This document shows, one piece after another, positions 1 to 64,000 of a stretch of DNA of 64,000 nucleotides. The stretch's first letter is position 1; each line of letters begins with the position of its first letter. This DNA is from Paramacrobiotus metropolitanus (taxonomy: Eukaryota; Tardigrada; Eutardigrada; Parachela; Macrobiotidae), in NCBI RefSeq assembly GCF_019649055.1, contig NW_026570288.1, positions 558,001-622,000 on the forward strand, read 5' to 3'. The position numbers were made by a program, and so were the translations under genes. The notes below the pieces were generated by a model. It ran no database searches. It saw only the letters and a program-made list of their open reading frames with translations, and was not told the origin of the DNA.

Positions 1-681
1 AAATACCAGACGCATATCGTTTTGTAGAGAAAAATCAGCTCTGTTAAGCAGTATTTTTTATAGCGGGGTGGTTTTCATAGTTATCGTTTAAAATACATGT
101 AAAGTTAGTATTGCAAAACGTCCAGTGACGTGTCTATGCGCACTTCAAAGATGCCGCCCATCGCGCATCTGAGATACCGATCTTCTGCAGCGTATTGAGC
201 GCTGGCCTGCCTGTGCGACATCTACGTTAGCGGAAAATAATTTTTTATATTTGCTCTAGTTTTGAGTTCACAAAGAGCGTCAATGGATTGTTGATATTTT
301 TGCGTGCATTTAGCGTTCAAAATCATCAAAGTTATAATTTGCTAGTTTGTAGAACCAGAAACAAAAATTAAACCGAGTTGAGAAGTTCAATGCTCAGAAC
401 ATACAGCGTACCATATACCAGCTCCCACTGAATCCGGATATGATCTGCCGAGCTGATAACCACGCGATGCAGCATATCCGCGATCAGCGCGGCAGAAGAT
501 CGGTATCTCGGATGCGTGATGGGCGGCATCTTTGAAGAGCGCATAGACACGTCACTGGACGTTTTGCAATACTAACTTTACATGTATTTTAAACGATAAC
601 TATGAAAACCACCCCGCTATAAAAAATACTGCTTAACAGAGCTGATTTTTCTCTACAAAACGATATGCGTCTGGTATTTGT
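1..681. repeat. Foldback element with ~190-bp inverted arms
   Basis: The first ~190 bases return as their reverse complement in about 489-681. The outer ~145 bp match perfectly, and the inner part, towards the ~295-bp spacer, carries a few mismatches. No coding sequence is convincing in the spacer. This fits a foldback or MITE-like DNA element, or a recent inverted duplication. The left arm starts at the window edge, so it may be longer than seen and no target duplication can be checked. Confidence 0.85.
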
Positions 682-1088
682 GCGAATAACTCAACGGAAA
701 ATGTTAGCTTGTGAAATAATTTGGTGTAAAAACTAGTCTTTAACCCGGCAACGTCTGCTAGGTGGAAAAACCACCAGTAAAGTTCGCCAATTTTTAAAAC
801 GCCAGGACTACTGTTATTGCCTGGGTTACATAGGCATTAGATAGAGCAAAGATAACTCTTTGCACAGTGAATTTTAGTTTTTTGATTAAACACACCATAA
901 AAAACCTACATTGCTTAAAAAACACTGAAAAAATAACGTAAAGTTCTACGAAGTGTGTCTAAATCGGCTGTTATGATAAAAATTTGGGATTAATTTAGTG
1001 ATAACTTCATGTGAGTATCTCACAATTTCAGTATCACACAAAAGTCTGCAGCTCTTCTGTAAAAAACTGTGGATTTTCAAAAACAGCT

Positions 1089-1686
1089 GGTGGAATTTCC
1101 ACCGCTTGGGCATTGGCGTAGGACAATAGCATGCTGCCTGAACAGGCACAGTGACCAGAGCCGCACACTTCATATGATTCAGCCGTTGCACACTAGGAGA
1201 GTAGCCAAACATAACACTGTGAGCTAACAGATCAAAATGTCAAACAAATAAGGACATTTGAGTGCGTTTATAATAGCATAAATGGTAATAAAACATTTTT
1301 CTTATCATATCACAATGTTTCCATCGACTGCAATAGGTAAACAAACAATAAAATGACGTTGTGATCGAAGAAGCCAACCATAAATATGGCTGGCTGAGAT
1401 CAGTGTGGTGCACATGAACACTGGCGCAGCCCACCATGACCCTGTTGCAAACTAACCGGAAATCACAAATTTTTTTGATTGTAAATTCAACCATGAATCT
1501 TTTCATGATGAATTAAATTGCATAAGCTAACCATCGTAAACAGCTACCACAGCCAGGTTGATTCGAGTAGATTAAGTAGACACAAGGTTGTGTACAAGAG
1601 AATTTGTGTGGTGTCGCACCGGCAACCACCTTGCCCACACCGTACGTATTGTATAACGTCAATGCCCAAGCGGTGGAATTTCCACC
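1089..1686. repeat. 27-bp inverted-repeat pair, possible MITE
   Basis: Bases 1089-1115 and 1660-1686 are inverted copies of one 27-mer that itself contains GGTGGAATTTCCACC. They enclose ~540 bp of AT-rich sequence with no gene. A related GGTGGAAAAACCACC lies near 761. The arrangement suggests a small non-autonomous DNA element, but no target-site duplication was found. The rest of 682-1747 holds nothing recognisable. Confidence 0.5.
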
Positions 1687-1797
1687 TACCCTTCAAATTT
1701 TAAACTACCGCAGCAAAAATTTTGAAAAAAATAGCTTAAGTTCATTATGTCAGATATGACACAGAAGCAGAGAGCAAAAAGGGAGCAAATATCCCTC

Positions 1798-1818
1798 CTT
1801 TATTGAGAATCAATAAAG
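1798..1818. terminator. Palindromic, two-way poly(A) signal in LTR
   Basis: CTTTATTG, a 5-base loop, then CAATAAAG: an 8-bp perfect stem that puts AATAAA on both strands. The same structure is at 26498-26518 in the other LTR. In sense it gives the LTR poly(A) signal; the plus-strand copy could stop transcription entering from the host side. Confidence 0.7.
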
Positions 1819-2022
1819 CAACCAACAAAAACAACACAGAAAAACCAATGCGGAAAAGCTGTGGTGAAAGTGGCTGCCAGCGAGCTCGGTGAAAATCGTG
1901 ATAATGCCGCGGCATGCAGCAGCTGAATCACAGCTGGTACCGCAAAGCATGGAATCGCTCGTAAGCGCTGGGCCACACCTCCAAAGTGCTGAGCGAACGC
2001 TGATTGGTCAGCGTAGACAAAG

Positions 2023-2046
2023 TATACGCTGAGTTATCAGCGTATA
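2023..2046. promoter_or_regulatory. LTR palindrome (10-bp arms)
   Basis: TATACGCTGA and TCAGCGTATA flank a GTTA loop; the arms are perfect. A third CAGCGTA copy lies just upstream (2009-2015). The same structure is in the other LTR near 26723-26746. It could be a transcription-factor site cluster or an RNA hairpin in the transcribed LTR. Confidence 0.5.
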
Positions 2047-2135
2047 TGAGCGGCACGGATGGCGTGGCCATACGCGTGCGGGCGACAGAGCAAGCCACTA
2101 GAGGTGTCAACCAACTCGTGGAGCGGTCTCTGACA

Positions 2136-2150
2136 TGCCTCTGGGCGGGA
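2136..2150 (-). other. Conserved pre-LTR motif in the PPT position
   Basis: In sense, CCCGCCCAGAGGCA lies directly against the 3' LTR. The same motif abuts the 3' LTR of element 2 (62823-62837), and GGAGCTC lies a few bases upstream in both. This is where a polypurine tract is expected, but only AGAGG is purine-rich. Its conservation suggests it primes plus-strand synthesis. Confidence 0.55.
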
Positions 2151-2760
2151 GTGTGAGCTCCTGCGAACACCTTCCGACTCTGCCCCTGGCCAACCCGGTA
2201 GGGATGCCAGGATCCGATACCCGGTAGGGCCGGATGCCACTTTGTCTCTTGCCCGGTAGGGCCGCTGTATCCAGACCCGCGGTGCATGCACCGAACGGCC
2301 GACATCTGGAGGGCACTTTGTATGCTGGAGGTTCCAGTGTGGTGGTTGATGAGGCTTCTTCGGTCGATGAAGTAAAAAAATAAAGTTTATAAGGCTCATG
2401 TTAAACATCGAAATAAAAAGATCACAAAGTAAGATCATAAGTAAGAGATCCCAAAGCCAATTCCTTTGGTTAGTAGGCTAAATGAGAACATCAATTTCTT
2501 TGGTTAATAAGTCTAGAAAAACCAGGTCTGGTAAAAAACTAGACAAAAATACTTATTCCGACTAGGTGTACCACAGGGCAGATTCTGTCCACACGGGTCC
2601 TAGTCAACGGTCCGCTTAAATCCGGTAGGATTGGCCTGGTCTTGTGGATCTGGGGCGACGGTTCCCCGAGATGTCCACAGTGTCCAGTTTAGTAGTTCAG
2701 CGGTGAGTATGGAAGGCACTGTTGCTTCCGCAAGGACAGTTTTGTCCCCTTCCTAGTATG

Positions 2761-2788
2761 ATGGACCGGTCCCGTTGGGGTGGTCCAT
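2761..2788. repeat. Hairpin, ATGGACC arms, CCC-GTT-GGG core
   Basis: ATGGACC pairs with GGTCCAT around CCCGTTGGGG. Part of the dispersed hairpin set of element 1. Confidence 0.7.
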
Positions 2789-2841
2789 GAGAGGTCCATA
2801 GGTAAGGCCTCTGGGCAGGAGTGGTGCTCCTGTAGTGAAGT

Positions 2842-2865
2842 GGACCAAGCCCGGTTGGGCGGTCC
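2842..2865. repeat. Hairpin, GGACC arms, GCCC-GGTT-GGGC core
   Basis: GGACC and GGTCC flank a perfect inner stem GCCC/GGGC with loop GGTT. The inner core differs from the neighbouring copy but keeps pairing. Confidence 0.75.
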
Positions 2866-2925
2866 GGTGAGGCTTGTGGATGCCTCCGGGCGGGAGGTGT
2901 GCTCCCGCGATTCAAATGAATGCGA

Positions 2926-2951
2926 TAGACCGGTCCCGTTAGGGTGGTCTA
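2926..2951. repeat. Hairpin, TAGACC/GGTCTA arms
   Basis: Same core (CCC-GTTA-GGG) as the copy at 2998, but the outer arm is TAGACC/GGTCTA rather than TGGACC/GGTCCA. This is a two-sided, compensating difference. Confidence 0.75.
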
Positions 2952-2997
2952 CTTTGGCCAGGTTTGGCCCTGCATGCCGGTTTGGTCATGCCTGTAT

Positions 2998-3023
2998 TGG
3001 ACCGAACCCGTTGGGGTGGTCCA
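2998..3023. repeat. Hairpin, TGGACC/GGTCCA arms
   Basis: Core CCC-GTT-GGG inside TGGACC/GGTCCA arms. Very similar copies follow at about 3083 and 3267-3292. Confidence 0.75.
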
Positions 3024-3380
3024 TGCTCTGGCGGGAGTGGGATTCCTGTCGGATTCCTTCCAAGTGGCCAGGATGATGTGATGGACCAATCCCGTTTGGG
3101 TGGTCCTGGTTCGGCCCTGCATGCCGGTTTGGTCATGCGTCTCGGGCCAAAAAAGTTAAAGTTCGAGTGCACCCCGGTTGGGTCATGCATCTCGGGCCAA
3201 AAGTACGCCAAGTCCCATAGGGCCATAATGGGAAAATTTCTAAGTCCCATGACCGAAGTGGTGTGATGGACCAAACCCGGTAGGGCGGTCCAATCGCGGT
3301 CTCTGACATGCCTTGGGCGGGGCGTGTAGCTCCTGCGTGGCGGGGTGTATCTCTGGCTGTTGCGGGACTTGAAAGTCCTG

Positions 3381-3464
3381 CATGGCCGGCTTTGGCTCTC
3401 CGTTGTGGACTTAGTCGTTTTTCGGCGGGCCACACCGTTTGGCGGGCCAAAATGGACTTAGTCG
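3381..3464. repeat. 84-bp direct repeat, copy 1
   Basis: Nearly identical to 3605-3688, 224 bp away. Both contain GGCGGGCC units and a TTAGTCG motif that recur through 3400-3760. The open frames that run through this block simply translate the repeat. Confidence 0.75.
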
Positions 3465-3604
3465 TTTTTTCGACGGTCCACGGTGGGTGGCGGGCCATAA
3501 TGGTGCGCCAAGGTAATTGGCGGGCCAAAATGGGTTTGTTCGCTTTCTCAGTAGGCCACGCCGTTTGGCGGGCCGAAATGGACTTAGTCGCTTTGTCGGC
3601 GGTC

Positions 3605-3688
3605 CATGGCCGGCTTTGGCTCTCCGTTGTGGACTTAGTCGTTTTTCGGCGGGCCACACCGTTTGGCGGGCCAAAATAGACTTAGTGG
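3605..3688. repeat. 84-bp direct repeat, copy 2
   Basis: Second copy of the 3381-3464 unit with about one to three differences. Marks local duplication within the 3' non-coding region. Confidence 0.75.
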
Positions 3689-4000
3689 ATTTTTCATCGG
3701 TCCAAGGTAAATGGCGGGCCATCGTGGCGCGCCAAGGTAATTGGCGGGCCATAGTTGCAGATTCGTTGAATCTGGTCCATCTCAATGGCCGTGGGCCATG
3801 AGTTAGCTACCATGTCCGATAGGCGAATGGCAGATAACCATGTCAGATATGCTTTCCTAAGACCGTGGCCATAACAAAAATTAAGTGGCTCTGACGAAAA
3901 CATCAGGTTGGCCTGGCCAAACTCTAAAAATTAGGTTGTGGGCGCCGGTAGGCGTTTACCACGGAGTATCCGGTCTGCTGACTAGGAAAGTCTTCATTTG

Positions 4001-4135
4001 GCCTCTGGGCGGTGAGTCCTTTGGTTTTGCCTCTGGGCGGTTGGTGGTAGAATCTTTGATTTTGCCTCTGGGCGGTGGACGCTTTGGTTTTGCCTCTGGG
4101 CGGTCCTCTGGGCCTCTGCCCTTATCTCTGGGCGG
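4001..4135. repeat. Cluster of GCCTCTGGGCGG motifs
   Basis: Six copies or near copies at about 4001, 4029, 4064, 4092, 4104 and 4125, spaced 12-35 bp. Each is a mini-hairpin (GCC-TCTG-GGC). The reverse complement, GCCCAGAGGC, is also the core of the motif that abuts the 3' LTR in both elements. Confidence 0.65.
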
Positions 4136-4564
4136 TGCATGCAATGGTGGGCGTACCACAAATTCTATGTGGCTCCCATAACTCACTTGTCCCAGTTGCT
4201 TAGTAGGGCAACTAGACTCGTGAGCCGCATATGGCCGTTAGACACATAGCGGGCCTGGTCCAAACTCTATGGGCCAGGACTTGTCCATGGATTACCGCAA
4301 ACTCTATGCGGGCCAGGACTGATCCACCGGGTTACCGCAACTTCTATGCGGGCCGTCGCCGCCTTTTGGGCGCTGGATCTTTTCCATGCCGGGGAACATA
4401 GCTCGCGCCAAGTTCGGTCCGGTGGACTCCGTCGGATGGTCTGGGATGGCCAGGCCAAGTTCATGGTCCCAACCGCTAAGCCAGAGCCAATCCGGGGAAT
4501 CCGATTAAGGTCCAGGGATTTTGGTTCAGTAGGGTTGACGTTACATGGCCGTAAGCCACGTTTA

Positions 4565-5356
4565 TTAGGCAAAGGTAACTACCGTTGGATTGTACCCATG
4601 GTGGTGGTCAAGTCCGGTTAAGGCCAATGTCGGTCCCGGTTCAGGGCCGACATGCAGGAATAGCCGTTGGCCTATTCCTGCGCGTCTCCTTGGTCCTGAC
4701 GATCGCCGGTCCCATCTGGGTTCAGTGGGTCGACGACGGTTTCTTCGTATTCCGCCATTTCCTGCTCGGTCGTGTTTTTGTTGACCGGAGGCGCTGACCG
4801 GCTGAGCTTCTTGGTTGGCCGAGGACTGGTGCTGCGTAGACAATGCCGCCGGACGCTGGGAGCGAAACTTCGTTGGAAGCTTTCGCGCTGCCGTTCGGTT
4901 GACGAACGACTCGGCTGCGTCATCATGGTCCTTCGGCTCGCGGTACAGGTAGTCGTTGGCGCGGCGTTTGAAAGTATTCAGCGCGCTCTGTATTTTGACT
5001 CCTGCCTCAATCTCATGGATCTGATTTCCGAGCAGGGCCACCTGGGTGAGAAGTTGAGGGATGATCTTCCCCTGCCGGTAGGCAGTTTCAAGTTCCCAGT
5101 GGCTCCGCAGATGGCCAAGTCTGGCCGCAAAGATACGGATAACCGTACCGTTCCAAGTATACGCATAAGTACCCGTTGGGGCCTCTGCGTAGTTTTCCGG
5201 TCTGCGCGGGATTCGCATTGCGGCCCGTGCTGCTGTGACCAGGAAACTGGCGTTCGCGTCCGGTAGGACGAACTGAGCCAGGTATTTGACGACGTCCAAC
5301 TGGTCATCACGAATGTGCAGTTGGCACAAGTCATTCCAGTCCGACGTGTGATGGGC
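4565..5356 (-). CDS. Second accessory protein of element 1, C-terminal part (frame-broken)
   Basis: The reading frame opens after a TGA at 5357-5359 and overlaps the end of the N-terminal part. It encodes a segment with AQFVLPDANASFLVTAARAA, which aligns with AQFVITDAHPAFVITAARAA in element 2 (58001-59761), followed by IFAARLG and a basic, polar tail. In element 2 both halves lie in one frame, so here the frame changes somewhere between about 5357 and 5330. No membrane segment and no known fold recognised. Function unknown. Confidence 0.6.
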   Translation of the reverse strand, partial: AHHTSDWNDLCQLHIRDDQLDVVKYLAQFVLPDANASFLVTAARAAMRIPRRPENYAEAPTGTYAYTWNGTVIRIFAARLGHLRSHWELETAYRQGKIIPQLLTQVALLGNQIHEIEAGVKIQSALNTFKRRANDYLYREPKDHDDAAESFVNRTAARKLPTKFRSQRPAALSTQHQSSANQEAQPVSASGQQKHDRAGNGGIRRNRRRPTEPRWDRRSSGPRRRAGIGQRLFLHVGPEPGPTLALTGLDHHHGYNPTVVTFA

Positions 5357-6621
5357 TCACCCAAAAGGTTGACATCCGCAGCGCACGATAGTGCGTTACC
5401 GCGGACGATCGGGTAGCCTTCACGGTTGGCGATGTGCTCGTCCATGTTGAAGGTGTGGGGCCAGTCCTTTCGCTGGAACTCCGTTTCACGTCCAGACGAC
5501 CTGACAAAGTTTTGCAGGTCCTGGACGATGGCGTCAATCTGGGCCCATTTGGTCCGTGGATACGGAATGGCCTTCATAATGTAATCCGTCACCTCCCGAT
5601 GGGGACGTGGCCGGATGTTGACGCCTTGGTCTGCGGCGTACTTGTAAGGATCGAAGTCCGCCGTAGTGGTGCTGACGTCAGATCGGGCCGGTGGGTCCGA
5701 TGACGGCGGTGCGGGATCCGTGTCCATCGGGACATGGATACTGATGTTCTGGGCCACTGAGCTAACAGTTCGCTCCGGCCGCTTATTGGTGCTGGAAACA
5801 ACCAGGCTACCGTCCTCGTTCCGTTTTCCGGGCGAAGTCCGCGTTTGCGACTGGCGCTCCTGGGGACGGCCACGGCTCGATTGGCCAATCTGGTCCTGGT
5901 TGCGGTTCTCGATGTAATGGCGCAAGTCATCTGGCTGCCGCGGTAGCGGTACCAATGGCGCTGGCGCGTGCTGTTGAGCACGGGCCGGGTCATACTGGCC
6001 TTTTAAGGCATCCAAAAGTCCGCCTTGCATCAGCTGTTTGGCCACGAGGTCCACCATCTGGCTATTGATGGTGGCCATGAACTGGTCATAAGTCGCCGAA
6101 GTTGACACCTCGTGCCCGTGGGGCCGAGTGCCCGGCGATGGCCGGCGCTGTTCGGACTGGTCATGAGTTTTCGGGACGGCCGTTTGGCCGCGCCCTGATG
6201 AGCGGTCAGAACCCGTGTTACGGGCCCGCATGCGGTCAAAGTCGCGTTCTGCCTTCTTATCCAAAGCCGTTTGGCTAAGGATTGGTGGTTGAGTTCCTGC
6301 GCTGCTCCAGCCGGGTTGTCTGTCGCCGCTACGGTGAATATAGAGATCGTGGATCTCTATCTGTTCATGATCCCTCAGTAGGGGGATCAGGTGGCGTCCA
6401 TCGCGGCTGGTCATGTGGCAGTACGCATCGAAGTTGCCTCTCACTACTTCCAGGTAGAAGCAGTAGGCTCTTTCCGCTTCGTCACGGAACCCGGGTCGCA
6501 AGTGGTATGCGCAGGGGAAATACTCCCGTCGGGAGTTTTCCCTCCGGCCAGACACGTCCAAACTGTTGCGTCTGCAGTCCGCGCATCCCGAGTCGTACTT
6601 CTGCTGTGGAGTCAGTCCCAT
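4978..6621 (-). CDS. Second accessory protein of element 1 (P2), N-terminal part
   Basis: 547 codons starting at ATG 6621, three bases after a splice acceptor. Residues ~13-40 have CADC followed by CAYH, a possible zinc site matched by CxxC...CxxC in element 2. Next comes a segment shared with element 2 (VVRGN..AY, LR..EQ, GW...PP), a long Pro/Gln/Arg-rich linker, and a conserved block with DYIM, FNM and GNAL. The last ~100 residues, beyond about GEPITRRTG, are probably out of frame because the conserved continuation is in another frame (4565-5356). No signal peptide or membrane segment, so it is not an Env. Function unknown. Confidence 0.65.
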   Translation of the reverse strand: MGLTPQQKYDSGCADCRRNSLDVSGRRENSRREYFPCAYHLRPGFRDEAERAYCFYLEVVRGNFDAYCHMTSRDGRHLIPLLRDHEQIEIHDLYIHRSGDRQPGWSSAGTQPPILSQTALDKKAERDFDRMRARNTGSDRSSGRGQTAVPKTHDQSEQRRPSPGTRPHGHEVSTSATYDQFMATINSQMVDLVAKQLMQGGLLDALKGQYDPARAQQHAPAPLVPLPRQPDDLRHYIENRNQDQIGQSSRGRPQERQSQTRTSPGKRNEDGSLVVSSTNKRPERTVSSVAQNISIHVPMDTDPAPPSSDPPARSDVSTTTADFDPYKYAADQGVNIRPRPHREVTDYIMKAIPYPRTKWAQIDAIVQDLQNFVRSSGRETEFQRKDWPHTFNMDEHIANREGYPIVRGNALSCAADVNLLGEPITRRTGMTCANCTFVMTSWTSSNTWLSSSYRTRTPVSWSQQHGPQCESRADRKTTQRPQRVLMRILGTVRLSVSLRPDLAICGATGNLKLPTGRGRSSLNFSPRWPCSEIRSMRLRQESKYRAR

Positions 6622-6650
6622 TCTCTGCGGTAACAGAAATGAAACATGCA
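6622..6650 (-). promoter_or_regulatory. Splice acceptor for P2 of element 1
   Basis: In sense, a pyrimidine-rich run TTTCATTTCTGTTACCGCAG ends at 6625, followed by AGAATGGG with the P2 start. The exon begins in phase 0 with the ORF. The equivalent place in element 2 also has a strong acceptor (57587). This predicts a spliced subgenomic RNA. Confidence 0.6.
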
Positions 6651-6767
6651 GAATACTGATGAAGTCCGGTAGGGCTGGTCCCTATGATTATTACGCCCTA
6701 TGATTTTACGTCCCTATGAATTTTACAACCCGTCCCCCCCTATGCCCTATGCAAGTTCTATGCCGGG

Positions 6768-8060
6768 TCACTGGTGGTAGGACTTTCGCTTCTGCTTCTT
6801 TTTGGTGGAAGCCAAGGTGGGTGCATCAGCGGGACGAGGGCCATAGCGGTCAGGTGGGTCTTGCCGCATACGGTAGCGCTGCTGGGCCTCTGGCTCATCG
6901 ACCGTTTGGTCGAGCCAGCCTTCACGCAGCATCTTTTTGACGACGTATCTAACGTCTTCGAAGATGGGGAATAGGCCTATGTCCCGGCCATCGCCAGAGG
7001 CGTATTCCGTCCCGTCGATCAGCTGTGGATGATGCGCCATGTAGTATAACTGGTAACGGCCCAACAGTTGGTTGGCGATTTCTCCGCGAGTGAGGCCAAG
7101 GGGGTACGGTGTGGTAGTCAGTACAGAGAGAACAGCGTTACGCCATTCCCAGTATCCTTGAGGAGCCGCATCCCGTCGTTCCGGTGGGAACGTGTAAAAG
7201 ATTTCGCCGTTGGGCGTATGGGTCCGCAGGATAACACCCTCGTTGTACGCCATTTGGACGTACTGCCTCACTTTGGACTTGGATAGCCATTGGCCTTCCC
7301 ATCGTTCGATGAGCTGATAAGCCAAGTCGCCGGTGGCGTAAGTTATGCCCGTTTGGGACAACGCCTGTAAGGCGGCTTTGACATAGGACCATCCTTTGTC
7401 CGTGCTGGCAATCTTCATCTTCTTGGATGGATCTCCACCTGGCCACTTCCTGGCTGTGGTCGATCGCGGTGGCGAGACGTAGCTAATGCGTGGCTTCTCT
7501 GGGCATGGTTCTGGTAAGGTATGGCGGGTTTCGCCAGAGTCCGATTCTGGGGACAATGTGTCCCTCACGTGTCGGACGACCGAGTCAGGCGGTGCCGCAC
7601 TTTGGTCGCTGGGTCCTGCGTCTTCTGCACTGCCTGAGCCCTGGTCCTCCATGCTCTGGTCACCGGTAGGTGCCTGATTTTCATCGCCTGGAGGTATTTC
7701 CATGTCCGGTGGGACATTGATGGATAGTTTACCGGGGCCTTGGTCATCGTCGTCCAAATCATCTGAATCGGACTTCTGGGATGGCATGTCCTGGTCCTCC
7801 TGATCCTTCTTTTCTTCTTCCGACTCTGAGTCCTCCGGTCGGGAGTCCTCGGAATCCGAGTCATCAGGTGGCGGGGTTGGCGATTTCTTACCACGCTTTC
7901 TTGGTCGTAGTCTTTCGACTTCTGGCTGAGGAGGCTGACAGGACCGGTGAGGGAGGCCGGGACCGGCCTGCTGCGTTAGGCAGCGACACGGTGTCCCGCG
8001 GCGAAGGCCGTTGGCCTGGCGCACGCATCTGTGCCTCCTGCTGTTCCTTTCGGACAGCAT
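6768..8060 (-). CDS. Accessory polyprotein (P1) of element 1, C-terminal part with winged-helix-like domain
   Basis: 430 codons. The first ~45 codons are likely out of frame; real coding appears from about 7930 with a Lys/Pro start and a very acidic Asp/Ser/Glu linker. The last ~200 residues (GWSYVKAALQAL...TRGEIANQLL) align with the C-terminus of the 52745-57358 ORF in element 2. The pattern of short helices followed by RTHxPNGEIFYTF looks like a winged helix, and a second similar helical unit follows. That is inference from pattern only. It is joined to the preceding segment by a frame change near 7900-7930. Function unknown; DNA or protein binding is possible. Confidence 0.65.
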   Translation of the reverse strand: MLSERNSRRHRCVRQANGLRRGTPCRCLTQQAGPGLPHRSCQPPQPEVERLRPRKRGKKSPTPPPDDSDSEDSRPEDSESEEEKKDQEDQDMPSQKSDSDDLDDDDQGPGKLSINVPPDMEIPPGDENQAPTGDQSMEDQGSGSAEDAGPSDQSAAPPDSVVRHVRDTLSPESDSGETRHTLPEPCPEKPRISYVSPPRSTTARKWPGGDPSKKMKIASTDKGWSYVKAALQALSQTGITYATGDLAYQLIERWEGQWLSKSKVRQYVQMAYNEGVILRTHTPNGEIFYTFPPERRDAAPQGYWEWRNAVLSVLTTTPYPLGLTRGEIANQLLGRYQLYYMAHHPQLIDGTEYASGDGRDIGLFPIFEDVRYVVKKMLREGWLDQTVDEPEAQQRYRMRQDPPDRYGPRPADAPTLASTKKKQKRKSYHQ

Positions 8061-9108
8061 TTTCTCTTCGGGTGACCGATGGCCTTGGAGGCATTTCCTT
8101 CGGCAAGTTCTTTGAGCCTGGCAGTTTGGCCAGTTGGGTTATATTGTATGCCTCCTTGGCTCTGCCCTTGAGGTCTTTGGCCACTGCTCCTACCGCTTTC
8201 CGTCTGTGCGGATCCCATCTCGTGCCGACATCGTGCGACACATACAGGCCTCGTTGGGTCTTCTGGGGGATAAATCCCGGGACGGTGAAGCGTAATGGTT
8301 CGGCGCGGTAGGCATTGGTGGTTTCCAGGACGCGATCCCTGACCAGTGCTAGACATTCGTTTACTAGCTGGTCACTAAGTTTCCACAGATCCATGGTTCC
8401 CTCGTAGTAAAGGGCGTTGATCGTCCTGGCTATGTCCATCAAAGGGGATCCTCTGGGGTCATGTAAGTACCCGATGGCGCGGCAGATCTGTTGGAAGTAG
8501 TTGTCCCTGCTGCGCGAAAGTCCTTGTGGTCGGTGGGCCACATGGATTTCTGCCATGCTGGTCCAATCACGGTGTGTGCGGACCAGTAGGCCTAAGTCAA
8601 GAATGCGAGTAACTATCCGCCGCATAAAGGGTGCCGTCAGTGTGCGGTCCGCGAGCGGGAGTCCTCTAAATTCCTCGCCGAGTGCCATACGGGCGCGTAA
8701 AACGCTGACGAGACACTGGTATAGGTCTCTGCCCGTTTCTCTTCTCATTATTCTGGCGGCTGCCACCCATTGTAACACATACGGACCCGTTGGGATCTCG
8801 ATATGTGTGGCCTCCGGTCCAGGGTCTGGCAATTCGGCTTCGTCGTCCCAAGGTGATGGGAGCAAGACTTCCTCCGAAGGCGTTTCTCGCTCGGGTAGTG
8901 GTTCGAAGTCTTCATCTGTGTATCCTTCCGGTAGAGGAGGTTTTGGCCTTGGTTGTGCCAAGGGTTGTGATGGCCCTGGTTTGTCCGGACTGTCCGATAG
9001 GACCTGGACATCTTCGTCGCCAGACAGCCGTTTTTCAAGCTGGGCGATTTTGGCCTCACGACTTTTCTTGGCCTTGGCCTCTTCTTTCTTCTGGCGGTTC
9101 CTTCGGCC
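7888..9108 (-). CDS. Accessory polyprotein (P1) of element 1, middle part
   Basis: The frame opens after a TGA at 9109-9111. It starts with a charged helical stretch (KKEEAKAKKSREAKIAQLEK), then a ~170-residue globular domain with ICRAIGYLHDPRGSPLMDIAR and RFTVPGFIP. The same motifs (IARCIGYIRNPRGSNLVQIAR, RYTVPGFIP) are in element 2. I know no family with these signatures. It overlaps the previous frame by about 360 bp, and conservation shows this frame is the coded one there. It ends at TAA 7888 where the next frame takes over. Confidence 0.7.
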   Translation of the reverse strand, partial: GRRNRQKKEEAKAKKSREAKIAQLEKRLSGDEDVQVLSDSPDKPGPSQPLAQPRPKPPLPEGYTDEDFEPLPERETPSEEVLLPSPWDDEAELPDPGPEATHIEIPTGPYVLQWVAAARIMRRETGRDLYQCLVSVLRARMALGEEFRGLPLADRTLTAPFMRRIVTRILDLGLLVRTHRDWTSMAEIHVAHRPQGLSRSRDNYFQQICRAIGYLHDPRGSPLMDIARTINALYYEGTMDLWKLSDQLVNECLALVRDRVLETTNAYRAEPLRFTVPGFIPQKTQRGLYVSHDVGTRWDPHRRKAVGAVAKDLKGRAKEAYNITQLAKLPGSKNLPKEMPPRPSVTRRENAVRKEQQEAQMRAPGQRPSPRDTVSLPNAAGRSRPPSPVLSASSARSRKTTTKKAW

Positions 9109-12100
9109 TCAGGATTTACTGGTGGCCGTGATGTGTCCGCCTGGCTCCCACTCGGTTGAGGGGATGATGGACGAGAGGCCGGTTTGGCCCTCTCTGGCTT
9201 CTTGCCTTTCCTCGACTGTTTACCTCTTTGAGAGTTGGCCGAGTGAATTACTTGTGCGCCAAGTGCCAAGTCCTCTAATGTCCCAGATATGGGGAAGGAT
9301 ACTGGCTGGCCAAAGGGGATGTTATCCACTCTGGCTGGCATGGTGGTCAAGACTGTGGGAACAACGTCCGTTGGACCCGTTCCTGCTTGACTCTGGTCTG
9401 CTGGTGCCTTTGGTGGGGTTTTGGCCTTGGATGGCCCCGGTGTTGGCTCAGGTTGTGGCGTAACCACAACTGGCCCTGATGGGGATGTGTCCATCGGTTC
9501 AGGCTCTGGAGGCGCTTGCGTCTTAGGTGGCACCACTGTTGGTGCGGTTGATGTTAGCCGTTCGGCCATCTTTGGGTCCTTCTCCGGTGAGGGGAAGACA
9601 CGTCTGCGCCTTCTAATCCAGTAATCTGATATCATTCTGAGCACCAGCCGGCGAAGCATGTCGGTAAACATGTCGTAGTCTTCCGGCCTATTCTGGTCCT
9701 TAGCCTCTTGTCTCTTTCTGAGAAGGTAAGGGTACTGCCGGCGGTCATTGTTCTCGGCATGGGCCACAAGGTGTCTCTGCTCCGTTGGAGTGAGCGCACT
9801 CATGGGCATCAGGGCCGAGTCAGCTTCCACCTGTTCGGTTGGAAGCTCAATGACGGTTTTCGCCGGTTCATGGGCCACTGGTGCTGGTGGCGGGATCCGT
9901 TCGACCGTTATGGTCATGACCGGCTGTTGAGAAGGTGTGGTGTCCATCTTCTCCTTGTCCGGTGATTTGCCTGGCCGGCTCGGTGTGAACCGGGGAGGCG
10001 GTGGTTCCGGTGCCGGCATGCTCGGCATACGTGCCGGTTGCGATGTTGCACGGCCAGGAGAAGTCCGTTTTTCGGGAGACCGACTTTTGCGAGGGGATCT
10101 CCTCGGTAGAGGAGATTTATCCCTCACGGTCTCATACAGGACACGTTGGACGTCTTTGTCCAAATCTTCTTCGTCCTCGCTGGACAGAACGCCGTAATAG
10201 GCCGCCGGGAATTGAGGAATTTCCTCATCACTTTGGACCTCCTCCGGTGGGAGTTGGTCTTCCACTGGCTGGCCCGGTCTTGGGCGTGGTTCGACTGTCC
10301 AAGCTCTTGGGTTAATATGTGGCCCTCGGATGTATATCGCGTGTTCGATGATTTCGCCCGGCAGTTTGCGCTGGCGAAGGGCCTGGCTTTTGCTTCGCAT
10401 AGCCATGAGTCTTCGGATGAGGATATTCCGTTCCTGGACCAATAGTTGACAGCTCCGGTTGGTGCGGTCAATCTCATGTTCGGTCAGGTTCGGATCGCCG
10501 GCGCGTATCCGCTGGCGCATGTCCTCTTCCGTGAGGTTTAAGCGGAGATCAACCTCTATGATCTCGCTGACCAGTTCATTATGCGGGTCCATCCGATACT
10601 GGCTGGTTGGACCAGGTGAGGTCAACCGAATACGATGCCTCGTTTGAGGCTCGTCCCGCAAAGATGCCGTTGTCCCTGATGGGATTGGCCGTTCCTCCGG
10701 TGGTGAGAGGACTTGGCCCTGTCCAGGGAACTTCTTCGGCGGCGACTTCTTCTTCTTGGTCGGTAGGCCACGAAGAACCAGCGTTGGTTGGCTGGTCGCA
10801 GGTTTAAGTATGGGTGGCCCGGGCCTGGTAGGGCCAGGGCGCTCCGAGTCCCCTGTTGGGCCACTCCCCGTTGGAGGAGTGGGCCTGCGGGTTGGGTTCA
10901 GCTCCAAGTCCATCGGTGGTCCTCTCCATGCTGGGAGTGACCGTTGTGAAGGCGGCTCCTCTGCCTCTGGAGGAGTCCGTTTCTTCCGGTTGGACCTGGG
11001 CGACTGTGGCCCGCCAGTTGTAGCTGGAGTGGCCGTTCTTTCTGGGGTGGCTGGCTTTCCTCCGGTCGATTTCCTGTCCGTTGGACGGACGACCAAAGTG
11101 CCGCCTGATGTATCGCCTTCAATCCGGTTCAGCTTGGGCGTGGTGTCAGATGAAACCGTTGGCTCATCGACTACCATTGGACTTGCCGGTGCACCAGCCG
11201 GTTGGACTGGTGCTGGTTCTGGTTGGGCCCGTTTTTCCGGCGAGAGCTCGAAAGTTTTATCGAGCAGGCTCACGTCCATTTCCGTGTCCTGTGGTGGAAT
11301 TTCCATGCTGACGTCCGCGGTAGCGGTTTCAGCAGTGTCCACAGGTTGACTTGATGTTGGCCCAGGCACGGTTGGTGCTGGGGCCACTGTTGGGGCTTGG
11401 ACCAAAGTTGGGTCCGCCGATGTTGAGGTGACTGGTGCTTGCACAGTGGCCGACGCCGTTGGCGCGGCCACTGGATCTGGTCGCCATTCGTTCACCGGGT
11501 CAAAGTCACCGGGGCGTTCCATTGGTGGCGGGCCAGGTCGTTGGACCTTCCAGTAATCTTCGACAAATGTGCGGAGCCATCTTATGGTATGCTCCACGAC
11601 AACTAACGGATCGCCGGTAGGCATCGTGTTGTTTGGTGTAAGTTCCCGGAGCAAAGCTACCCGATGGGATAAGCTTTGCTGCTGTTGAGTCAGCCGGACC
11701 GCTTCTGGGTCAAATGGGCTGAGGTCTCTTATACGGTTGAACAGGCGGCGATAGACATCCTCAGCATCTCGAATCAGGGTTCTGACCCGTATTGCCACTG
11801 GGATCGTCATCTGGAATGTGCCTGTATCCGCTCCGGTTAATCTTCGGCGCCGGGCCTCTTGTTCCTCTTCGAATTGTTGGCGAAGATTACGGCGGCCGGA
11901 TTCGGTGGGTTCTGCCAGTTGGATGGTACTGGCAATGGCGCCGGTTCTGGAGGTAATGGGGTTAGCCGTTGTGGCTCGCATGATGAGTTCCAGGCGCTCC
12001 GCTATTTCTGGCGGTGGCTCCAGTTGATGTGGCCTCTGTTGGGTTCGCCTATCTGGTGCAACCGTATGGTCTGGCGGAGCCATTAGTCCTGCTACCGGGA

Positions 12101-12620
12101 TAGGGGCGGGCATGTCCAGCCATTCGATGTCGCTTTCAGTGTCCGCATCCGATTGGGGCGGAGTGGCTGGCCGACTGAATGCCGGTCCCGCTGCCAGTGT
12201 TTCGTTAGAAACCTGCATGATGCGCCTGTATCTGTTCCTCAGTTCTTCCGCCGGTCGACGGTCTGTGGGCAGAGTCAAACGTCCCGAATGGGTTCTATAT
12301 GTCGCCTGCCCCGGTCGGGGTTGAGGCAGCACCCGTTGGAGTGCTCGTTCGAGCAGGCCACGTTGATACCGTCGGTTGAGGGTATCGCGCGTCTGTGGTC
12401 CGGCAGTGCCGGTGTCCAATGGCTGTTCCATGTAACGCAGCATGGCCCGTCGGAGTCGCATTAAGTATTCCAGGATGCGCTTAAGCTCCGCGTCCAAGGC
12501 AGCTCTTCTGCGTATGGTTGCGATGTCCATGCCTGTTAGGCCACGGACCACTGCGCGGATTTCTTCGCTTAAGGCTTCTGCAGCGTGAAGTTCGCGGTCC
12601 AGGGGAATTTGCTCCGGCAT
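8748..12620 (-). CDS. Accessory polyprotein (P1) of element 1, main part
   Basis: 1290 codons from ATG 12620; the frame is open further upstream and could continue from 12677-14233 by a frame change. It contains alpha-helical hairpin units, then long Pro/Thr/Ser-rich linkers, a conserved block with PHINPRAWTV (PRINPAAYTL in element 2), Arg/Ser-Pro-rich basic stretches, and the signature QVIHSANS, also kept in element 2. The last ~115 residues, after about 9090, are probably out of frame. No membrane segments. Shortened relative to element 2, which has more helical units. Function unknown; size and repeats suggest a structural role. Confidence 0.7.
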   Translation of the reverse strand: MPEQIPLDRELHAAEALSEEIRAVVRGLTGMDIATIRRRAALDAELKRILEYLMRLRRAMLRYMEQPLDTGTAGPQTRDTLNRRYQRGLLERALQRVLPQPRPGQATYRTHSGRLTLPTDRRPAEELRNRYRRIMQVSNETLAAGPAFSRPATPPQSDADTESDIEWLDMPAPIPVAGLMAPPDHTVAPDRRTQQRPHQLEPPPEIAERLELIMRATTANPITSRTGAIASTIQLAEPTESGRRNLRQQFEEEQEARRRRLTGADTGTFQMTIPVAIRVRTLIRDAEDVYRRLFNRIRDLSPFDPEAVRLTQQQQSLSHRVALLRELTPNNTMPTGDPLVVVEHTIRWLRTFVEDYWKVQRPGPPPMERPGDFDPVNEWRPDPVAAPTASATVQAPVTSTSADPTLVQAPTVAPAPTVPGPTSSQPVDTAETATADVSMEIPPQDTEMDVSLLDKTFELSPEKRAQPEPAPVQPAGAPASPMVVDEPTVSSDTTPKLNRIEGDTSGGTLVVRPTDRKSTGGKPATPERTATPATTGGPQSPRSNRKKRTPPEAEEPPSQRSLPAWRGPPMDLELNPTRRPTPPTGSGPTGDSERPGPTRPGPPILKPATSQPTLVLRGLPTKKKKSPPKKFPGQGQVLSPPEERPIPSGTTASLRDEPQTRHRIRLTSPGPTSQYRMDPHNELVSEIIEVDLRLNLTEEDMRQRIRAGDPNLTEHEIDRTNRSCQLLVQERNILIRRLMAMRSKSQALRQRKLPGEIIEHAIYIRGPHINPRAWTVEPRPRPGQPVEDQLPPEEVQSDEEIPQFPAAYYGVLSSEDEEDLDKDVQRVLYETVRDKSPLPRRSPRKSRSPEKRTSPGRATSQPARMPSMPAPEPPPPRFTPSRPGKSPDKEKMDTTPSQQPVMTITVERIPPPAPVAHEPAKTVIELPTEQVEADSALMPMSALTPTEQRHLVAHAENNDRRQYPYLLRKRQEAKDQNRPEDYDMFTDMLRRLVLRMISDYWIRRRRRVFPSPEKDPKMAERLTSTAPTVVPPKTQAPPEPEPMDTSPSGPVVVTPQPEPTPGPSKAKTPPKAPADQSQAGTGPTDVVPTVLTTMPARVDNIPFGQPVSFPISGTLEDLALGAQVIHSANSQRGKQSRKGKKPERAKPASRPSSPQPSGSQADTSRPPVNPEAEGTARRKKRPRPRKVVRPKSPSLKNGCLATKMSRSYRTVRTNQGHHNPWHNQGQNLLYRKDTQMKTSNHYPSEKRLRRKSCSHHLGTTKPNCQTLDRRPHISRSQRVRMCYNGWQPPE

Positions 12621-12676
12621 GGCCCGTAAGTCATACGGGGATGACGCTGGTTCACGCTGGTGCGATCCAGTGGCTA

Positions 12677-14233
12677 CTACTGCGTCGGCGCAGGCAGGGC
12701 CACTGATGGGGCTGAAGTTTGTCCCGTCGTGGCGGTTATCACGACTGTTGGGTTCAGCGGCTGTGGTGGTGCTGGTGGTGCTGATGGTGCTGGTGGCGGG
12801 CGCGCCGGTGGTATGGCGCTTCTGTTCCTGAATTCGTGCGCCATCCTATGTTGTTCCAGCTGCCATCGCATTTCGCGGGCTGCCTCCAGCAAGGCCGGAC
12901 CGGTTTGGTCGTGGAACGGTAGTATTTCGTGCTGGGCCCGCCGGAATGCAATTTCGTCCTTGAGTTCGCGCGCCAAGCGTCTGAACTCATCCTGGTCTTT
13001 GATGATCCGCATGACCAAGTCACGTTGGTGAGGGTCCTGAATGTTGAATCCTCGGATCATCTGCTCCAGTTCCTTAATGGAGTTTTCTACTTCCGCAAGG
13101 TTCTCTTGCAGAATGTAGAGTGGGGCTCTGCCATCGGCCAATGGTTCGTCCGGTGGCTCCGAGTGCAGTGATGGCGTTGACACCGGTTCAATCATGTCCT
13201 CGATGTCCGCAATTAGTGGTGGTGGCGGCGATGACACAGGTTCTGTCGGTGGGACAGTCTGGTCACGCCCGGCCAACACCGGGTTTGGTGCTGGCCCTGC
13301 AGTCGGGTCTGGTTCGGTAAGGCCAAGTTGGGCCGCCATTGCTGGTGGGACATCTTCTGGCCGATGGTATACAGTGTATACGCCATCCACGAATACCCGT
13401 AATGGGAAATCGCGCATGTCGCGATTACCCGATGTGGTCGGCTGGGATGGCTGCGGCTGTTCCGATCGGAATGCCTCCAGTCCCGGTTGTGGGGCTGGTA
13501 TACTGGAGTCTGACGGTTCTTGCGCCTTAGGCTCAAGTTCTTCCGTAGAAGAGTCATACGGCGGTTCGCCGTATCCGCCATAACCGCCATAGGGCGGTGG
13601 ATATCCATAAGGTGGTGGCGGATACGCCCACGGTGGTGGGTATCGCCACTGGTTCTGGTCCGGCTGCGGCTGGTTCGAAGGTCCAGGCGCAGGATACGGT
13701 GGATATCCGTAGTACGGGTTGTAATATGGGTGAGGAGGGTAGCGTGGCCTCGGCCCAGTATGGGCCGGTGGAGTCTGGACCGTTGGTCCGACTGCTACCG
13801 TGGTGGTGGCTGGCTGGTTGGCCGATTGACCACCAAACAAGATTGGTCGCGGGCCGGTTGGGCCCCGCGGCATATGTCGGACCGTTGGGCCCGACGAAGA
13901 GCTTGGCTGACTGCTGGCTGCTGCCGCTTTGACAAGGAGTCCGGTGTGGTCGGAGAATGTCCCTGGTGGCCAATATTGCGGCGGGATGGCCCGAGGTGGC
14001 ATGGGCTGACTCCGCGGTAGCGGTGTATCAGCCCGGGGTCCGGGTCCAACTGACATGTTGGCCAGCTGTTCAGCAGTTAAGTTAGCTCTGATATTCGGTA
14101 CCTGTACACTCGGTGGCCGGTTGGACGACCGAGTGGAAGATCTGCCAGACCGGGATTCCGGTCTTGAGTAAGGATGTGATCGGCCGCTTCGGTCGGAGTC
14201 GTCAGAGCGGTCGGTGCGTCGTCGTCCTTCCAT
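12677..14233 (-). CDS. Accessory polyprotein (P1) of element 1, N-terminal part
   Basis: 518 codons from ATG 14233, 15 nt after a conserved splice acceptor and in phase with it. N-terminus MEGRRRTDRSDD...RSHPY resembles the start in element 2. It is followed by a Pro/Tyr-rich region with PYGYPPPYGGYGGYGEPPY-type repeats (about 13560-13700), then a helical hairpin near the C-terminus (LAEVENSIKELEQMI...). Ends at TAG 12677. The next large ORF begins 57 nt later in a different frame. In element 2 the matching protein is also separated by a frame change, but at another place. Function unknown. Confidence 0.65.
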   Translation of the reverse strand: MEGRRRTDRSDDSDRSGRSHPYSRPESRSGRSSTRSSNRPPSVQVPNIRANLTAEQLANMSVGPGPRADTPLPRSQPMPPRAIPPQYWPPGTFSDHTGLLVKAAAASSQPSSSSGPTVRHMPRGPTGPRPILFGGQSANQPATTTVAVGPTVQTPPAHTGPRPRYPPHPYYNPYYGYPPYPAPGPSNQPQPDQNQWRYPPPWAYPPPPYGYPPPYGGYGGYGEPPYDSSTEELEPKAQEPSDSSIPAPQPGLEAFRSEQPQPSQPTTSGNRDMRDFPLRVFVDGVYTVYHRPEDVPPAMAAQLGLTEPDPTAGPAPNPVLAGRDQTVPPTEPVSSPPPPLIADIEDMIEPVSTPSLHSEPPDEPLADGRAPLYILQENLAEVENSIKELEQMIRGFNIQDPHQRDLVMRIIKDQDEFRRLARELKDEIAFRRAQHEILPFHDQTGPALLEAAREMRWQLEQHRMAHEFRNRSAIPPARPPPAPSAPPAPPQPLNPTVVITATTGQTSAPSVALPAPTQ

Positions 14234-14237
14234 GGTT

Positions 14238-14275
14238 CTGTGGGGACACTGTTGCGAGACCAATTACGCTACGTT
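14238..14275 (-). promoter_or_regulatory. Splice acceptor for P1 of element 1
   Basis: In sense, TCTAAC (branch-like) is followed by GCGTAATT, a short pyrimidine stretch and CAACAG ending at 14249. Element 2 has TCTAAC, CGTATTTCC and TTAACAG at the same place. Upstream, both share a block around ATAGGTAGCTTA (14309-14334 here). The exon that follows is in phase 0 with the P1 ORF. A second AG lies at 14238. Confidence 0.6.
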
Positions 14276-14542
14276 AGACTCCTACCTAGGGTTAGTTTAG
14301 CGTTATAGGTTAGCTACTTCTAAGCTACCTATGTCAGATATGTAACCGATCCGTTAAAGTTATTTAGTTAAGGTAACGGGCCTACAGCGTTGGCTGTGAC
14401 CCATATTAAAAGTTAATTAGTTCCGGTAGCAGCTCACGGTACGATCGTGTAAGACTATTTCTAGGTCTTTTAATTAAGGCTAATTAAATTATTTTAAGTC
14501 ATTCTGTCCAGCCTTATTAACCGTCTTATCCAATACGTCCGG
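14264..14542 (-). other. Intergenic region between pol tail and P1, element 1
   Basis: About 280 bp without coding. It holds several CTAAC branch-like motifs and a copy of CATATCTGACAT followed by AGGTAGC (about 14319-14343), an echo of the LTR-end/primer-site junction. Confidence 0.5.
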
Positions 14543-15031
14543 TTAGAGCGTATTGGCCTTCTGCTTTTTGCTGGTTAAGCTTTTCTCTGATTTTTCTCGG
14601 CCCACAGTTATGCGGGTGAGAAGGTCTTTGTCTGCCTCATCATCAGCGACTTTGTCCTCTTCTAGGACCTGCTGAGCCGTAAGGGTTGCCTTCGGCTTTT
14701 TAAGTGTCTTTGGCCTTTTTGGCTTTTCAGGCATGCTCTGACTTGGTAGACTTGGCTTGAGTTCTGGGTTGTCAGGTGCGGCCGTTGGGTTATCGGGTTC
14801 CGCAGGTACTGACTCTGGGTCGATGACGGCTAATGGCTGGTTCTGCAGTTTGGTTAAGGCTGGCGTCTCGAAGTCCGGTTTGGCCTTCCGAGGCCGGCCA
14901 CGGCCACGTTTTGGGGCCGGGTCTTGTTCTGGTTCAGGCCCTTTAAGGCCAGGTATCTTCAGAGTCTTTTGCTGCTCTTCCACGAGTTTCTTGGAAGGGC
15001 CCTTCCGGGCTTTTGCTTCTTTAGCAGCTTC
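14543..15031 (-). CDS. Pol C-terminal tail of element 1 (AT-hook), in a shifted frame
   Basis: The frame opens after a TGA at 15032-15034 and runs beside the end of pol. It encodes KRGRGRPRK, a classic AT-hook, then DFETPAL and LTAQQVLEEDKVADDEADK. Element 2 has KKRGRPRKKPPTDFETPAL at the end of its pol ORF and LTAQQMLEETEVTEDEAHK after a stop, so this is the normal continuation of pol. There is no early ATG, so independent initiation is unlikely. The join to pol needs a -1 shift within about 14960-15030. No canonical slippery site was seen, so a lesion is likelier. Confidence 0.7.
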   Translation of the reverse strand, partial: EAAKEAKARKGPSKKLVEEQQKTLKIPGLKGPEPEQDPAPKRGRGRPRKAKPDFETPALTKLQNQPLAVIDPESVPAEPDNPTAAPDNPELKPSLPSQSMPEKPKRPKTLKKPKATLTAQQVLEEDKVADDEADKDLLTRITVGREKSEKSLTSKKQKANTL

Positions 15032-18000
15032 TCAAGTTTGGTCGTTGCACCTTCCGACTCTGTCTGGTCTTTGCACCGTCCCGACTCCGTAGGTTCGGGT
15101 TCGGCGTCGCCGCCCTTCTTCTTGGTTGAACGGGTTATTCGGCGACTTGGGCCGTCCGGGTTCAGGTACGGCTTCAAGCGGTCGACACATACGGTGAGTT
15201 CTTCACCGGTGTCTCGCTCTCTAAGCCAGTAAGTGTTTGGCTTAGGAATTCCGAGTATGATGTAGATGCCCTCATACTTGTTTGGATTGGTCGGGTCATC
15301 CACCATATTCTTTAGGGTGACCAAGTCCCGCTTCTTGAACTCGGCCTGGGCCTTCTTTTTGTTGTAGATGGCCGCATCCCGCAGGAACCCTTCTTCAATG
15401 CGCGTTTTCGCGATTTCGTGCGCCCGGTTCAGGCGCTGCTGCATCCTCTTGACGTAACGTTCATTAGTCGTAAAAGTTTCTGGGACGTTGGTCCCAACGA
15501 GGACGTCTTGCGGTATGGTCATTTCCCGTCCGTATAACATGTGATACGGCGAGAATCCAGTAGTCGCGTGAACGGCACGGTTCATGCCGGAAATCACGTA
15601 AGGTAAGGCCCGGTGCCAACGATGTTCGTCGCCAGCTCCGCCAAAGCCGCGAATTCCGTCCCAGATGGTTTGCATCTGGCGTTCGACTTGGCCTTGGCCC
15701 TCCGGGTGGTAAGCGGAACCGAACGTTTGTTCGATGCCGAAGATTTTCGCCACTTTGGCGAAGGATTTTGCCGTAAAATGCGTGCCCCGATCGGAGTGCA
15801 TTGTATGCGGCATTCCATACTTGAGGACAACTTCCTCGACGAAGAACTTTTCAAACTCCTTGGCCGAGTTTGTTTTGGTCGGCCTGGCTATGGTGAACTT
15901 CGTCATCTGGTCGACCACTACGGCAATGTATCGGTACTTCTTGGTTTCCGTCACCGGTAATGGTCCTTTAAAGTCGGCGAAGACGCGGTACCAAGGCGCG
16001 ACAGCGTCAGTCGGCTGCAGCTTACCGTAGGTAGCTCGCCGCGGTACTTTGCCGAAGATGCACGTCTGACATCGGTCGATGTAGTCGTGTATATCGCTGC
16101 TCATACGGTCCCAGTAGTACCTGAGCTTGGCGGATTCAATGGTCTTGCGGTATCCAAAGTGGTTCCCTGTTTTTCCGTCATGGAGGGACTGGATAATGTT
16201 TTTCCGCATAAAGAGTGGATTGACAAGTCTCCGTTCGAGCTTGGCATTGATTTCGGTGAGTCGGTAGAGCACACCTTTATCCATCTGGTAATGTTCAGGT
16301 AATTTGGACCTCTTGTCCATTTCGGTCTGGTGTTCCAACTCATAGATTTTCTTGGCCAGAGTTGGATCCCGATGCTGCATCCGTCGCAGTTCTTGCGCGG
16401 TGCGGTCCGTTACGTTTTCTGGACATGGCGGGACAACGGGGTCCGGTTCTTCCGGTTTGGGCGCCGGAACATTGACGACCCGTATGTCCGCCGTGCTGAA
16501 TTCATTCCAATCGCTGATTGCGTTACAATCAGGAAGGAGAGGCGTGTCCCAATCGTCTGTGGGATCCTCATCAGTAAACTGCAGCCTTCGCACCTTAATG
16601 ACGCGGGCTGGTATCTCGTCTTTATAACCCTCGAAGTTAGGGACCTGGTCCAATTCTTCATGTGGGCCTTTGTCATCGTCCCGTTCGAGTGGCCATCTGG
16701 ACAACGCGTCGGCGTTGTCGCAGAAAGTGCCTGGCTTGTACTCGATAGTAATGTCCCTTCCCTGTAGGGCAAGGGCCCATCGAGTAAGACGAGGGTTGAT
16801 GCCGGGCCGGTTAGACTCGCATCTAAGCAGGTTGGTCAGGGCTCTGTGGTCCGTCCTTACTGTGAAAGGTCCATGGTCGATGTAGTGTTTGAATTTTTGG
16901 ACGGCCCACACTACGGCGAGACATTCCCATTCGGTGACACCGTAGTTTTTCTCAGCTCCATGTAGGACACGACTTGCGTAGGCGATTGGCCTTGAGTCCT
17001 GGCTGAGGATGGCTCCGATGCCAGCGCCACTTGCATCACATTCGATGGTGGTCTTTTTGGTGGCATCGAATTTGGCCAATATGGGGGCTTCCGTTAGGGC
17101 CTTCTTAATGTCGTTGAACTCGGCGGTGTGGGCGTCAGTCCAGTCGTCCTTGACCGAACTTTCCTTCCGTAGGAGTTCGTACATCTTGGAAGTCTTCTGA
17201 GCGTAGCCCAGAATAAACTTCCGGTAGTAATTGGCGAGTCCAAGGAACGAGCGAAGTTGCCGCTCGGTCCTGGGCGGTTGTTTCTCGGCGATGGCCGCAA
17301 CCTTCTCTGGGTCAGTGTGGACACCGTCCTTGCTGAGGATGTGTCCCAGGAATTGGAGTTTTTCCATTCCAAATTCGCATTTCGACGGTTTTATCGTGAA
17401 TCCGGCATCCCGCAGGCAGATGAGCGTATTTCTGAACGCTTGCCTGAATTCATCAAATGTCTTGCCGAAGAATATCACGTCGTCGATGTATGCGAAGACG
17501 CCGCCTTTCTTGCGTGCTGGCGCCATTATCTTGTCCATTGTCATTTGGAATGTGGCTGGCCCGTTGCAGACGCCAAACGGCATTCGTTTGAACCGGAACA
17601 TCCCTTCTGGAGTCACGAAGGTAGTGTAGTCCATGGACGCTGGGTCCATTGGGATTTGCCAGAATCCGGACTGACAATCTACCTTGCCGTAATAGGCGTT
17701 TCCTGCGCACTGATCCAGAAGTTCGTCTGGATTGGGCAATGGATAATTATTCTTTTTGGTCACCGAGTTCAGCTTTATGTAGTTAATGCAGAACCGGGTG
17801 CCCATGGTTCCGTCGCCGTTTTTCTTCGAAGCGAGGACCACTGGGAAACTGCACGCTGCCATGGACGGTTCGATGACGCCTTGGTCCAGCATTTCCTGGA
17901 CATGCTTGTTTATGAACTCGCTTCCCTTCCAACTCGTTCGGGTTGGGTTCATTTTGATGGGTGCAGCGTCGCCAACTTCTATGACGTGGGTCACTCCCTT

Positions 18001-20859
18001 AACGTCGCCGTAAGGCTTTTTGGACGTGGGGAATATGGCCCTGAGTTCCCATAAGTCCTGACGGAGTAGAGCGGTTTGCTCCTCGGTCAGGTGGTCGCCA
18101 AAATGGGCGTTGGCGATGTGGGCGCGAATTTCGCGTTCCACTTCTGGATCTTCCTCTCCGGTTTGGAGGGAGTTGATCTGGGCGAACTCTTCGTCCGTGG
18201 CCTCTTCATATGGTTCTACTCGGCCCATGTCCACACCCTTTCGGAGTATGTGGGTTTCCTTCGAGTAGTTCGAGACCAATATGGTGAAACTTCTGCCATC
18301 ATGCTGGACTGGTCCGTCAAGCATGGCCAGACTCCGTTTGGTGTCTTGGCTTCCAAGATACATGAGTTTCTGCCTTGGGTCAACGGCGAAGTCGATACTG
18401 ACTTGGACCGGTGTAATGGACTCCGGTAGGAGCTCCGTTTTTACACTGGCCCGGACTTTTGCGTAGTCAGTTATGGTGCGTTGTCTCTTGGGATTGTGTC
18501 CCGCCTCTTTTGGCCATGGTAGGGCGCTGGCGTTTGGTATGGACCAATCCACGCCGTCCTCTTTAATGTCTGGCTCATATATATCGCTATAATACATATG
18601 GCCGATTCTTGCACCTTTACGGAGGACTTGGTCGCGTAGAGACTTGTTTTGGATCTGGATCCATGCGTACTCGTCTTGACGTGTTTCTACCTCCGCCTCG
18701 ACCGGTAGGAGTTGGCGGTGTGGTCGTCTTAACGAGTTAAAGTGGATCGGGCGCTTTGGATCCATGGTTCGATATGTGCGGACCTTAACCCAGCAAGTTG
18801 AGTATGCTGGTATGGTGTACCGCTTATGGACGAAGACGACTTCTTTTTCTTCTTTAAGGCCGTCCATTTGCCGCTGCAGCCTGGTTCGGCGAACGGTTGG
18901 TGCTTCGGCCCGGAGTTGACGAATGGTTGGGTCGTCTTCATCATCACTGGACTCCTCCGATGATTGATTGTCGGAGTCAGTATCCGGTGAGTCACTTGAG
19001 CTTTGGACGTCCGAGTCGGTAGATTCGGGTTTGTCGTCCTGCTCTGACTTTGGCTCGCCTTTGTCCTCGGTAGAGGTTGGCTCGCCACCGGCCACAGTTG
19101 GGGCCGGTTCAGTCAAGAGATCCGGTTCTCGGTTCTCTGGCGACTTGGTTTCGGCTTCCTGGTTTTCAGGTCCGTCCAAGTCAGCCAATGTGGTTGGGCG
19201 GTCCCGGTTAGGGAGTGGTGAGGCTGGTCGGCCTCCTGTCCACCGCTGAGCAGCGCGGGTCTGGATGGCCCGTATTACCGCTTCAACGCCGTCTCCACAT
19301 AGAGGACAAGTCAGTTGGACTTCCTCTAACGAAGGGTCCTGCTTTTGGCTGGTGTCCCTCTTATGGCCTCCCTGTTGCGGGTGTGGGCCATCATTGAAGC
19401 GCACTCTTGTCGCTATGTGCGGTGCAGCTTCTGGCGATGGTGCCGGTATGGTCCGGACGTTGGTCACGGACAAGTCATACTTTGGCCATATGCTGACGGT
19501 TACGCCAGGGTGTTGGGCCATATTCTTGTGAAGCTGTATGATTTCATCGAAGAGGTCCGGGCACATCCGTTGGAGTGCCTTCGGCATTTCCATGTGGTAC
19601 TCTTTGTATTCCCACAGCAGGGCTAGACGTTCGTCCTCCCATAATGATCCCTCTTCGTGGAGTTTGTCCATTTCTTGGGCAAATGGTCCATATTCAGCGG
19701 CTATTTGCGGCCACGTTTGTGACACGCCTTTTTCTTCAAGCCAGCCCTGTTCTAGGGCAAGGAGTCGGTCAGCGCGGTATTGGAGGAAGTTTCGTACTCC
19801 TATGAACCATGTTTTGTATCGCTGGACCAGGTTCTCCTTAATTTCTCTGTCAGGCACCGGTCGTTGGGCCGGTGCCTCTGGTATCGGGATAGTCTTTACT
19901 ATCCCGTGATTTGGCTTGAGTATGCCAGAGCGGAATTGATTCATGTAGCGCTCAATGGCGTTGTGGACGCGCAGTTCCCAGACGAGGCTATCAATGGTGT
20001 CTAGGCATTCCGAGCAGGTAGAAGTTTGTGTGGTCGGGTGATCAGTCCGATTTATCCGTACTTCACTGTCGGATCCCGGTGCCTCTGGTATCGGGATACA
20101 CTTTACCGCGTCCCAAACGATTTCTTCGTTTGGCTTCAGGATGAAGGTGAACTTGGAGTGAAGGTAATCACATCCAAGTAAAACTTGCACGTCCGATGTC
20201 GTCGGTTGGACGAAGAACGTGTGGTGGCTCTTGTATCCCTGCAACGTCACCCGTACGGTGCAGCAGTTGGAGACCACGAAGGCGGTTTGGCCGCCAACAC
20301 CAAGGATTTTGGTGTTCCGTCCTAATGGCTCCGTTTTGATGCCATTGGCGGTGCAGAATTGCTGGGTGATGAGGGATGTCTCCGCTCCAGTGTCCAGCAT
20401 GGCGAGCGTGTGGACCGGTCCAATTTGGACCGAGTGTGTCCAGGCTCGGACAGTCTTCGGTTTCCGGTTCTCGTCGAGACCAACTGTCACTTCCCGCATC
20501 ACCGGTATGATGGGGATTAGCGACACTGGTCCAGGATCATTAGAAGCATCCATGGGTGGTGGGAGCTTTTGTTGGACGGATTCTTCCCGTTGTGGCGCTT
20601 CTTTTAGGGTTGAAAACGCGACAATTCCCGGGATTTTTGTAGAAATCCGTGAGTTGTTGATGGTCCGCGCTGTTGGTGCGGAACCGAGGGGTCGTCCACC
20701 GGTCTGGGGCCAGCAGGTCCGGGGACTTGACGCCTCGAGAGGTTCGGCTGTCCACTCCTCTGGTGGATCAACCTCGCTGTCCGTATTTTGTACGGACCAT
20801 CCTTCCGGTGCGCTATCGGAGGATGTGGATGATTCTGACGCCGATCTGGGGTACGTCAT
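14959..20859 (-). CDS. pol: Pol polyprotein of element 1: protease, RT, RNase H, integrase
   Basis: 1966 codons. Aspartic protease DTGA at residues ~156-159. Two consecutive dUTPase-like beta domains with conserved N-terminal strands and LRKG near their ends lie between protease and RT. RT has YIDD at 1124-1127; RNase H starts at IECDASG (D~1275). The integrase HHCC finger (H...H, C-QT-C) precedes a DDE triad D1629, D1690, E1726 (x60 and x35 spacing). No chromodomain recognised. A cluster of acidic serine residues precedes the first beta domain, as in element 2. The ORF starts at an ATG whose last bases overlap the stop of the preceding frame (ATGA), so translation may enter by reinitiation, or the frame is broken here. 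Ends in a tail continued in another frame (14543-15031). Confidence 0.95.
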   Translation of the reverse strand: MTYPRSASESSTSSDSAPEGWSVQNTDSEVDPPEEWTAEPLEASSPRTCWPQTGGRPLGSAPTARTINNSRISTKIPGIVAFSTLKEAPQREESVQQKLPPPMDASNDPGPVSLIPIIPVMREVTVGLDENRKPKTVRAWTHSVQIGPVHTLAMLDTGAETSLITQQFCTANGIKTEPLGRNTKILGVGGQTAFVVSNCCTVRVTLQGYKSHHTFFVQPTTSDVQVLLGCDYLHSKFTFILKPNEEIVWDAVKCIPIPEAPGSDSEVRINRTDHPTTQTSTCSECLDTIDSLVWELRVHNAIERYMNQFRSGILKPNHGIVKTIPIPEAPAQRPVPDREIKENLVQRYKTWFIGVRNFLQYRADRLLALEQGWLEEKGVSQTWPQIAAEYGPFAQEMDKLHEEGSLWEDERLALLWEYKEYHMEMPKALQRMCPDLFDEIIQLHKNMAQHPGVTVSIWPKYDLSVTNVRTIPAPSPEAAPHIATRVRFNDGPHPQQGGHKRDTSQKQDPSLEEVQLTCPLCGDGVEAVIRAIQTRAAQRWTGGRPASPLPNRDRPTTLADLDGPENQEAETKSPENREPDLLTEPAPTVAGGEPTSTEDKGEPKSEQDDKPESTDSDVQSSSDSPDTDSDNQSSEESSDDEDDPTIRQLRAEAPTVRRTRLQRQMDGLKEEKEVVFVHKRYTIPAYSTCWVKVRTYRTMDPKRPIHFNSLRRPHRQLLPVEAEVETRQDEYAWIQIQNKSLRDQVLRKGARIGHMYYSDIYEPDIKEDGVDWSIPNASALPWPKEAGHNPKRQRTITDYAKVRASVKTELLPESITPVQVSIDFAVDPRQKLMYLGSQDTKRSLAMLDGPVQHDGRSFTILVSNYSKETHILRKGVDMGRVEPYEEATDEEFAQINSLQTGEEDPEVEREIRAHIANAHFGDHLTEEQTALLRQDLWELRAIFPTSKKPYGDVKGVTHVIEVGDAAPIKMNPTRTSWKGSEFINKHVQEMLDQGVIEPSMAACSFPVVLASKKNGDGTMGTRFCINYIKLNSVTKKNNYPLPNPDELLDQCAGNAYYGKVDCQSGFWQIPMDPASMDYTTFVTPEGMFRFKRMPFGVCNGPATFQMTMDKIMAPARKKGGVFAYIDDVIFFGKTFDEFRQAFRNTLICLRDAGFTIKPSKCEFGMEKLQFLGHILSKDGVHTDPEKVAAIAEKQPPRTERQLRSFLGLANYYRKFILGYAQKTSKMYELLRKESSVKDDWTDAHTAEFNDIKKALTEAPILAKFDATKKTTIECDASGAGIGAILSQDSRPIAYASRVLHGAEKNYGVTEWECLAVVWAVQKFKHYIDHGPFTVRTDHRALTNLLRCESNRPGINPRLTRWALALQGRDITIEYKPGTFCDNADALSRWPLERDDDKGPHEELDQVPNFEGYKDEIPARVIKVRRLQFTDEDPTDDWDTPLLPDCNAISDWNEFSTADIRVVNVPAPKPEEPDPVVPPCPENVTDRTAQELRRMQHRDPTLAKKIYELEHQTEMDKRSKLPEHYQMDKGVLYRLTEINAKLERRLVNPLFMRKNIIQSLHDGKTGNHFGYRKTIESAKLRYYWDRMSSDIHDYIDRCQTCIFGKVPRRATYGKLQPTDAVAPWYRVFADFKGPLPVTETKKYRYIAVVVDQMTKFTIARPTKTNSAKEFEKFFVEEVVLKYGMPHTMHSDRGTHFTAKSFAKVAKIFGIEQTFGSAYHPEGQGQVERQMQTIWDGIRGFGGAGDEHRWHRALPYVISGMNRAVHATTGFSPYHMLYGREMTIPQDVLVGTNVPETFTTNERYVKRMQQRLNRAHEIAKTRIEEGFLRDAAIYNKKKAQAEFKKRDLVTLKNMVDDPTNPNKYEGIYIILGIPKPNTYWLRERDTGEELTVCVDRLKPYLNPDGPSRRITRSTKKKGGDAEPEPTESGRCKDQTESEGATTKLEKLLKKQKPGRALPRNSWKSSKRL

Positions 20860-21197
20860 ATTCGTGGTGCGACGTCTCGCTTGCCACGTGGTCGGTTGGT
20901 CGGGACAATAGTCCCGGCTCCGAAGAACGACTTGGCCGCCGGTTGGACGGCTGTCGGTTTGGCCTCAATTCTAGGGCCGAACAATCCAGGCGCAAGTTCT
21001 ATGCGTCCTGGCATGGCCGCAATTCTAGGGCCATGTGACTTAGTCGCCGGTTGGGCGCTAAGCCTGAATCCGCCGGCGGCTGGTTTGGCGGCCGGTTCCG
21101 GATCCGGGGTTAATGGAACAAGGGGGTTAGTTATGTCCGGCGGTTTAGGTTCCGGCAATAGGTCAGGTGAGTTGCCGTTACTCCCTGACCTTAGGCG
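20856..21197 (-). CDS. N-terminal extension of Pol in the -1 frame, element 1
   Basis: This frame is entered from the nucleocapsid by the -1 shift at 21197-21203. It runs ~113 codons with Pro-rich sequence and stops at TGA 20856-20858. Its start (GNSPDL....PPDITNP) resembles the start of Pol in element 2 (GDSFDL....PPDKDNP). In element 2 this frame continues straight into protease. Here the rest of Pol lies in a further frame that begins at ATG 20859, so either a lesion or stop-start coupling separates them. Confidence 0.65.
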   Translation of the reverse strand, partial: RLRSGSNGNSPDLLPEPKPPDITNPLVPLTPDPEPAAKPAAGGFRLSAQPATKSHGPRIAAMPGRIELAPGLFGPRIEAKPTAVQPAAKSFFGAGTIVPTNRPRGKRDVAPRI

Positions 21198-21203
21198 TTT
21201 CCC
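21161..21203 (-). promoter_or_regulatory. -1 ribosomal frameshift signal, element 1
   Basis: In the NC frame the codons read ..G GGA AAC GCC TAA: slippery heptamer GGGAAAC at 21203-21197, in the canonical X XXY YYZ phase. After a 6-nt spacer comes a stem-loop at 21190-21161 with perfect GGTCAGG/CCTGACC arms and an inner GAGT/ACTC stem. Element 2 has the same heptamer, same spacer and a 30-nt stem-loop with different paired bases. GGGAAAC is a known -1 slippery sequence. Confidence 0.85.
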
Positions 21204-21688
21204 GCAGTTGGGCTGGCCCGGTTAGAGCCACTGCCATTGCCGTTGGGCTTCAACTGCTGGTCGGTCAGCGGCGGTAAAGCGGTCCTTTCAGTCGCGGGTG
21301 TTTGAAATCCGCGTGGCCCGCCGCCGCTTTGACGGTTTCCGCCACCGGACCCACTCCCTGATCCGGTGGACGATCTGCGGTTGCCGTTCCCCCCGGTACC
21401 ACGTTGTGGTCGGGTTCTGGGTGGCACCCGGCCGAAGCGGTTGGGATTCTGTGCCCCTGTCGGGTGTCCCTTCATGTACCGCTCTCGCCAATCCAGGACC
21501 CAATTCCGGTTGGGATTGTCCTGGAGATTCCGGTTAGCGTAGCCGCATTCGCTGGGGTTGTGGTTTCCCCAGAGACAAAAGTTGCAAGTGATTGCTTTGT
21601 CCCGGGCCCACCTTTCGAACATCCGTTCGATGCGGTCTATATACATGTCCTCCGACTTACGAGCTTCTGCGGAGTTTTGCGCTTGGCT
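21191..21688 (-). CDS. Nucleocapsid segment of element 1, reached by readthrough
   Basis: It lies in the same frame as Gag, immediately after its TAA. The first residues SQAQNSA match SQAQQSA after the Gag stop of element 2, which shows the stretch before the first ATG (21646) is translated. It carries one zinc knuckle C-x2-C-x4-H-x4-C (CNFCLWGNHNPSEC), then Arg/Gly/Ser-rich RNA-binding-type sequence. It ends at TAA 21191 inside the frameshift signal. Separate initiation at ATG 21646 is possible but would not explain the conserved upstream residues. Confidence 0.75.
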   Translation of the reverse strand, partial: SQAQNSAEARKSEDMYIDRIERMFERWARDKAITCNFCLWGNHNPSECGYANRNLQDNPNRNWVLDWRERYMKGHPTGAQNPNRFGRVPPRTRPQRGTGGNGNRRSSTGSGSGSGGGNRQSGGGPRGFQTPATERTALPPLTDQQLKPNGNGSGSNRASPTAGNA

Positions 21689-21700
21689 TTAGCCGGTTTG
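21680..21700 (-). promoter_or_regulatory. Leaky stop between Gag and NC, element 1
   Basis: Gag ends ACC GGC TAA and the same frame continues AGC CAA GCG CAA AAC. Element 2 has TGA at the homologous place, followed by codons for P-SQAQQSA. A stop at the same point with conserved coding after it implies programmed readthrough. Confidence 0.65.
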
Positions 21701-24700
21701 GCCTCCGCTGCCTGCTTGGCTCTGGACATTACGTCTGGGGCCGTTGTTGTTGTTGCCGCCTCGCTTTCCGCTGAAGCTGGCGTTTTGGCCACCAGAGTAT
21801 CCGCCTCTTGGCGTTCCGCCGCCATTCCCCTGGCCATAGCCAAAGTTACCCCGGTTCGGGTTTTGGCCATAGCCTCCACTACCACCGTTGGGTGATGTGG
21901 ACCCACGTTGTGGGTTAATGTTCATAGCCGCGATGGCGGCGTATGATGGATCCACCTGGGGTTGTGGTGAGATCATCTGATATGGGGGATAGTAGGCCGG
22001 CGGTGTTGGTTGACGCGGTACGACTTGGGCTGGTGGCGTGGGTACGGCCGCCCGTATTACCGGGTATTCTTGGCCCGCCTTCCCGTCGTACTGAGGCTTT
22101 CCTGACGTGAACTGCCGGATGTAGTCCCGAAATTCTGTCGGGGACTTCGGCAGTCGGATGTCCAAGGCGCGGCGCAGTTCGGGCTCCTGCACGTTGGTTT
22201 TGAGGAAGTGCAGAGTCATATTATCGTCCAAGTTGGCGCGGGCCTGGAGAGTCAGGATATCATCGTAGTATTGTTCCGGAGTTTCTAAACCGTGTCGATA
22301 GAAACGGTGTGTAATATCGCCCAGAGCGTTGGCTTGCTGGTTATCATCTCCGTAACGGTCTTGGAACTTCTGGAGCCATTCGTCGACCGTGTAGCCGTCG
22401 CCTTCCTCACGGCTGCTCTGGCCCATGTACCACTCCTTGACCGGTTTGGTCAAGGCCCCATAGATTCGGCTCATGAAGTCAGGGTCCGGCTTGTTTAAGT
22501 CGGAGGACTGCTTACAGATCCGTCGGACCTGTGCAATCCATCCCTTGACCATGGTCTTGTCGCCGTCGAAGGGTGGTATGGCGGTGCGGTTATTGGCCTT
22601 GGCTGCGGCTTTCGCGTAGCGGTCGATGGCCTCCAGGTTATTGAGTGGTGGACTGGCCCTTGGCGAAGGTGCAGGCGTTATCTGCTGTACCACCACTTGT
22701 GGTGGCGGCTGCAGTGCCTGTGACGCTGGGCTGGGGATATACTGGATGGCTCCGTTGGACGCCATCCATCCATATCTACCATCAGGTAGTTGGACCAGTG
22801 TGGGCGCGTTCTGGCCCTGGTTTGGCTGAGTAGCCGGTCCGGGTGGTGCCGCGGCCGTTGGGCCGGCACCGGGTGGGTGGGGCACACTTTGGCCCTGGGG
22901 CTGGCCCGGGGGCACGTTCTGGCCCGGGGGCACACTTTGGCCCGGTTGTGGCTGGGCATGGCCCGGTTGGGCTGCCGATGAGACAGGAGGGCCAGTTAGG
23001 CTGAGTTGGCCTATAAGTGGCAGTTGCACCGTTGGTGTGCCACTTTGGCCTCCCATCTGTCCAAACGAGAACTTTGGGCTCGGCGGGTGTGACCCGTTTG
23101 GGTCCGCGCCAGAGGTGTGAGCCTGGCCCGAGCCAAAGTATGGGCTCGGGTTAGAGTTCAGGTTCGGATATAGTGAGCTTGTCCCGAAAATTCCGTGGCT
23201 CGGCGTCTGGTTCTGCGACGACGGCTGGTTCGGGCCAAAGCTGAATGGCCATGTTGGCACAGACGGTTGCGTCTGTGTGGCTGGCGTCACTACGGTCGTT
23301 GGACCCATAGTGGCTGAGGTAGTTGTCGGGACCGGCTGTGGCGGCACGGTTGGTGTCGCCGTTGATGATCCCTGGTTGACGGGGCTCGAGGGCGCCGGTA
23401 TGGTTGGCCCAAGAGGCGGTTGTCCCGTAGATGGCTCCGTTAGGAGGACATTAGCGTGGTAACGCTGCTGGTGATACACTGGCTGCTGGTAGAACCGTTG
23501 GTCCTGCCGCAGCGCCTCGTCGACTTTGGCTTGCCGACGCTGTGTAACCGAGTCCGGAAAGGTGTGGTATGAGGGTGGCTCAGCGGACATCTCGGAATGT
23601 AAGTTCTCGAGATGTGATTTTTCCGCGTCTAAGCAGGCGTTCTCCGTGCTTAGCCTTTCCAGGTCCTCGTTGAGTTCGGTTATACGTTGGGTGGCCGCCT
23701 GGTAGTCTTTAACCAGGCCGGCATTGTTGGCCTCCAGGTTGATGATCCGGTCATGTTGGCCCTGGATCACCAGTTTGGCTTGGTCGAAGGCCTGCTCCAA
23801 TTGGACAAAGTTTTGTTGTCCAAGGGCGCTGTTCTGCGCCAGTTGGGCCCGAGCGGTTAACTCGGTCCAGAGCTGGTCCTGGAGTGCAGCGTTCTGCTGC
23901 TGGAGTGCAGCGTTCTGCTGCTGGAGTTGCACGTTTTGTGCTTCCAAGTGGCGGGCCGTTAGGTCCCACTGTCCTCCAGGTTGGGTTGCTTGCAGCAGAG
24001 TTTGGTGGTTCTGGTGCAGCATGTTGAAGCCATTGCGCAGGGCGTTGGTCTCGTCCTGCAGGTTGGCCAGATCGTCGGTTAGGCGATCGTTTTCGATTTG
24101 GAGACGGTCCGTCTCCTCATCGGTTTGGTCAATAGGAGCCCTGGCCTGCATCAAGTCATTTTTGGCCTGGGTCAGCTCGGTCTTCGTTAAGGCGAGCAGG
24201 AATTCCAGCCCCGCCACCGCCACTTCTAGGCGGTGAATGTCCTTGTTGAGCTGGTCGCGCTCAACGTCGGGACACGGGGCCAACTTGAGTCTGGTAAACT
24301 CAAATTGGGTCTGGGCCTGGAGGGCCGAGACACGTTTAGCCTCTGCATCCGATTTGGATGCGGGGGCCTTGTAGTGGTCGATTTCCTCCTTCATCAGCTG
24401 TTCAGCTGAAAGGGCGACTTCATTGGCGGCGACAAGCTGTTTGGTCAGGTCCCGCACTCTGGTCCTGAGAACTTCGATGTTGTCGATGTCCTCGGGCGGG
24501 GTTGCCTGGATCAGCTTGTCTGGGCTGAATGCGGCGCGGCTCATGTCCAAGGATGACCGGTTCAGGTCAATCCTCATTGTGGTCCTGGTCAGATGTCCCA
24601 GGTCCAATGGTGGAAGGTCCGGGCCCGGTTGGGTCCGGCCTGGCGCGCCGATGATGTCATTGGTCGGTGACGGCGTTGCTTGGTTCGAGCCATTGGCTTC

Positions 24701-25411
24701 GAACATGATAGGCGACTGACTCTTGAGCGGTTGGCCCTGGTCATGTCCCATTGGACCAGGCTTTTGGCCTTGGTCCTGCGCCTTGCGCCCACCTGTGGTC
24801 ACCGTTGGTGTCTCAGGTTGGATCTGGTCCGAACCCGGTAGGGTTGGACTTGATGTCAGATCCTGGGCTACAAGGTTGGACCGGGCCAAGTTATTGGCAC
24901 CGGGTCCGACTGGTGTCTTATCCTCACCTGTGGCCACCGTTGGTGCCACAGGTTGGACTTGGCCCGGACCAGGTGTGGCCGGTTGGTGCGCCAAGTCCCG
25001 AGGGACACTATTGGCCTGGGCCGAGTTATCAGCACCAGGTTGGCTGTCCTTCGGCGAGTTAACCGCGGACAGCGCCTCGCGCGCTTCCAGGAATGTGTCG
25101 TCCATGGTGGCGTCGAGGCTTTCCCCACTTGTATCCAAGACGGGCGGCAGGATTTGTTTGTCCCGCCTTTCTTTAGCCTCGACCGAACTGGTTGAGCTGG
25201 TCGAGTTTGGCTGGTCCGGGTCGGAGTCAGCCTGGCCGGCGGTGCGAAAGGTATATCGCCCCGCCGCGCCGCCCACTGAGTAGTTTTTACCCAGTGGCTT
25301 CTTGTAGTCGTTAGTCTGGCGCCCGTCCATAGGACTGAACAATCTCCGTTGGAGTTGTTCATGGCTGGTGTATGGTAGCACCATGGCCAAGGCACTCTGA
25401 GTCTGGCCCAT
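21689..25411 (-). CDS. gag: Gag of element 1 (very large)
   Basis: 1240 codons from ATG 25411, in strong context (ACCATGG). The N-terminus MGQTQS fits an N-myristoylation site; the alternative Met28 aligns better with the Gag start of element 2. Domains in order: low-complexity Pro/Thr/Gln region to ~300; coiled coil ~300-620 with repeated QQQNAAL heptads; Pro/Gly/Gln linker ~630-930; capsid-type retrotransposon Gag domain ~945-1110 (PPFDGDKTMVKGWI... ETPEQYYDDI...); Gly/Asn-rich tail. Typical Ty3/gypsy Gags are 300-500 residues, so this is about three times longer. The TAA stop is followed in frame by the nucleocapsid. Confidence 0.9.
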   Translation of the reverse strand: MGQTQSALAMVLPYTSHEQLQRRLFSPMDGRQTNDYKKPLGKNYSVGGAAGRYTFRTAGQADSDPDQPNSTSSTSSVEAKERRDKQILPPVLDTSGESLDATMDDTFLEAREALSAVNSPKDSQPGADNSAQANSVPRDLAHQPATPGPGQVQPVAPTVATGEDKTPVGPGANNLARSNLVAQDLTSSPTLPGSDQIQPETPTVTTGGRKAQDQGQKPGPMGHDQGQPLKSQSPIMFEANGSNQATPSPTNDIIGAPGRTQPGPDLPPLDLGHLTRTTMRIDLNRSSLDMSRAAFSPDKLIQATPPEDIDNIEVLRTRVRDLTKQLVAANEVALSAEQLMKEEIDHYKAPASKSDAEAKRVSALQAQTQFEFTRLKLAPCPDVERDQLNKDIHRLEVAVAGLEFLLALTKTELTQAKNDLMQARAPIDQTDEETDRLQIENDRLTDDLANLQDETNALRNGFNMLHQNHQTLLQATQPGGQWDLTARHLEAQNVQLQQQNAALQQQNAALQDQLWTELTARAQLAQNSALGQQNFVQLEQAFDQAKLVIQGQHDRIINLEANNAGLVKDYQAATQRITELNEDLERLSTENACLDAEKSHLENLHSEMSAEPPSYHTFPDSVTQRRQAKVDEALRQDQRFYQQPVYHQQRYHANVLLTEPSTGQPPLGPTIPAPSSPVNQGSSTATPTVPPQPVPTTTSATMGPTTVVTPATQTQPSVPTWPFSFGPNQPSSQNQTPSHGIFGTSSLYPNLNSNPSPYFGSGQAHTSGADPNGSHPPSPKFSFGQMGGQSGTPTVQLPLIGQLSLTGPPVSSAAQPGHAQPQPGQSVPPGQNVPPGQPQGQSVPHPPGAGPTAAAPPGPATQPNQGQNAPTLVQLPDGRYGWMASNGAIQYIPSPASQALQPPPQVVVQQITPAPSPRASPPLNNLEAIDRYAKAAAKANNRTAIPPFDGDKTMVKGWIAQVRRICKQSSDLNKPDPDFMSRIYGALTKPVKEWYMGQSSREEGDGYTVDEWLQKFQDRYGDDNQQANALGDITHRFYRHGLETPEQYYDDILTLQARANLDDNMTLHFLKTNVQEPELRRALDIRLPKSPTEFRDYIRQFTSGKPQYDGKAGQEYPVIRAAVPTPPAQVVPRQPTPPAYYPPYQMISPQPQVDPSYAAIAAMNINPQRGSTSPNGGSGGYGQNPNRGNFGYGQGNGGGTPRGGYSGGQNASFSGKRGGNNNNGPRRNVQSQAGSGGQTG
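25337..25360. repeat. Coding hairpin in gag, element 1
   Basis: GAACAA/TTGTTC outer arms and CTCC/GGAG inner arms around GTT (plus strand), with one bulged T: ten base pairs. Lies in the gag coding region, near its start. Confidence 0.7.
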
Positions 25412-25565
25412 GGTAGTGGGACTTAAAAAAAAATTTCTTGGTCTTTGGTCGTTGGGTCAGGACCGGAACGTTGGCTCAGGTCCGGATCGCGGGTCGGTGC
25501 TGGTCAGGTATGCTAGAGCTCAGGTTTAGCGTTAGCTTCCTATGGCCCTATGTTACGTTACTGAC

Positions 25566-25745
25566 CAGTGTGACGTCACGTACTTAGTGGTCTTGCGATA
25601 AGCTCTACGTCACGAGTAGCGTGCCGTGAGCAAAAATCAAAAAACAACGTGACTCATTACGAGTCTTATAACATGGGGAAGTTTCCCAAACGCTGTGATT
25701 GGTCAGATTTTATACGGAAGTAGACCACGCTGACGTCACGCGACT
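25566..25745 (-). promoter_or_regulatory. Conserved CRE/CCAAT/Rel-like module in leader, element 1
   Basis: TGACGTCA at 25571-25578 and 25731-25738 and a half site TACGTCA at 25606-25612. In sense there are also a CCAAT box (25698-25702), GGGAAACTTCCCC (25675-25687), and TATAAAA near 25711. Element 2 has the same order of sites at 34438-34625, so the block is conserved although most bases between have changed. It could be an internal promoter or enhancer. Confidence 0.6.
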
Positions 25746-26074
25746 TTTCGCGAAATTTCTGGCTGGACAAAATGGCGGATATTTTCGCCGAAAAAATTCG
25801 TAAAAAAATCGGTAAATAATTTTACGAAAGTAAAAGTACACAATTCTAGTGTAACTTTTTATGGTCTTTCCGAAAAAGCGACTTTTACGCAAATCGGATG
25901 AAAGGTTCAAAAGTTATGAATTTTTGAAGTTAGGTTCTACGCGAAAACCTCGAATTTTACGAGAGTTCTTCGAAAACCTACGACGCCACAGCAGGTCTTA
26001 CCGGTCGATTTACGATCCAGACAGTGCTGCTCCGTCGTCCACTTCACCCTCTTCTACCGTGAGGGCCGCAGCGT

Positions 26075-26285
26075 ACCCGGTGGGGTGCAATGGATTGGTC
26101 AGCAACGTACCGAACGCAGTTTTTGCGCCGGGAGCCAAAGCTGCGGGGGGCCTACTTATAGGCCGCGACCCGTATTAATGCAACCCGGTGGGGTGCTTAT
26201 TTGGTCAACAGCGACGTACCGAACGCAGTTTTTGCGCCGGGAGCCAAAGCTGCGGGGGGCCTACTTATAGGCCGCGACCCGTATG
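26075..26285 (-). repeat. Tandem duplication in leader, element 1
   Basis: Two copies (about 26075-26175 and 26183-26285) with ~86 bp nearly identical. Each contains GGCCTACTTATAGGCC, a 6-bp perfect hairpin with loop CTTA. The intact hairpin in both copies suggests an RNA element, possibly for packaging. Confidence 0.75.
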
Positions 26286-26302
26286 ATTAATCCGTCGCGT
26301 GG

Positions 26303-26322
26303 CAGGCTTCAATTGAAGCCTG
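26303..26322. repeat. Perfect 20-bp palindrome in leader
   Basis: Arms CAGGCTTCAA and TTGAAGCCTG, ~120 nt downstream of the primer site in sense. A self-complementary site here could act as an RNA dimerisation signal, as palindromes near the primer site do in retroviruses. Confidence 0.6.
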
Positions 26323-26438
26323 TATGATGCAGGAAGATCGCAAGGCACGGAACTACTTTTAGTTGCCGTGTGTATCCTTCGACCGAAATGATGCCTCCAC
26401 TGGGAATTCAGAGGTTTGTGGAAAGAAAACCGAACGCA

Positions 26439-26448
26439 TCTGCTACCA
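26439..26448 (-). other. Primer-binding site (initiator tRNA-Met), element 1
   Basis: Sense TGGTAGCAGA abuts the 5' LTR and is complementary to the 3' end TCTGCTACCA of eukaryotic initiator tRNA-Met. Further downstream, GGTTTTC and ACCTCTG also resemble the complement of the T-arm region of that tRNA, suggesting extended pairing. The junction also reads ACATG-GTAGCA, a weak splice donor. Confidence 0.85.
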
Positions 26449-26835
26449 TGTCAGATATGACACAGAAGCAGGGAGCAAAAAGGGGAGCAAATACCTCCTT
26501 TATTGAGAATCAATAAAGCAACCAACAAAAACAACACAGAAAAACCAATGCGGAAAAGCTGTGGTGAAAGTGGCTGCCAGCGAGCTCGGTGAAAATCGTG
26601 ATAATGCCGCGGCATGCAGCAGCTGAATCACAGCTGGTACCCCAAAGCATGGAATCGCTCGTAAGCGCTGGGCCACACCTCCAAAGTGCTGAGCGAACGC
26701 TGATTGGTCAGCGTAGACAAAGTATACGCTGAGTTATCAGCGTATATGAGCGGCACGGATGGCGTGGCCATACGCGTGCGGGCGACAGAGCAAGCCACTA
26801 GAGGTGTCAACCAACTCGTGGAGCGGTCTCTGGCA
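26449..26835 (-). repeat. 5' LTR of element 1
   Basis: 387 bp. Sense begins TGCCAGAGACC and ends TCTGACA. Contains the same palindromic poly(A) signal (26498-26518) and 10-bp-stem palindrome as the 3' LTR. Its outer end lies 170 bp upstream of the ATG of a host gene relic, in opposite orientation. Confidence 0.95.
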
Positions 26836-27005
26836 ATCACGTCCTTCTTTTTATACTGTGCTCTGCTGCCGTTTCATTTTAAAGGGGTTTCTCTATGCTA
26901 GTGGATTTGACCTTTGACGTAAATCTGCAGCGTTTTGTACTGAACTGTGCTTAAGTGCTGCGCTGTATTGGAGTCCATTTTATTTATTGTTTCAAGTGAA
27001 CCATC

Positions 27006-27799
27006 ATGTGGAAATTTGCAGTGATAACCGCATTGCTATGTTTATCTCTGGATTTCTTTGTATAATCCGCTCCCGTTGACACGGACACCAGCGCAGCGAC
27101 CCATCTCACCGGGTTCCCTCCTCTGAGTCCTGTCCTACTCACCCCAGAAGAAAAGCAGAAAATTCACCAGCAGCTGACCGAAATCCGCTCTCCGTCATAT
27201 AAACAGCTAGCCAATGAGACCAACCAGTGGCAATTGGCAGTGGCAGTCGTACAAGCGGTTGGCCAATGCCACGTACCAACGGCAGCTGTGGGAGGCCGAT
27301 GTCCTGCAGTTCTACCTCAACTCCGGGACGCCGGTGTTGAGTTTCTCTCCGGAACGTTTGTAGGAAGTACGCCGGGAGCTGGAACGCAAGCTGTCATCTT
27401 TACACGACGCCGAAGACAGATACGTATTGAAGCAGCACCACATGTCCAAAAGGACGATTGAACGCTTCCTACGTTCCAATGGTACTTCCGGCACGCCGCA
27501 GCTGGACAAGTTGACGTCGGAGCGCCGGCAGATGCTGCGACAGCTGTTTGAGGCTAAACGGGAGAAGAATCGGAAGGTTCTCAAGGAGGAGGCTCTCAGG
27601 CATCAGACCCCGGCGGAGCCGCCGAAAGCGGAACAATCTCCCACGCCGGCCGTTGACCTTTCCACCCCTGCACCGTATCCACCACCCGGAGGGACGGCAG
27701 TCGATGCTTTTGGCTACATACTAAAATTAACTTCTTTTAAAAGGACACCAGTTTGTTCTGTAAAATATATTCATTTAACTTCTGAATTGTGGCAATAAA
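27006..27799 (+). pseudogene. Relic of a small secreted-protein gene
   Basis: ATG 27006 begins a typical signal peptide (MWKFAVITALLCLSLDFF). A TAA follows at 27063-27065, then coding resumes (SAPVDTDTSAATHLTGF). There is a +1 frame change near 27230, apparently from a short duplication, and a TAG at about 27359. The last part (27427-27798) is a Lys/Arg/Glu-rich helix ending in Pro-rich sequence. AATAAA is at 27794-27799. The start resembles 32364 and 63860, so this is one member of a local family. An unrecognised tiny intron could explain the first stop but not all breaks. Confidence 0.65.
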
Positions 27800-29236
27800 A
27801 AACCGCCTTTCTTGGTGACTTTTATTCAGCCCTGCAACGACTATGATGCAAAGTACTACCGTAAAAAATAAATAACAAACATGCACTTTAACAAAAATGG
27901 ATGTCTGATGTGTGTACGATTGTATGCACGATCAACATCGCGTTCAAGGAATACAGCATAAATGAACAAGAATTCATTCCTCCAATCCAGAGTGCGGTGT
28001 TGGTGACTGTCATTACGACATACTGCATAAGCGCAACGTCAACTACATACTGTAATCAACTACTGTAAGCGCAACGTCAGCTACTTGCAAGACACAATAT
28101 CATCTTTCCCGTTGAAAGACGATTCTTAAATTCGAACCATAAAACTGCGTTTGCGTTTTACTTATAGCCAAAGATTAACTGAATTCTCCGTTTTCAAAAT
28201 AATTACGTCAAATTATAACTTATTATAAATTAATCATTGTGTAGTGGTTTTAATTAAAGATAGAGGAGCCTGCAGTACTATGATTGGTTTACTTTGCTTT
28301 CTGGGAAATTAACGTTTAGTGCACGGAATTTATAGAATCGTAAATGCCGGTTATATAATCACAGCTGCCGGTTATATTCTCAGCTATTATATGCGTATAA
28401 ATATTATTTAGATAGGTGATTTACATAAGATACGATATACGTAAAACTAAACGGTCGCGCGCTCCCATACCCCCGTGCCTCCGTGTTTTGTTCGACCAGC
28501 CTTGAAGTCCCTTTGAGGTTGTCTGCTCTTGTGCCGTAATAATAATAATAATTCCGTACGCATGTGGCGCAGTGCACTGTAAGCATAGTCTTGAATATTT
28601 GAATTATAACAATCGCCGATATTTTCACGAGGAAAAAGGTTTGTCCCCTGTCCAGACAGACCTGCTTGTTAACCTGCGAACAATGCCACATCCGGGATGC
28701 TCTCCTATTAGGTCTTTCTTGGACAATAAATGACCGACCATCCCGAAACAACCGTACAGGACCTAAGTATAAGCAGCAGCGTAAGAAGCAGCAGGATAGA
28801 GTGTGTTGTACAACACTGCAGCGTTTGTTTCGTTAAATGTTCCGGAGATTTTCTTGCCGTTCCTCTTCTTCTCAAAGTCAGTGTTGGGGCCGTTTGGACG
28901 CTTTTGTGGGCTCTCGCGTTTGTGGACTTGGCCTACTTGTTACAGTGTCCTTTCTCGGGTTAATGGATGCGTGTTTTAATAATAATTTGTCTGTAATATA
29001 ATAGTTTATTTTGCTTATGAGATGGAAATTAATGTATGGCGTCTTTAGCTGCCCGAAATAAACAAGTCCAGCGTAGGTACAGATAGTTACCGTGCGCTCG
29101 TCCCACGGAATTCGGTCTATTATAACATTCTCAAAAGAAGCCAAGTTTGCTGAACGCTGTTCTTGTTTCTGTCTGTTTCACTTAAGGAACAACAAAAATA
29201 TTTGTGCTGCCGTGTTGTGAGGAATTGTTATCGACA
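27800..29236. other. Host intergenic sequence
   Basis: AT-rich, no supported gene. There are small direct repeats such as GCAACGTCA near 28038 and 28070, GCCGGTTATAT near 28346 and 28369, and a short AAT run near 28540. An open frame at 28730-28963 starts with ATG and has one hydrophobic stretch, but nothing else supports it. Confidence 0.4.
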
Positions 29237-30302
29237 ATGGATGAGTCGTCAGTGCCGCACCATCCCACGGAAAACGGTTGCCTTTGCCTAGTGTGCCAGT
29301 CTGAGAAGCAGCTGCGGGAAGAGACGCGAAAGGCTGACATGCGACGCTCTTGCATTTTATCTATTACATCGCATTTTAAGTGGATGATTAGTATCGCTGT
29401 GGCCCTGCTCGTTGCGACAGTGACGGTTCTGTGCTGGTCCCATTCGGCGAACATCCCTAAGTGCGAAACCAGGGAGGTAAGCAAACAATTTTTATAAAGT
29501 TATGCGTATTAAGGTATAGCACGTAATATACAACAGAAACGCAGCTAATACAGAAACGCAGTTAATCCGCATACTGTAAATTTGAGTACTTATCAACACC
29601 CGAATACGCAGTTGAGTCCGAGGTAAAAGGGTAATCGAAACTTTTCAGACGCGTGATGACGTTTTCTGCACATACTTCTATTTTATCCATAAAGGCCTCA
29701 ACGCCGGTACCGTTTCGCCTGGAGGTTTTGGTAGCATAATATCATGCATTTTGGGTTGGACCGTTGTGAAGGAAATGCCTGCTTGGAGCATGCTGTCCAC
29801 TTTGGGATTGGAGTCCGGACAGAGACTGATACAATACTGGACAGAAACCAATCATCTCGAGTGCTGCATTCTGTTCAACTTGATATGCTGCGCATTTTAC
29901 TGTATGTACGCAGCTGCCGTGCAGTGGTTCGTCTTGGTACATGATGTCGACTACGTACTAGGTCTCCAGGCGTTACTGACCTCTAATTTTGAAAAGATCG
30001 CGGGCCGGGAATTTCTCCTCGCGCCGCTGCTGCCTACCGGCATAGCCGCTTTAAGTATAATAGTCTGCCTGCGTTGCCTGTCCAAGATCGTTACACTGAA
30101 TAAGCTGCTGGTGTTTGAGTATTACCCGCAAGAAACAGCGAATGCGGTTTGGGAACGGTTATGTGCGGAAGCATCGCTGTTGGAATATTTGGATGACCGA
30201 TTTGACCTTTGCGCAACAGAACTGGCAGAGTGCGCAGCTCATTTCGGGCAGTTGTTATTGCATGCGCTGAAAAAACTGAGAATTTTGTTATGTTATGTTT
30301 GA
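29237..30302 (+). CDS. Two-exon multipass membrane protein, unknown
   Basis: Exons 29237-29476 (80 codons) and 29649-30302 (217 codons plus stop) join in phase 0 across a GT-AG intron (donor GAG/GTAAGC, acceptor CTTTTCAG). The joined protein is 297 residues. It has a cysteine-bearing N-terminus (CLCLVC), one membrane segment in exon 1 (WMISIAVALLVATVTVLCW), and about three more in exon 2: around SIISCILG, the Cys-rich CCILFNLICCAFYCMYAAAV, and LLPTGIAALSIIVCL. A poly(A) signal AATAAA lies at 30319-30324, just after the stop. No family recognised. The intron and spacing support a real host gene. Confidence 0.7.
29477..29648 (+). other. Intron, 172 bp
   Basis: Begins GTAAGC and ends ACTTTTCAG. 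Removal joins two frames that both encode hydrophobic segments and keeps phase 0. Confidence 0.7.
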
Positions 30303-30318
30303 ATCATTGTTAGTCGTG

Positions 30319-30324
30319 AAATAA
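30319..30324 (+). terminator. Poly(A) signal of membrane-protein gene
   Basis: AATAAA 17 bases after the stop codon. Confidence 0.65.
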
Positions 30325-32021
30325 AAACAGTTACGATAGAATACTCTATATTTATGCGCTTGTGGATTACAAATATATAAATTCTTTATTGTAACCACCT
30401 AAACGGATGTGTACTGTAATTTGTAACGCATGAGTAGCTAAAGTTACCTTCGCTTTTACCTTCGGCTTAGGTCATGAGGCGCTTTTGGAGTTTATCTATT
30501 ACACAACATTTTGAGTGGATAATTAGTATCAGTATTTAAATGTATTTCACGGTTTGTAAAAAACATCATTTACCATGGACTGAAATATTGCAGAAATAAT
30601 GCAGATTGCAGAAATACTGCGTTACTTGCACTATGGATTCCAGCTGTGTGTTATTATCGACAGTGCTTACATTTTGGCTTAATATTCCATTAATTTTAGT
30701 TGTTGTTGTTAAACGCGATTTGTGTAATGGGCACGATCCCCGATCAGGATAGCATAGAGGAAGTAGTTCTGTTACAATAATTATTGTGTTAATTATTAAT
30801 AATTATTGTGTTTTTGGTACTTAGTTGGTATCCGATACTTATTAAGGTATGTGTATGTGTTGTCTCATGTCCACCTTTGAAAAAGGAACCCATGGCCAAG
30901 CCGTATTTTGATGCAACAGATGTTATCCGGAAACGGCTTGTTTGTATACGCGTACTTATAGCCATTAACAAGGCGCGGCTGCGTTGTTTACAAAAGTTAA
31001 AAAAAGTAATAAGTACAAAAATAACTAATTAGTAAATAATAATAAAATAACAAGTATTAACAACTAAAAAGTAATAAGTACAATAAAAAAAAGCAGATCA
31101 GGAGTCTTTCATGCGTGCCGTTAATGATGTAAATAATACTGTAAAACCCAGTACAATCCTAGCTGTCCCGTAATTTCCTACGCATGAAAACAGCGCAAAA
31201 ATGTGTAAACTGACTGGTCAAACCAATTTTCATACTAAGTTTTCGTAATTCGTCATGCATTGGCATGTATTGTGAAATAAAAATCACTGTAAATGCCTAT
31301 CAGCTCTAGTGGAAGGTGGCAAAGCGAAAGTCGATGCAGTAAGGGGCAACTTTACTGCGGAGCGCAATTACCTAATCATTAAGATACGAGTTATTGCAGT
31401 TTATCATGTGGTGGTCATCGTCTTAGGTGCAAATACCGCGCCATCTGTACCTTTACGTAGGAAATTACGGGACAAGCTTAAAAACACAGCCGTACTTTGC
31501 TATTGCTTTATTCGGCTAGTTGTTTCGAAAACGGCTCGGTTTACATGTTCAGCAATGCATTAATCAGGTGACAGACAGAACATTCTGTGCAAAGTACGGT
31601 AATTCATTCACGCAGAGTTACAATGGAGGCTATAACACTGCAACAGACAGATCGTATGCAGCAGCTCGCAAACGCGAGCGCCAGCTTTATTTTAACGCGC
31701 ATATTATTTGAAAATGCTCAGAACGAGAACACAGCACCACGATAATACTTTATACTTATTTAGCTATTGGCAGCTCCAGTGACCTTTGGACCAGCGGGCA
31801 GATCGGATACGTGTGGCGCCTGCGCGGTAAAACAATTAATGGTTGATTGTCTGTGCATTGTGCCTGGTTTATGTTAAAGACGCTACTTTGGTACTGGAAT
31901 GATAAAATTTAATTACCCTATTTTGTTACACTATTGCCGCTCGCATCTTGTTATTGTAGCCAATGTCCACTTGGAATATTCCGGTTTTCTCTTGTACTGT
32001 GCAGACTGTGCTGTCGTTCAG
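30325..32021. other. Host intergenic sequence
   Basis: AT-rich. Contains a low-complexity stretch with repeated AAGTAATAAGTACAA (about 31000-31090). Open frames at 30808-31032 and 31309-31563 lack an ATG start and any domain, so no gene is supported. Confidence 0.4.
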
Positions 32022-32029
32022 TATAAATA
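32022..32029 (+). promoter_or_regulatory. TATA box
   Basis: TATAAATA, followed by a GC-richer stretch; likely core promoter for the secreted repeat protein at 32364, with start about 30 bp downstream. Confidence 0.55.
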
Positions 32030-32363
32030 GAGGTGCGGACTGCGGACCTATAAGAAAGTAACAAAGAAAGTTACAAAGTCATGGTTTCAAATCGCATTGC
32101 ACTTTGGGTGCGCAACACACGGTTGATATGTATGTATATCGTACTCGTACAAAAGGTTCAGTTTGTCGGCTGGTAAAATAAAGTACAAATTGACTAGTAC
32201 ATTGACTGACTGTATTCCGTTGCTTCGGCATCGTTTCAGCAGAAAATTCCTATAAACTCGCGGAGTTGACCTTTATCGTAGGCCCCAATAATTAACCCAC
32301 AGTTCTTTAACAGACGCGATATATTTGTGCGACTTTATCGTTGCAATTTGTGAGTGCGTCAAG

Positions 32364-32657
32364 ATGCGGACTTTTGTTGTGACAACTACATTGCTATGTT
32401 TATCACTGGGTTTTTGTTTTTCTTCCATGCCTGTATATAGAGGATCCCCTATGTCTTTCCGTCCTGAATACCCAAATTCTTCCAGATCTTCCATGCCTGT
32501 ATATAGAGGATCCCCTATGTCTTCCAGTCCTGAATACCCAAATTCTTCCAGATCTTCCATGCCTGTATATAGAGGATCCCCTATGTCTTCCATTCCTGAA
32601 TATCCAAATTCTTCCGGATCTTCCATGCCTAAATATAAAGGTTTTCCCATATTCTAA
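32364..32657 (+). CDS. Small secreted protein with four tandem repeats
   Basis: 97 residues from ATG 32364. A signal peptide (MRTFVVTTTLLCLSLGFCF) is followed by four copies of a ~23-residue unit, consensus SSMPVYRGSPMSxxPEYPNS, encoded by a 69-bp tandem repeat; the last copy is partial (MPKYKGFPIF). Rich in Pro, Ser, Met and Tyr, with no cysteines after the signal. Single exon. Degenerate repeat-like sequence continues after the stop to about 32760, so the array was once longer. AATAAA lies at 32800-32805. It shares its signal peptide with the relics at 27006 and 63860. An extracellular or cuticle-like role is a guess. Confidence 0.75.
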   Translation: MRTFVVTTTLLCLSLGFCFSSMPVYRGSPMSFRPEYPNSSRSSMPVYRGSPMSSSPEYPNSSRSSMPVYRGSPMSSIPEYPNSSGSSMPKYKGFPIF

Positions 32658-32799
32658 AGTCCTGTCTTCACAAATTCCTCAAAAACTTATATTCCTGTGG
32701 ACTAAGGCTTCACGATATCTTCCTTTCCTGTATTACCAGATTCGCCAATTTCTTTCGGCATCAGATTTTCTTTAATGCTGAGGTCAACTGATACTTTGA

Positions 32800-32805
32800 A
32801 ATAAA
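32800..32805 (+). terminator. Poly(A) signal of secreted repeat protein
   Basis: AATAAA about 145 bases after the stop codon. Confidence 0.5.
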
Positions 32806-33148
32806 CAAGTGCTATAATAATGAACAAATGTGCCCTATACGAGTTTAACAATGCCGTACGAGTATTGATAATAAACTTATTTTTTACTGATATTGAGCGC
32901 CAAGGTATTAAGCTTTGTATTAGCAATGGGCCGCTTCGTTGATTGTTTATTTGTATTTTCTGGAAGCGGGTTCTTTGACACTTAGTGGTCGATATACTCA
33001 TGAAAAATAGTTCAAATACGTGTTGTTTCTTCGCCTGCTGCTTTACACGTTTATTTACAGTACGATTTTGACACAGATTTAATTGGTGTCGGTATTAAAA
33101 AGATACTTCACAAATTGTTAAAAAGAGGTGCTTACTTAACTGCATACC

Positions 33149-33152
33149 TATC
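33149..33152. repeat. Target-site duplication (left), element 2
   Basis: TATC precedes the left LTR and is repeated at 63274-63277 after the right LTR. Confidence 0.7.
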
Positions 33153-33588
33153 TATCAGGCGTACGAGCCTGTGCGTGGTGCTACGCCCACAAGTGGCGTA
33201 CTAGCACTCACTTACATGCCGTATTCGCCTCTCTCATGTACGTACGTGTGCTGCTGCACTGCACTCATCCACTGAAGTGGATATACCGCGTGCGCACACA
33301 CTGAGCATACTTGCTCTCTCGTCCCTCTCTCGCCGTATGACTCAGCGCTTATACGCTCGCGTTGGATAGAGTCCAGTCTGCGCACAGCACACAGCTGAGA
33401 TGGCCGCATCACGCACACCGTTGCCGCCAGCGTCACTCACGTTTGGACACGCTCGTGAACGCATCTAGCAACAGTTTTCTAGATTCAGCCATACTGGCTT
33501 TGTTCTTTCTTCCTGTTATTACGCAGTATTGTGTTCAGCCTTTATGTCAATAAAGACATCTGTGAGCTCCTCGCGCTTGCCTGTTACA
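33153..33588 (+). repeat. 5' LTR of element 2
   Basis: 436 bp beginning TATCAGGCG and ending TGTTACA. The first two bases are TA rather than the usual TG. It has a poly(A) hairpin at 33544-33559. It differs from the right LTR at one base (CTGTTATT against CTGCTATT). Confidence 0.95.
33544..33559 (+). terminator. Poly(A) signal in a hairpin loop
   Basis: ATGTC and GACAT pair around the loop AATAAA. The right LTR has the same at 63229-63244. The layout recalls the poly(A) hairpin of lentiviral R regions. Confidence 0.7.
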
Positions 33589-33600
33589 TGGTAAGCAGAT
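33589..33600 (+). other. Primer-binding site with embedded splice donor, element 2
   Basis: TGGTAAGCAGA abuts the LTR. It matches the initiator tRNA-Met complement with one extra A. Downstream, GGTTTTCGATCC (about 33607-33618) strongly resembles the complement of that tRNA's T-arm (GGTTTCGATCC). The LTR/PBS junction reads ACATG/GTAAGC, a good splice donor with ATG as the last exon codon. Confidence 0.75.
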
Positions 33601-34437
33601 CGTCTGGTTTTCGATCCGACGGACCGTCTGAGGAGACGGTAAAGGCTTGATTTTTCGGAGAACTTTCGGAGAACCCTGACAGTCTCTGCCAGATTGACTG
33701 CGAACGCAGCCTCTGCCTAGACTGTAGATCACACAGATCTTACCGTCTTACAGCTGCTGGATAAACGGGTTGATCGCTGAAGCGATCCCTGCCACAGCTG
33801 GTGAGCGCAGTTTTCGTCTCTTCACAAAGAAGAGCATTCCCGAACGCACGGAATACCGGACCCAACCGACGGCCACCAGGCTCGCTACGAGAGCCTGCAA
33901 CGCGAAAGGATTACTCCATAATACGGGGACCTTCGCTTTGAACAGCGACCCGCAACTATACTCGCGGATTTCATCAGGAAACAACGGATTTCCGACCTCG
34001 GACGGAGGATAACCGACCAACCGACACCGACACCGACACCGGTAAAGTCGTGGTTTTAGGTCGGAACTAGCCGTAACTAGGTCGGCTTTTTACTTTCCAA
34101 CAGCTGAAAGTAACTTCTAACTACTAATTCTAAATTTTCAACGGTGAAAAAGTAAATTTTAACGGAGAAACCGACTTAAAATTTTACTTTTTGTCGAGAA
34201 CCGACCTGCTAGGTCAACGAACCTGTCTAGACAGTTAGACAAAGGCTAACCGACAACAGGTCGGAAATCCTTTTCCTTTTCATTTCTAACGGCGTTTCAA
34301 CCGCCAGAAAAATTCTAAAAATCGAAAAACATATTTCTAACGGATTAGAAAATCAAAATTCGACCAAATAAACTTTTTGGCCGACCAAAAATAATTTGTT
34401 TTTCCTGCGGAAAATAGCGCGAAAATTCTTGAATTTC

Positions 34438-34625
34438 CTTGTGACGTCAGAACGACCGCTTTTCAGTACTTTGAGGGCAGCCAATCAGCGTGCAGGGGAA
34501 ACTTCCCATAGCTTAACATAGGCGTGAATCATCATTTTTTTAACTTTTGCACGCGGCTCGCTATCTGTGACGTAGGCAGATAAGTGCAAGACCACTTAAC
34601 CCTGTGACGTCATACTGGTCAGTTC
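34438..34625 (+). promoter_or_regulatory. Conserved CRE/CCAAT/Rel-like module, element 2
   Basis: TGACGTCA at 34442-34449 and 34605-34612, TGACGTA at 34568-34574, CCAAT at 34481-34485 and GGGAAACTTCCC at 34496-34507. The same sites in the same order occur in element 1. ACTGGTCAGT follows the last CRE in both; TCAGT resembles an arthropod initiator motif. Confidence 0.6.
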
Positions 34626-34800
34626 AGTAGTATAGGACGTACTACACCGTACTACTATAACATACTGTACTGTACCTTAGTACTGTATAATAACACCTGT
34701 GTACTGAGTCATCAACAGACACAACAACAACAACATCAACAACTCGTCGGACGTTCCTGACCCACGGAAGTTCCTGAACAAAGAGAAGTTCCTGAATTCA

Positions 34801-34830
34801 TTGAACATCCTCACAAAGGGGATTGTTCAA
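34801..34830 (+). repeat. 12-bp hairpin with ACAAA loop before gag
   Basis: TTGAAC/GTTCAA and ATCCTC/GGGGAT arms (one T-G wobble, one bulged T) close on an ACAAA loop. It ends 72 nt before the gag ATG. It is the longest member of the ACAAA hairpin set. Confidence 0.75.
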
Positions 34831-34859
34831 TTTTACTGATAAAAGCAACAAGTCTTTAA

Positions 34860-34874
34860 GGTTCCACAAGAACC
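34860..34874 (+). repeat. Hairpin GGTTC/GAACC before gag
   Basis: GGTTC and GAACC flank CACAA, 28 nt before the gag ATG. Confidence 0.6.
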
Positions 34875-34902
34875 GACCTGATTCATTAGTGGTTCGATAA
34901 CA

Positions 34903-37900
34903 ATGTCGAAACCACGAGAAGACGAATACGCACGGAAGTTCAACACGGACTACTCCCGGCGTGCAAACCTGACCACGTCGTATTCACTGCGACACGCTGG
35001 TCAGGAACGAAGTCAGCCGTCCTCAACGGACTCAACCAAGTCGGCAGAGGCAAGGGAGAAGCGAAACGAGCGGATCCTCCTCGCCGACTCCAACCCAACA
35101 TCGGACGACAGTTTCGAGGACGCCAGGGATAAAACATTCCTGGAACCCAACGCTGACTCGGCAGCCCCGTCCCACCCGACCGGGGGGGATGTGGTACAGC
35201 TGCAGGCAGAGACAACAACGTCTCATGCCGGTCAAGGGCGCCACCAAGGCGCACCGACCAATCCAAACCCAACCGAAGGAAACCAGTCAAGCTCACATGA
35301 AGCTCAGGACCCGGCAACGGCTACGACAGCCACCGAGGTCGGAAAGAAATCACCCAACAAGACGGATGAACCTCGGAAGTCGACCTCGCCCCACATGGGC
35401 AAGGCGACCCAAGAGGTCGGACAACCGACGCCGACCTCCGGGGCCGACCAACAGAAGGTCGACCAACCCATGAAGGAGGTCGGTCAACAGCAACCGACCA
35501 CAGGTGCTAGTCGGAAATCGCCGACTAAGGAGATCGGCCAACCGAAGCCGACCTCCGAAGCTACCCAACTTCAACCTCCTACGGAAGTCGGACAACCAAC
35601 GCCGACCTCCGAAGTCGACCAACAGAAGGTCGACCAACCATTAACCACTGAGGTCGGACAACAACATCCGACCAACACCGGACAGGAAAAGCCGACAGCA
35701 GAAGTCGGTAATGTCCAACCGACCACAAAGGTCGGAAGGATTTCGCCAACCTCGAAGGTCGGTCAACAGAAGCCGACCACAGAGGTCGGTCAGAAGGAGG
35801 TCGGTAACATACAGCCGACCAGCAAGGAACAACGACCAACCGACAACAGGTCGGAAGTCGGAGTCCAGCCGACCAAACCGACGGTCGGAACGGAGGATAC
35901 CGAGGCACCGCCACGAAGCGGCCCTCGCCCAGCTGGATCGCCGACCAACATACCGATACCCAACGAACGGGTCATTTCACCGCTAAGCCGACCTTCGCCA
36001 ACAGAAGGCAAGTCGACTCGAGCCACAAAGGCTCAAGAGACGGCGAAGTCGACCAGGTCGCCAACCAGTCGACCTGTCGACCGGACATCACTACCGATGT
36101 TCGACGTCGGAGATTCAGGTAGCGAAACACCGCCACCAACCGACGACGTCTTCGATCCCACCGAATCACCCCCCAACAGTGCGGACGGATTCTTCCGAAC
36201 GCCGATAGTGTCCCACAAGGACAGGTACCAAGCTAGTACGCTTGAGTACACGGCTCGGAAGTGGATCTCGGCAACACCGCCAGAGAAGATCGATGATATA
36301 AACAAACTCCGACAACGATGTCACCAGCTGATCACACAGATCGTGCTGGCTGACAAACTCGTTAATGCAGCAGAAGGCTCATGCGCACGGTCGGAAGAGA
36401 CACACCGCCTCGAACGGAAGAGGTGGGAAACCGAAAACAACGGTCTCAACAAGGTCATCGCCGACCAACAGCGCGAGATGGATAAACTCAAGGCCTTCGT
36501 CAAACGGATGGAAGGACCATGTCGATACGAAACATTCGAAGAGGTAACCGACCTCAAAGCTAAGTTGGACCGGTCAACAGAAGCCGCCCTCCAACTTGGG
36601 AAGCAACTGGAAACGGCCGAAAAGGACCTTGCCGACACACAAACGGCATTGGTCGCCTCAGAACAGGCAGCCGGACATTTCCACGAAATGCTGAATCGGG
36701 CCAACGAAGAAGCCGAAGTATACCGTAACGAAGTGGATCGGTACATTGTCGAACTGCGGAAGGCCGACAACGAGGTCGACCGGCTCCGACAGTATACCGA
36801 CCAACTCCAATCCGAACTGGAAATCCTAACGGCCAGAAGTCGACGACAAAGTCCGACTTACTCTGGTCGACAGCCAACCTCCACGGAACAGAGGAACCAC
36901 ATTGCCGACTTGCAAGAAGCTAACACACAGTTAGCCGACCAAGTTTTCGGATTGAACGATTACCTCAAAGAGGAGGAGAAGCTCCGAGCACAGCTAGAAT
37001 ACAACCTAGCTGAAGCCCAAAAGGTGAACGAGGCGCAACGAAACCGCATCGTTTACCTGGAGGCGCGGGAAAACGAACTGTTCGACTACGGTTCGACCGC
37101 GGCCGACAAGATTAACGAGATGAATGGTCAAATGGACGAAATGGAGACCGAGATCCGGTGCCTCCAGGAGGAAAAGAAGCACCTGGAACAGACCAGGGCT
37201 GAACCTCCGTCCTATAAGACCTCGATGGCACAGGAATATTACCCGTCACGTGCCATACATGACATCCTGTGGAGCACGGACCCGGAGAAGAAGGAGACAA
37301 ACCCTTCCTACTTCGTGGGCGTGGTCACAACCGACCCGAACACCGGAATGCCTCCACAACCGAACCCAATTCCGAGTCAACCCGAACCGGAACATAACAC
37401 GTCGACTGCGGCACCACACGTGCCAACGTCGAACGTGCCGACTACGACAGTAGCGGCCGGTGCAAACACCAGCACCTCCTTTTCGACGCGCACAACAACG
37501 TACGCGCCGATTCCCACCGCATCCCACCCGGACAACAGCGACGGAGGATTCCCTTTTAACCGCCAACCAGGACGGTTTATGGGACGAACAGGCTCCCACC
37601 CGGACATGGGAGATCCGAACCGTCTGGACCCACGCGGGTTCGACCTCGGACGAACACGAGCTCGGTCGAACAACATGACCGACCAAGGTAGATACTTCGA
37701 CCAACAGGAGTCGACCCGCCATCCGGCAGGCTACCCCGAACAACAAAGTCGGGCGCCGCCGTTTCGGCCACCGGAAAGCCGACTGCCACCGAGGGGAACA
37801 CAACCCGGATTGTACGGCAGAGTAACGGAACAGCCGAGGGGATTTTACGCACTCCCACTGAGAGCGGTGCCGGCGCCACAAATGCGACCGGACGCGTATG

Positions 37901-39183
37901 AAGGCTACTCGGAACAGCCACAACAACGGCAGCCGACGCCACATACCCGAACTCCCCCACCACAACAGAATCATACTCGAACGCCACCTCCGCAACAGAA
38001 CGGATACGGCGAACCGGCCTACCAACCGGCAGGGTACCCTGACCACCAAGGTCGGATACCCTTGGCGAACCCACCGCCCGCCCTGGAAGCACAACAAGTT
38101 GCACCAGCGGCTGCACCAGTACCACCTCAAAACCCGGCAGGATTGGACCCCGCCCATGTGGCTATGGTACGCGCAATGGCCCGCGGACGTCGGCAACCTA
38201 TGCCAGACTTCGACGGCGACTATACTAAGCTCAACGAATGGCTAAAGCAAATCCGCCAGCTATACCTGCAGGCGCAAGAATGGTACGAAACCGACCAGAG
38301 CTTTATGGCCGACCTCATAGCCAAACTAAAAGGCCAGGCGGAGGAGTTCCACCGACTAACAAGAGTCGACGAACCCCTTGGCGGATGGCCAGTCAACTTA
38401 TGGCTGACCAAGTTTGAGGCCCGATTCACGGACAAAAACCGGGAAATCAACACCGTTAAACGGATGGCCAAACGTACGTTCCGCTTCGGACAAGAAACGC
38501 CGGAACAGTACTACGACGCCATGATGTATATGAAATCCCAGGTCCGTACAATCACTGACAACGTCGCACTTTACTACCTGAAAGAAAATATCCATGAACC
38601 CAAACTGAGGGAAGCTTTGGATATTCGGATGCCGGCAACTCTGACTGAGTTCCGCGACTTCCTCAGCGACTTTGTCAGCGGCAAAGAGATGTACGAGGTG
38701 AGGAAGGACTTGCGCGACAACGATTACGTTCGGGTACGAGCAACAACGCCGGTACCAACGCAAACCCTACCACCTCCGACTCCGCAACAAACCGCGTACC
38801 AGCCACACATGATGCCCGGATACCAAACTCCGACGGCTCAATACGGACAACCGACTCCGGCGGCGATACCACCAGTGCAACAAGCACCCGTCCAGCAACC
38901 GACCTGGGCCGGAGCGGTGGCGAACTCGAACTTGCCCCCACCTAGGACAGCAACCCCGCCTAACAACTACGGAGGCGCCGGTTATGGCTCGGGAGGCAAC
39001 CAAAACAACGGAAGTTTCAGTTACGACCAGAACCCCAACCAGGGATACTCCGCTTACGGCCAGGTTCCCACACAGGGATATGGCGGCGGAGGTTACGGTC
39101 GTGGAAAGGGACGCGGCTTCGGAAATCGAGGTCGTGGTAACTTCGCCAACCGCGGCGGAGGCGGAAGCCCACAAGGCAACTGA
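34903..39183 (+). CDS. gag: Gag of element 2 (very large)
   Basis: 1426 residues from ATG 34903 (AACAATGTCG, good context). Residues ~130-330 are low-complexity Pro/Thr/Gln with repeated EVGQ and PTSEV units that are encoded by runs of CCGACC and GGTCGG. A coiled coil spans ~440-760. A Pro/Gln/Arg-rich linker follows. The capsid-type domain lies at ~1085-1270 (PMPDFDGDYTKLNEWLKQI, ETPEQYYDAMMYMKSQV, LREALDIRMP), then a Gly/Asn/Tyr-rich tail. It lacks the MGQT start of element 1. Ends at TGA 39181-39183 and continues in frame as nucleocapsid. Confidence 0.92.
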   Translation: MSKPREDEYARKFNTDYSRRANLTTSYSLRHAGQERSQPSSTDSTKSAEAREKRNERILLADSNPTSDDSFEDARDKTFLEPNADSAAPSHPTGGDVVQLQAETTTSHAGQGRHQGAPTNPNPTEGNQSSSHEAQDPATATTATEVGKKSPNKTDEPRKSTSPHMGKATQEVGQPTPTSGADQQKVDQPMKEVGQQQPTTGASRKSPTKEIGQPKPTSEATQLQPPTEVGQPTPTSEVDQQKVDQPLTTEVGQQHPTNTGQEKPTAEVGNVQPTTKVGRISPTSKVGQQKPTTEVGQKEVGNIQPTSKEQRPTDNRSEVGVQPTKPTVGTEDTEAPPRSGPRPAGSPTNIPIPNERVISPLSRPSPTEGKSTRATKAQETAKSTRSPTSRPVDRTSLPMFDVGDSGSETPPPTDDVFDPTESPPNSADGFFRTPIVSHKDRYQASTLEYTARKWISATPPEKIDDINKLRQRCHQLITQIVLADKLVNAAEGSCARSEETHRLERKRWETENNGLNKVIADQQREMDKLKAFVKRMEGPCRYETFEEVTDLKAKLDRSTEAALQLGKQLETAEKDLADTQTALVASEQAAGHFHEMLNRANEEAEVYRNEVDRYIVELRKADNEVDRLRQYTDQLQSELEILTARSRRQSPTYSGRQPTSTEQRNHIADLQEANTQLADQVFGLNDYLKEEEKLRAQLEYNLAEAQKVNEAQRNRIVYLEARENELFDYGSTAADKINEMNGQMDEMETEIRCLQEEKKHLEQTRAEPPSYKTSMAQEYYPSRAIHDILWSTDPEKKETNPSYFVGVVTTDPNTGMPPQPNPIPSQPEPEHNTSTAAPHVPTSNVPTTTVAAGANTSTSFSTRTTTYAPIPTASHPDNSDGGFPFNRQPGRFMGRTGSHPDMGDPNRLDPRGFDLGRTRARSNNMTDQGRYFDQQESTRHPAGYPEQQSRAPPFRPPESRLPPRGTQPGLYGRVTEQPRGFYALPLRAVPAPQMRPDAYEGYSEQPQQRQPTPHTRTPPPQQNHTRTPPPQQNGYGEPAYQPAGYPDHQGRIPLANPPPALEAQQVAPAAAPVPPQNPAGLDPAHVAMVRAMARGRRQPMPDFDGDYTKLNEWLKQIRQLYLQAQEWYETDQSFMADLIAKLKGQAEEFHRLTRVDEPLGGWPVNLWLTKFEARFTDKNREINTVKRMAKRTFRFGQETPEQYYDAMMYMKSQVRTITDNVALYYLKENIHEPKLREALDIRMPATLTEFRDFLSDFVSGKEMYEVRKDLRDNDYVRVRATTPVPTQTLPPPTPQQTAYQPHMMPGYQTPTAQYGQPTPAAIPPVQQAPVQQPTWAGAVANSNLPPPRTATPPNNYGGAGYGSGGNQNNGSFSYDQNPNQGYSAYGQVPTQGYGGGGYGRGKGRGFGNRGRGNFANRGGGGSPQGN
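35719..35735 (+). repeat. Hairpin CCGACC-ACAAA-GGTCGG in gag
   Basis: Perfect 6-bp arms. A near copy (ACAGA loop) lies at 35773-35789. Others with the same arms are at 42108-42124 (pol), 53405-53419 (P1) and 59976-59994 (3' region). Confidence 0.8.
36020..36034 (+). repeat. Hairpin GAGCC-ACAAA-GGCTC in gag
   Basis: Same CC-ACAAA-GG core, different arms, perfect pairing. Confidence 0.75.
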
Positions 39184-39215
39184 CCTTCCCAAGCACAACA
39201 AAGTGCTCGGCAGGC
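39176..39215 (+). promoter_or_regulatory. Leaky stop between Gag and NC, element 2
   Basis: Gag ends GGC AAC TGA and continues CCT TCC CAA GCA. TGA followed by C is a known leaky context. A hairpin AGCAC/GTGCT with loop AACAAA begins about nine bases after the stop and could stimulate readthrough. The conserved post-stop residues (SQAQ.SA) are shared with element 1. Confidence 0.65.
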
Positions 39216-39660
39216 GTTGACGTACGTCGACAAGATGGAGGCAGCGTTCTTCCAATGGACGAAGAACAAAACCTTCTCATGCAGACATTGCATGTTTAAT
39301 AATCATGACGGAGCGCGCTGCGGATATGCCGGCAACCGACCGGCGGATAACCCGAATCTCCGTTGGTACAACGATTGGTACCAACGATATACGACGGACG
39401 GTCCAATCGGTTCGGACAACCCGAACTATGCACAGATCGTGCCACCACCGCGGCCTCGCCAACAACAGGGCGGAGGCTCGGGCGGTTCCGGCAACGGAAA
39501 CCGGTCGCCCGGCGGAGGAAATGGCGGGAACCGCAGGAATAGCGGCGGGAGCCAACAAGGGTCCCCGGGGTATCGAGAACCGCTACCGTCACGCCAGTCT
39601 TTGGACCTGACGCCGCCTAACAATGGGCCGGCTCGGGGAAACTCCTCGGGAAACGCCTAA
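39184..39660 (+). CDS. Nucleocapsid segment of element 2
   Basis: Continues the Gag frame past TGA. After PSQAQQSARQALTYVDKMEA comes the zinc knuckle CRHCMFNNHDGARC (C-x2-C-x4-H-x4-C), then Gly/Arg/Gln-rich sequence. Ends at TAA 39658-39660, six bases past the slippery site. The first in-frame ATG is after the conserved residues, which argues for readthrough rather than new initiation. Confidence 0.8.
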   Translation, partial: PSQAQQSARQALTYVDKMEAAFFQWTKNKTFSCRHCMFNNHDGARCGYAGNRPADNPNLRWYNDWYQRYTTDGPIGSDNPNYAQIVPPPRPRQQQGGGSGGSGNGNRSPGGGNGGNRRNSGGSQQGSPGYREPLPSRQSLDLTPPNNGPARGNSSGNA

Positions 39661-39690
39661 GGTCGATGAGCTCCGGTGACTCATTCGACC
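39648..39690 (+). promoter_or_regulatory. -1 ribosomal frameshift signal, element 2
   Basis: GGGAAAC at 39648-39654 in phase G GGA AAC, spacer GCCTAA, then a stem-loop at 39661-39690: GGTCGA pairs with TCGACC and TGAG with CTCA. The -1 frame reads CGC CTA AGG TCG ATG and enters Pol directly. Heptamer, spacer length and loop position match element 1 while the paired bases differ. Confidence 0.9.
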
Positions 39691-42600
39691 TCCAACATCC
39701 CACCGAACCACCGGACAAGGATAACCCGACTAATCAACCGCATTTTTCACGGAACGAACCTACCTTAACTCCGCAAGAGAACCGGATACTGACAGTCCTA
39801 AACGTACTGGGACTGAATGAAGACAGCACAGAAGACCAATTCCTCACAGCGCTGTCGGCTTCCACAAAGGAAGCCGAAGCCGCCCGAACTATGGCGGCAG
39901 AACTCGGTATATTCGTCAACAACGACGGAATCGAAATCCGATTCGGAACGCAAGAAATGCCCGACTCAACCGACCCACCGCATCAACTAGGCGCTGGAAC
40001 GTCGAACGTCGGAACGCAGCAAATGCCCGGATCGGCCGACCCAGTGCCTCGACTTGGCACTGGAACGTCGGAGGTCGGAACGCAACAATTGCCCGACCTA
40101 CGCGGAGCTAACATTGCATCCGCGCCGCCAGCCGCAGAAAGTGACGCTGAGCGGACCGGCCATAGAACTTGGACCGGATTGCCGGTGAGCAGAACCTCAA
40201 CCGAGCCGCCTAGACAAGGCCCAAGACGCGGAGGACCGGGACGCCGATTCGCGCAACGGGGCAACAGAAACTACCCCAATGTATCATCCGTATCCGGAAC
40301 GGATAGATACGCTGCAACATTAGCAGCCATCGACCTCACCGAAGAACCGGGAGGATTCGAAGAATGGGAAACCGTCCCATTGGAAGCACAAGTACCCGAC
40401 TACTGTCTGCAGCAGGAAGCGGGCTTCTTCCAACCTCAGCCACGAACAGTAACTGGCTCTCGAACGTTCCAGAACATCGACTACATGTTGTCCACCGTGA
40501 GACCGACGGACGTCTCTACGGAGGAACGAATACTTGAAACTGCACGACGGTTCGAAACTACCGACCCACGGAAGGACGGAGTAGCTAACCGACCTGAAGT
40601 ACGGAAAGTGGTTACAGCCGAAGTGGAACATCCAACCGACCACGGACCAGTGTCACTGATCCCCGTCAAACCGACAGTACGGGAAGTTACCTTCGAAAAA
40701 GGAACTCATAAGAAACCAAAGACGGTCAGAGCCTGGACACACGAAATCCAGATCGGACCCACGCCCACAATGGCGATGATCGACACTGGAGCGGAAACTT
40801 CGCTGATCGAGAAACGATTTTGCGAGAGGAACGGCCTGACGATGCAACCTCTCGGACACTACACCAAAATACTTGGTGTAGGCGGACAAGTCGCCTTCGT
40901 AGTGTCTCACTGCTGTACTGCACCTGTAACAATGCAGGGCTTTACTAGCCACCATACTTTCCACGTCCAGCCAACCGACGCGGACGTCCCTGTGTTACTT
41001 GGATGCGACTACCTGCATTCCAAGTTCACATTTATCCTAACTCCGATCCCTAACCCGGAACAACCAGAAGGGACGGTGGTGCAGTCTATCCCGATACCAG
41101 AGGCATCGGACACGGTAGGAAACGAGGTTCGGATTAGTCGGATTGATCACCCGGCGAACTCCACACGTAACATCTGCCGCGATTGCCGGGATACAAACCG
41201 CACTCTGCTGGAGGAACTAGCACTCCATAATGTAATAGAACATTACCAGGGACGGATACGCACCGGCACATTACGACCGGCAAAGCGGATACTAAAGTCT
41301 ATCCCGACACCAGAGGCATCCGCCACGGAAGCGGATGCTCTGGACAAAAATCTGAGGGAAGTACAACAGAAGTACCGAACTTGGTTTACGGGAGTTCAGC
41401 ACTTTCTCGACCGACGGACGTTGGAGTTAGTAGCTACTCTGCGACAGAACGGAGCGACAACACCCGACCAGATCCGGATAGCACAACAAGAATGCGAACC
41501 GGTCATGGCTTTAATACAAACTATAGATGACGAAGCGTGGGAATGGGAAGACGACAGAGTTCCAATCCATCGACAGTACATGGAGTACGGACTCCCCATA
41601 CCGCGCCCCTTGGAGATGTGCAGCCAAGAACTAGGCAGCCAGCTCTTCTCCTACTTGGAACGTATACAACAATACGGATCCGCCGCAACAACGGCATTCT
41701 GGCAACGGTATGGCGAAGACACGGCCATAACTCGGAACGTACCCGACCCGTTACCACCGGTGGAGGAACATCGCCCAACCGGTGTAAAATTCATAACGAG
41801 TCCGCCTCGACCAAAAGGGGACACGCAACTGGACGAACCAGATCGACCGTACCGATGTGTTATCTGTAAAGATAACATCGACGGCGTAGTACGGGCGACA
41901 CAAACCCGCCACAGCGTAACTTGGCTGGATGGCAGACCGTCGTCACCGGCACCTCCGCAACCAGACCGGAAAGTAGACCGATTTCGGAAGACTCAACCGA
42001 CAGTCATCCGATGGCTGAGCAACACGAGCTCACAGCCAACCGACCTTGAGAATCAAGACGGAGCAGACCGACCGACCCAACCGACGGATACGGCCGACTT
42101 GTCCGAACCGACCACAAAGGTCGGATACGGTAACATGCCGGAGGTCGACCTCGACGAAGAAGGATCGGCCATAGAATACGAAGACTATGAGTCGGACGGC
42201 TCGGACGTACAAAACACGAGCGACTCAGCGGACACTGACTCCGATAACCGACCTTCGGAAGAATCCGAGGAAGAGGACGACGACGAAGAATTCGGCCCGT
42301 CAGTCCGACACTGTAGGTCGGATAAACCGCAGAAAAACGACTCGGACGAGTCGTCGGAGGACGAAGAACCGACCTTCGACGTACGGCTAACAAAAGCACT
42401 GCGGTCGATCGTCCATACAGAGCTCATAGTCGACGTCGAACCGACGGAACAAATTAAACCAGCGGATCCCGAGCAACAAGCCGAACAGGATCAGCTAGCT
42501 GCCTTATTCGAATGGGCGGGAGGACAACCGGAGGAAACCGACCTCCGACCTCCCACAATAGTAGTCCAGCAGTTGTCGACCGAACAACCGACCTCGGCCA

Positions 42601-45600
42601 ACTTGACCGACCAACAGAAGTTAGGACAGCCGAACACACGGAAGGTCCGAATTGCCAAAGCAACGGTCGAAGAATTAAACCTGGATAACAAATGTCCGGA
42701 GGTTTACCATTTGAAGCTGGACGGAGGAGACTTCAGGCCATTAGACCGACAAGTGGTCTTTAACGGCGAACGGGTCTCACTCCCACCTCATTCTACGTGT
42801 GCTATCAAGGTACGGACGGCCAAACCAATGGACCCGAGGAGACGGATACACTTCGTAACGTTGCGAAGAAAAATCCGACCGATCCGGCCAATCGAAGCCG
42901 AGATCGATATCCGACCTCAGATAGACACGGCCTGGATAAACATCCAGAATACGACCTCCCAACCAAAGGTACTGAAGAAGGGCATAAAACTCGGCCACAT
43001 GCAGTACAGCGACATCTACGCACCGGATATCAACAATGAGCATGTCATTTGGGAACTCCCACTAGGAGTAGCAAAAACATGGCCGGCCGGACCGGAACCG
43101 AGGCCATCTCCCAAGTTCGACATCTTCGAGACAACAGGAGTCAGAGCTCAACGGAAAGTCCAACTCCCACCTCGAACAGTAACAGAAGTACAAGTCGTCC
43201 TCGACGTCCCGGTATCCCCCTTACAGAAACTCATGTACTTGGGCGGATCCGACCCCAAACGAGACGGGATCGACAAGATGGACGGCGCAACGACGCATGA
43301 CGGAAAAACATTTACCGTCTTGGTGGCGAACCACACCAACCATGCGGTCACCTTACGAAAGGGTGCACCGATGGGCCGAGTCGAGCCGTTCAACATGATG
43401 ACGGACGACCAGAAAATGGAAGAAGCACGAGTCAACACGACCCAAGTAGAGGGAGAAGACACGGAATCCCAGGAGGAGCGACGAAGAATCATCGACTCCA
43501 TGAACTTCGGTAAGAACCTGACCGACGAGCAACTCGCCATACTGAAGGCGGTTGCATGGGATTATCGGACTGTCTTTCCAACCTCGAAGAAACCATACGG
43601 AGACGTCAAAGGCGTAACACACGTCATTGATGTCCAAGGAGCCCAGCCGATTAAGATGAACCCCACCAGGACAAGCTGGAAAGGACGGGAATTCATCCAA
43701 AAACATGTGCAGGAGATGCTCGAACAAGGAGTCATCGAACCCTCATCGGCTGCATGGAGCTTCCCTGTCGTCTTAGCCGCGAAACGGAACGGTGACGGCA
43801 CAGTGGGAACTCGTTTCTGTATCAACTACATAAAGTTGAATTCAGTGACGAAGAAAAATAACTACCCACTACCGAACCCGGACGAACTACTAGACCGGTG
43901 CGCCGGAATGGAGTACTACGGCAAAGTAGACTGTCAGTCCGGCTTCTGGCAAATCCCAATGGATGAAAGTTCCAAGGACTACACCACCTTCGTAACACCG
44001 GAGGGGATGTACAGATTTAACCGTATGCCATTTGGAGTCTGCAACGGACCAGCAACCTTCCAAATGCATATGGACAAAATAACGGCATCAGCCCGGAAGA
44101 AAGATGTCTTCGCTTACATAGACGACGTCATCTTCTTCGGCAAAACCTTCGAAGACTTCGTTGAGGCCTTCCGAGCGACTCTCGAGTGCCTCAGAGATGC
44201 CGGATTCACGGTCAAACCCTCCAAATGTGAGGTCGGAACGGATAGACTGCTGTTCCTGGGACATGTCCTAAGCAAGGACGGAATCCAGACCGATGATGAA
44301 AAGGTAGCAGCCATAGCCGAACAGAGCTATCCGAGAACGGAACGCCAACTGAGGTCGTTCTTGGGATTGGCTAACTACTATCGAAAATTTATCCGAGGAT
44401 ACGCTCAGAAAACGTCAAAAATGTATGAGCTCCTACGGAAGGACAAAAACATTAAGCTCGATTGGACGGACGCCCACACGGCCGAGTTCAACGACATTAA
44501 GAAAGCGCTAACAGAAGCGCCCGTACTGGCGAAGTTCGACCCGACAAAAGAGACCGTCATAGAATGTGACGCAAGCGGAGCCGGACTCGGCGCGGTGCTC
44601 TCACAAGACAGTCACCCGATCGCCTACGCCAGTAGAGTCTTACACGGACCGGAACTCAACTACGGAGTAACCGAGTGGGAATGTTTGGCCGTGGTATGGG
44701 CGGTGCAGAAGTTTAAACACTACATCGACCACGGACCATTCACGGTGCGAACGGACCACCGAGCATTGCAGAACCTGCTCCGATGCGAGTCGAACCGACC
44801 CGGCATCAACCCTCGACTGACACGTTGGGCACTGGCTTTACAAGGACGGGACATAACCATCCAGTATAAGCCGGGAGTATTCTGTGACAATGCAGATGCT
44901 CTATCGAGATGGCCACTCGAACGTAGTGACGACAAAGATCCACACGAAGAATTGGACCAAGTCCCCAACTTCGAGGACCTTAAGGACGAAATAAAAGCTT
45001 GTACCATTCGGACCAACCGACGTCTGAAGGACAAAGCATGGAAGAAGAAACGGAAAGACGGGGAGGAACCACCAAGGTTTCCACCCCCACCGCCTCTTCC
45101 TGGATGTAACGTCATCTCCGACTGGCATGACTTAAGTACCACAGAGGTACGGGTCATCAACATACCAGCATCGGAGACGCTGGAACCGATTATTCGGACA
45201 GTCAACACGGCTGAAGAGTTGGACAACAACGACCCCAACGGTGAAACATTACCACCGCCGGCGAGACCAAACGAAGAACTTCGGAAAGCACAGCTGCGAG
45301 ACCCGCGACTGCGCAAAATCATTGACGAGCTGGAGAACCCAGAGAAACTCGACCACAAGTCGAAACATCTGGAACATTACCAGATGGCTCAAGGAGTCTT
45401 ATACCGACTTAAGACAATCAACCTGAAGTTGGAACGATGCTTCGTCGTACCGCTATTCATGCGGAACAACATAATCCGATCTCTCCACGACGGAAAAACC
45501 GGAAACCATTTCGGCCGGGAGAAAACGATCGAAGCGGTGAAGCTCCGATACTTCTGGGAAAGGATGACGTCGGACATCATCGAGTACATCGACAAATGCC

Positions 45601-46817
45601 GACAGTGCATTATGGCCAACAAGCCCCGATGTCCACCACCCGGTAAACTCCAGAAAATGGAGGTTGGTGAAGCCTGGTATCGCATCTACGCGGACTTTAA
45701 AGGTCCCCTACCTCGGACTGAGACGAAGGGATACCAGTACATCGCAGTGGTAACAGACCAGCTGACGAAATTCACCATAGCCCGGGCAACTAAAACCAAT
45801 ACCGCACGAGAATTTGAAAAGTTCTTCGTGGAAGACGTCCTTCTAAAATACGGAATGCCGACCTTCATCCACTCGGACAGAGGGACTCACTTCACGGCGA
45901 AAACATTTGCCAAGGTCGCACGGATCTTCGACATCCAACACACGCTTGGAACTGCCTACCATCCGGAAGGACAAGGACAAGTCGAACGGCAGATGCAGAC
46001 GATATGGGACGGTATACGGAAGTTCTGCGATGTAAAGGACGGACACCGTTGGCACAGAGCTTTACCCTACGTCGTCTGCGGGATGAACCGAGCAGTCCAT
46101 GCCTCGACGAAGTTCTCACCATTCTACATGCTTTATGGGCGAGAAATGCCCATGCCACAGGACATAGTGGCCGGAACGAATACCCCAGAAACCTTCACCG
46201 ACAAGGAACACTACATCCGGCGGATCAAGGAACGACTTCAGCGATCACACGAAATCGCTCGCATCAACATAGACGATGCTTTCGAGCGGAACGCCGAACA
46301 TTACAACAAGAAGAAGTCGACACCGACCTTCAAACCGAGGGATAAAGTTACGGTGGAATTTCCGACCAAGGATCCAGCAAGGATGGAACGCTACGATGGA
46401 GTCTGGACGGTCATCAACTATGTTGGCCCAAACAACTTACTCCTTCGCTGCGAGGACGGACGTGAAGATACGGTAGCCGTCGATCGAGTGAAACATTACC
46501 GAGCTGAGACAAGTCGGCCGGTAACTCGGTCATCTGGCCCGGTAGCCGACCTCACAAAGGGGAAGGTGACTGGTACGCCGAAGAAGAAACCAGAAGAAAC
46601 CGTCGAAAAATCATCGGATCCGACCAACATTGCGGATAAGACCGAGCCGACGGTGAAGAAGAAACGAGGTCGACCACGGAAGAAACCGCCGACCGACTTC
46701 GAAACCCCAGCACTGCATGAACTGCAGAAGCAAGACGTCATAGCCAGTGAACCAGCACCGACTACGGAGAAATCAACCAAAGACACGGTTCAGCCGACCA
46801 CGGAGAAACCGAAGTAG
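39666..46817 (+). CDS. pol: Pol polyprotein of element 2: protease, dUTPase-like domains, RT, RNase H, integrase, AT-hook
   Basis: 2383 residues from ATG 39666; the frame is open from the -1 frameshift site. Protease DTGA at 373-376. CxxC-containing segments and an acidic Asp/Ser/Glu region follow. Two dUTPase-like beta domains lie at ~1040-1120 (LPPHSTCAIKV...VLKKGIKLGHM) and ~1160-1240 (LPPRTVTEVQV...VTLRKGAPMGRVEP). RT has YIDD at 1484-1487 and RNase H D1635. The integrase HHCC finger is followed by D2010, D2071, E2107. The C-terminus has an AT-hook (KKRGRPRKK) and DFETPAL. Ends at TAG 46815-46817; the frame continues open after it. Confidence 0.96.
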   Translation: MSSGDSFDLQHPTEPPDKDNPTNQPHFSRNEPTLTPQENRILTVLNVLGLNEDSTEDQFLTALSASTKEAEAARTMAAELGIFVNNDGIEIRFGTQEMPDSTDPPHQLGAGTSNVGTQQMPGSADPVPRLGTGTSEVGTQQLPDLRGANIASAPPAAESDAERTGHRTWTGLPVSRTSTEPPRQGPRRGGPGRRFAQRGNRNYPNVSSVSGTDRYAATLAAIDLTEEPGGFEEWETVPLEAQVPDYCLQQEAGFFQPQPRTVTGSRTFQNIDYMLSTVRPTDVSTEERILETARRFETTDPRKDGVANRPEVRKVVTAEVEHPTDHGPVSLIPVKPTVREVTFEKGTHKKPKTVRAWTHEIQIGPTPTMAMIDTGAETSLIEKRFCERNGLTMQPLGHYTKILGVGGQVAFVVSHCCTAPVTMQGFTSHHTFHVQPTDADVPVLLGCDYLHSKFTFILTPIPNPEQPEGTVVQSIPIPEASDTVGNEVRISRIDHPANSTRNICRDCRDTNRTLLEELALHNVIEHYQGRIRTGTLRPAKRILKSIPTPEASATEADALDKNLREVQQKYRTWFTGVQHFLDRRTLELVATLRQNGATTPDQIRIAQQECEPVMALIQTIDDEAWEWEDDRVPIHRQYMEYGLPIPRPLEMCSQELGSQLFSYLERIQQYGSAATTAFWQRYGEDTAITRNVPDPLPPVEEHRPTGVKFITSPPRPKGDTQLDEPDRPYRCVICKDNIDGVVRATQTRHSVTWLDGRPSSPAPPQPDRKVDRFRKTQPTVIRWLSNTSSQPTDLENQDGADRPTQPTDTADLSEPTTKVGYGNMPEVDLDEEGSAIEYEDYESDGSDVQNTSDSADTDSDNRPSEESEEEDDDEEFGPSVRHCRSDKPQKNDSDESSEDEEPTFDVRLTKALRSIVHTELIVDVEPTEQIKPADPEQQAEQDQLAALFEWAGGQPEETDLRPPTIVVQQLSTEQPTSANLTDQQKLGQPNTRKVRIAKATVEELNLDNKCPEVYHLKLDGGDFRPLDRQVVFNGERVSLPPHSTCAIKVRTAKPMDPRRRIHFVTLRRKIRPIRPIEAEIDIRPQIDTAWINIQNTTSQPKVLKKGIKLGHMQYSDIYAPDINNEHVIWELPLGVAKTWPAGPEPRPSPKFDIFETTGVRAQRKVQLPPRTVTEVQVVLDVPVSPLQKLMYLGGSDPKRDGIDKMDGATTHDGKTFTVLVANHTNHAVTLRKGAPMGRVEPFNMMTDDQKMEEARVNTTQVEGEDTESQEERRRIIDSMNFGKNLTDEQLAILKAVAWDYRTVFPTSKKPYGDVKGVTHVIDVQGAQPIKMNPTRTSWKGREFIQKHVQEMLEQGVIEPSSAAWSFPVVLAAKRNGDGTVGTRFCINYIKLNSVTKKNNYPLPNPDELLDRCAGMEYYGKVDCQSGFWQIPMDESSKDYTTFVTPEGMYRFNRMPFGVCNGPATFQMHMDKITASARKKDVFAYIDDVIFFGKTFEDFVEAFRATLECLRDAGFTVKPSKCEVGTDRLLFLGHVLSKDGIQTDDEKVAAIAEQSYPRTERQLRSFLGLANYYRKFIRGYAQKTSKMYELLRKDKNIKLDWTDAHTAEFNDIKKALTEAPVLAKFDPTKETVIECDASGAGLGAVLSQDSHPIAYASRVLHGPELNYGVTEWECLAVVWAVQKFKHYIDHGPFTVRTDHRALQNLLRCESNRPGINPRLTRWALALQGRDITIQYKPGVFCDNADALSRWPLERSDDKDPHEELDQVPNFEDLKDEIKACTIRTNRRLKDKAWKKKRKDGEEPPRFPPPPPLPGCNVISDWHDLSTTEVRVINIPASETLEPIIRTVNTAEELDNNDPNGETLPPPARPNEELRKAQLRDPRLRKIIDELENPEKLDHKSKHLEHYQMAQGVLYRLKTINLKLERCFVVPLFMRNNIIRSLHDGKTGNHFGREKTIEAVKLRYFWERMTSDIIEYIDKCRQCIMANKPRCPPPGKLQKMEVGEAWYRIYADFKGPLPRTETKGYQYIAVVTDQLTKFTIARATKTNTAREFEKFFVEDVLLKYGMPTFIHSDRGTHFTAKTFAKVARIFDIQHTLGTAYHPEGQGQVERQMQTIWDGIRKFCDVKDGHRWHRALPYVVCGMNRAVHASTKFSPFYMLYGREMPMPQDIVAGTNTPETFTDKEHYIRRIKERLQRSHEIARINIDDAFERNAEHYNKKKSTPTFKPRDKVTVEFPTKDPARMERYDGVWTVINYVGPNNLLLRCEDGREDTVAVDRVKHYRAETSRPVTRSSGPVADLTKGKVTGTPKKKPEETVEKSSDPTNIADKTEPTVKKKRGRPRKKPPTDFETPALHELQKQDVIASEPAPTTEKSTKDTVQPTTEKPK
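42108..42124 (+). repeat. Hairpin CCGACC-ACAAA-GGTCGG in pol
   Basis: Perfect copy inside the acidic linker of Pol. Confidence 0.75.
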
Positions 46818-47285
46818 TCGGATAGTAAGTCGGAAGCATCGGTTCAACCAGCTACCCAACCGACGGACGAAACAAAGAAGCCAGAAAAACCGGCTAAGAA
46901 AAAGAGGACGGTTAAACCAACCGACCAATCGGCGTCGACCACGGAAGTCAAAACGACCGACCAGGAGGTCGAATTCACCAAACCGAAAAGGAAATACACG
47001 AAGAGGACGGTTAAAACGACCGGCCCGGTGGCACCAACCACGGAAGTTACGGTAGCCGACCAGGTAGTCGAACCGACCAAACCCAAACGGAAATATGGAA
47101 CGGCCAAGAAGCCGAAGTTGACGGCACAACAGATGCTGGAAGAAACCGAAGTCACTGAAGATGAAGCTCATAAGGAGATCCTCGAGAGAATCTCAGAAGG
47201 ACGAGCTGACTCGGAGAAACCGACCAAACCAGTCAAACCAAAGACACCTAAAACATCAGTCACAACAGCACTGACTCAGTCATAG
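46818..47285 (+). CDS. Pol tail of element 2 after an in-frame TAG
   Basis: Same frame as Pol with no other stop to 47283-47285. It has Lys/Thr-rich repeats (KRTVKPTDQ, KRTVKTTG, KPKRKYG) and ends with LTAQQMLEETEVTEDEAHKE, which matches the tail of element 1. There is no early ATG. In element 1 the same tail is separated by a frame change instead of a stop, so the break is not conserved and may be a lesion; readthrough cannot be excluded. Confidence 0.65.
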   Translation, partial: SDSKSEASVQPATQPTDETKKPEKPAKKKRTVKPTDQSASTTEVKTTDQEVEFTKPKRKYTKRTVKTTGPVAPTTEVTVADQVVEPTKPKRKYGTAKKPKLTAQQMLEETEVTEDEAHKEILERISEGRADSEKPTKPVKPKTPKTSVTTALTQS

Positions 47286-47451
47286 GGCCATAGGCGTAAC
47301 TTAACATAGGTTATAGGTAGCTTAACAGTAGCTAGGAATAGATGGACCTTTGGTGTCGAAATTGGAACCTCTTCAATTGACCGGAACATCTTCAGTTGAA
47401 TGTACGGGAGTTAGTAGAATTCTAACGCGCCGTATTTCCTTTCCTTAACAG
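47286..47451 (+). promoter_or_regulatory. Intergenic region and splice acceptor for P1, element 2
   Basis: ATAGGTAGCTTAACAGTAGC (47314-47333) is shared with the same region of element 1. A branch-like TTCTAAC (about 47420) precedes a pyrimidine tract TTTCCTTTCC and TTAACAG, ending at 47451. The exon then starts CGA in phase 0 with the 709-codon P1 frame. Confidence 0.65.
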
Positions 47452-49707
47452 CGACAACAATGTCAGACCGACGTCGTAACGACCAACCTTCCAGCGGATC
47501 TAACAGCGGACGTAGCGGATCTAACAATAGATCGCACCCGTATCCGACACATCATCGCTCGGAACGGAACGACACTCATGGGACCACCACTGCAGTTCCC
47601 ACCATTACCGTCACCACCGGGAATGATGTCACCGACCAGATTGGCATCAATTAGTATAATTGGCCCGGACGGTACTATATCGCCACCAAGGTCGATATTA
47701 GTGTCAACAGTACCAGGACCGTTCTCACCGCCGATCTCGCCAACTCGACTCGGATACCCGAGACAACCGACTCTCTGGGGAAATCCGACGTTGGCGCCAT
47801 ATCTGACGAACCCGTCAAACCAGTACGGAAGCTTGGCAGGAGGGCAGCCCACACAGGGTTTTGCACCGACGACGGCCACACAGGTCGTAACTTCAATGCC
47901 TCCACCGCCAGTACCGCCACCGGTAACGTTGCCGGCGAGTGGTCAATCCAGAACGGAGACGCCGCGAGAACTGCGCCGTCAAGTGGAAATCGCCCAATCC
48001 CAAATCAAAAACTTGGAGGATTCACTAGCGGCGACCACAGCCTCAAACCCGGACCATTCCGAGTACCGATTTGCACTGTTACGGCAGATCGGCGAACTCC
48101 AAACCTTCATTAATGGCAACTACGACCTGATCCGGAAAAAGGATGGGACGTCAGCTCAACCGACGGCTACCTCCCAGGGAACCGTGTCAACACCGACCAC
48201 ACAGGCCGGTACGTCGACATCGGTACAACCGGACTCGACATCGACGACCTCCGCTGTCCAACAGACGATCAGCCGAGCACCGTCATTAGCGATCGGTAAA
48301 CTGAGAATTCAACGGGAGGACGCCCTAAAACAAGTGGCGGAATATGACCAACAGATGAACGACCTCCCTAGAACAGTGGATAACTATGACCACGAAATGA
48401 GACGACTCAGCCGACAAGAGGCTTACTACCGATCCAAGGCGGTCAACCTGGAAGAGCAAATTAGAACCGAAGAATACGCTCTCAGGACTCGACAGGCACA
48501 ACCGGGAACATCGGTGACGACCACACAGGCCGTCATCGACGAGGAAACGAGACTCGCTCGGTTGGAGGACCTAAGAGGAAAGCGAACCGATGCAATAGAC
48601 ACTATTGCTCGGTTACAACAGCGACTTACCAACCTCCTACCCACCGATCAATACTTCTCTCAACGGATGAGGGAATTGACGGATCAAATCCAGGAATGGA
48701 ATGAATACGTCCAGGAAAGGGAGGACGAGATTCATGAAGCGGAAACTTCGGCAGCTCAACCGACAACTGCTCCGCAAGAAAATACGTCGACGACGACCAC
48801 ACAGGTCGGAACGTCGACATCCATTCCCATTGGAACATCCCAGCCGACCTCGGCAGGCCAACAGACGACTGCTCGAGTACCGTCGGTGGAGATAGGAAAA
48901 CTCCGACTACAACTAGACGAGTCCCGGAGACAGGTTGCCTACTATACCACGAAGGCAGCCGACCTTCCACCTTCGACCCATGACTACGCCTACAAACGGT
49001 GGGAGTCGGAAGAACAGGTCCGAAGGTCGAACGCGAGAATCATTGTGCTGGAACGCCAAATCCGAACCCTGGAAGCGGCACAGGTTCAACCGGGAACGTC
49101 GGTGACGACCACACAGGCCGTCATCGACGAAGAAAAACGCCTCGCCCGGCTGGAAAACGCTAAATTCCTACGCGACGAGACGTATGACAATATACGTAAG
49201 CAGCAACAAACGCTGACTCGTCTTGCGCCAGGGCATCCGGACTACCAACATACGGTAGAAATAATACGTCGGCTAACCGACTACGCCATGTCGAAGGACA
49301 ACGAGATCCGAGCGATGGAACTGGAGGCAACCCAACCAGTGGCGGCCCCCGACGTCGAAATGGACGTGAACCAACAAGTTCCGCAGGAAGTGCAAGGTGG
49401 ACCACCTGTGACAGTACAGGAATTGGCACACTTCCTCCGAGCAGCTAACATAATGGCTACTCGGATCCAGGCGCGGTTGGACGACACACCACGCGGAACG
49501 GTCGAATCTCGTACACTCGAGACAGACCAACTGGAACTCAACGTCATTATCGGACGCTTACCGAAATCCCCCCCAAGAGATACCGACGGAACAACTACCA
49601 CTACGGACTATACGGAGGGAACTGGACAAACTTCATCAATTGATGAACAAACACCCCCACTTCGTCCAGAACTTGGACGCAGCCGAACGACGGTCGGACA
49701 ACGTTAA
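47452..49707 (+). CDS. Accessory polyprotein P1 of element 2, N-terminal part
   Basis: The frame is open from the splice acceptor (47452) to TAA 49705-49707; the first ATG in this frame is 47578. A short ATG ORF in another frame (47460-47654) encodes the RRR...RSHPY segment resembling element 1, so the N-terminus is ambiguous. After a Pro-rich start come about six helical-hairpin units of ~60 residues (for example IGKLRIQREDALKQVAEYDQ...NLEEQIRTEE), joined by Thr/Ser/Gln linkers with TTTQV or TTTQAV. The last ~45 residues may be out of frame, because a better continuation lies in the +1 frame past a C7 run at 49568-49574. No signal peptide or membrane segment. Function unknown. Confidence 0.7.
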   Translation, partial: RQQCQTDVVTTNLPADLTADVADLTIDRTRIRHIIARNGTTLMGPPLQFPPLPSPPGMMSPTRLASISIIGPDGTISPPRSILVSTVPGPFSPPISPTRLGYPRQPTLWGNPTLAPYLTNPSNQYGSLAGGQPTQGFAPTTATQVVTSMPPPPVPPPVTLPASGQSRTETPRELRRQVEIAQSQIKNLEDSLAATTASNPDHSEYRFALLRQIGELQTFINGNYDLIRKKDGTSAQPTATSQGTVSTPTTQAGTSTSVQPDSTSTTSAVQQTISRAPSLAIGKLRIQREDALKQVAEYDQQMNDLPRTVDNYDHEMRRLSRQEAYYRSKAVNLEEQIRTEEYALRTRQAQPGTSVTTTQAVIDEETRLARLEDLRGKRTDAIDTIARLQQRLTNLLPTDQYFSQRMRELTDQIQEWNEYVQEREDEIHEAETSAAQPTTAPQENTSTTTTQVGTSTSIPIGTSQPTSAGQQTTARVPSVEIGKLRLQLDESRRQVAYYTTKAADLPPSTHDYAYKRWESEEQVRRSNARIIVLERQIRTLEAAQVQPGTSVTTTQAVIDEEKRLARLENAKFLRDETYDNIRKQQQTLTRLAPGHPDYQHTVEIIRRLTDYAMSKDNEIRAMELEATQPVAAPDVEMDVNQQVPQEVQGGPPVTVQELAHFLRAANIMATRIQARLDDTPRGTVESRTLETDQLELNVIIGRLPKSPPRDTDGTTTTTDYTEGTGQTSSIDEQTPPLRPELGRSRTTVGQR

Positions 49708-52700
49708 GCCACCTTCAACGATAGAGGTGCAGGCCGTCGTCGCCGAAGGAAATCTTGCCCTAGATCGATGGACAGGAGCGCATGTCAACAGAGACATCGC
49801 GCTAGCCAATGCTGGACGGATCAACAGCATCAAGCGAAGTATTCGCATTGTCCAAATACTATCGGCAAGAGGTGAACCGACCACCGACGATGTGGCTCAA
49901 CGGATCATCAACCATGTCGGAACAATCCGACAACTGATCCAGAGTGACCCACCTGGTAACGAACAACAAGTTCCGTCTTACCACATCATGGCACTCCGAG
50001 CTAGGGAAGACCCCCGGGCCGCTGAAATCTGGAGAACAATCCTCGATGGAAAGCGGACGCTCATGGGAATCTACGAGGATATCACCGAGACAACGGTGTC
50101 CGGAGCCTTACCGAAGATTAACACTCTGGTAACTGACATAAAGTTGGCAGAGGACTTCGTAAGAAACGGCATCCCTGCGACAGAACCAGGCAAAAGCCGG
50201 CTCGAGGCCGTTATGGGCCACATGAAACAGTTCATCCTCACGGAGAAACGTCCGACCTCGGAGCTGGAAGAACAGACTTCCAGCACATCGACGACGACCA
50301 CACAGGCCGTCATGATGAATACGTCGACTAACACTACGGTCGACCCGGAACGACTTCGGAAAATTGAATCCCTTAAACGAAGAAAAAGCGGGATAATTAA
50401 TCAGTCCAACAAGATACGGGAACGGATGAGAATTCTCCCAACAAGCGGAGCAAACCGTCCCCAGGAGTTCCAAGTTCTGTTGGATCAGTACAAACAACTG
50501 TACAACCAGCATAACGAACTTGACACACAAATCCGAACGGAGGAACAAGCACTCCAGACGGCAACCGCCTCATCGCAACCGACGACCACACAGGTCGTAA
50601 CGGAGCCGACCGAAGAAGGCCTTAGGACGTACATCAATGCCAAAGTCGCATTGCGGGAGGCAGAACGAATCTCGAAGCAGATCAACGAACGATCAGCAAA
50701 GGGCCTCGAACCGAACGCCCGAGAGAAACTCAGCGAGATCTTAACTCGCATGAAAATGGTTCAAGACCTGATCCAACATGGACCGCCGATGACGGAAAAC
50801 CACAGACGCTTGATTCAACCCGGCGTCGACCTGCTGGTTAACTCCAATAGAGAGCAACGAAGCCTCTTGACGGTGGAACCGACGACGAGTTCAACTAGGT
50901 ACTCGCCGATATCCTCACCGACGCCTGCTGTGTCACCAACGACACAGATGAAAAAGGACCGTCGACACAAGATTGAAACCACGATCTCTGACGGACGAGA
51001 TCTATTGGGTGACCTCCAGCGAAAATATATCGACATAACTCCAGTCGATATAGTTAGTGTCAAGGAAGCTCGGCAGAAGATGGATCACTTGGCAGCCTAC
51101 TTAAGGCAAGCCGACGACCTTATCAACATGGATAAGCCGACCGAAGCCGACGAACGGCAACTCAGGTCGACCATCGAGAGGATAACAGAAATCCTCGACG
51201 CCGAACCGAACTACAATCGGATTCCGACGCCACCACCACCTCGAAGACCGACACCGACCACAACGGCGGTGATGACCCTGGTACACTCGACGCCGATGAC
51301 AGACCTGCTCGGCAACATCGAAGTTATTTACCAGGCCGGTCAGGACTTGGCAGAAATCTTCTTCCACCGACTCAAGGGAAACTTACCTCAACAGGAGGCA
51401 TGTCGACTGTCACGAATCGATCGAGCTCTACGGAACGACCTGGACTGGGCCGACACACTTGGCTCATGGGGAATTCCGAGCGCAGGTCCGAACCAAGACC
51501 GACTAGCTGAAGCTCTTCAGTCGATAGTCGACCACATCCGACAATACTTGGCGGTGCCGACAGAAGCACCGACCAAGCCGGTCACCCCAGAAGATGAGGA
51601 AATGACCCTAACTAACTCGCCCGGACCGGACGTCGAACTTCCACTAGTCGAAGCCGCGACCGACCAACAAGAAGTCGATCTCGAGGCAGTGGAAGACCAG
51701 TACCGAGAAGCGGTAGAGGTCATGGAAACCCTTAACAAACAACTCCGAGAACTGGACCCTAACAAACCTTTCGAGAGACGGCTACGAGAAGCGCTGGAAC
51801 AACAGCATGTCATTTGCTCTCGACGGGTTCAGGACTTGTGGAAGATTCTCGAGGCAAACCCACAAAGGGCTCAGCCGAAGTCGACTCAACCGAAGCCGAC
51901 CTCCACGGGACAACCCACCCAACCTACACTCGCGGAAAGACGGAAAATTATGGATCAGAACTTGGCCCGGGCAAAACAGATTGCAGCCGGCCTGGAACGT
52001 CAGATAGCCGACATGAGCGATACTGACCCAACAATGATCAACGTAAAGCTGGCATTACACGACCAGCTCCGGATTTCCCAAATGCACGTCCATGACTTGG
52101 AAGCGGAAATTGACACCCAAAGACGACAAAGTCTTCGGGATAACCAAGCAGAAAGAGCGCGACGTGCAGCTACTAACAGTCAGCCGACGTCGACAACAGC
52201 GCCGGTCCAGCCGACACCAACAGTGGTGCCGACTCAGCCCAAACCGGCTTCGCCGAAACCAGTGGACATCAGTGACCGACCTATGTCTCCGGCTACAGAA
52301 GCACGGATAATGGCAGCGATTCCGGACACAGGAAGCTTGCCGATCAGCGCACCGTCGTCGACCATCAAACTGATGAACCAGGTCGAGCAACTCATCACAG
52401 AGATGAGAGCTCGCCGAAACTTCTGCGAATCCGGCAGTCAACTGGCTCATGACTTGGATCGCGACATTTTGGCCTGGGGAAGCAACGCCAAACACCTGCG
52501 TCAAATGTACCACGCAGATGCCCCCAAGACGGCCAGCATTAGGCGACATATAAATTCAATTACATCCTGGCTGGAAATGCAGGTCAGAAATTACGAGGAC
52601 GACAAAGAGAGGACGGAGACGACTAATCAGGCACCACAAAGGGCCATAGTTACTAGTCGAACATCACGGATAAGACAGGTCCAGTCGACACGAAACCCGA

Positions 52701-52744
52701 CTGCTGACCTCGTCCGACCTCCACCTCCTCCGGCACTACAGTAG
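49562..52744 (+). CDS. Accessory polyprotein P1 of element 2, middle part
   Basis: ATG 49643, but the frame is open upstream past 49562 with helix-like residues (RELDKLHQLM). It overlaps the end of the previous frame and probably continues it. It encodes about eight or nine more helical-hairpin units of ~60-90 residues, for instance RIRERMRILP...LDTQIRTEEQAL, EAVEDQYREAVEVMETLNKQ and LAERRKIMDQNLARAKQIAA. Linkers again carry TTTTQAV. Ends at TAG 52742-52744 (CAG TAG GCC) and the same frame stays open after it. Confidence 0.75.
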   Translation, partial: RNPPQEIPTEQLPLRTIRRELDKLHQLMNKHPHFVQNLDAAERRSDNVKPPSTIEVQAVVAEGNLALDRWTGAHVNRDIALANAGRINSIKRSIRIVQILSARGEPTTDDVAQRIINHVGTIRQLIQSDPPGNEQQVPSYHIMALRAREDPRAAEIWRTILDGKRTLMGIYEDITETTVSGALPKINTLVTDIKLAEDFVRNGIPATEPGKSRLEAVMGHMKQFILTEKRPTSELEEQTSSTSTTTTQAVMMNTSTNTTVDPERLRKIESLKRRKSGIINQSNKIRERMRILPTSGANRPQEFQVLLDQYKQLYNQHNELDTQIRTEEQALQTATASSQPTTTQVVTEPTEEGLRTYINAKVALREAERISKQINERSAKGLEPNAREKLSEILTRMKMVQDLIQHGPPMTENHRRLIQPGVDLLVNSNREQRSLLTVEPTTSSTRYSPISSPTPAVSPTTQMKKDRRHKIETTISDGRDLLGDLQRKYIDITPVDIVSVKEARQKMDHLAAYLRQADDLINMDKPTEADERQLRSTIERITEILDAEPNYNRIPTPPPPRRPTPTTTAVMTLVHSTPMTDLLGNIEVIYQAGQDLAEIFFHRLKGNLPQQEACRLSRIDRALRNDLDWADTLGSWGIPSAGPNQDRLAEALQSIVDHIRQYLAVPTEAPTKPVTPEDEEMTLTNSPGPDVELPLVEAATDQQEVDLEAVEDQYREAVEVMETLNKQLRELDPNKPFERRLREALEQQHVICSRRVQDLWKILEANPQRAQPKSTQPKPTSTGQPTQPTLAERRKIMDQNLARAKQIAAGLERQIADMSDTDPTMINVKLALHDQLRISQMHVHDLEAEIDTQRRQSLRDNQAERARRAATNSQPTSTTAPVQPTPTVVPTQPKPASPKPVDISDRPMSPATEARIMAAIPDTGSLPISAPSSTIKLMNQVEQLITEMRARRNFCESGSQLAHDLDRDILAWGSNAKHLRQMYHADAPKTASIRRHINSITSWLEMQVRNYEDDKERTETTNQAPQRAIVTSRTSRIRQVQSTRNPTADLVRPPPPPALQ

Positions 52745-55700
52745 GCCGACCTCGACCCAGCCACGCTGGAGCGGATAAACGGAATCCTGAAGTCGGCTGA
52801 CGAAGTCATAGCCGAACTCCGACGTATAATGGATATAACCGACCAACAGAGTCCCCAGTACTTGCAGATCGATATCAACTTAGGCCACTTGGAGAACAAC
52901 ACCAAGGAGGTCCGGTTCATTTTGCGACCGACAACAAAACAGTCGGCGAAGAACCGTGAAAGGTTGCAAGTTTTACTGGCAAAGATTGAATCGTTTGTCG
53001 AAGACTTCCGAAAACGGAAGGAAGCCGAAGAACAACGGCGTAAGGCGAAACATCCGCCTTCGGCGAAGAAAGCAAAGGTGCAACAGTCACCAAGGAAGTC
53101 GACCAACTTGGCGGAAACAAATCCACCAGTCGACCAGGACGACCCTATGGACAATGCACCGGTACCACCGTTCGAACACAAAGTCGACGCGATGGATACG
53201 TCGGAACCGGATAATGGCCAACCGAAGCCACTTGTCCGACCGACGACCTTACCCTTGCATAGGGAGCCGAAGACCAGTGAAAACATCGAAGAACGTGGCC
53301 CACGACGACGTCTCTTCTCACCTGCACCGGTCAGAACGAAGGAACAACTCCTCGAACTGATGAGGTCGGCCCCCACATTACCCCCAGCCGAAGAAAAGGA
53401 AAGCCGACCACAAAGGTCGACCCCTTCGGACATCGAACTATTTACTCCCAGCATCCACAAGAGGCTGATGAGAAAAGCAAAATCACTGGACCTGCAACGG
53501 ATACTTTACGAAGCCCAACTGAAGGGAGGTATTTGGAAGCAGAACATGTCCGAAGACGAGCAGACAGAACTTGCTCAACGGATTTATGCCACCACCCAGG
53601 AAAGGGACACGGCCTTACGACGGCTGATGATACTGAGGTGCGGAAAGCAGGAGTTACGACAGCTCCCGCTTGACGCGGCTATTTTAAAGCCGGTCCAACA
53701 GCTCCGCCGACCTCGCATCAACCCGGCCGCCTACACCCTCGAAGTACCACCTCAACCCGGACAGGACGTCACAGACAAAATTCCGATGACAATGTCGGAT
53801 AACAGTGACGAATCCGACCAGGGATACCGGAAAGGTTCACGGATCGAAGACGATCCGACTTACGACGACGACCTAACATGGCAGGACGCGTTGCTACAAG
53901 ATGCACGCACGAACTCAGGTCGGTCGTCGGTATCCAGAACGGAAACGCCGACTCCACGGAGGAGTCGATCACCGGTGAAACAAATCTCGCCGAACCGGGC
54001 AGCATCCCAACCAGTACGGATGCCGAGTCAACCTGCAACGGAACAACCACGTAGGTTCACGCCCAAAACCACTCCGACCAAAGCGAAGAAAACGCCGGAG
54101 GAGATGGACACAACGTCTCCATCGAAGGTTAAAACCGGAACGGAAGCCGAAACGGTACAACAAGAGGCCGAACCGACCTCTGCCCGCTCCGGCCCCGATC
54201 TAACCATAGATGAATCTCGGACAAATGAGCCGGCAACAGAGCCGGTCAGGTCCAGTAAAAAGAAGGAGAAACCTCCACAGGATTTCTCACGCGAGTTCCA
54301 TAATGATCTGGCCTTACGGCACGTCCAAGACCTGACTCGGTCGGAACAGGACGTTAGCGTCGACATCGCATTCCCAGAAGATAGGGACTTATGGAACGCG
54401 TTGAGAACTCGCCGAACTAACTTAACCGGAAACACTGACGCCGTCCGTCGAGAATACGACCGACTAACAGAAAGGATGGCTGAAGTAATGAAACGAATGG
54501 GAGAACGTTATCGGGAGGAAAAGAGCCAGCCGAAGGCACTACAAGATGCCACACCGGCTAAAACTACCGCTCCGACTCCCACGCCGACCTCTAAGACGAC
54601 CTCACAATTGGTCGTCAAGATGAAAGTTCCCCAGCCGATCCGGCAACCATCCGTGCAGATCGACGACGATCCACTGCTCAATTCGCAGGTCATCCACTCG
54701 GCCAACTCGGCTAAGCTGTCACGGAGGGAAAAGAAGAAGGCCAATAAGGAAGCCAAGAAAGAAGCGGCTAAACAGTCCGCCAAACCAGAAACCGAAAAGA
54801 AACCAGCAAAGTCGGACACCAAGGAGTCGACCAAACAGAAGTCGGATCCTTCGGTGAAGACGCCGAAACCTAACCCGGCTAAACGACATAAGTCATCCGA
54901 CGACCTGGATGTCTCCGACGCCGGCCCACAAAGGACCGAGCGGAAAGACAAACCCAGTGAAAAATATGACAGCGAAGCTGCTGAACGACGATTCCAAGAC
55001 CTGATGAAACAGGCCGGCACAAAGCCGACCAAAGCTACGGCTGAACGACCACAGACGTCGTCCAAGCCGGAAGAGTTGTCGGAACCTCAGCCTTCGACCT
55101 CAAAGCAACAGTCTGATGCAGAATCCGACCAAATCTCGGACATCGAAGCAAAGGATTCAATCTCCGACCACGGAGACGGTGACCCATACGAAGGATTTAA
55201 GGGAGATCGGAAGGAAATCTTCCGACACGCACCGGATACTGACGAATCACAGTGGCCGGCCCCTGACGACGTACGTGAACGACTACCCGACCAACAAGAA
55301 GAGGCAGATACGGAGATAGTACTCCGTACTGCTCGGGTACACGTTGAAGTGGTACGCAGCATCAAAAACGCCAAAGACAATGGCACGGACATTTACCAGT
55401 CCTTGGTGCGCGACCTCCTGACTAACGTCCAAGCTGACGGCGCCACATGGCTAACGCATCAACTTATGATGGCAATTGTGGCGTGGACCCTGGACTTCGG
55501 ATTAGCGGTAGCCGTCCACCGACAATGGGGACGGATGGCCGAACTGCTCCCACCAGACGTCATCAAAGCACTTAAAAGCACCTCCGGAAAGAATTCTGAC
55601 GATATACCGACGAGAATTGCCAGGTGCATCGGATACATCAGGAATCCCCGCGGATCGAACTTGGTCCAGATAGCCCGTGTATACAATGTGATGTACATGA

Positions 55701-57358
55701 ACGGCGAGGGGAACATCGACAGCATCATCAACAACATAATCACCGAAGAAATCGCGTCGATGGTTGAAGAATATACTCTTCAGACGACCAATGCGGAACG
55801 CGACCTACCCGTTCGGTACACCGTACCAGGATTCATACCGGAACCACAACGACGTGAGTTTAAACTCCGGATGTCCTACGTCAACAAAGACAAGCCACCA
55901 GCGGGTACGGAAACGATCGTGGAGGAATATAGCGAGACGGACGAACAACCGTCCGGTGCTGCAGCCGACATGCTGCACATCGCTAGATCAGCCGGACAGT
56001 CATCCCAGAAGCGGATCCAGGCTCGCCCCCGACCTCGGGCACCTTTCGAGCCGAAAACGTACATCAGCACGGCGATGGCTCCACAAGGACGAGCAAGTGT
56101 GACCAAACCAGGTCGGAGCACGAAAGGACGGTTTAAGCCGAAGGACACACAGTCACTTCCGCCGACCTCGCCGATGGAAACCTCGCCGGCCCCAGAAGAG
56201 AAGACTCAACGAAAGAGTCAGCCGAAGACAACAAAGTCCAAGAAGAAGCCGGCTAAGAAGGATGAGTCAACCAAGTCCGAATCCGAAGACGACGATGAGG
56301 ACGATGAAGACTTCCAAACACCTGGAAGTGGATCGGGAAAAGACGACGACGACGACGACAACGGTAAACCACCACCGCCACCGCCTTCGGCGCCCCAACA
56401 GCAGGGCGAACCGGAAATATCCGACAAACAGGATAAGCCACCGGCCGACGGTAACAATGCCGACGAGCCGATGCAAGAAGATAGTGGCGACGTCTACGTC
56501 CCCCGTTACTACGGTCAACGGATACCAGTAACCCCCGACTCTGAACCAGATCAACTCCTAACGGAATGGGATGAAGATACCAGGGAGGAATTACCAAACG
56601 ACATCCCCCCACTGGCTAATGTACGGGTAAAATACACCGGTATGATGCGAGCCCAACAGCCGAAACCTTCCGTCTCGGAATACGACCCCGGATGGATGTA
56701 CACGTTTGCGGCTTTGAAGGCTCTCGCGACCCGTGGACCGAAGTTCGCTACGCCGAGGATCGCCTTTAAACTCCTCCAACACTGGAAGGTGAACGAAGGC
56801 GAGTGGCGACAATTGAGCTACAACAACGTCAAACGGTATTGCGAACTCGGCTACCAACGCGGAAAAATAATCCGGACACATGCCAGCAACAAGCGCATGT
56901 ATTACGAATTTCCACCGGATAAACTGGACCCGGCCCCCGATACATATGAAGGATGGGTACACGCCATTGAAGCGTGTATGGAAATGACGTGGCATCCAGA
57001 AGGAATAACGCGCGGTGAACTCATGCACCAACTATTGGCGCGGTTCGACTTCGCTCGACTGGCGAAGAAACCTCAACTGTCCGACCCGAAATACAAGCCG
57101 AAGAAAGATCCCCGGAACAAGGGATATGACCTGGCCGACGAGCTGGAGTGGGTCCTGGAAAAGGGATTCTTCCAGAAACGTTTCGCCTCGAGTACGGACA
57201 ACATCCAAGGCGGCCAGCGGTTCGTGGCTTGTAACCCGTCGACACACCGACACGGACATCTACCAAAGGAACGACCGGCCACGGAGCAACAGAACGAGTC
57301 GACCGACTCTCTCCAAGTGGACCGGCCGGAACCAACCGACCCTCCTACTCGGGAATGA
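52745..57358 (+). CDS. Accessory polyprotein P1 of element 2, C-terminal part
   Basis: Same frame as the segment before the TAG; first ATG 52829 (1509 codons). Domains in order: one more helical unit; a Lys/Pro-rich linker; a conserved block with PRINPAAYTL; Arg/Ser-Pro-rich basic region; QVIHSANS; long Lys/Glu-rich low complexity; a ~200-residue domain with IARCIGYIRNPRGSNLVQIAR and RYTVPGFIP; an acidic Asp/Glu/Pro linker; and a ~190-residue C-terminal domain with two winged-helix-like units (GWMYTFAALKAL..., GITRGELMHQLL). Element 1 encodes the same order across three broken frames. No known family recognised. Confidence 0.8.
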   Translation, partial: ADLDPATLERINGILKSADEVIAELRRIMDITDQQSPQYLQIDINLGHLENNTKEVRFILRPTTKQSAKNRERLQVLLAKIESFVEDFRKRKEAEEQRRKAKHPPSAKKAKVQQSPRKSTNLAETNPPVDQDDPMDNAPVPPFEHKVDAMDTSEPDNGQPKPLVRPTTLPLHREPKTSENIEERGPRRRLFSPAPVRTKEQLLELMRSAPTLPPAEEKESRPQRSTPSDIELFTPSIHKRLMRKAKSLDLQRILYEAQLKGGIWKQNMSEDEQTELAQRIYATTQERDTALRRLMILRCGKQELRQLPLDAAILKPVQQLRRPRINPAAYTLEVPPQPGQDVTDKIPMTMSDNSDESDQGYRKGSRIEDDPTYDDDLTWQDALLQDARTNSGRSSVSRTETPTPRRSRSPVKQISPNRAASQPVRMPSQPATEQPRRFTPKTTPTKAKKTPEEMDTTSPSKVKTGTEAETVQQEAEPTSARSGPDLTIDESRTNEPATEPVRSSKKKEKPPQDFSREFHNDLALRHVQDLTRSEQDVSVDIAFPEDRDLWNALRTRRTNLTGNTDAVRREYDRLTERMAEVMKRMGERYREEKSQPKALQDATPAKTTAPTPTPTSKTTSQLVVKMKVPQPIRQPSVQIDDDPLLNSQVIHSANSAKLSRREKKKANKEAKKEAAKQSAKPETEKKPAKSDTKESTKQKSDPSVKTPKPNPAKRHKSSDDLDVSDAGPQRTERKDKPSEKYDSEAAERRFQDLMKQAGTKPTKATAERPQTSSKPEELSEPQPSTSKQQSDAESDQISDIEAKDSISDHGDGDPYEGFKGDRKEIFRHAPDTDESQWPAPDDVRERLPDQQEEADTEIVLRTARVHVEVVRSIKNAKDNGTDIYQSLVRDLLTNVQADGATWLTHQLMMAIVAWTLDFGLAVAVHRQWGRMAELLPPDVIKALKSTSGKNSDDIPTRIARCIGYIRNPRGSNLVQIARVYNVMYMNGEGNIDSIINNIITEEIASMVEEYTLQTTNAERDLPVRYTVPGFIPEPQRREFKLRMSYVNKDKPPAGTETIVEEYSETDEQPSGAAADMLHIARSAGQSSQKRIQARPRPRAPFEPKTYISTAMAPQGRASVTKPGRSTKGRFKPKDTQSLPPTSPMETSPAPEEKTQRKSQPKTTKSKKKPAKKDESTKSESEDDDEDDEDFQTPGSGSGKDDDDDDNGKPPPPPPSAPQQQGEPEISDKQDKPPADGNNADEPMQEDSGDVYVPRYYGQRIPVTPDSEPDQLLTEWDEDTREELPNDIPPLANVRVKYTGMMRAQQPKPSVSEYDPGWMYTFAALKALATRGPKFATPRIAFKLLQHWKVNEGEWRQLSYNNVKRYCELGYQRGKIIRTHASNKRMYYEFPPDKLDPAPDTYEGWVHAIEACMEMTWHPEGITRGELMHQLLARFDFARLAKKPQLSDPKYKPKKDPRNKGYDLADELEWVLEKGFFQKRFASSTDNIQGGQRFVACNPSTHRHGHLPKERPATEQQNESTDSLQVDRPEPTDPPTRE

Positions 57359-57407
57359 GGAGACGCAGAACGCGTCGGAGGAGTTGCAGAACCGACTACC
57401 TCCATCA

Positions 57408-57424
57408 AACACCACAAAGGTGTT
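57408..57424 (+). repeat. Hairpin AACACC-ACAAA-GGTGTT
   Basis: Perfect 6-bp arms around ACAAA, between P1 and P2; arms unlike any other copy. Confidence 0.8.
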
Positions 57425-57559
57425 ATCGACCAACAGAAGTCGACCTACCTCAGTGGCACCACAAAGGCGCCCTGTACCAGCTCGAGAACCGACCTGGCCC
57501 GACCGTAGTAATTATAGGGTGTAGAACCATAGACATATAACATAGGACGCATCCGACAA

Positions 57560-57587
57560 GAGGATTGCTTAACTTTTATTTTAATAG
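57560..57587 (+). promoter_or_regulatory. Splice acceptor for P2, element 2
   Basis: Branch-like GCTTAAC, then TTTTATTTTAATAG ending at 57587. The exon starts CCT CGA ACG in phase 0 with the P2 frame, which has stops just upstream and no ATG, so the start codon must come from elsewhere. Confidence 0.65.
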
Positions 57588-58043
57588 CCTCGAACGGAAG
57601 CCTTCACCAGAGACTGCCAAAGATGCAGCGAGAATGCGACGCCCCAGGGCAACAGACTCCCATGCGCGCAGTGCATCATTTCTTTTACGAATGACCGAAC
57701 CCCGGACACCGGAAGACAGACATATGCCCTGGCCCAAGCTCTGTACTTGAACGTCGTTGCTGGAAACCTCAGCGCGTACAGATACTTGGCTGGCCGAGAG
57801 AACCTCGTCAACCAGCTGCGGGCGTACGAACAGGATAATTTGGCCACCATCCAACGTCAAAGAACCGACGACGAAGGTTGGAGGGGCACTCGACCTCCTG
57901 TATTGACACACCGACTCCTTGAATGGCGCCAGCAACAAGACCTGGTACGCCAAGAAGACGAAAAGAAGAAACTTAAGGAGGTCACGAGAAGATCTCTAAA
58001 ATGGAAGTTTACCCACCACCGACCCGTTACGAACCGGAAATAA
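57588..58043 (+). CDS. Accessory protein P2 of element 2, N-terminal part
   Basis: Open from the acceptor to TAA 58041-58043 with no ATG near the start. Residues ~9-35 have CQRC...CAQC, a likely zinc site equivalent to CADC...CAYH in element 1. LNVVAGNLSAY, LR.YEQ and GW.GTRPPVL follow and match element 1. An ACG stands where element 1 has its ATG. A leader exon ending in ATG (as at the LTR/PBS junction) would start it in frame. It overlaps the next frame (58001) by 43 bases. Confidence 0.6.
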   Translation, partial: PRTEAFTRDCQRCSENATPQGNRLPCAQCIISFTNDRTPDTGRQTYALAQALYLNVVAGNLSAYRYLAGRENLVNQLRAYEQDNLATIQRQRTDDEGWRGTRPPVLTHRLLEWRQQQDLVRQEDEKKKLKEVTRRSLKWKFTHHRPVTNRK

Positions 58044-59761
58044 CGGTTCGGTTACCGGCACCCACACAGGGTCGCTCGGAACCAGAACAGTTGGTTAAAG
58101 AAATACGTGAAGTCTTCGTCGGAGATCCGCACCGACCACTTCAGAGTATTGAGATGAAAATGATGATGAACATGCCGGACGGAACCCGACAGCTGGTTAC
58201 CCTGACTCCGGCTACATCCGAACAGTTGACGGCTATCCCACAAAGGGCTACGCCGGTCATTACCCAAGCTCAACCGATAGTGTCCCAACAGATCCCACAA
58301 CCTGGACCAGCAGCGCAACCAATGGCGCCGCCGCCGTCGACGACTCAACAGCAGCGCCGACCGGCTAGAAACTTGGCAGGGCACGACCTCCGGCATCGAA
58401 TCGGCCACGACGCTCGACACAGAATCGAGGAACAACGGGCCATTATTCGAGGAGCTGGAAAAGAACCTACCAGACCTCCACCCGGCAAACGAACCGGAGC
58501 TGAAGAAATCAGCATCGGACTGGTCGTCGACTCAACCAGTAAGTCGAAACGGAACTTTATCCCACCAGAGCCGCAGCCGGATGCCGACATGGCGGAACCG
58601 GTAGCGCAACCCGAAGCACAACCCGACCAAATGGATGTGGACGTAGCCGATCAAATGGCAAATCTCCCACAAGTGGAGGTGCCGGCTCGAGAAGACCCTC
58701 GTTACGACGTCGCCCGCCGACAGGGAATTGAAGTCGTCATGCCACATCCGACCGAACGAACGGACTACATCATGAACACCATGGAATACGAGGAACGACA
58801 TCGCCCACAAGTATGGCGTATGGTCGAAAACTTACGACAGTTCCTCATCCGATCCGGCTACCAGACCCTGATGGAACGACATCAATGGTTGCCGACCTTC
58901 AACATGACCAGTCACACCAACCCAAATATGGAACATCCATATGACCGAGCGAACGCCTTGCCGTCGATGACCGACCCGGCCTTGCTGAACACACCGCTGT
59001 ACAGTCCGGACGGACCACGGTTAAGTCAGCTCGGCCCACGCGAATACCAGTACGACGAGCTGGAAAGCGTAGCCCAGTTCGTCATCACCGACGCACACCC
59101 GGCTTTTGTCATTACGGCGGCTCGAGCGGCTCTGGACTTGCTGCAATATCTCCCACAAGAGGAGATCGCATTGGAACAGAACAGTACGGCAGCGGTACTA
59201 CGATACCTCTTTGCAGCACGACTTGGCAATTACCATTGCCACTTTACCCTATATGGACTTTATCGGAACCAGAGGATCCCACCAGCGCTAGAAACCATCG
59301 TAGCCCAACTCGGCTCGCCGATGAGAAGCATCATCCTAGCCGTCTGGTTACGGGATCTTCTCTTCGCCCACGAACGGCATGCTGGACGATACGCTATCCG
59401 AACCCAAGAGCAGATCGACACGTACGACGACGCACCTCGATTTGTGAGCTGGTACCGCCAACAGAAGCACTTACCAGCTGGATTTACTTCACATCCCTAC
59501 GAAGAAGGAATGTCGGACGACTTGGCACCGGGCGCACGACCCTTAGCACGGAAGTTGCGGAAACAAGGAGCCAAGGCAAAGAAGTCCCAAGCTGAACACC
59601 CTGGACAGGAGACGGAGGACGACAATGCGTCCCAACGAAGTAGTTCTGTCAGCTGCAAACCAGGGGAGTCCACATTACGACCTCATCACCGACCAAAACC
59701 GGACGATGACGAAGAAGATTACTTCGGCGGCGATGCGCCGGTCGATGTGAACTTGGGATAG
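58001..59761 (+). CDS. Accessory protein P2 of element 2, main part
   Basis: 586 residues from ATG 58001. Gln/Pro-rich first half with an Arg/His segment (GHDLRHRIGHDARHRIEEQR), then a conserved ~300-residue domain: DYIMNTMEYEER, LPTFNMTSHT, NALPS, AQFVITDAHPAFVITAARAA, LRYLFAARLGNYH. The same motifs are in 4565-6621 of element 1. The C-terminus is acidic. In element 1 the N-terminal zinc part and this part share one frame, so here they are separated by a frame change near 58000. No membrane segment. Function unknown. Confidence 0.8.
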   Translation: MEVYPPPTRYEPEITVRLPAPTQGRSEPEQLVKEIREVFVGDPHRPLQSIEMKMMMNMPDGTRQLVTLTPATSEQLTAIPQRATPVITQAQPIVSQQIPQPGPAAQPMAPPPSTTQQQRRPARNLAGHDLRHRIGHDARHRIEEQRAIIRGAGKEPTRPPPGKRTGAEEISIGLVVDSTSKSKRNFIPPEPQPDADMAEPVAQPEAQPDQMDVDVADQMANLPQVEVPAREDPRYDVARRQGIEVVMPHPTERTDYIMNTMEYEERHRPQVWRMVENLRQFLIRSGYQTLMERHQWLPTFNMTSHTNPNMEHPYDRANALPSMTDPALLNTPLYSPDGPRLSQLGPREYQYDELESVAQFVITDAHPAFVITAARAALDLLQYLPQEEIALEQNSTAAVLRYLFAARLGNYHCHFTLYGLYRNQRIPPALETIVAQLGSPMRSIILAVWLRDLLFAHERHAGRYAIRTQEQIDTYDDAPRFVSWYRQQKHLPAGFTSHPYEEGMSDDLAPGARPLARKLRKQGAKAKKSQAEHPGQETEDDNASQRSSSVSCKPGESTLRPHHRPKPDDDEEDYFGGDAPVDVNLG

Positions 59762-59765
59762 GGGC

Positions 59766-59786
59766 AGGTTTCCACAAAGGAAACCT
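59766..59786 (+). repeat. Hairpin AGGTTTCC-ACAAA-GGAAACCT
   Basis: Perfect 8-bp arms, five bases after the P2 stop. Confidence 0.85.
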
Positions 59787-59975
59787 AGTCCTAGGACTTA
59801 GAGCCGAGAACCGGCATGGTCGAGAACCGACCTGGTCGAGAACCGACCTGGCTAAGAATCAGCCTAGCTGAGAAACAGCACCGTCGAGAAACGACACGGA
59901 AATGTGAACGGATACCATACTTCAGTTCTTACACCATGGACGTAACAGACGTCGACACACGATAACGCCATTAAA

Positions 59976-59994
59976 GCCGACCACAAAGGTCGGC
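59976..59994 (+). repeat. Hairpin GCCGACC-ACAAA-GGTCGGC
   Basis: Perfect 7-bp arms in the 3' region. A shorter CGACC/GGTCG copy lies near 60556. Confidence 0.85.
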
Positions 59995-61819
59995 CGGATT
60001 CTTCGGTCTGACCCGGAAACGTGTGGTTAGACCTGGGTAGTTCGGTCCTTTCACCGTACCGGCACGTCCCCCGAGGAATCCCCTGGAAAGAACTGAGCAA
60101 CCGACCTCAGTTCCCCAGCATGGCATGCGCAGACCGCGGAACCACGTAGGCTAACACAGCACATCGTGAACCACATCTGCTACAGTTGGAACCAACAGAC
60201 GTTCCGGCTAAAATCGTGGAAACCACACCCAACCGTCTGTTACATGGTGAGATTGAAGATTACTCCGGCCAACCGACTCTGGAGTGAAGACCGAGAGGAT
60301 AACGCTAGCATGTTGCTAAATACGGAACTGCGTATTTATCATCATGCTTGCTTGGCACCCATGGCCGACTCGAGAATCGAGCAGCCGACCAGTAACCATC
60401 GTCTCCGAAAACAGTCGGATACTGGGATAAGCCGACCACAAAGGTTGACCGTGCCCAGAAAATACGACAACAGATCGCGGTAACCACGACCGGCTACCTT
60501 ACCCGACTCAACATGGGAAGCAGGAAAGCACCAGCCAGGATCTGCTGCCTTAGCCGACCACAAAGGTCGTACATGCTATAGGTAGATACCGCAGACCGCG
60601 GTAATAACCACGATCGCAACCGTCAGAAAGTCGTACCGGATTCTCCGCTGAACCCAGAGTTACAGACTCTGTACCTGGAGTCCAACCGACGTCTCCCCCG
60701 GAGGATATTGGACATAACGGCCGATTCACCGGTGAACACGACTACGCGCGCCTTGAACGTGCTGCCATTCCCGGAAGAGGAACAGCGACGGTGATTTGGC
60801 TACCGGCGTACCAACGACTCCGCCGCGACCTGCTTCCCCAGGACTCAAATGGAACATCCTAGGCAGATCGTACTAGTAGTTACGACCTGCATCCCTTAAC
60901 AAGTCCGTTGACGGAAAACAACTGCCCGCAACAGAACCGGCCAGCTGTTCTGCGTCATCGGCGAGAAACGAATCTCCCCTGCGGACAAGAGTCGTCTAAC
61001 CCCAACAGAAGTGGCTAGGTGTCTCTGGTTCGCGACGAAAAACGATAAAGTGGATCTCATGCGACCTCAGGACCCTTGCATGTGCATGAAGATGGATCCT
61101 CGCCGGCAACCAGACCCGGCCAGATTTAAACCAAAGAGCTTGTTCCGTGAGCTGGGACCACAAAGGCCCCTTTTCACCACAAGCATGCATGACTGCCTGA
61201 TGGAAACGGACTGTTCGGCCAACAGACGCCACAGCCACAGGAGAAACGGAGTTATGCTGCCGAATGTCCTTTTGCCAGTCCGAACTGACCGAGGGATATT
61301 CAGACACTGGAAACCCAGTCAACTGTAGCTGGATGGGCGGCACACCCGGAATTGAATTAACCATGACAAGGGACGTACAGCAGACCTCGAATCGGAGGTC
61401 GGAACTGACCGAACGGAGGTCGGAAATGTACGACAACACGTCGGATGAAGTAACTACCAGTCGGAAATCGACCTCCTAACGGAAGAATACATCTTTTGGA
61501 CGGATGAAAACATGCTTCAACCGACCAACGGGAGCCGATAGCCGACCTCCGACCTCCAACATGGATAACCGACCAAGGTCGGACATGGATGACGACCGAC
61601 AACAGGTCGGCTAAAGTGGTCAAAACTAAAAGAAGAGGTCGGACAGAAGAACGCGAACATCGCCAGTTACCTCGATCGACCATCGAGGAACGAAAATTCC
61701 GACCACCCGCCTTCTAGCATTGCAACCGACCAATGCCCGGAAAACATTACGACCGACCACAGGTCGGATCGGCACAACGGAATGCCGACCAAGAAGTTAA
61801 CGGATGGAAACACTACTCC

Positions 61820-61834
61820 GTGCCACAAAGGCAC
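61820..61834 (+). repeat. Hairpin GTGCC-ACAAA-GGCAC
   Basis: Perfect 5-bp arms; arms differ from other copies. Confidence 0.8.
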
Positions 61835-61990
61835 AAGGTAGTAGTCAACTGACCATTTCCACCGCGAGAAACATGAAAATTCCGACCGGACCTTCGAGCC
61901 AGTTCGACTCGGATGAAACCATAACCCGGCTCGTGGTAGCAGATTGAACGGTTTTAACCGATCACTTTTTAAACGGAACTGCTCTACTCA

Positions 61991-62007
61991 GCAGCCACAA
62001 AGGTTGC
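61991..62007 (+). repeat. Hairpin GCAGCC-ACAAA-GGTTGC
   Basis: Six pairs including one G-U wobble, which pairs in RNA but not in DNA. Confidence 0.75.
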
Positions 62008-62822
62008 ACGACATGAGTATCGGTTTTTCCGACCTGACTTCGGAATTCGGAACTTAGCCGGATTTCCATGCCGCCGGTCAACTTACCGGTAGGCCGACCT
62101 TGGTAAACCGACCTCGGTCTAACTCCTCCACATAGAGAGGATGCTTCGGCATTCGCAACTGCGACAGTGCCTCTCCATTCGTAACAGACGGATGCGAGTC
62201 GGAAGTAAGTGTTTCACCGTGCTTACCCGACTTAGGTGAATTTCACCGGTTATGACGGATAACCCGAGAACCGACGCCTCGGATCCAGTCTACCGGACAA
62301 CGTTGGACAGGAGACCCCGTGGACTCGACGCCCCGTGGAAGTCATCCTAGTCGGAATAAAGCCCCCGGACAGATTTTTGCATTTTTCTAGATTTTTTCCT
62401 AACAAACGGAATTGTATTTTTCTAGTTAGATCTCTTTGACAGATCTGTTTTGTTTAACTCTTGCTCACAGGAATTGTGATTAAACTTTATTGCATATTTT
62501 TCTTTCGCGTTGTATAAGACTTCATTACATTTCTCCTTTTTACATTGTTCTCCGATGCCAACCGAAGCAACAAGCCAGCCAACAGACGCCAGCCAACAGA
62601 CGCATTACCGGTCCAACGAAACGCCCGAGCGACCTCCGGATTTTCGGCCGTGAGCTGCTTGCCTCTCACGGGTCTGGAAGGAAAACATGGGACGGTCAAC
62701 CGGACACCGGACTCCCACGGCCAGAGGACGCGTACCGGCGACCCCACAATGGGTCTCACCGGAGAGTTGTGCGATACACTGGTGCGGTACCGAGTCGGAG
62801 CATCCTTCGCGGGAGCTCGGAT

Positions 62823-62837
62823 TCCCGCCCAGAGGCA
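62823..62837 (+). other. Conserved pre-LTR motif in the PPT position
   Basis: TCCCGCCCAGAGGCA directly before the 3' LTR, shared with element 1. Confidence 0.55.
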
Positions 62838-63273
62838 TATCAGGCGTACGAGCCTGTGCGTGGTGCTACGCCCACAAGTGGCGTACTAGCACTCACTTAC
62901 ATGCCGTATTCGCCTCTCTCATGTACGTACGTGTGCTGCTGCACTGCACTCATCCACTGAAGTGGATATACCGCGTGCGCACACACTGAGCATACTTGCT
63001 CTCTCGTCCCTCTCTCGCCGTATGACTCAGCGCTTATACGCTCGCGTTGGATAGAGTCCAGTCTGCGCACAGCACACAGCTGAGATGGCCGCATCACGCA
63101 CACCGTTGCCGCCAGCGTCACTCACGTTTGGACACGCTCGTGAACGCATCTAGCAACAGTTTTCTAGATTCAGCCATACTGGCTTTGTTCTTTCTTCCTG
63201 CTATTACGCAGTATTGTGTTCAGCCTTTATGTCAATAAAGACATCTGTGAGCTCCTCGCGCTTGCCTGTTACA
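62838..63273 (+). repeat. 3' LTR of element 2
   Basis: 436 bp, one base different from 33153-33588. Followed by target duplication TATC (63274-63277). Confidence 0.96.
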
Positions 63274-63277
63274 TATC

Positions 63278-63859
63278 TGCAAATCTTAGTGAATTAATTC
63301 CTCATCGCCTAAAACTTGATCACTTAACTTTTCTAATAAATAAAAAAAGCAGCAAAAGATTAACACAAGCTGCCGCGGTTTCTATAAAATCCGGAGTACC
63401 AAGTCGTGAAAAACTTTTGAGAAGACCTTTATACAAACATTTCGTATACTGGACGACGACAGTATACTCCGTATAAGCGTTTATGCTAGATGGAGAAGGG
63501 TTGCGCCAAGAAATGAGTCTTTGTGTCAGTTGTCGCTTGCCTCTGTATTAAGTTTTTCAGATCCCATTATTACACTTTAGAAGCACCATCGTTAAATACG
63601 AACTAAAGATGCTGTTGTTGTATACAGCAATGCATGGAAGGCGGAAGCAGGCGGGTGATATATAAAGGTCGATTCTTTTTTTTCCCACTTTTATATGCAC
63701 TGAATATTTCATTATATTGTTTTATCAGTTCAGATTGAAGTAGTTTTTACAAAATTGTGGATGTGGCCTTTAATATGGAGTTGTCCTTAACTCTAGGACC
63801 AGTATAACGTTATTTGTACGGAACTTAGCAAAAAAATACTATAATTTCCAGTGCGCACG
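63278..63859. other. Host flank with TATA box
   Basis: No gene supported. TATATAAA at 63659-63666 lies about 200 bp before the ATG of the secreted-protein relic at 63860 and may be its promoter. Confidence 0.4.
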
Positions 63860-64000
63860 ATGTGGGAATTTGCTTTAACCGCATTGCTGTGTTTGTCATT
63901 GGATTTTTGTGTGCAATGCACACAAAAATGCATGCATGCATTGCGCTCCTGTTAGCCCCGATTCCGTCAACGCACCAGCGGCATGACCAGTTTCACCGGC
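63860..64000 (+). pseudogene. Start of a second secreted-protein relic (truncated by window)
   Basis: ATG 63860 opens a signal peptide (MWEFALTALLCLSLDFCV) nearly identical to that at 27006. The original frame then reaches TAG near 63954. The segment after the signal (APVSPDSVNAPAA) can be read in another frame before a TGA and matches SAPVDTDTSAAT at 27066. A short self-complementary ATGCATGCAT insertion lies between. The gene runs off the window. Confidence 0.55.

What the first reader, a model, noticed from the sequence alone, without database searches (positions are those of the whole stretch)
33719..62007. Dispersed, covarying CC-ACAAA-GG hairpins throughout element 2
At least ten sites share the core CC-ACAAA-GG but have different, still complementary, outer arms: GAGCC/GGCTC (36020), CCGACC/GGTCGG (35719, 42108), CGACC/GGTCG (53405), AACACC/GGTGTT (57408), AGGTTTCC/GGAAACCT (59766), GCCGACC/GGTCGGC (59976), GTGCC/GGCAC (61820), GCAGCC/GGTTGC with a G-U pair (61991), ATCCTC/GGGGAT (34807). 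They occur in the leader, gag, pol, P1 and the 3' region. Two-sided changes and a G-U pair point to RNA structure rather than a copied DNA repeat. They could be distributed packaging signals for a ~30-kb genome, protein-binding sites, or a spreading palindromic parasite.
Basis: seen in the sequence. Interest (0 to 1): 0.9.

Follow-up and report, generated by a model that had tools for sequence, protein, structure and literature searches.

The report
Retrotransposon RNA hairpins with lineage-specific loops
A giant, virus-like jumping gene of a tardigrade carries dozens of small RNA hairpins along its 30,000-base transcript, whose stems vary but whose loops follow a spelling that differs between related lineages, as if an RNA-binding protein reads the loops to recognise and pack its own genome.

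Summary
Element 2 (33153-63274) is a 30-kb Ty3/gypsy-type retrotransposon of the tardigrade Paramacrobiotus metropolitanus. It has 25 ACANA-pentaloop hairpins with 5-9 bp stems; swapped arms give 1.8 on average, at most 8. None was found in antisense orientation. At orthologous sites in diverged copies the stems covary (leader hairpin: 28 two-sided-change cells against 10.1 by shuffling, 0 of 500). Unexpectedly, the loop is lineage-specific: relatives of element 2 use C-ACANA-G pentaloops, lineage S4 uses CACANAA heptaloops, distant element 1 uses NAAC/TANC tetraloops, and S2 leans, less clearly, to hexaloops. Of 34 pentaloop sites, S4 holds a hairpin at 14: 10 have 7-nt loops and none an ACANA pentaloop. 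Both elements fold more strongly than shuffles, more so on the sense strand. Best explanation: distributed binding sites on the genomic RNA for a coevolving, element-encoded protein, most likely the Gag nucleocapsid, acting in packaging. Hairpins and code are well supported; binding partner and packaging are inferred. A-C mismatches are tolerated about as well as G-U, which I cannot fully explain.

The parts
33153..33589 (+). 5' LTR of element 2 (437 bp)
   Evidence: 99.8% identical to 62838-63274
62838..63274 (+). 3' LTR of element 2
34903..39183 (+). ORF1, Gag (1426 aa; capsid-like region judged by eye, RGG-rich tail)
   Evidence: many homologues in the same genome; a search with residues 1000-1426 found one protein, of the same species
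39280..39321 (+). CCHC zinc knuckle in the Gag frame, downstream of the Gag stop of this copy
39666..46817 (+). ORF2, Pol: protease, reverse transcriptase, RNase H, integrase
   Evidence: Pfam
47578..59761 (+). ORF3-ORF6 (709, 1034, 1509 and 586 aa), no Pfam match at E 0.001; parts of ORF5 and ORF6 have relatives in element 1
33726..33740 (+). hairpin AGATC-ACACA-GATCT
33818..33834 (+). hairpin CTCTTC-ACAAA-GAAGAG; the S4 copy L022 has a CACACAA heptaloop here
34807..34823 (+). leader hairpin ATCCTC-ACAAA-GGGGAT with an outer 7-bp stem beyond one bulged base; covaries in 30 copies
35719..35735 (+). hairpin CCGACC-ACAAA-GGTCGG
35772..35790 (+). hairpin GCCGACC-ACAGA-GGTCGGT
36020..36034 (+). 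hairpin GAGCC-ACAAA-GGCTC; no hairpin in S4
36329..36343 (+). hairpin TGATC-ACACA-GATCG
36919..36935 (+). hairpin GCTAAC-ACACA-GTTAGC; no hairpin in S4
39855..39877 (+). hairpin TCGGCTTCC-ACAAA-GGAAGCCGA; covaries in 29 copies
42108..42124 (+). hairpin CCGACC-ACAAA-GGTCGG; S4 has CCGAC-CACGGAA-GTCGG
42681..42699 (+). hairpin CTGGATA-ACAAA-TGTCCGG; no hairpin in S4
45136..45150 (+). hairpin GTACC-ACAGA-GGTAC; S4 has GTAC-CACAGAA-GTAC (4 bp, so counted as no hairpin)
47846..47860 (+). hairpin AGCCC-ACACA-GGGTT
47872..47888 (+). hairpin ACGGCC-ACACA-GGTCGT
48794..48808 (+). hairpin CGACC-ACACA-GGTCG; no hairpin in S4
50582..50598 (+). hairpin ACGACC-ACACA-GGTCGT; no hairpin in S4
52391..52407 (+). 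hairpin CTCATC-ACAGA-GATGAG; S4 has CTCAT-CACAGAA-ATGAG
53405..53419 (+). hairpin CGACC-ACAAA-GGTCG; no hairpin in S4
57408..57424 (+). hairpin AACACC-ACAAA-GGTGTT; S4 has AGTAC-CACATAA-GTACT
58413..58429 (+). heptaloop hairpin CTCGA-CACAGAA-TCGAG, unchanged in S4 (an exception to the S1 code)
59766..59786 (+). hairpin AGGTTTCC-ACAAA-GGAAACCT; S4 has AGGTTCC-CACATAA-GGAACCT
59976..59994 (+). hairpin GCCGACC-ACAAA-GGTCGGC; S4 has GCCAAC-CACATAA-GTTGGC
60433..60447 (+). hairpin CGACC-ACAAA-GGTTG
60555..60569 (+). hairpin CGACC-ACAAA-GGTCG
61820..61834 (+). hairpin GTGCC-ACAAA-GGCAC
61991..62007 (+). hairpin GCAGCC-ACAAA-GGTTGC
1747..26832 (-). element 1: distant relative with its own loop code (NAAC/TANC tetraloops, TAGAANT heptaloops)
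   Evidence: LTRs 1747-2132 / 26448-26832
10097..10116 (-). element 1 hairpin ATCTCCTC-TACC-GAGGAGAT
13751..13767 (-). element 1 hairpin CGGCCCA-TAC-TGGGCCG; compensatory change in the relative L046
13876..13895 (-). element 1 hairpin GTCGGGCC-CAAC-GGTCCGAC; L046 has TCGGATC-AAAC-GATCCGA
14147..14164 (-). element 1 hairpin AGACCGG-AATC-CCGGTCT; outer pair changes on both sides in L046

Best explanation
The sense genomic RNA of these ~25-30 kb Ty3/gypsy-type elements carries dispersed small hairpins whose apical loop, not stem, is the recognised feature. Shown by computation: the hairpins exceed chance, covary at the orthologous sites tested, have one orientation and A-rich loops, and follow a loop code that differs between lineages. 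Inferred: a trans-acting protein encoded by the element reads the loop. The best candidate is the Gag nucleocapsid region (RGG-rich tail with one CCHC knuckle). It would bind many sites along the transcript so that the element packages and condenses its own very long RNA into particles. When the protein's preference shifted in a lineage, the loops at many sites shifted with it. (My confidence in the hairpins and the lineage-specific code alone is about 0.93; the figure below is for the whole statement.)
For: Unbiased loop scans: S1 (element 2) ACANA 18 of 222 occurrences (Bonferroni p about 1e-20); S4 CACANAA 12 of 31 (2e-19, 10 different inner stems); S3 ACANA 7 of 127 (2e-5); element 1 TANC 13 of 288, NAAC 18 of 626, TAGAANT 5 of 12. 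With stems of at least 5 bp, S1 has 24 ACANA pentaloops closed by C-G (plus 1 by A-U) and 1 CACANAA heptaloop (6 NACANAA in all); S4 has 0 closed by C-G (2 closed otherwise), 13 CACANAA and 21 NACANAA. Per copy in the gag region: S1 and S3 3-10 pentaloops and 1-3 heptaloops; S4 0-1 and 6-10. Of 34 S1/S3 pentaloop sites, 9 fall in alignment gaps, 11 have no 5-bp hairpin in S4 and 14 have one: 10 of these have 7-nt loops (9 NACANAA, 1 CACGGAA), 0 an ACANA pentaloop. Covariation: leader hairpin 28 two-sided cells against 10.1 +- 3.5, 0 of 500; ORF2 site 18 against 7.3 +- 2.8, 0 of 500; motif hairpins pooled, 49 of 66 two-sided changes are Watson-Crick against 303 of 710 for long-loop controls. 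Orientation: 42 sense, 0 antisense. Loop A content 0.47 against 0.27 in shuffles. Folding: mean z sense/antisense -1.58/-1.15 (element 2), -1.86/-1.28 (element 1), -0.09/-0.17 (host); the asymmetry exceeds that of surrogates keeping only strand-symmetric hairpins (no significance test). Gag frame with RGG tail and CCHC knuckle; in yeast Ty3 the Gag zinc finger is needed for packaging (PMC4974528, passages).
Against: No binding or packaging data. On both tested sites two covariation measures are not above shuffles: pairs changed on both sides 5 against 3.7 (95 of 500) and pair types 8 against 9.2 (499 of 500); pair types 9 against 9.3 (420 of 500). Knuckle type does not track the loop code cleanly: L015, L017 and L018 share the K-type knuckle with S2 and S4 copies but keep pentaloops. 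In element 2 the Gag frame stops before the knuckle. A-C mismatches are as enriched as G-U in motif stems (25 against 2.2; 18 against 1.3), and over all short-loop stems of element 2 more so (164 against 67; 62 against 32), so wobble pairing does not identify the RNA strand. Turnover is high: 11 of 34 sites have no hairpin in S4. The S2 hexaloop code is weak: S1 has a similar relative excess (4 against 0.2). S1 keeps one CACAGAA heptaloop (58413) identical in S4. Copies are related, so counts across copies are not independent, and S4 outside gag rests on one copy.
Confidence: 0.55

Rival explanations
1. Genome-scale ordered RNA structure without a dedicated binder: the whole RNA is folded to avoid RNA interference, sensing or decay, and A-rich loops are what generic selection for stable hairpins leaves.
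For: Hairpin and folding excess is general (94 against 26.6 hairpins; mean z about -1.6 to -1.9) and extends beyond the ACANA class; codon-shuffle z is negative in all six ORFs (-0.51 to -1.70).
Against: Loop sequence and length are specific and differ between lineages; generic folding does not require that.
Confidence: 0.17
2. Sites for a host RNA-binding protein, or for export or translation control, with the element using a different host factor in each lineage.
For: Hairpins with a fixed loop and free stem are a common form of RNA-binding-protein target (recalled, not tested in any call).
Against: The lineages share one host genome yet S1 and S4 codes are nearly exclusive; sites span the whole element including coding regions.
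Confidence: 0.15
3. The hairpins act in single-stranded DNA during reverse transcription, for example as sites on cDNA for nucleocapsid or as pause and transfer signals.
For: A-C and G-T mismatches are tolerated alike, as expected if G-U pairing has no special value.
Against: Sense-strand folding excess over antisense is larger than in strand-symmetric surrogates; loops are A-rich in the sense strand (0.47 against 0.27).
Confidence: 0.1
4. Neutral by-product: template switching during replication or reverse transcription turns imperfect into perfect palindromes.
For: Would give perfect short-loop hairpins and turnover.
Against: Does not predict loop codes, loop change in one direction at many sites, or different paired bases at the same site.
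Confidence: 0.03

Closest known systems
Multiple dispersed RNA packaging signals of single-stranded RNA viruses (MS2, picornaviruses, hepatitis B pregenome)
   Same: Many stem-loops along the genome share a short recognition motif while sequences vary around it (PMC6281560, passages).
   Different: Here an LTR retrotransposon with a genome about eight times that of MS2 (recalled), and a loop code that differs at many sites between lineages in one host genome; no assembly data.
Operator hairpins of RNA phages MS2, PP7 and Qbeta
   Same: Related coat proteins prefer hairpins of different structure, including loop length (PMC7952577, passages).
   Different: There protein binding was measured on individual sites; here the code is spread over a whole genome and no protein has been tested.
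Burro giant gypsy-like LTR retrotransposons of planarians
   Same: Gypsy-like, over 30 kb with LTRs, extra coding content (PMC6431247, passages).
   Different: Short LTRs of about 0.4 kb here and several separate large ORFs without Pfam match; the passages seen mention no hairpin arrays in Burro.
Yeast Ty3 packaging
   Same: Ty3/gypsy group; Gag zinc finger critical for RNA packaging (PMC4974528, passages).
   Different: 5.4-kb element; the term count of that paper shows 'hairpin' 0 and 'stem-loop' 1 times.
Genome-scale ordered RNA structure of RNA viruses
   Same: Folding energy below that of shuffled sequence along the genome.
   Different: Loop identity is specific and lineage-dependent here. 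Concept recalled; only search listings seen.

Membership tests
Ty3/gypsy-type LTR retrotransposon | Paired direct LTRs | tested here: met
   437 bp at 99.8%
Ty3/gypsy-type LTR retrotransposon | Pol order protease, RT, RNase H, integrase | tested here: met
   Pfam matches in this order in ORF2
Ty3/gypsy-type LTR retrotransposon | Gag with capsid and CCHC nucleocapsid | tested here: inconclusive
   CCHC found but after the Gag stop in this copy; the capsid-like region matches no gag family, only DUF4939 below its cut-off (20.4 against 29 bits) plus two weaker matches; structure model too poor to use (pLDDT 47)
Ty3/gypsy-type LTR retrotransposon | Primer-binding site and polypurine tract | not tested
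   not examined
Multi-site RNA packaging signals | Many dispersed hairpins sharing a loop motif with variable stems, above chance | tested here: met
Multi-site RNA packaging signals | Conservation of the hairpin at orthologous sites | tested here: met
   two sites tested formally; 14 of 34 mapped sites keep some hairpin in S4, 11 do not, 9 fall in gaps
Multi-site RNA packaging signals | Binding by the capsid or nucleocapsid protein | not testable with these tools
   needs binding or CLIP data
Multi-site RNA packaging signals | Effect on particle assembly or RNA packaging | not testable with these tools
   needs assembly assays
Genome-scale ordered RNA structure | Folding energy below shuffled controls along the genome | tested here: met
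   weakest in ORF6 (codon-shuffle z -0.51)
Burro elements | Sequence relationship to planarian Burro | not tested
   no Burro sequence was compared; among the 120 of 2478 pol matches listed, the closest named ones from other species are from the pseudoscorpion Cordylochernes

The most novel reading that the evidence does not exclude
Coexisting giant retroelements in one animal genome carry mutually distinct, genome-wide RNA loop codes (tetra-, penta-, heptaloop and perhaps hexaloop) that serve as self-recognition barcodes: each lineage's Gag packages only RNA bearing its own code, and the whole set of dispersed sites is rewritten when the protein's specificity shifts.
Probability: 0.35. Interest if true: 0.93.

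Novelty: new variant of a known kind. Interest (0 to 1): 0.85.

Why it matters
Dispersed packaging signals in RNA viruses are hard to establish because the motifs are short and degenerate. Here loop identity separates two lineages almost cleanly, orthologous sites covary, and many sites differ in loop in the same direction, which is what a trans-acting reader would leave behind. If true, it would extend multi-site genome recognition to LTR retrotransposons, offer a way for a 30-kb RNA to be packed, and give a natural series of loop variants and matching Gag proteins for testing coevolution of protein and RNA sites.

Tried and rejected
G-U versus A-C as a strand test: both are enriched in otherwise perfect motif stems (18 against 1.3; 25 against 2.2; other mismatches 17 against 5.6; my sums over the 12 rows, where one hairpin may appear under two loop lengths), so it does not discriminate. 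In one search the one-sided A-C count of motif hairpins (58 against 28 G-U) includes the C-G closing pair lost in S4, so I did not use it. The sense/antisense z difference could come from composition; surrogates that keep the perfect hairpins and shuffle the rest gave a smaller difference (0.18 against 0.41 in element 2, 0.09 against 0.62 in element 1), so part of it seems real; I made no significance test of that comparison.

Knuckle type as predictor of loop code: only partial. L020's AACAAA hairpins (7 with stems of at least 5 bp; listed) are largely a local tandem repeat and were not taken as independent. Gag capsid model: pLDDT 47 from a single sequence, not used for fold search. Rfam: no match at gathering scores. 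tRNA scan: none. PDB sequence search with the Gag alignment: two matches at E about 0.05, taken as chance. Gag residues 1000-1426 against 5.8 billion proteins: one relative, from the same species (only the candidates sharing most words were scored).

Literature: nothing on hairpin arrays or loop codes in LTR retrotransposons, nor on this tardigrade's elements, appeared in the listed results of my ten searches; most listings show only the top of a longer list, and the library holds open-licence papers only. I saw passages of four papers and read none whole.
Full report
What it lies in. The window is part of contig 68 of a 169.8-Mb genome in 533 contigs. Two of the best pol homologues are annotated Paramacrobiotus metropolitanus and sit on a contig of 4,484,719 bases, exactly the length of contig 1 of this genome, so I take the host to be that tardigrade (lineage). 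Element 2 runs from 33153 to 63274 with LTRs of 437 bp at 99.8% identity; element 1 runs from 1747 to 26832 on the minus strand. Both have a Pol with protease, reverse transcriptase, RNase H and integrase; the Pol proteins are 65% identical over about 1270 residues, the C-terminal part of Gag 34% over about 300. A search with the RT region found 82 matching stretches in this genome and one with Gag found 46, both lower bounds, and some copies give more than one stretch.

The observation. CCACAAAGG occurs 18 times, only in element 2 and only on its sense strand. Counting hairpins rather than cores, 25 ACANA pentaloops have stems of at least 5 bp, against a mean of 1.8 (maximum 8 of 1000) when right arms are dealt anew among the 218 sites. 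Fifteen lie in ORFs and 10 in non-coding parts. Of the 18 exact cores, 6 lack a 5-bp stem; three of these (loops at 54928, 57461 and 61160) are interrupted by a single A-C mismatch at the third pair, by my inspection of the list. The ACANA group is part of a wider excess: 94 hairpins with stems of at least 6 bp and loops of 4-8 nt against 26.6. By 5-kb stretch the excess ranges from 23 against 4.5 at the 5' end to 6 against 4.2 at 43600-48600, which spans the end of pol. Four host stretches gave 7 against 7.5, 6 against 6.2, 9 against 5.4 and 10 against 4.8, so host DNA is not always at the shuffled level.

Lineages. The Gag search gave loci for 30 copies. On one alignment they fall into four groups, 66-80% identical between groups: S1 (L009-L011; L009 is element 2 itself), S2 (L012-L014, L020), S3 (13 copies) and S4 (10 copies). 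Element 1 is far outside (about 51%, essentially unalignable there).

Loop codes. An unbiased scan of loops of 3-8 nt names different winners: ACANA in S1 (18 of 222) and S3 (7 of 127), CACANAA in S4 (12 of 31), and TANC, NAAC and TAGAANT in element 1 (13 of 288, 18 of 626, 5 of 12). For S2, of which I hold only the gag region, the scan is weak (best AGATC 3 of 10 and AACGGAA 3 of 6). Counted directly, S2 copies have 7-11 [AC]ACANN hexaloops where S1 and S3 copies have 2-5 and S4 copies 1-2. The excess over the random share is 8, 7 and 11 against 0.4-0.6 in three S2 copies, but also 4 against 0.2 in L009, and much of L020 is a tandem repeat, so I call S2 a leaning only. In the gag region, S1 and S3 copies have 3-10 pentaloops and S4 copies 0-1; S4 copies have 6-10 heptaloops and S1 and S3 copies 1-3. 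The plain strings follow suit: CACANAG to CACANAA is 42 to 4 in S1 and 5 to 31 in S4.

Same sites, changed loops. Mapping S1/S3 pentaloop hairpins onto one S4 copy gave 34 sites: 9 fall in alignment gaps, 11 have no hairpin of 5 bp, and 14 have one. Of the 14, 10 have 7-nt loops (9 NACANAA, 1 CACGGAA), 4 have other loops (6, 3, 5 and 5 nt), and none is an ACANA pentaloop. At 57408, 59766 and 59976 the stem also changes on both sides at one or more pairs; at 52391 only the loop and its closing pair change; 45136 shows the same with a 4-bp stem in S4. One of the gap sites (39855) has AACAGA[AT] loops in S4 copies in another alignment. The reverse map (21 S4 heptaloop sites, 33 comparisons) gave 8 ACANA pentaloops, 12 without hairpin, 4 gaps and 9 others, among them CTCGA-CACAGAA-TCGAG at 58413, identical in both lineages.

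Covariation. On the leader hairpin (30 copies, 22 distinct) 91.3% of cells pair (85.6% shuffled) and 28 cells change on both sides against 10.1 +- 3.5, 0 of 500; sliding the partner drops paired cells to 47% or less. Two measures are not above shuffles there: pairs with two-sided change 5 against 3.7 (95 of 500) and pair types 8 against 9.2 (499 of 500). On the ORF2 site (29 copies, 22 distinct): 76.3% paired (69.6% shuffled), 18 cells against 7.3 +- 2.8 (0 of 500), 6 pairs against 3.6 (15 of 500), types 9 against 9.3 (420 of 500). These two sites were picked for good alignment out of five for which I drew up coordinates; the tool was not run on the others. Pooled motif hairpins between lineages: 49 of 66 two-sided changes are Watson-Crick pairs, against 160 of 286 for all short-loop hairpins and 303 of 710 for long-loop controls; each comparison is counted in both directions, and 72, 366 and 1182 cells with gaps were set aside. 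Over all short-loop hairpins the excess over the long-loop control is thus modest. Three kilobases of an element-1 relative (77% identical) show compensatory changes at several element-1 hairpins, for example 13760, 13887 and 14157, while others (for example 13375 and 13018) are lost; this was judged by eye.

Which strand, which molecule. Motif hairpins with perfect stems of at least 5 bp number 42 with the loop in sense orientation and 0 in antisense in the S1-S4 sequences. Folding of 120-nt windows gives mean z -1.58 sense and -1.15 antisense for element 2 (p 1.4e-8), -1.86 and -1.28 for element 1 (p 2.3e-10), and -0.09 and -0.17 in host DNA (p 0.66). Strand-symmetric surrogates reproduce only part of that difference. 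Against a simple RNA reading, A-C mismatches are about as enriched as G-U in nearly perfect motif stems, and in element 2 over all loops of 3-15 nt more so (164 against 67, G-U 62 against 32). Mutation bias in an A-rich strand may be the reason, but I did not show it.

Mechanism. Free stems, a fixed loop, one orientation, whole-genome spread, and a different loop at many sites in one lineage point to a protein that reads the loop. Gag is the natural candidate: it ends in an RGG-rich tail followed, in the same frame, by a CCHC knuckle, and the Ty3 zinc finger is critical for packaging (PMC4974528, passages). Knuckles come in two main types that occur across groups, and S4 has its own variant in 10 of 10 copies; but three S3 copies with the K type keep pentaloops, so the knuckle alone does not explain the code. 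Packaging, condensation or protection of the long RNA are therefore inferences.

Novelty. Dispersed packaging signals are known from RNA viruses (PMC6281560, passages) and giant gypsy-like elements from planarians (PMC6431247, passages). I found no report of dispersed, covarying hairpins or of lineage-specific loop codes in LTR retrotransposons in the searches listed under Tried and rejected. I rate it a new variant of a known kind.

Noticed in passing
39181-39321: In the window copy the Gag frame ends about 30 codons before the CCHC knuckle. Over the Gag match 22 of 30 loci have an open frame of at least 1500 codons, the window copy 1433. Whether this is a defect or a recoding site is unknown.
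   Followed up: partly
ORFs of element 2, 34903-57358: 13 of 15 coding ACANA hairpins start their loop at codon phase 0 (Thr codon ACA), against 44 of 132 other ACA[ACG]A sites in the ORFs. No explanation tested.
   Followed up: partly
48199, 48523, 49111, 50300, 57461, 61160: Near-perfect CC-ACANA-GG hairpins interrupted by a single A-C mismatch at the third pair (list, judged by eye). 48492-48566 and 49080-49154 are a repeat, so at least two of these are not independent.
   Followed up: partly
47578-59761: ORF3-ORF6 (709-1509 aa) have no Pfam match; segments of ORF5 and ORF6 are 32-36% identical to element 1 proteins.
   Followed up: no
L009-L037, knuckle region: Two main zinc-knuckle types occur across the groups in a pattern that suggests recombination (S1, L020 and most S3 copies with one; L012-L014, three S3 copies and S4 with the other).
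   Followed up: partly
32421-32743: Tandem repeat with units of 66 and 132 bp just upstream of element 2.
   Followed up: no
2036 and 26736: Element 1 LTRs each hold a 10-bp hairpin TATACGCTGA-TAAC-TCAGCGTATA with the element 1 loop type.
   Followed up: no
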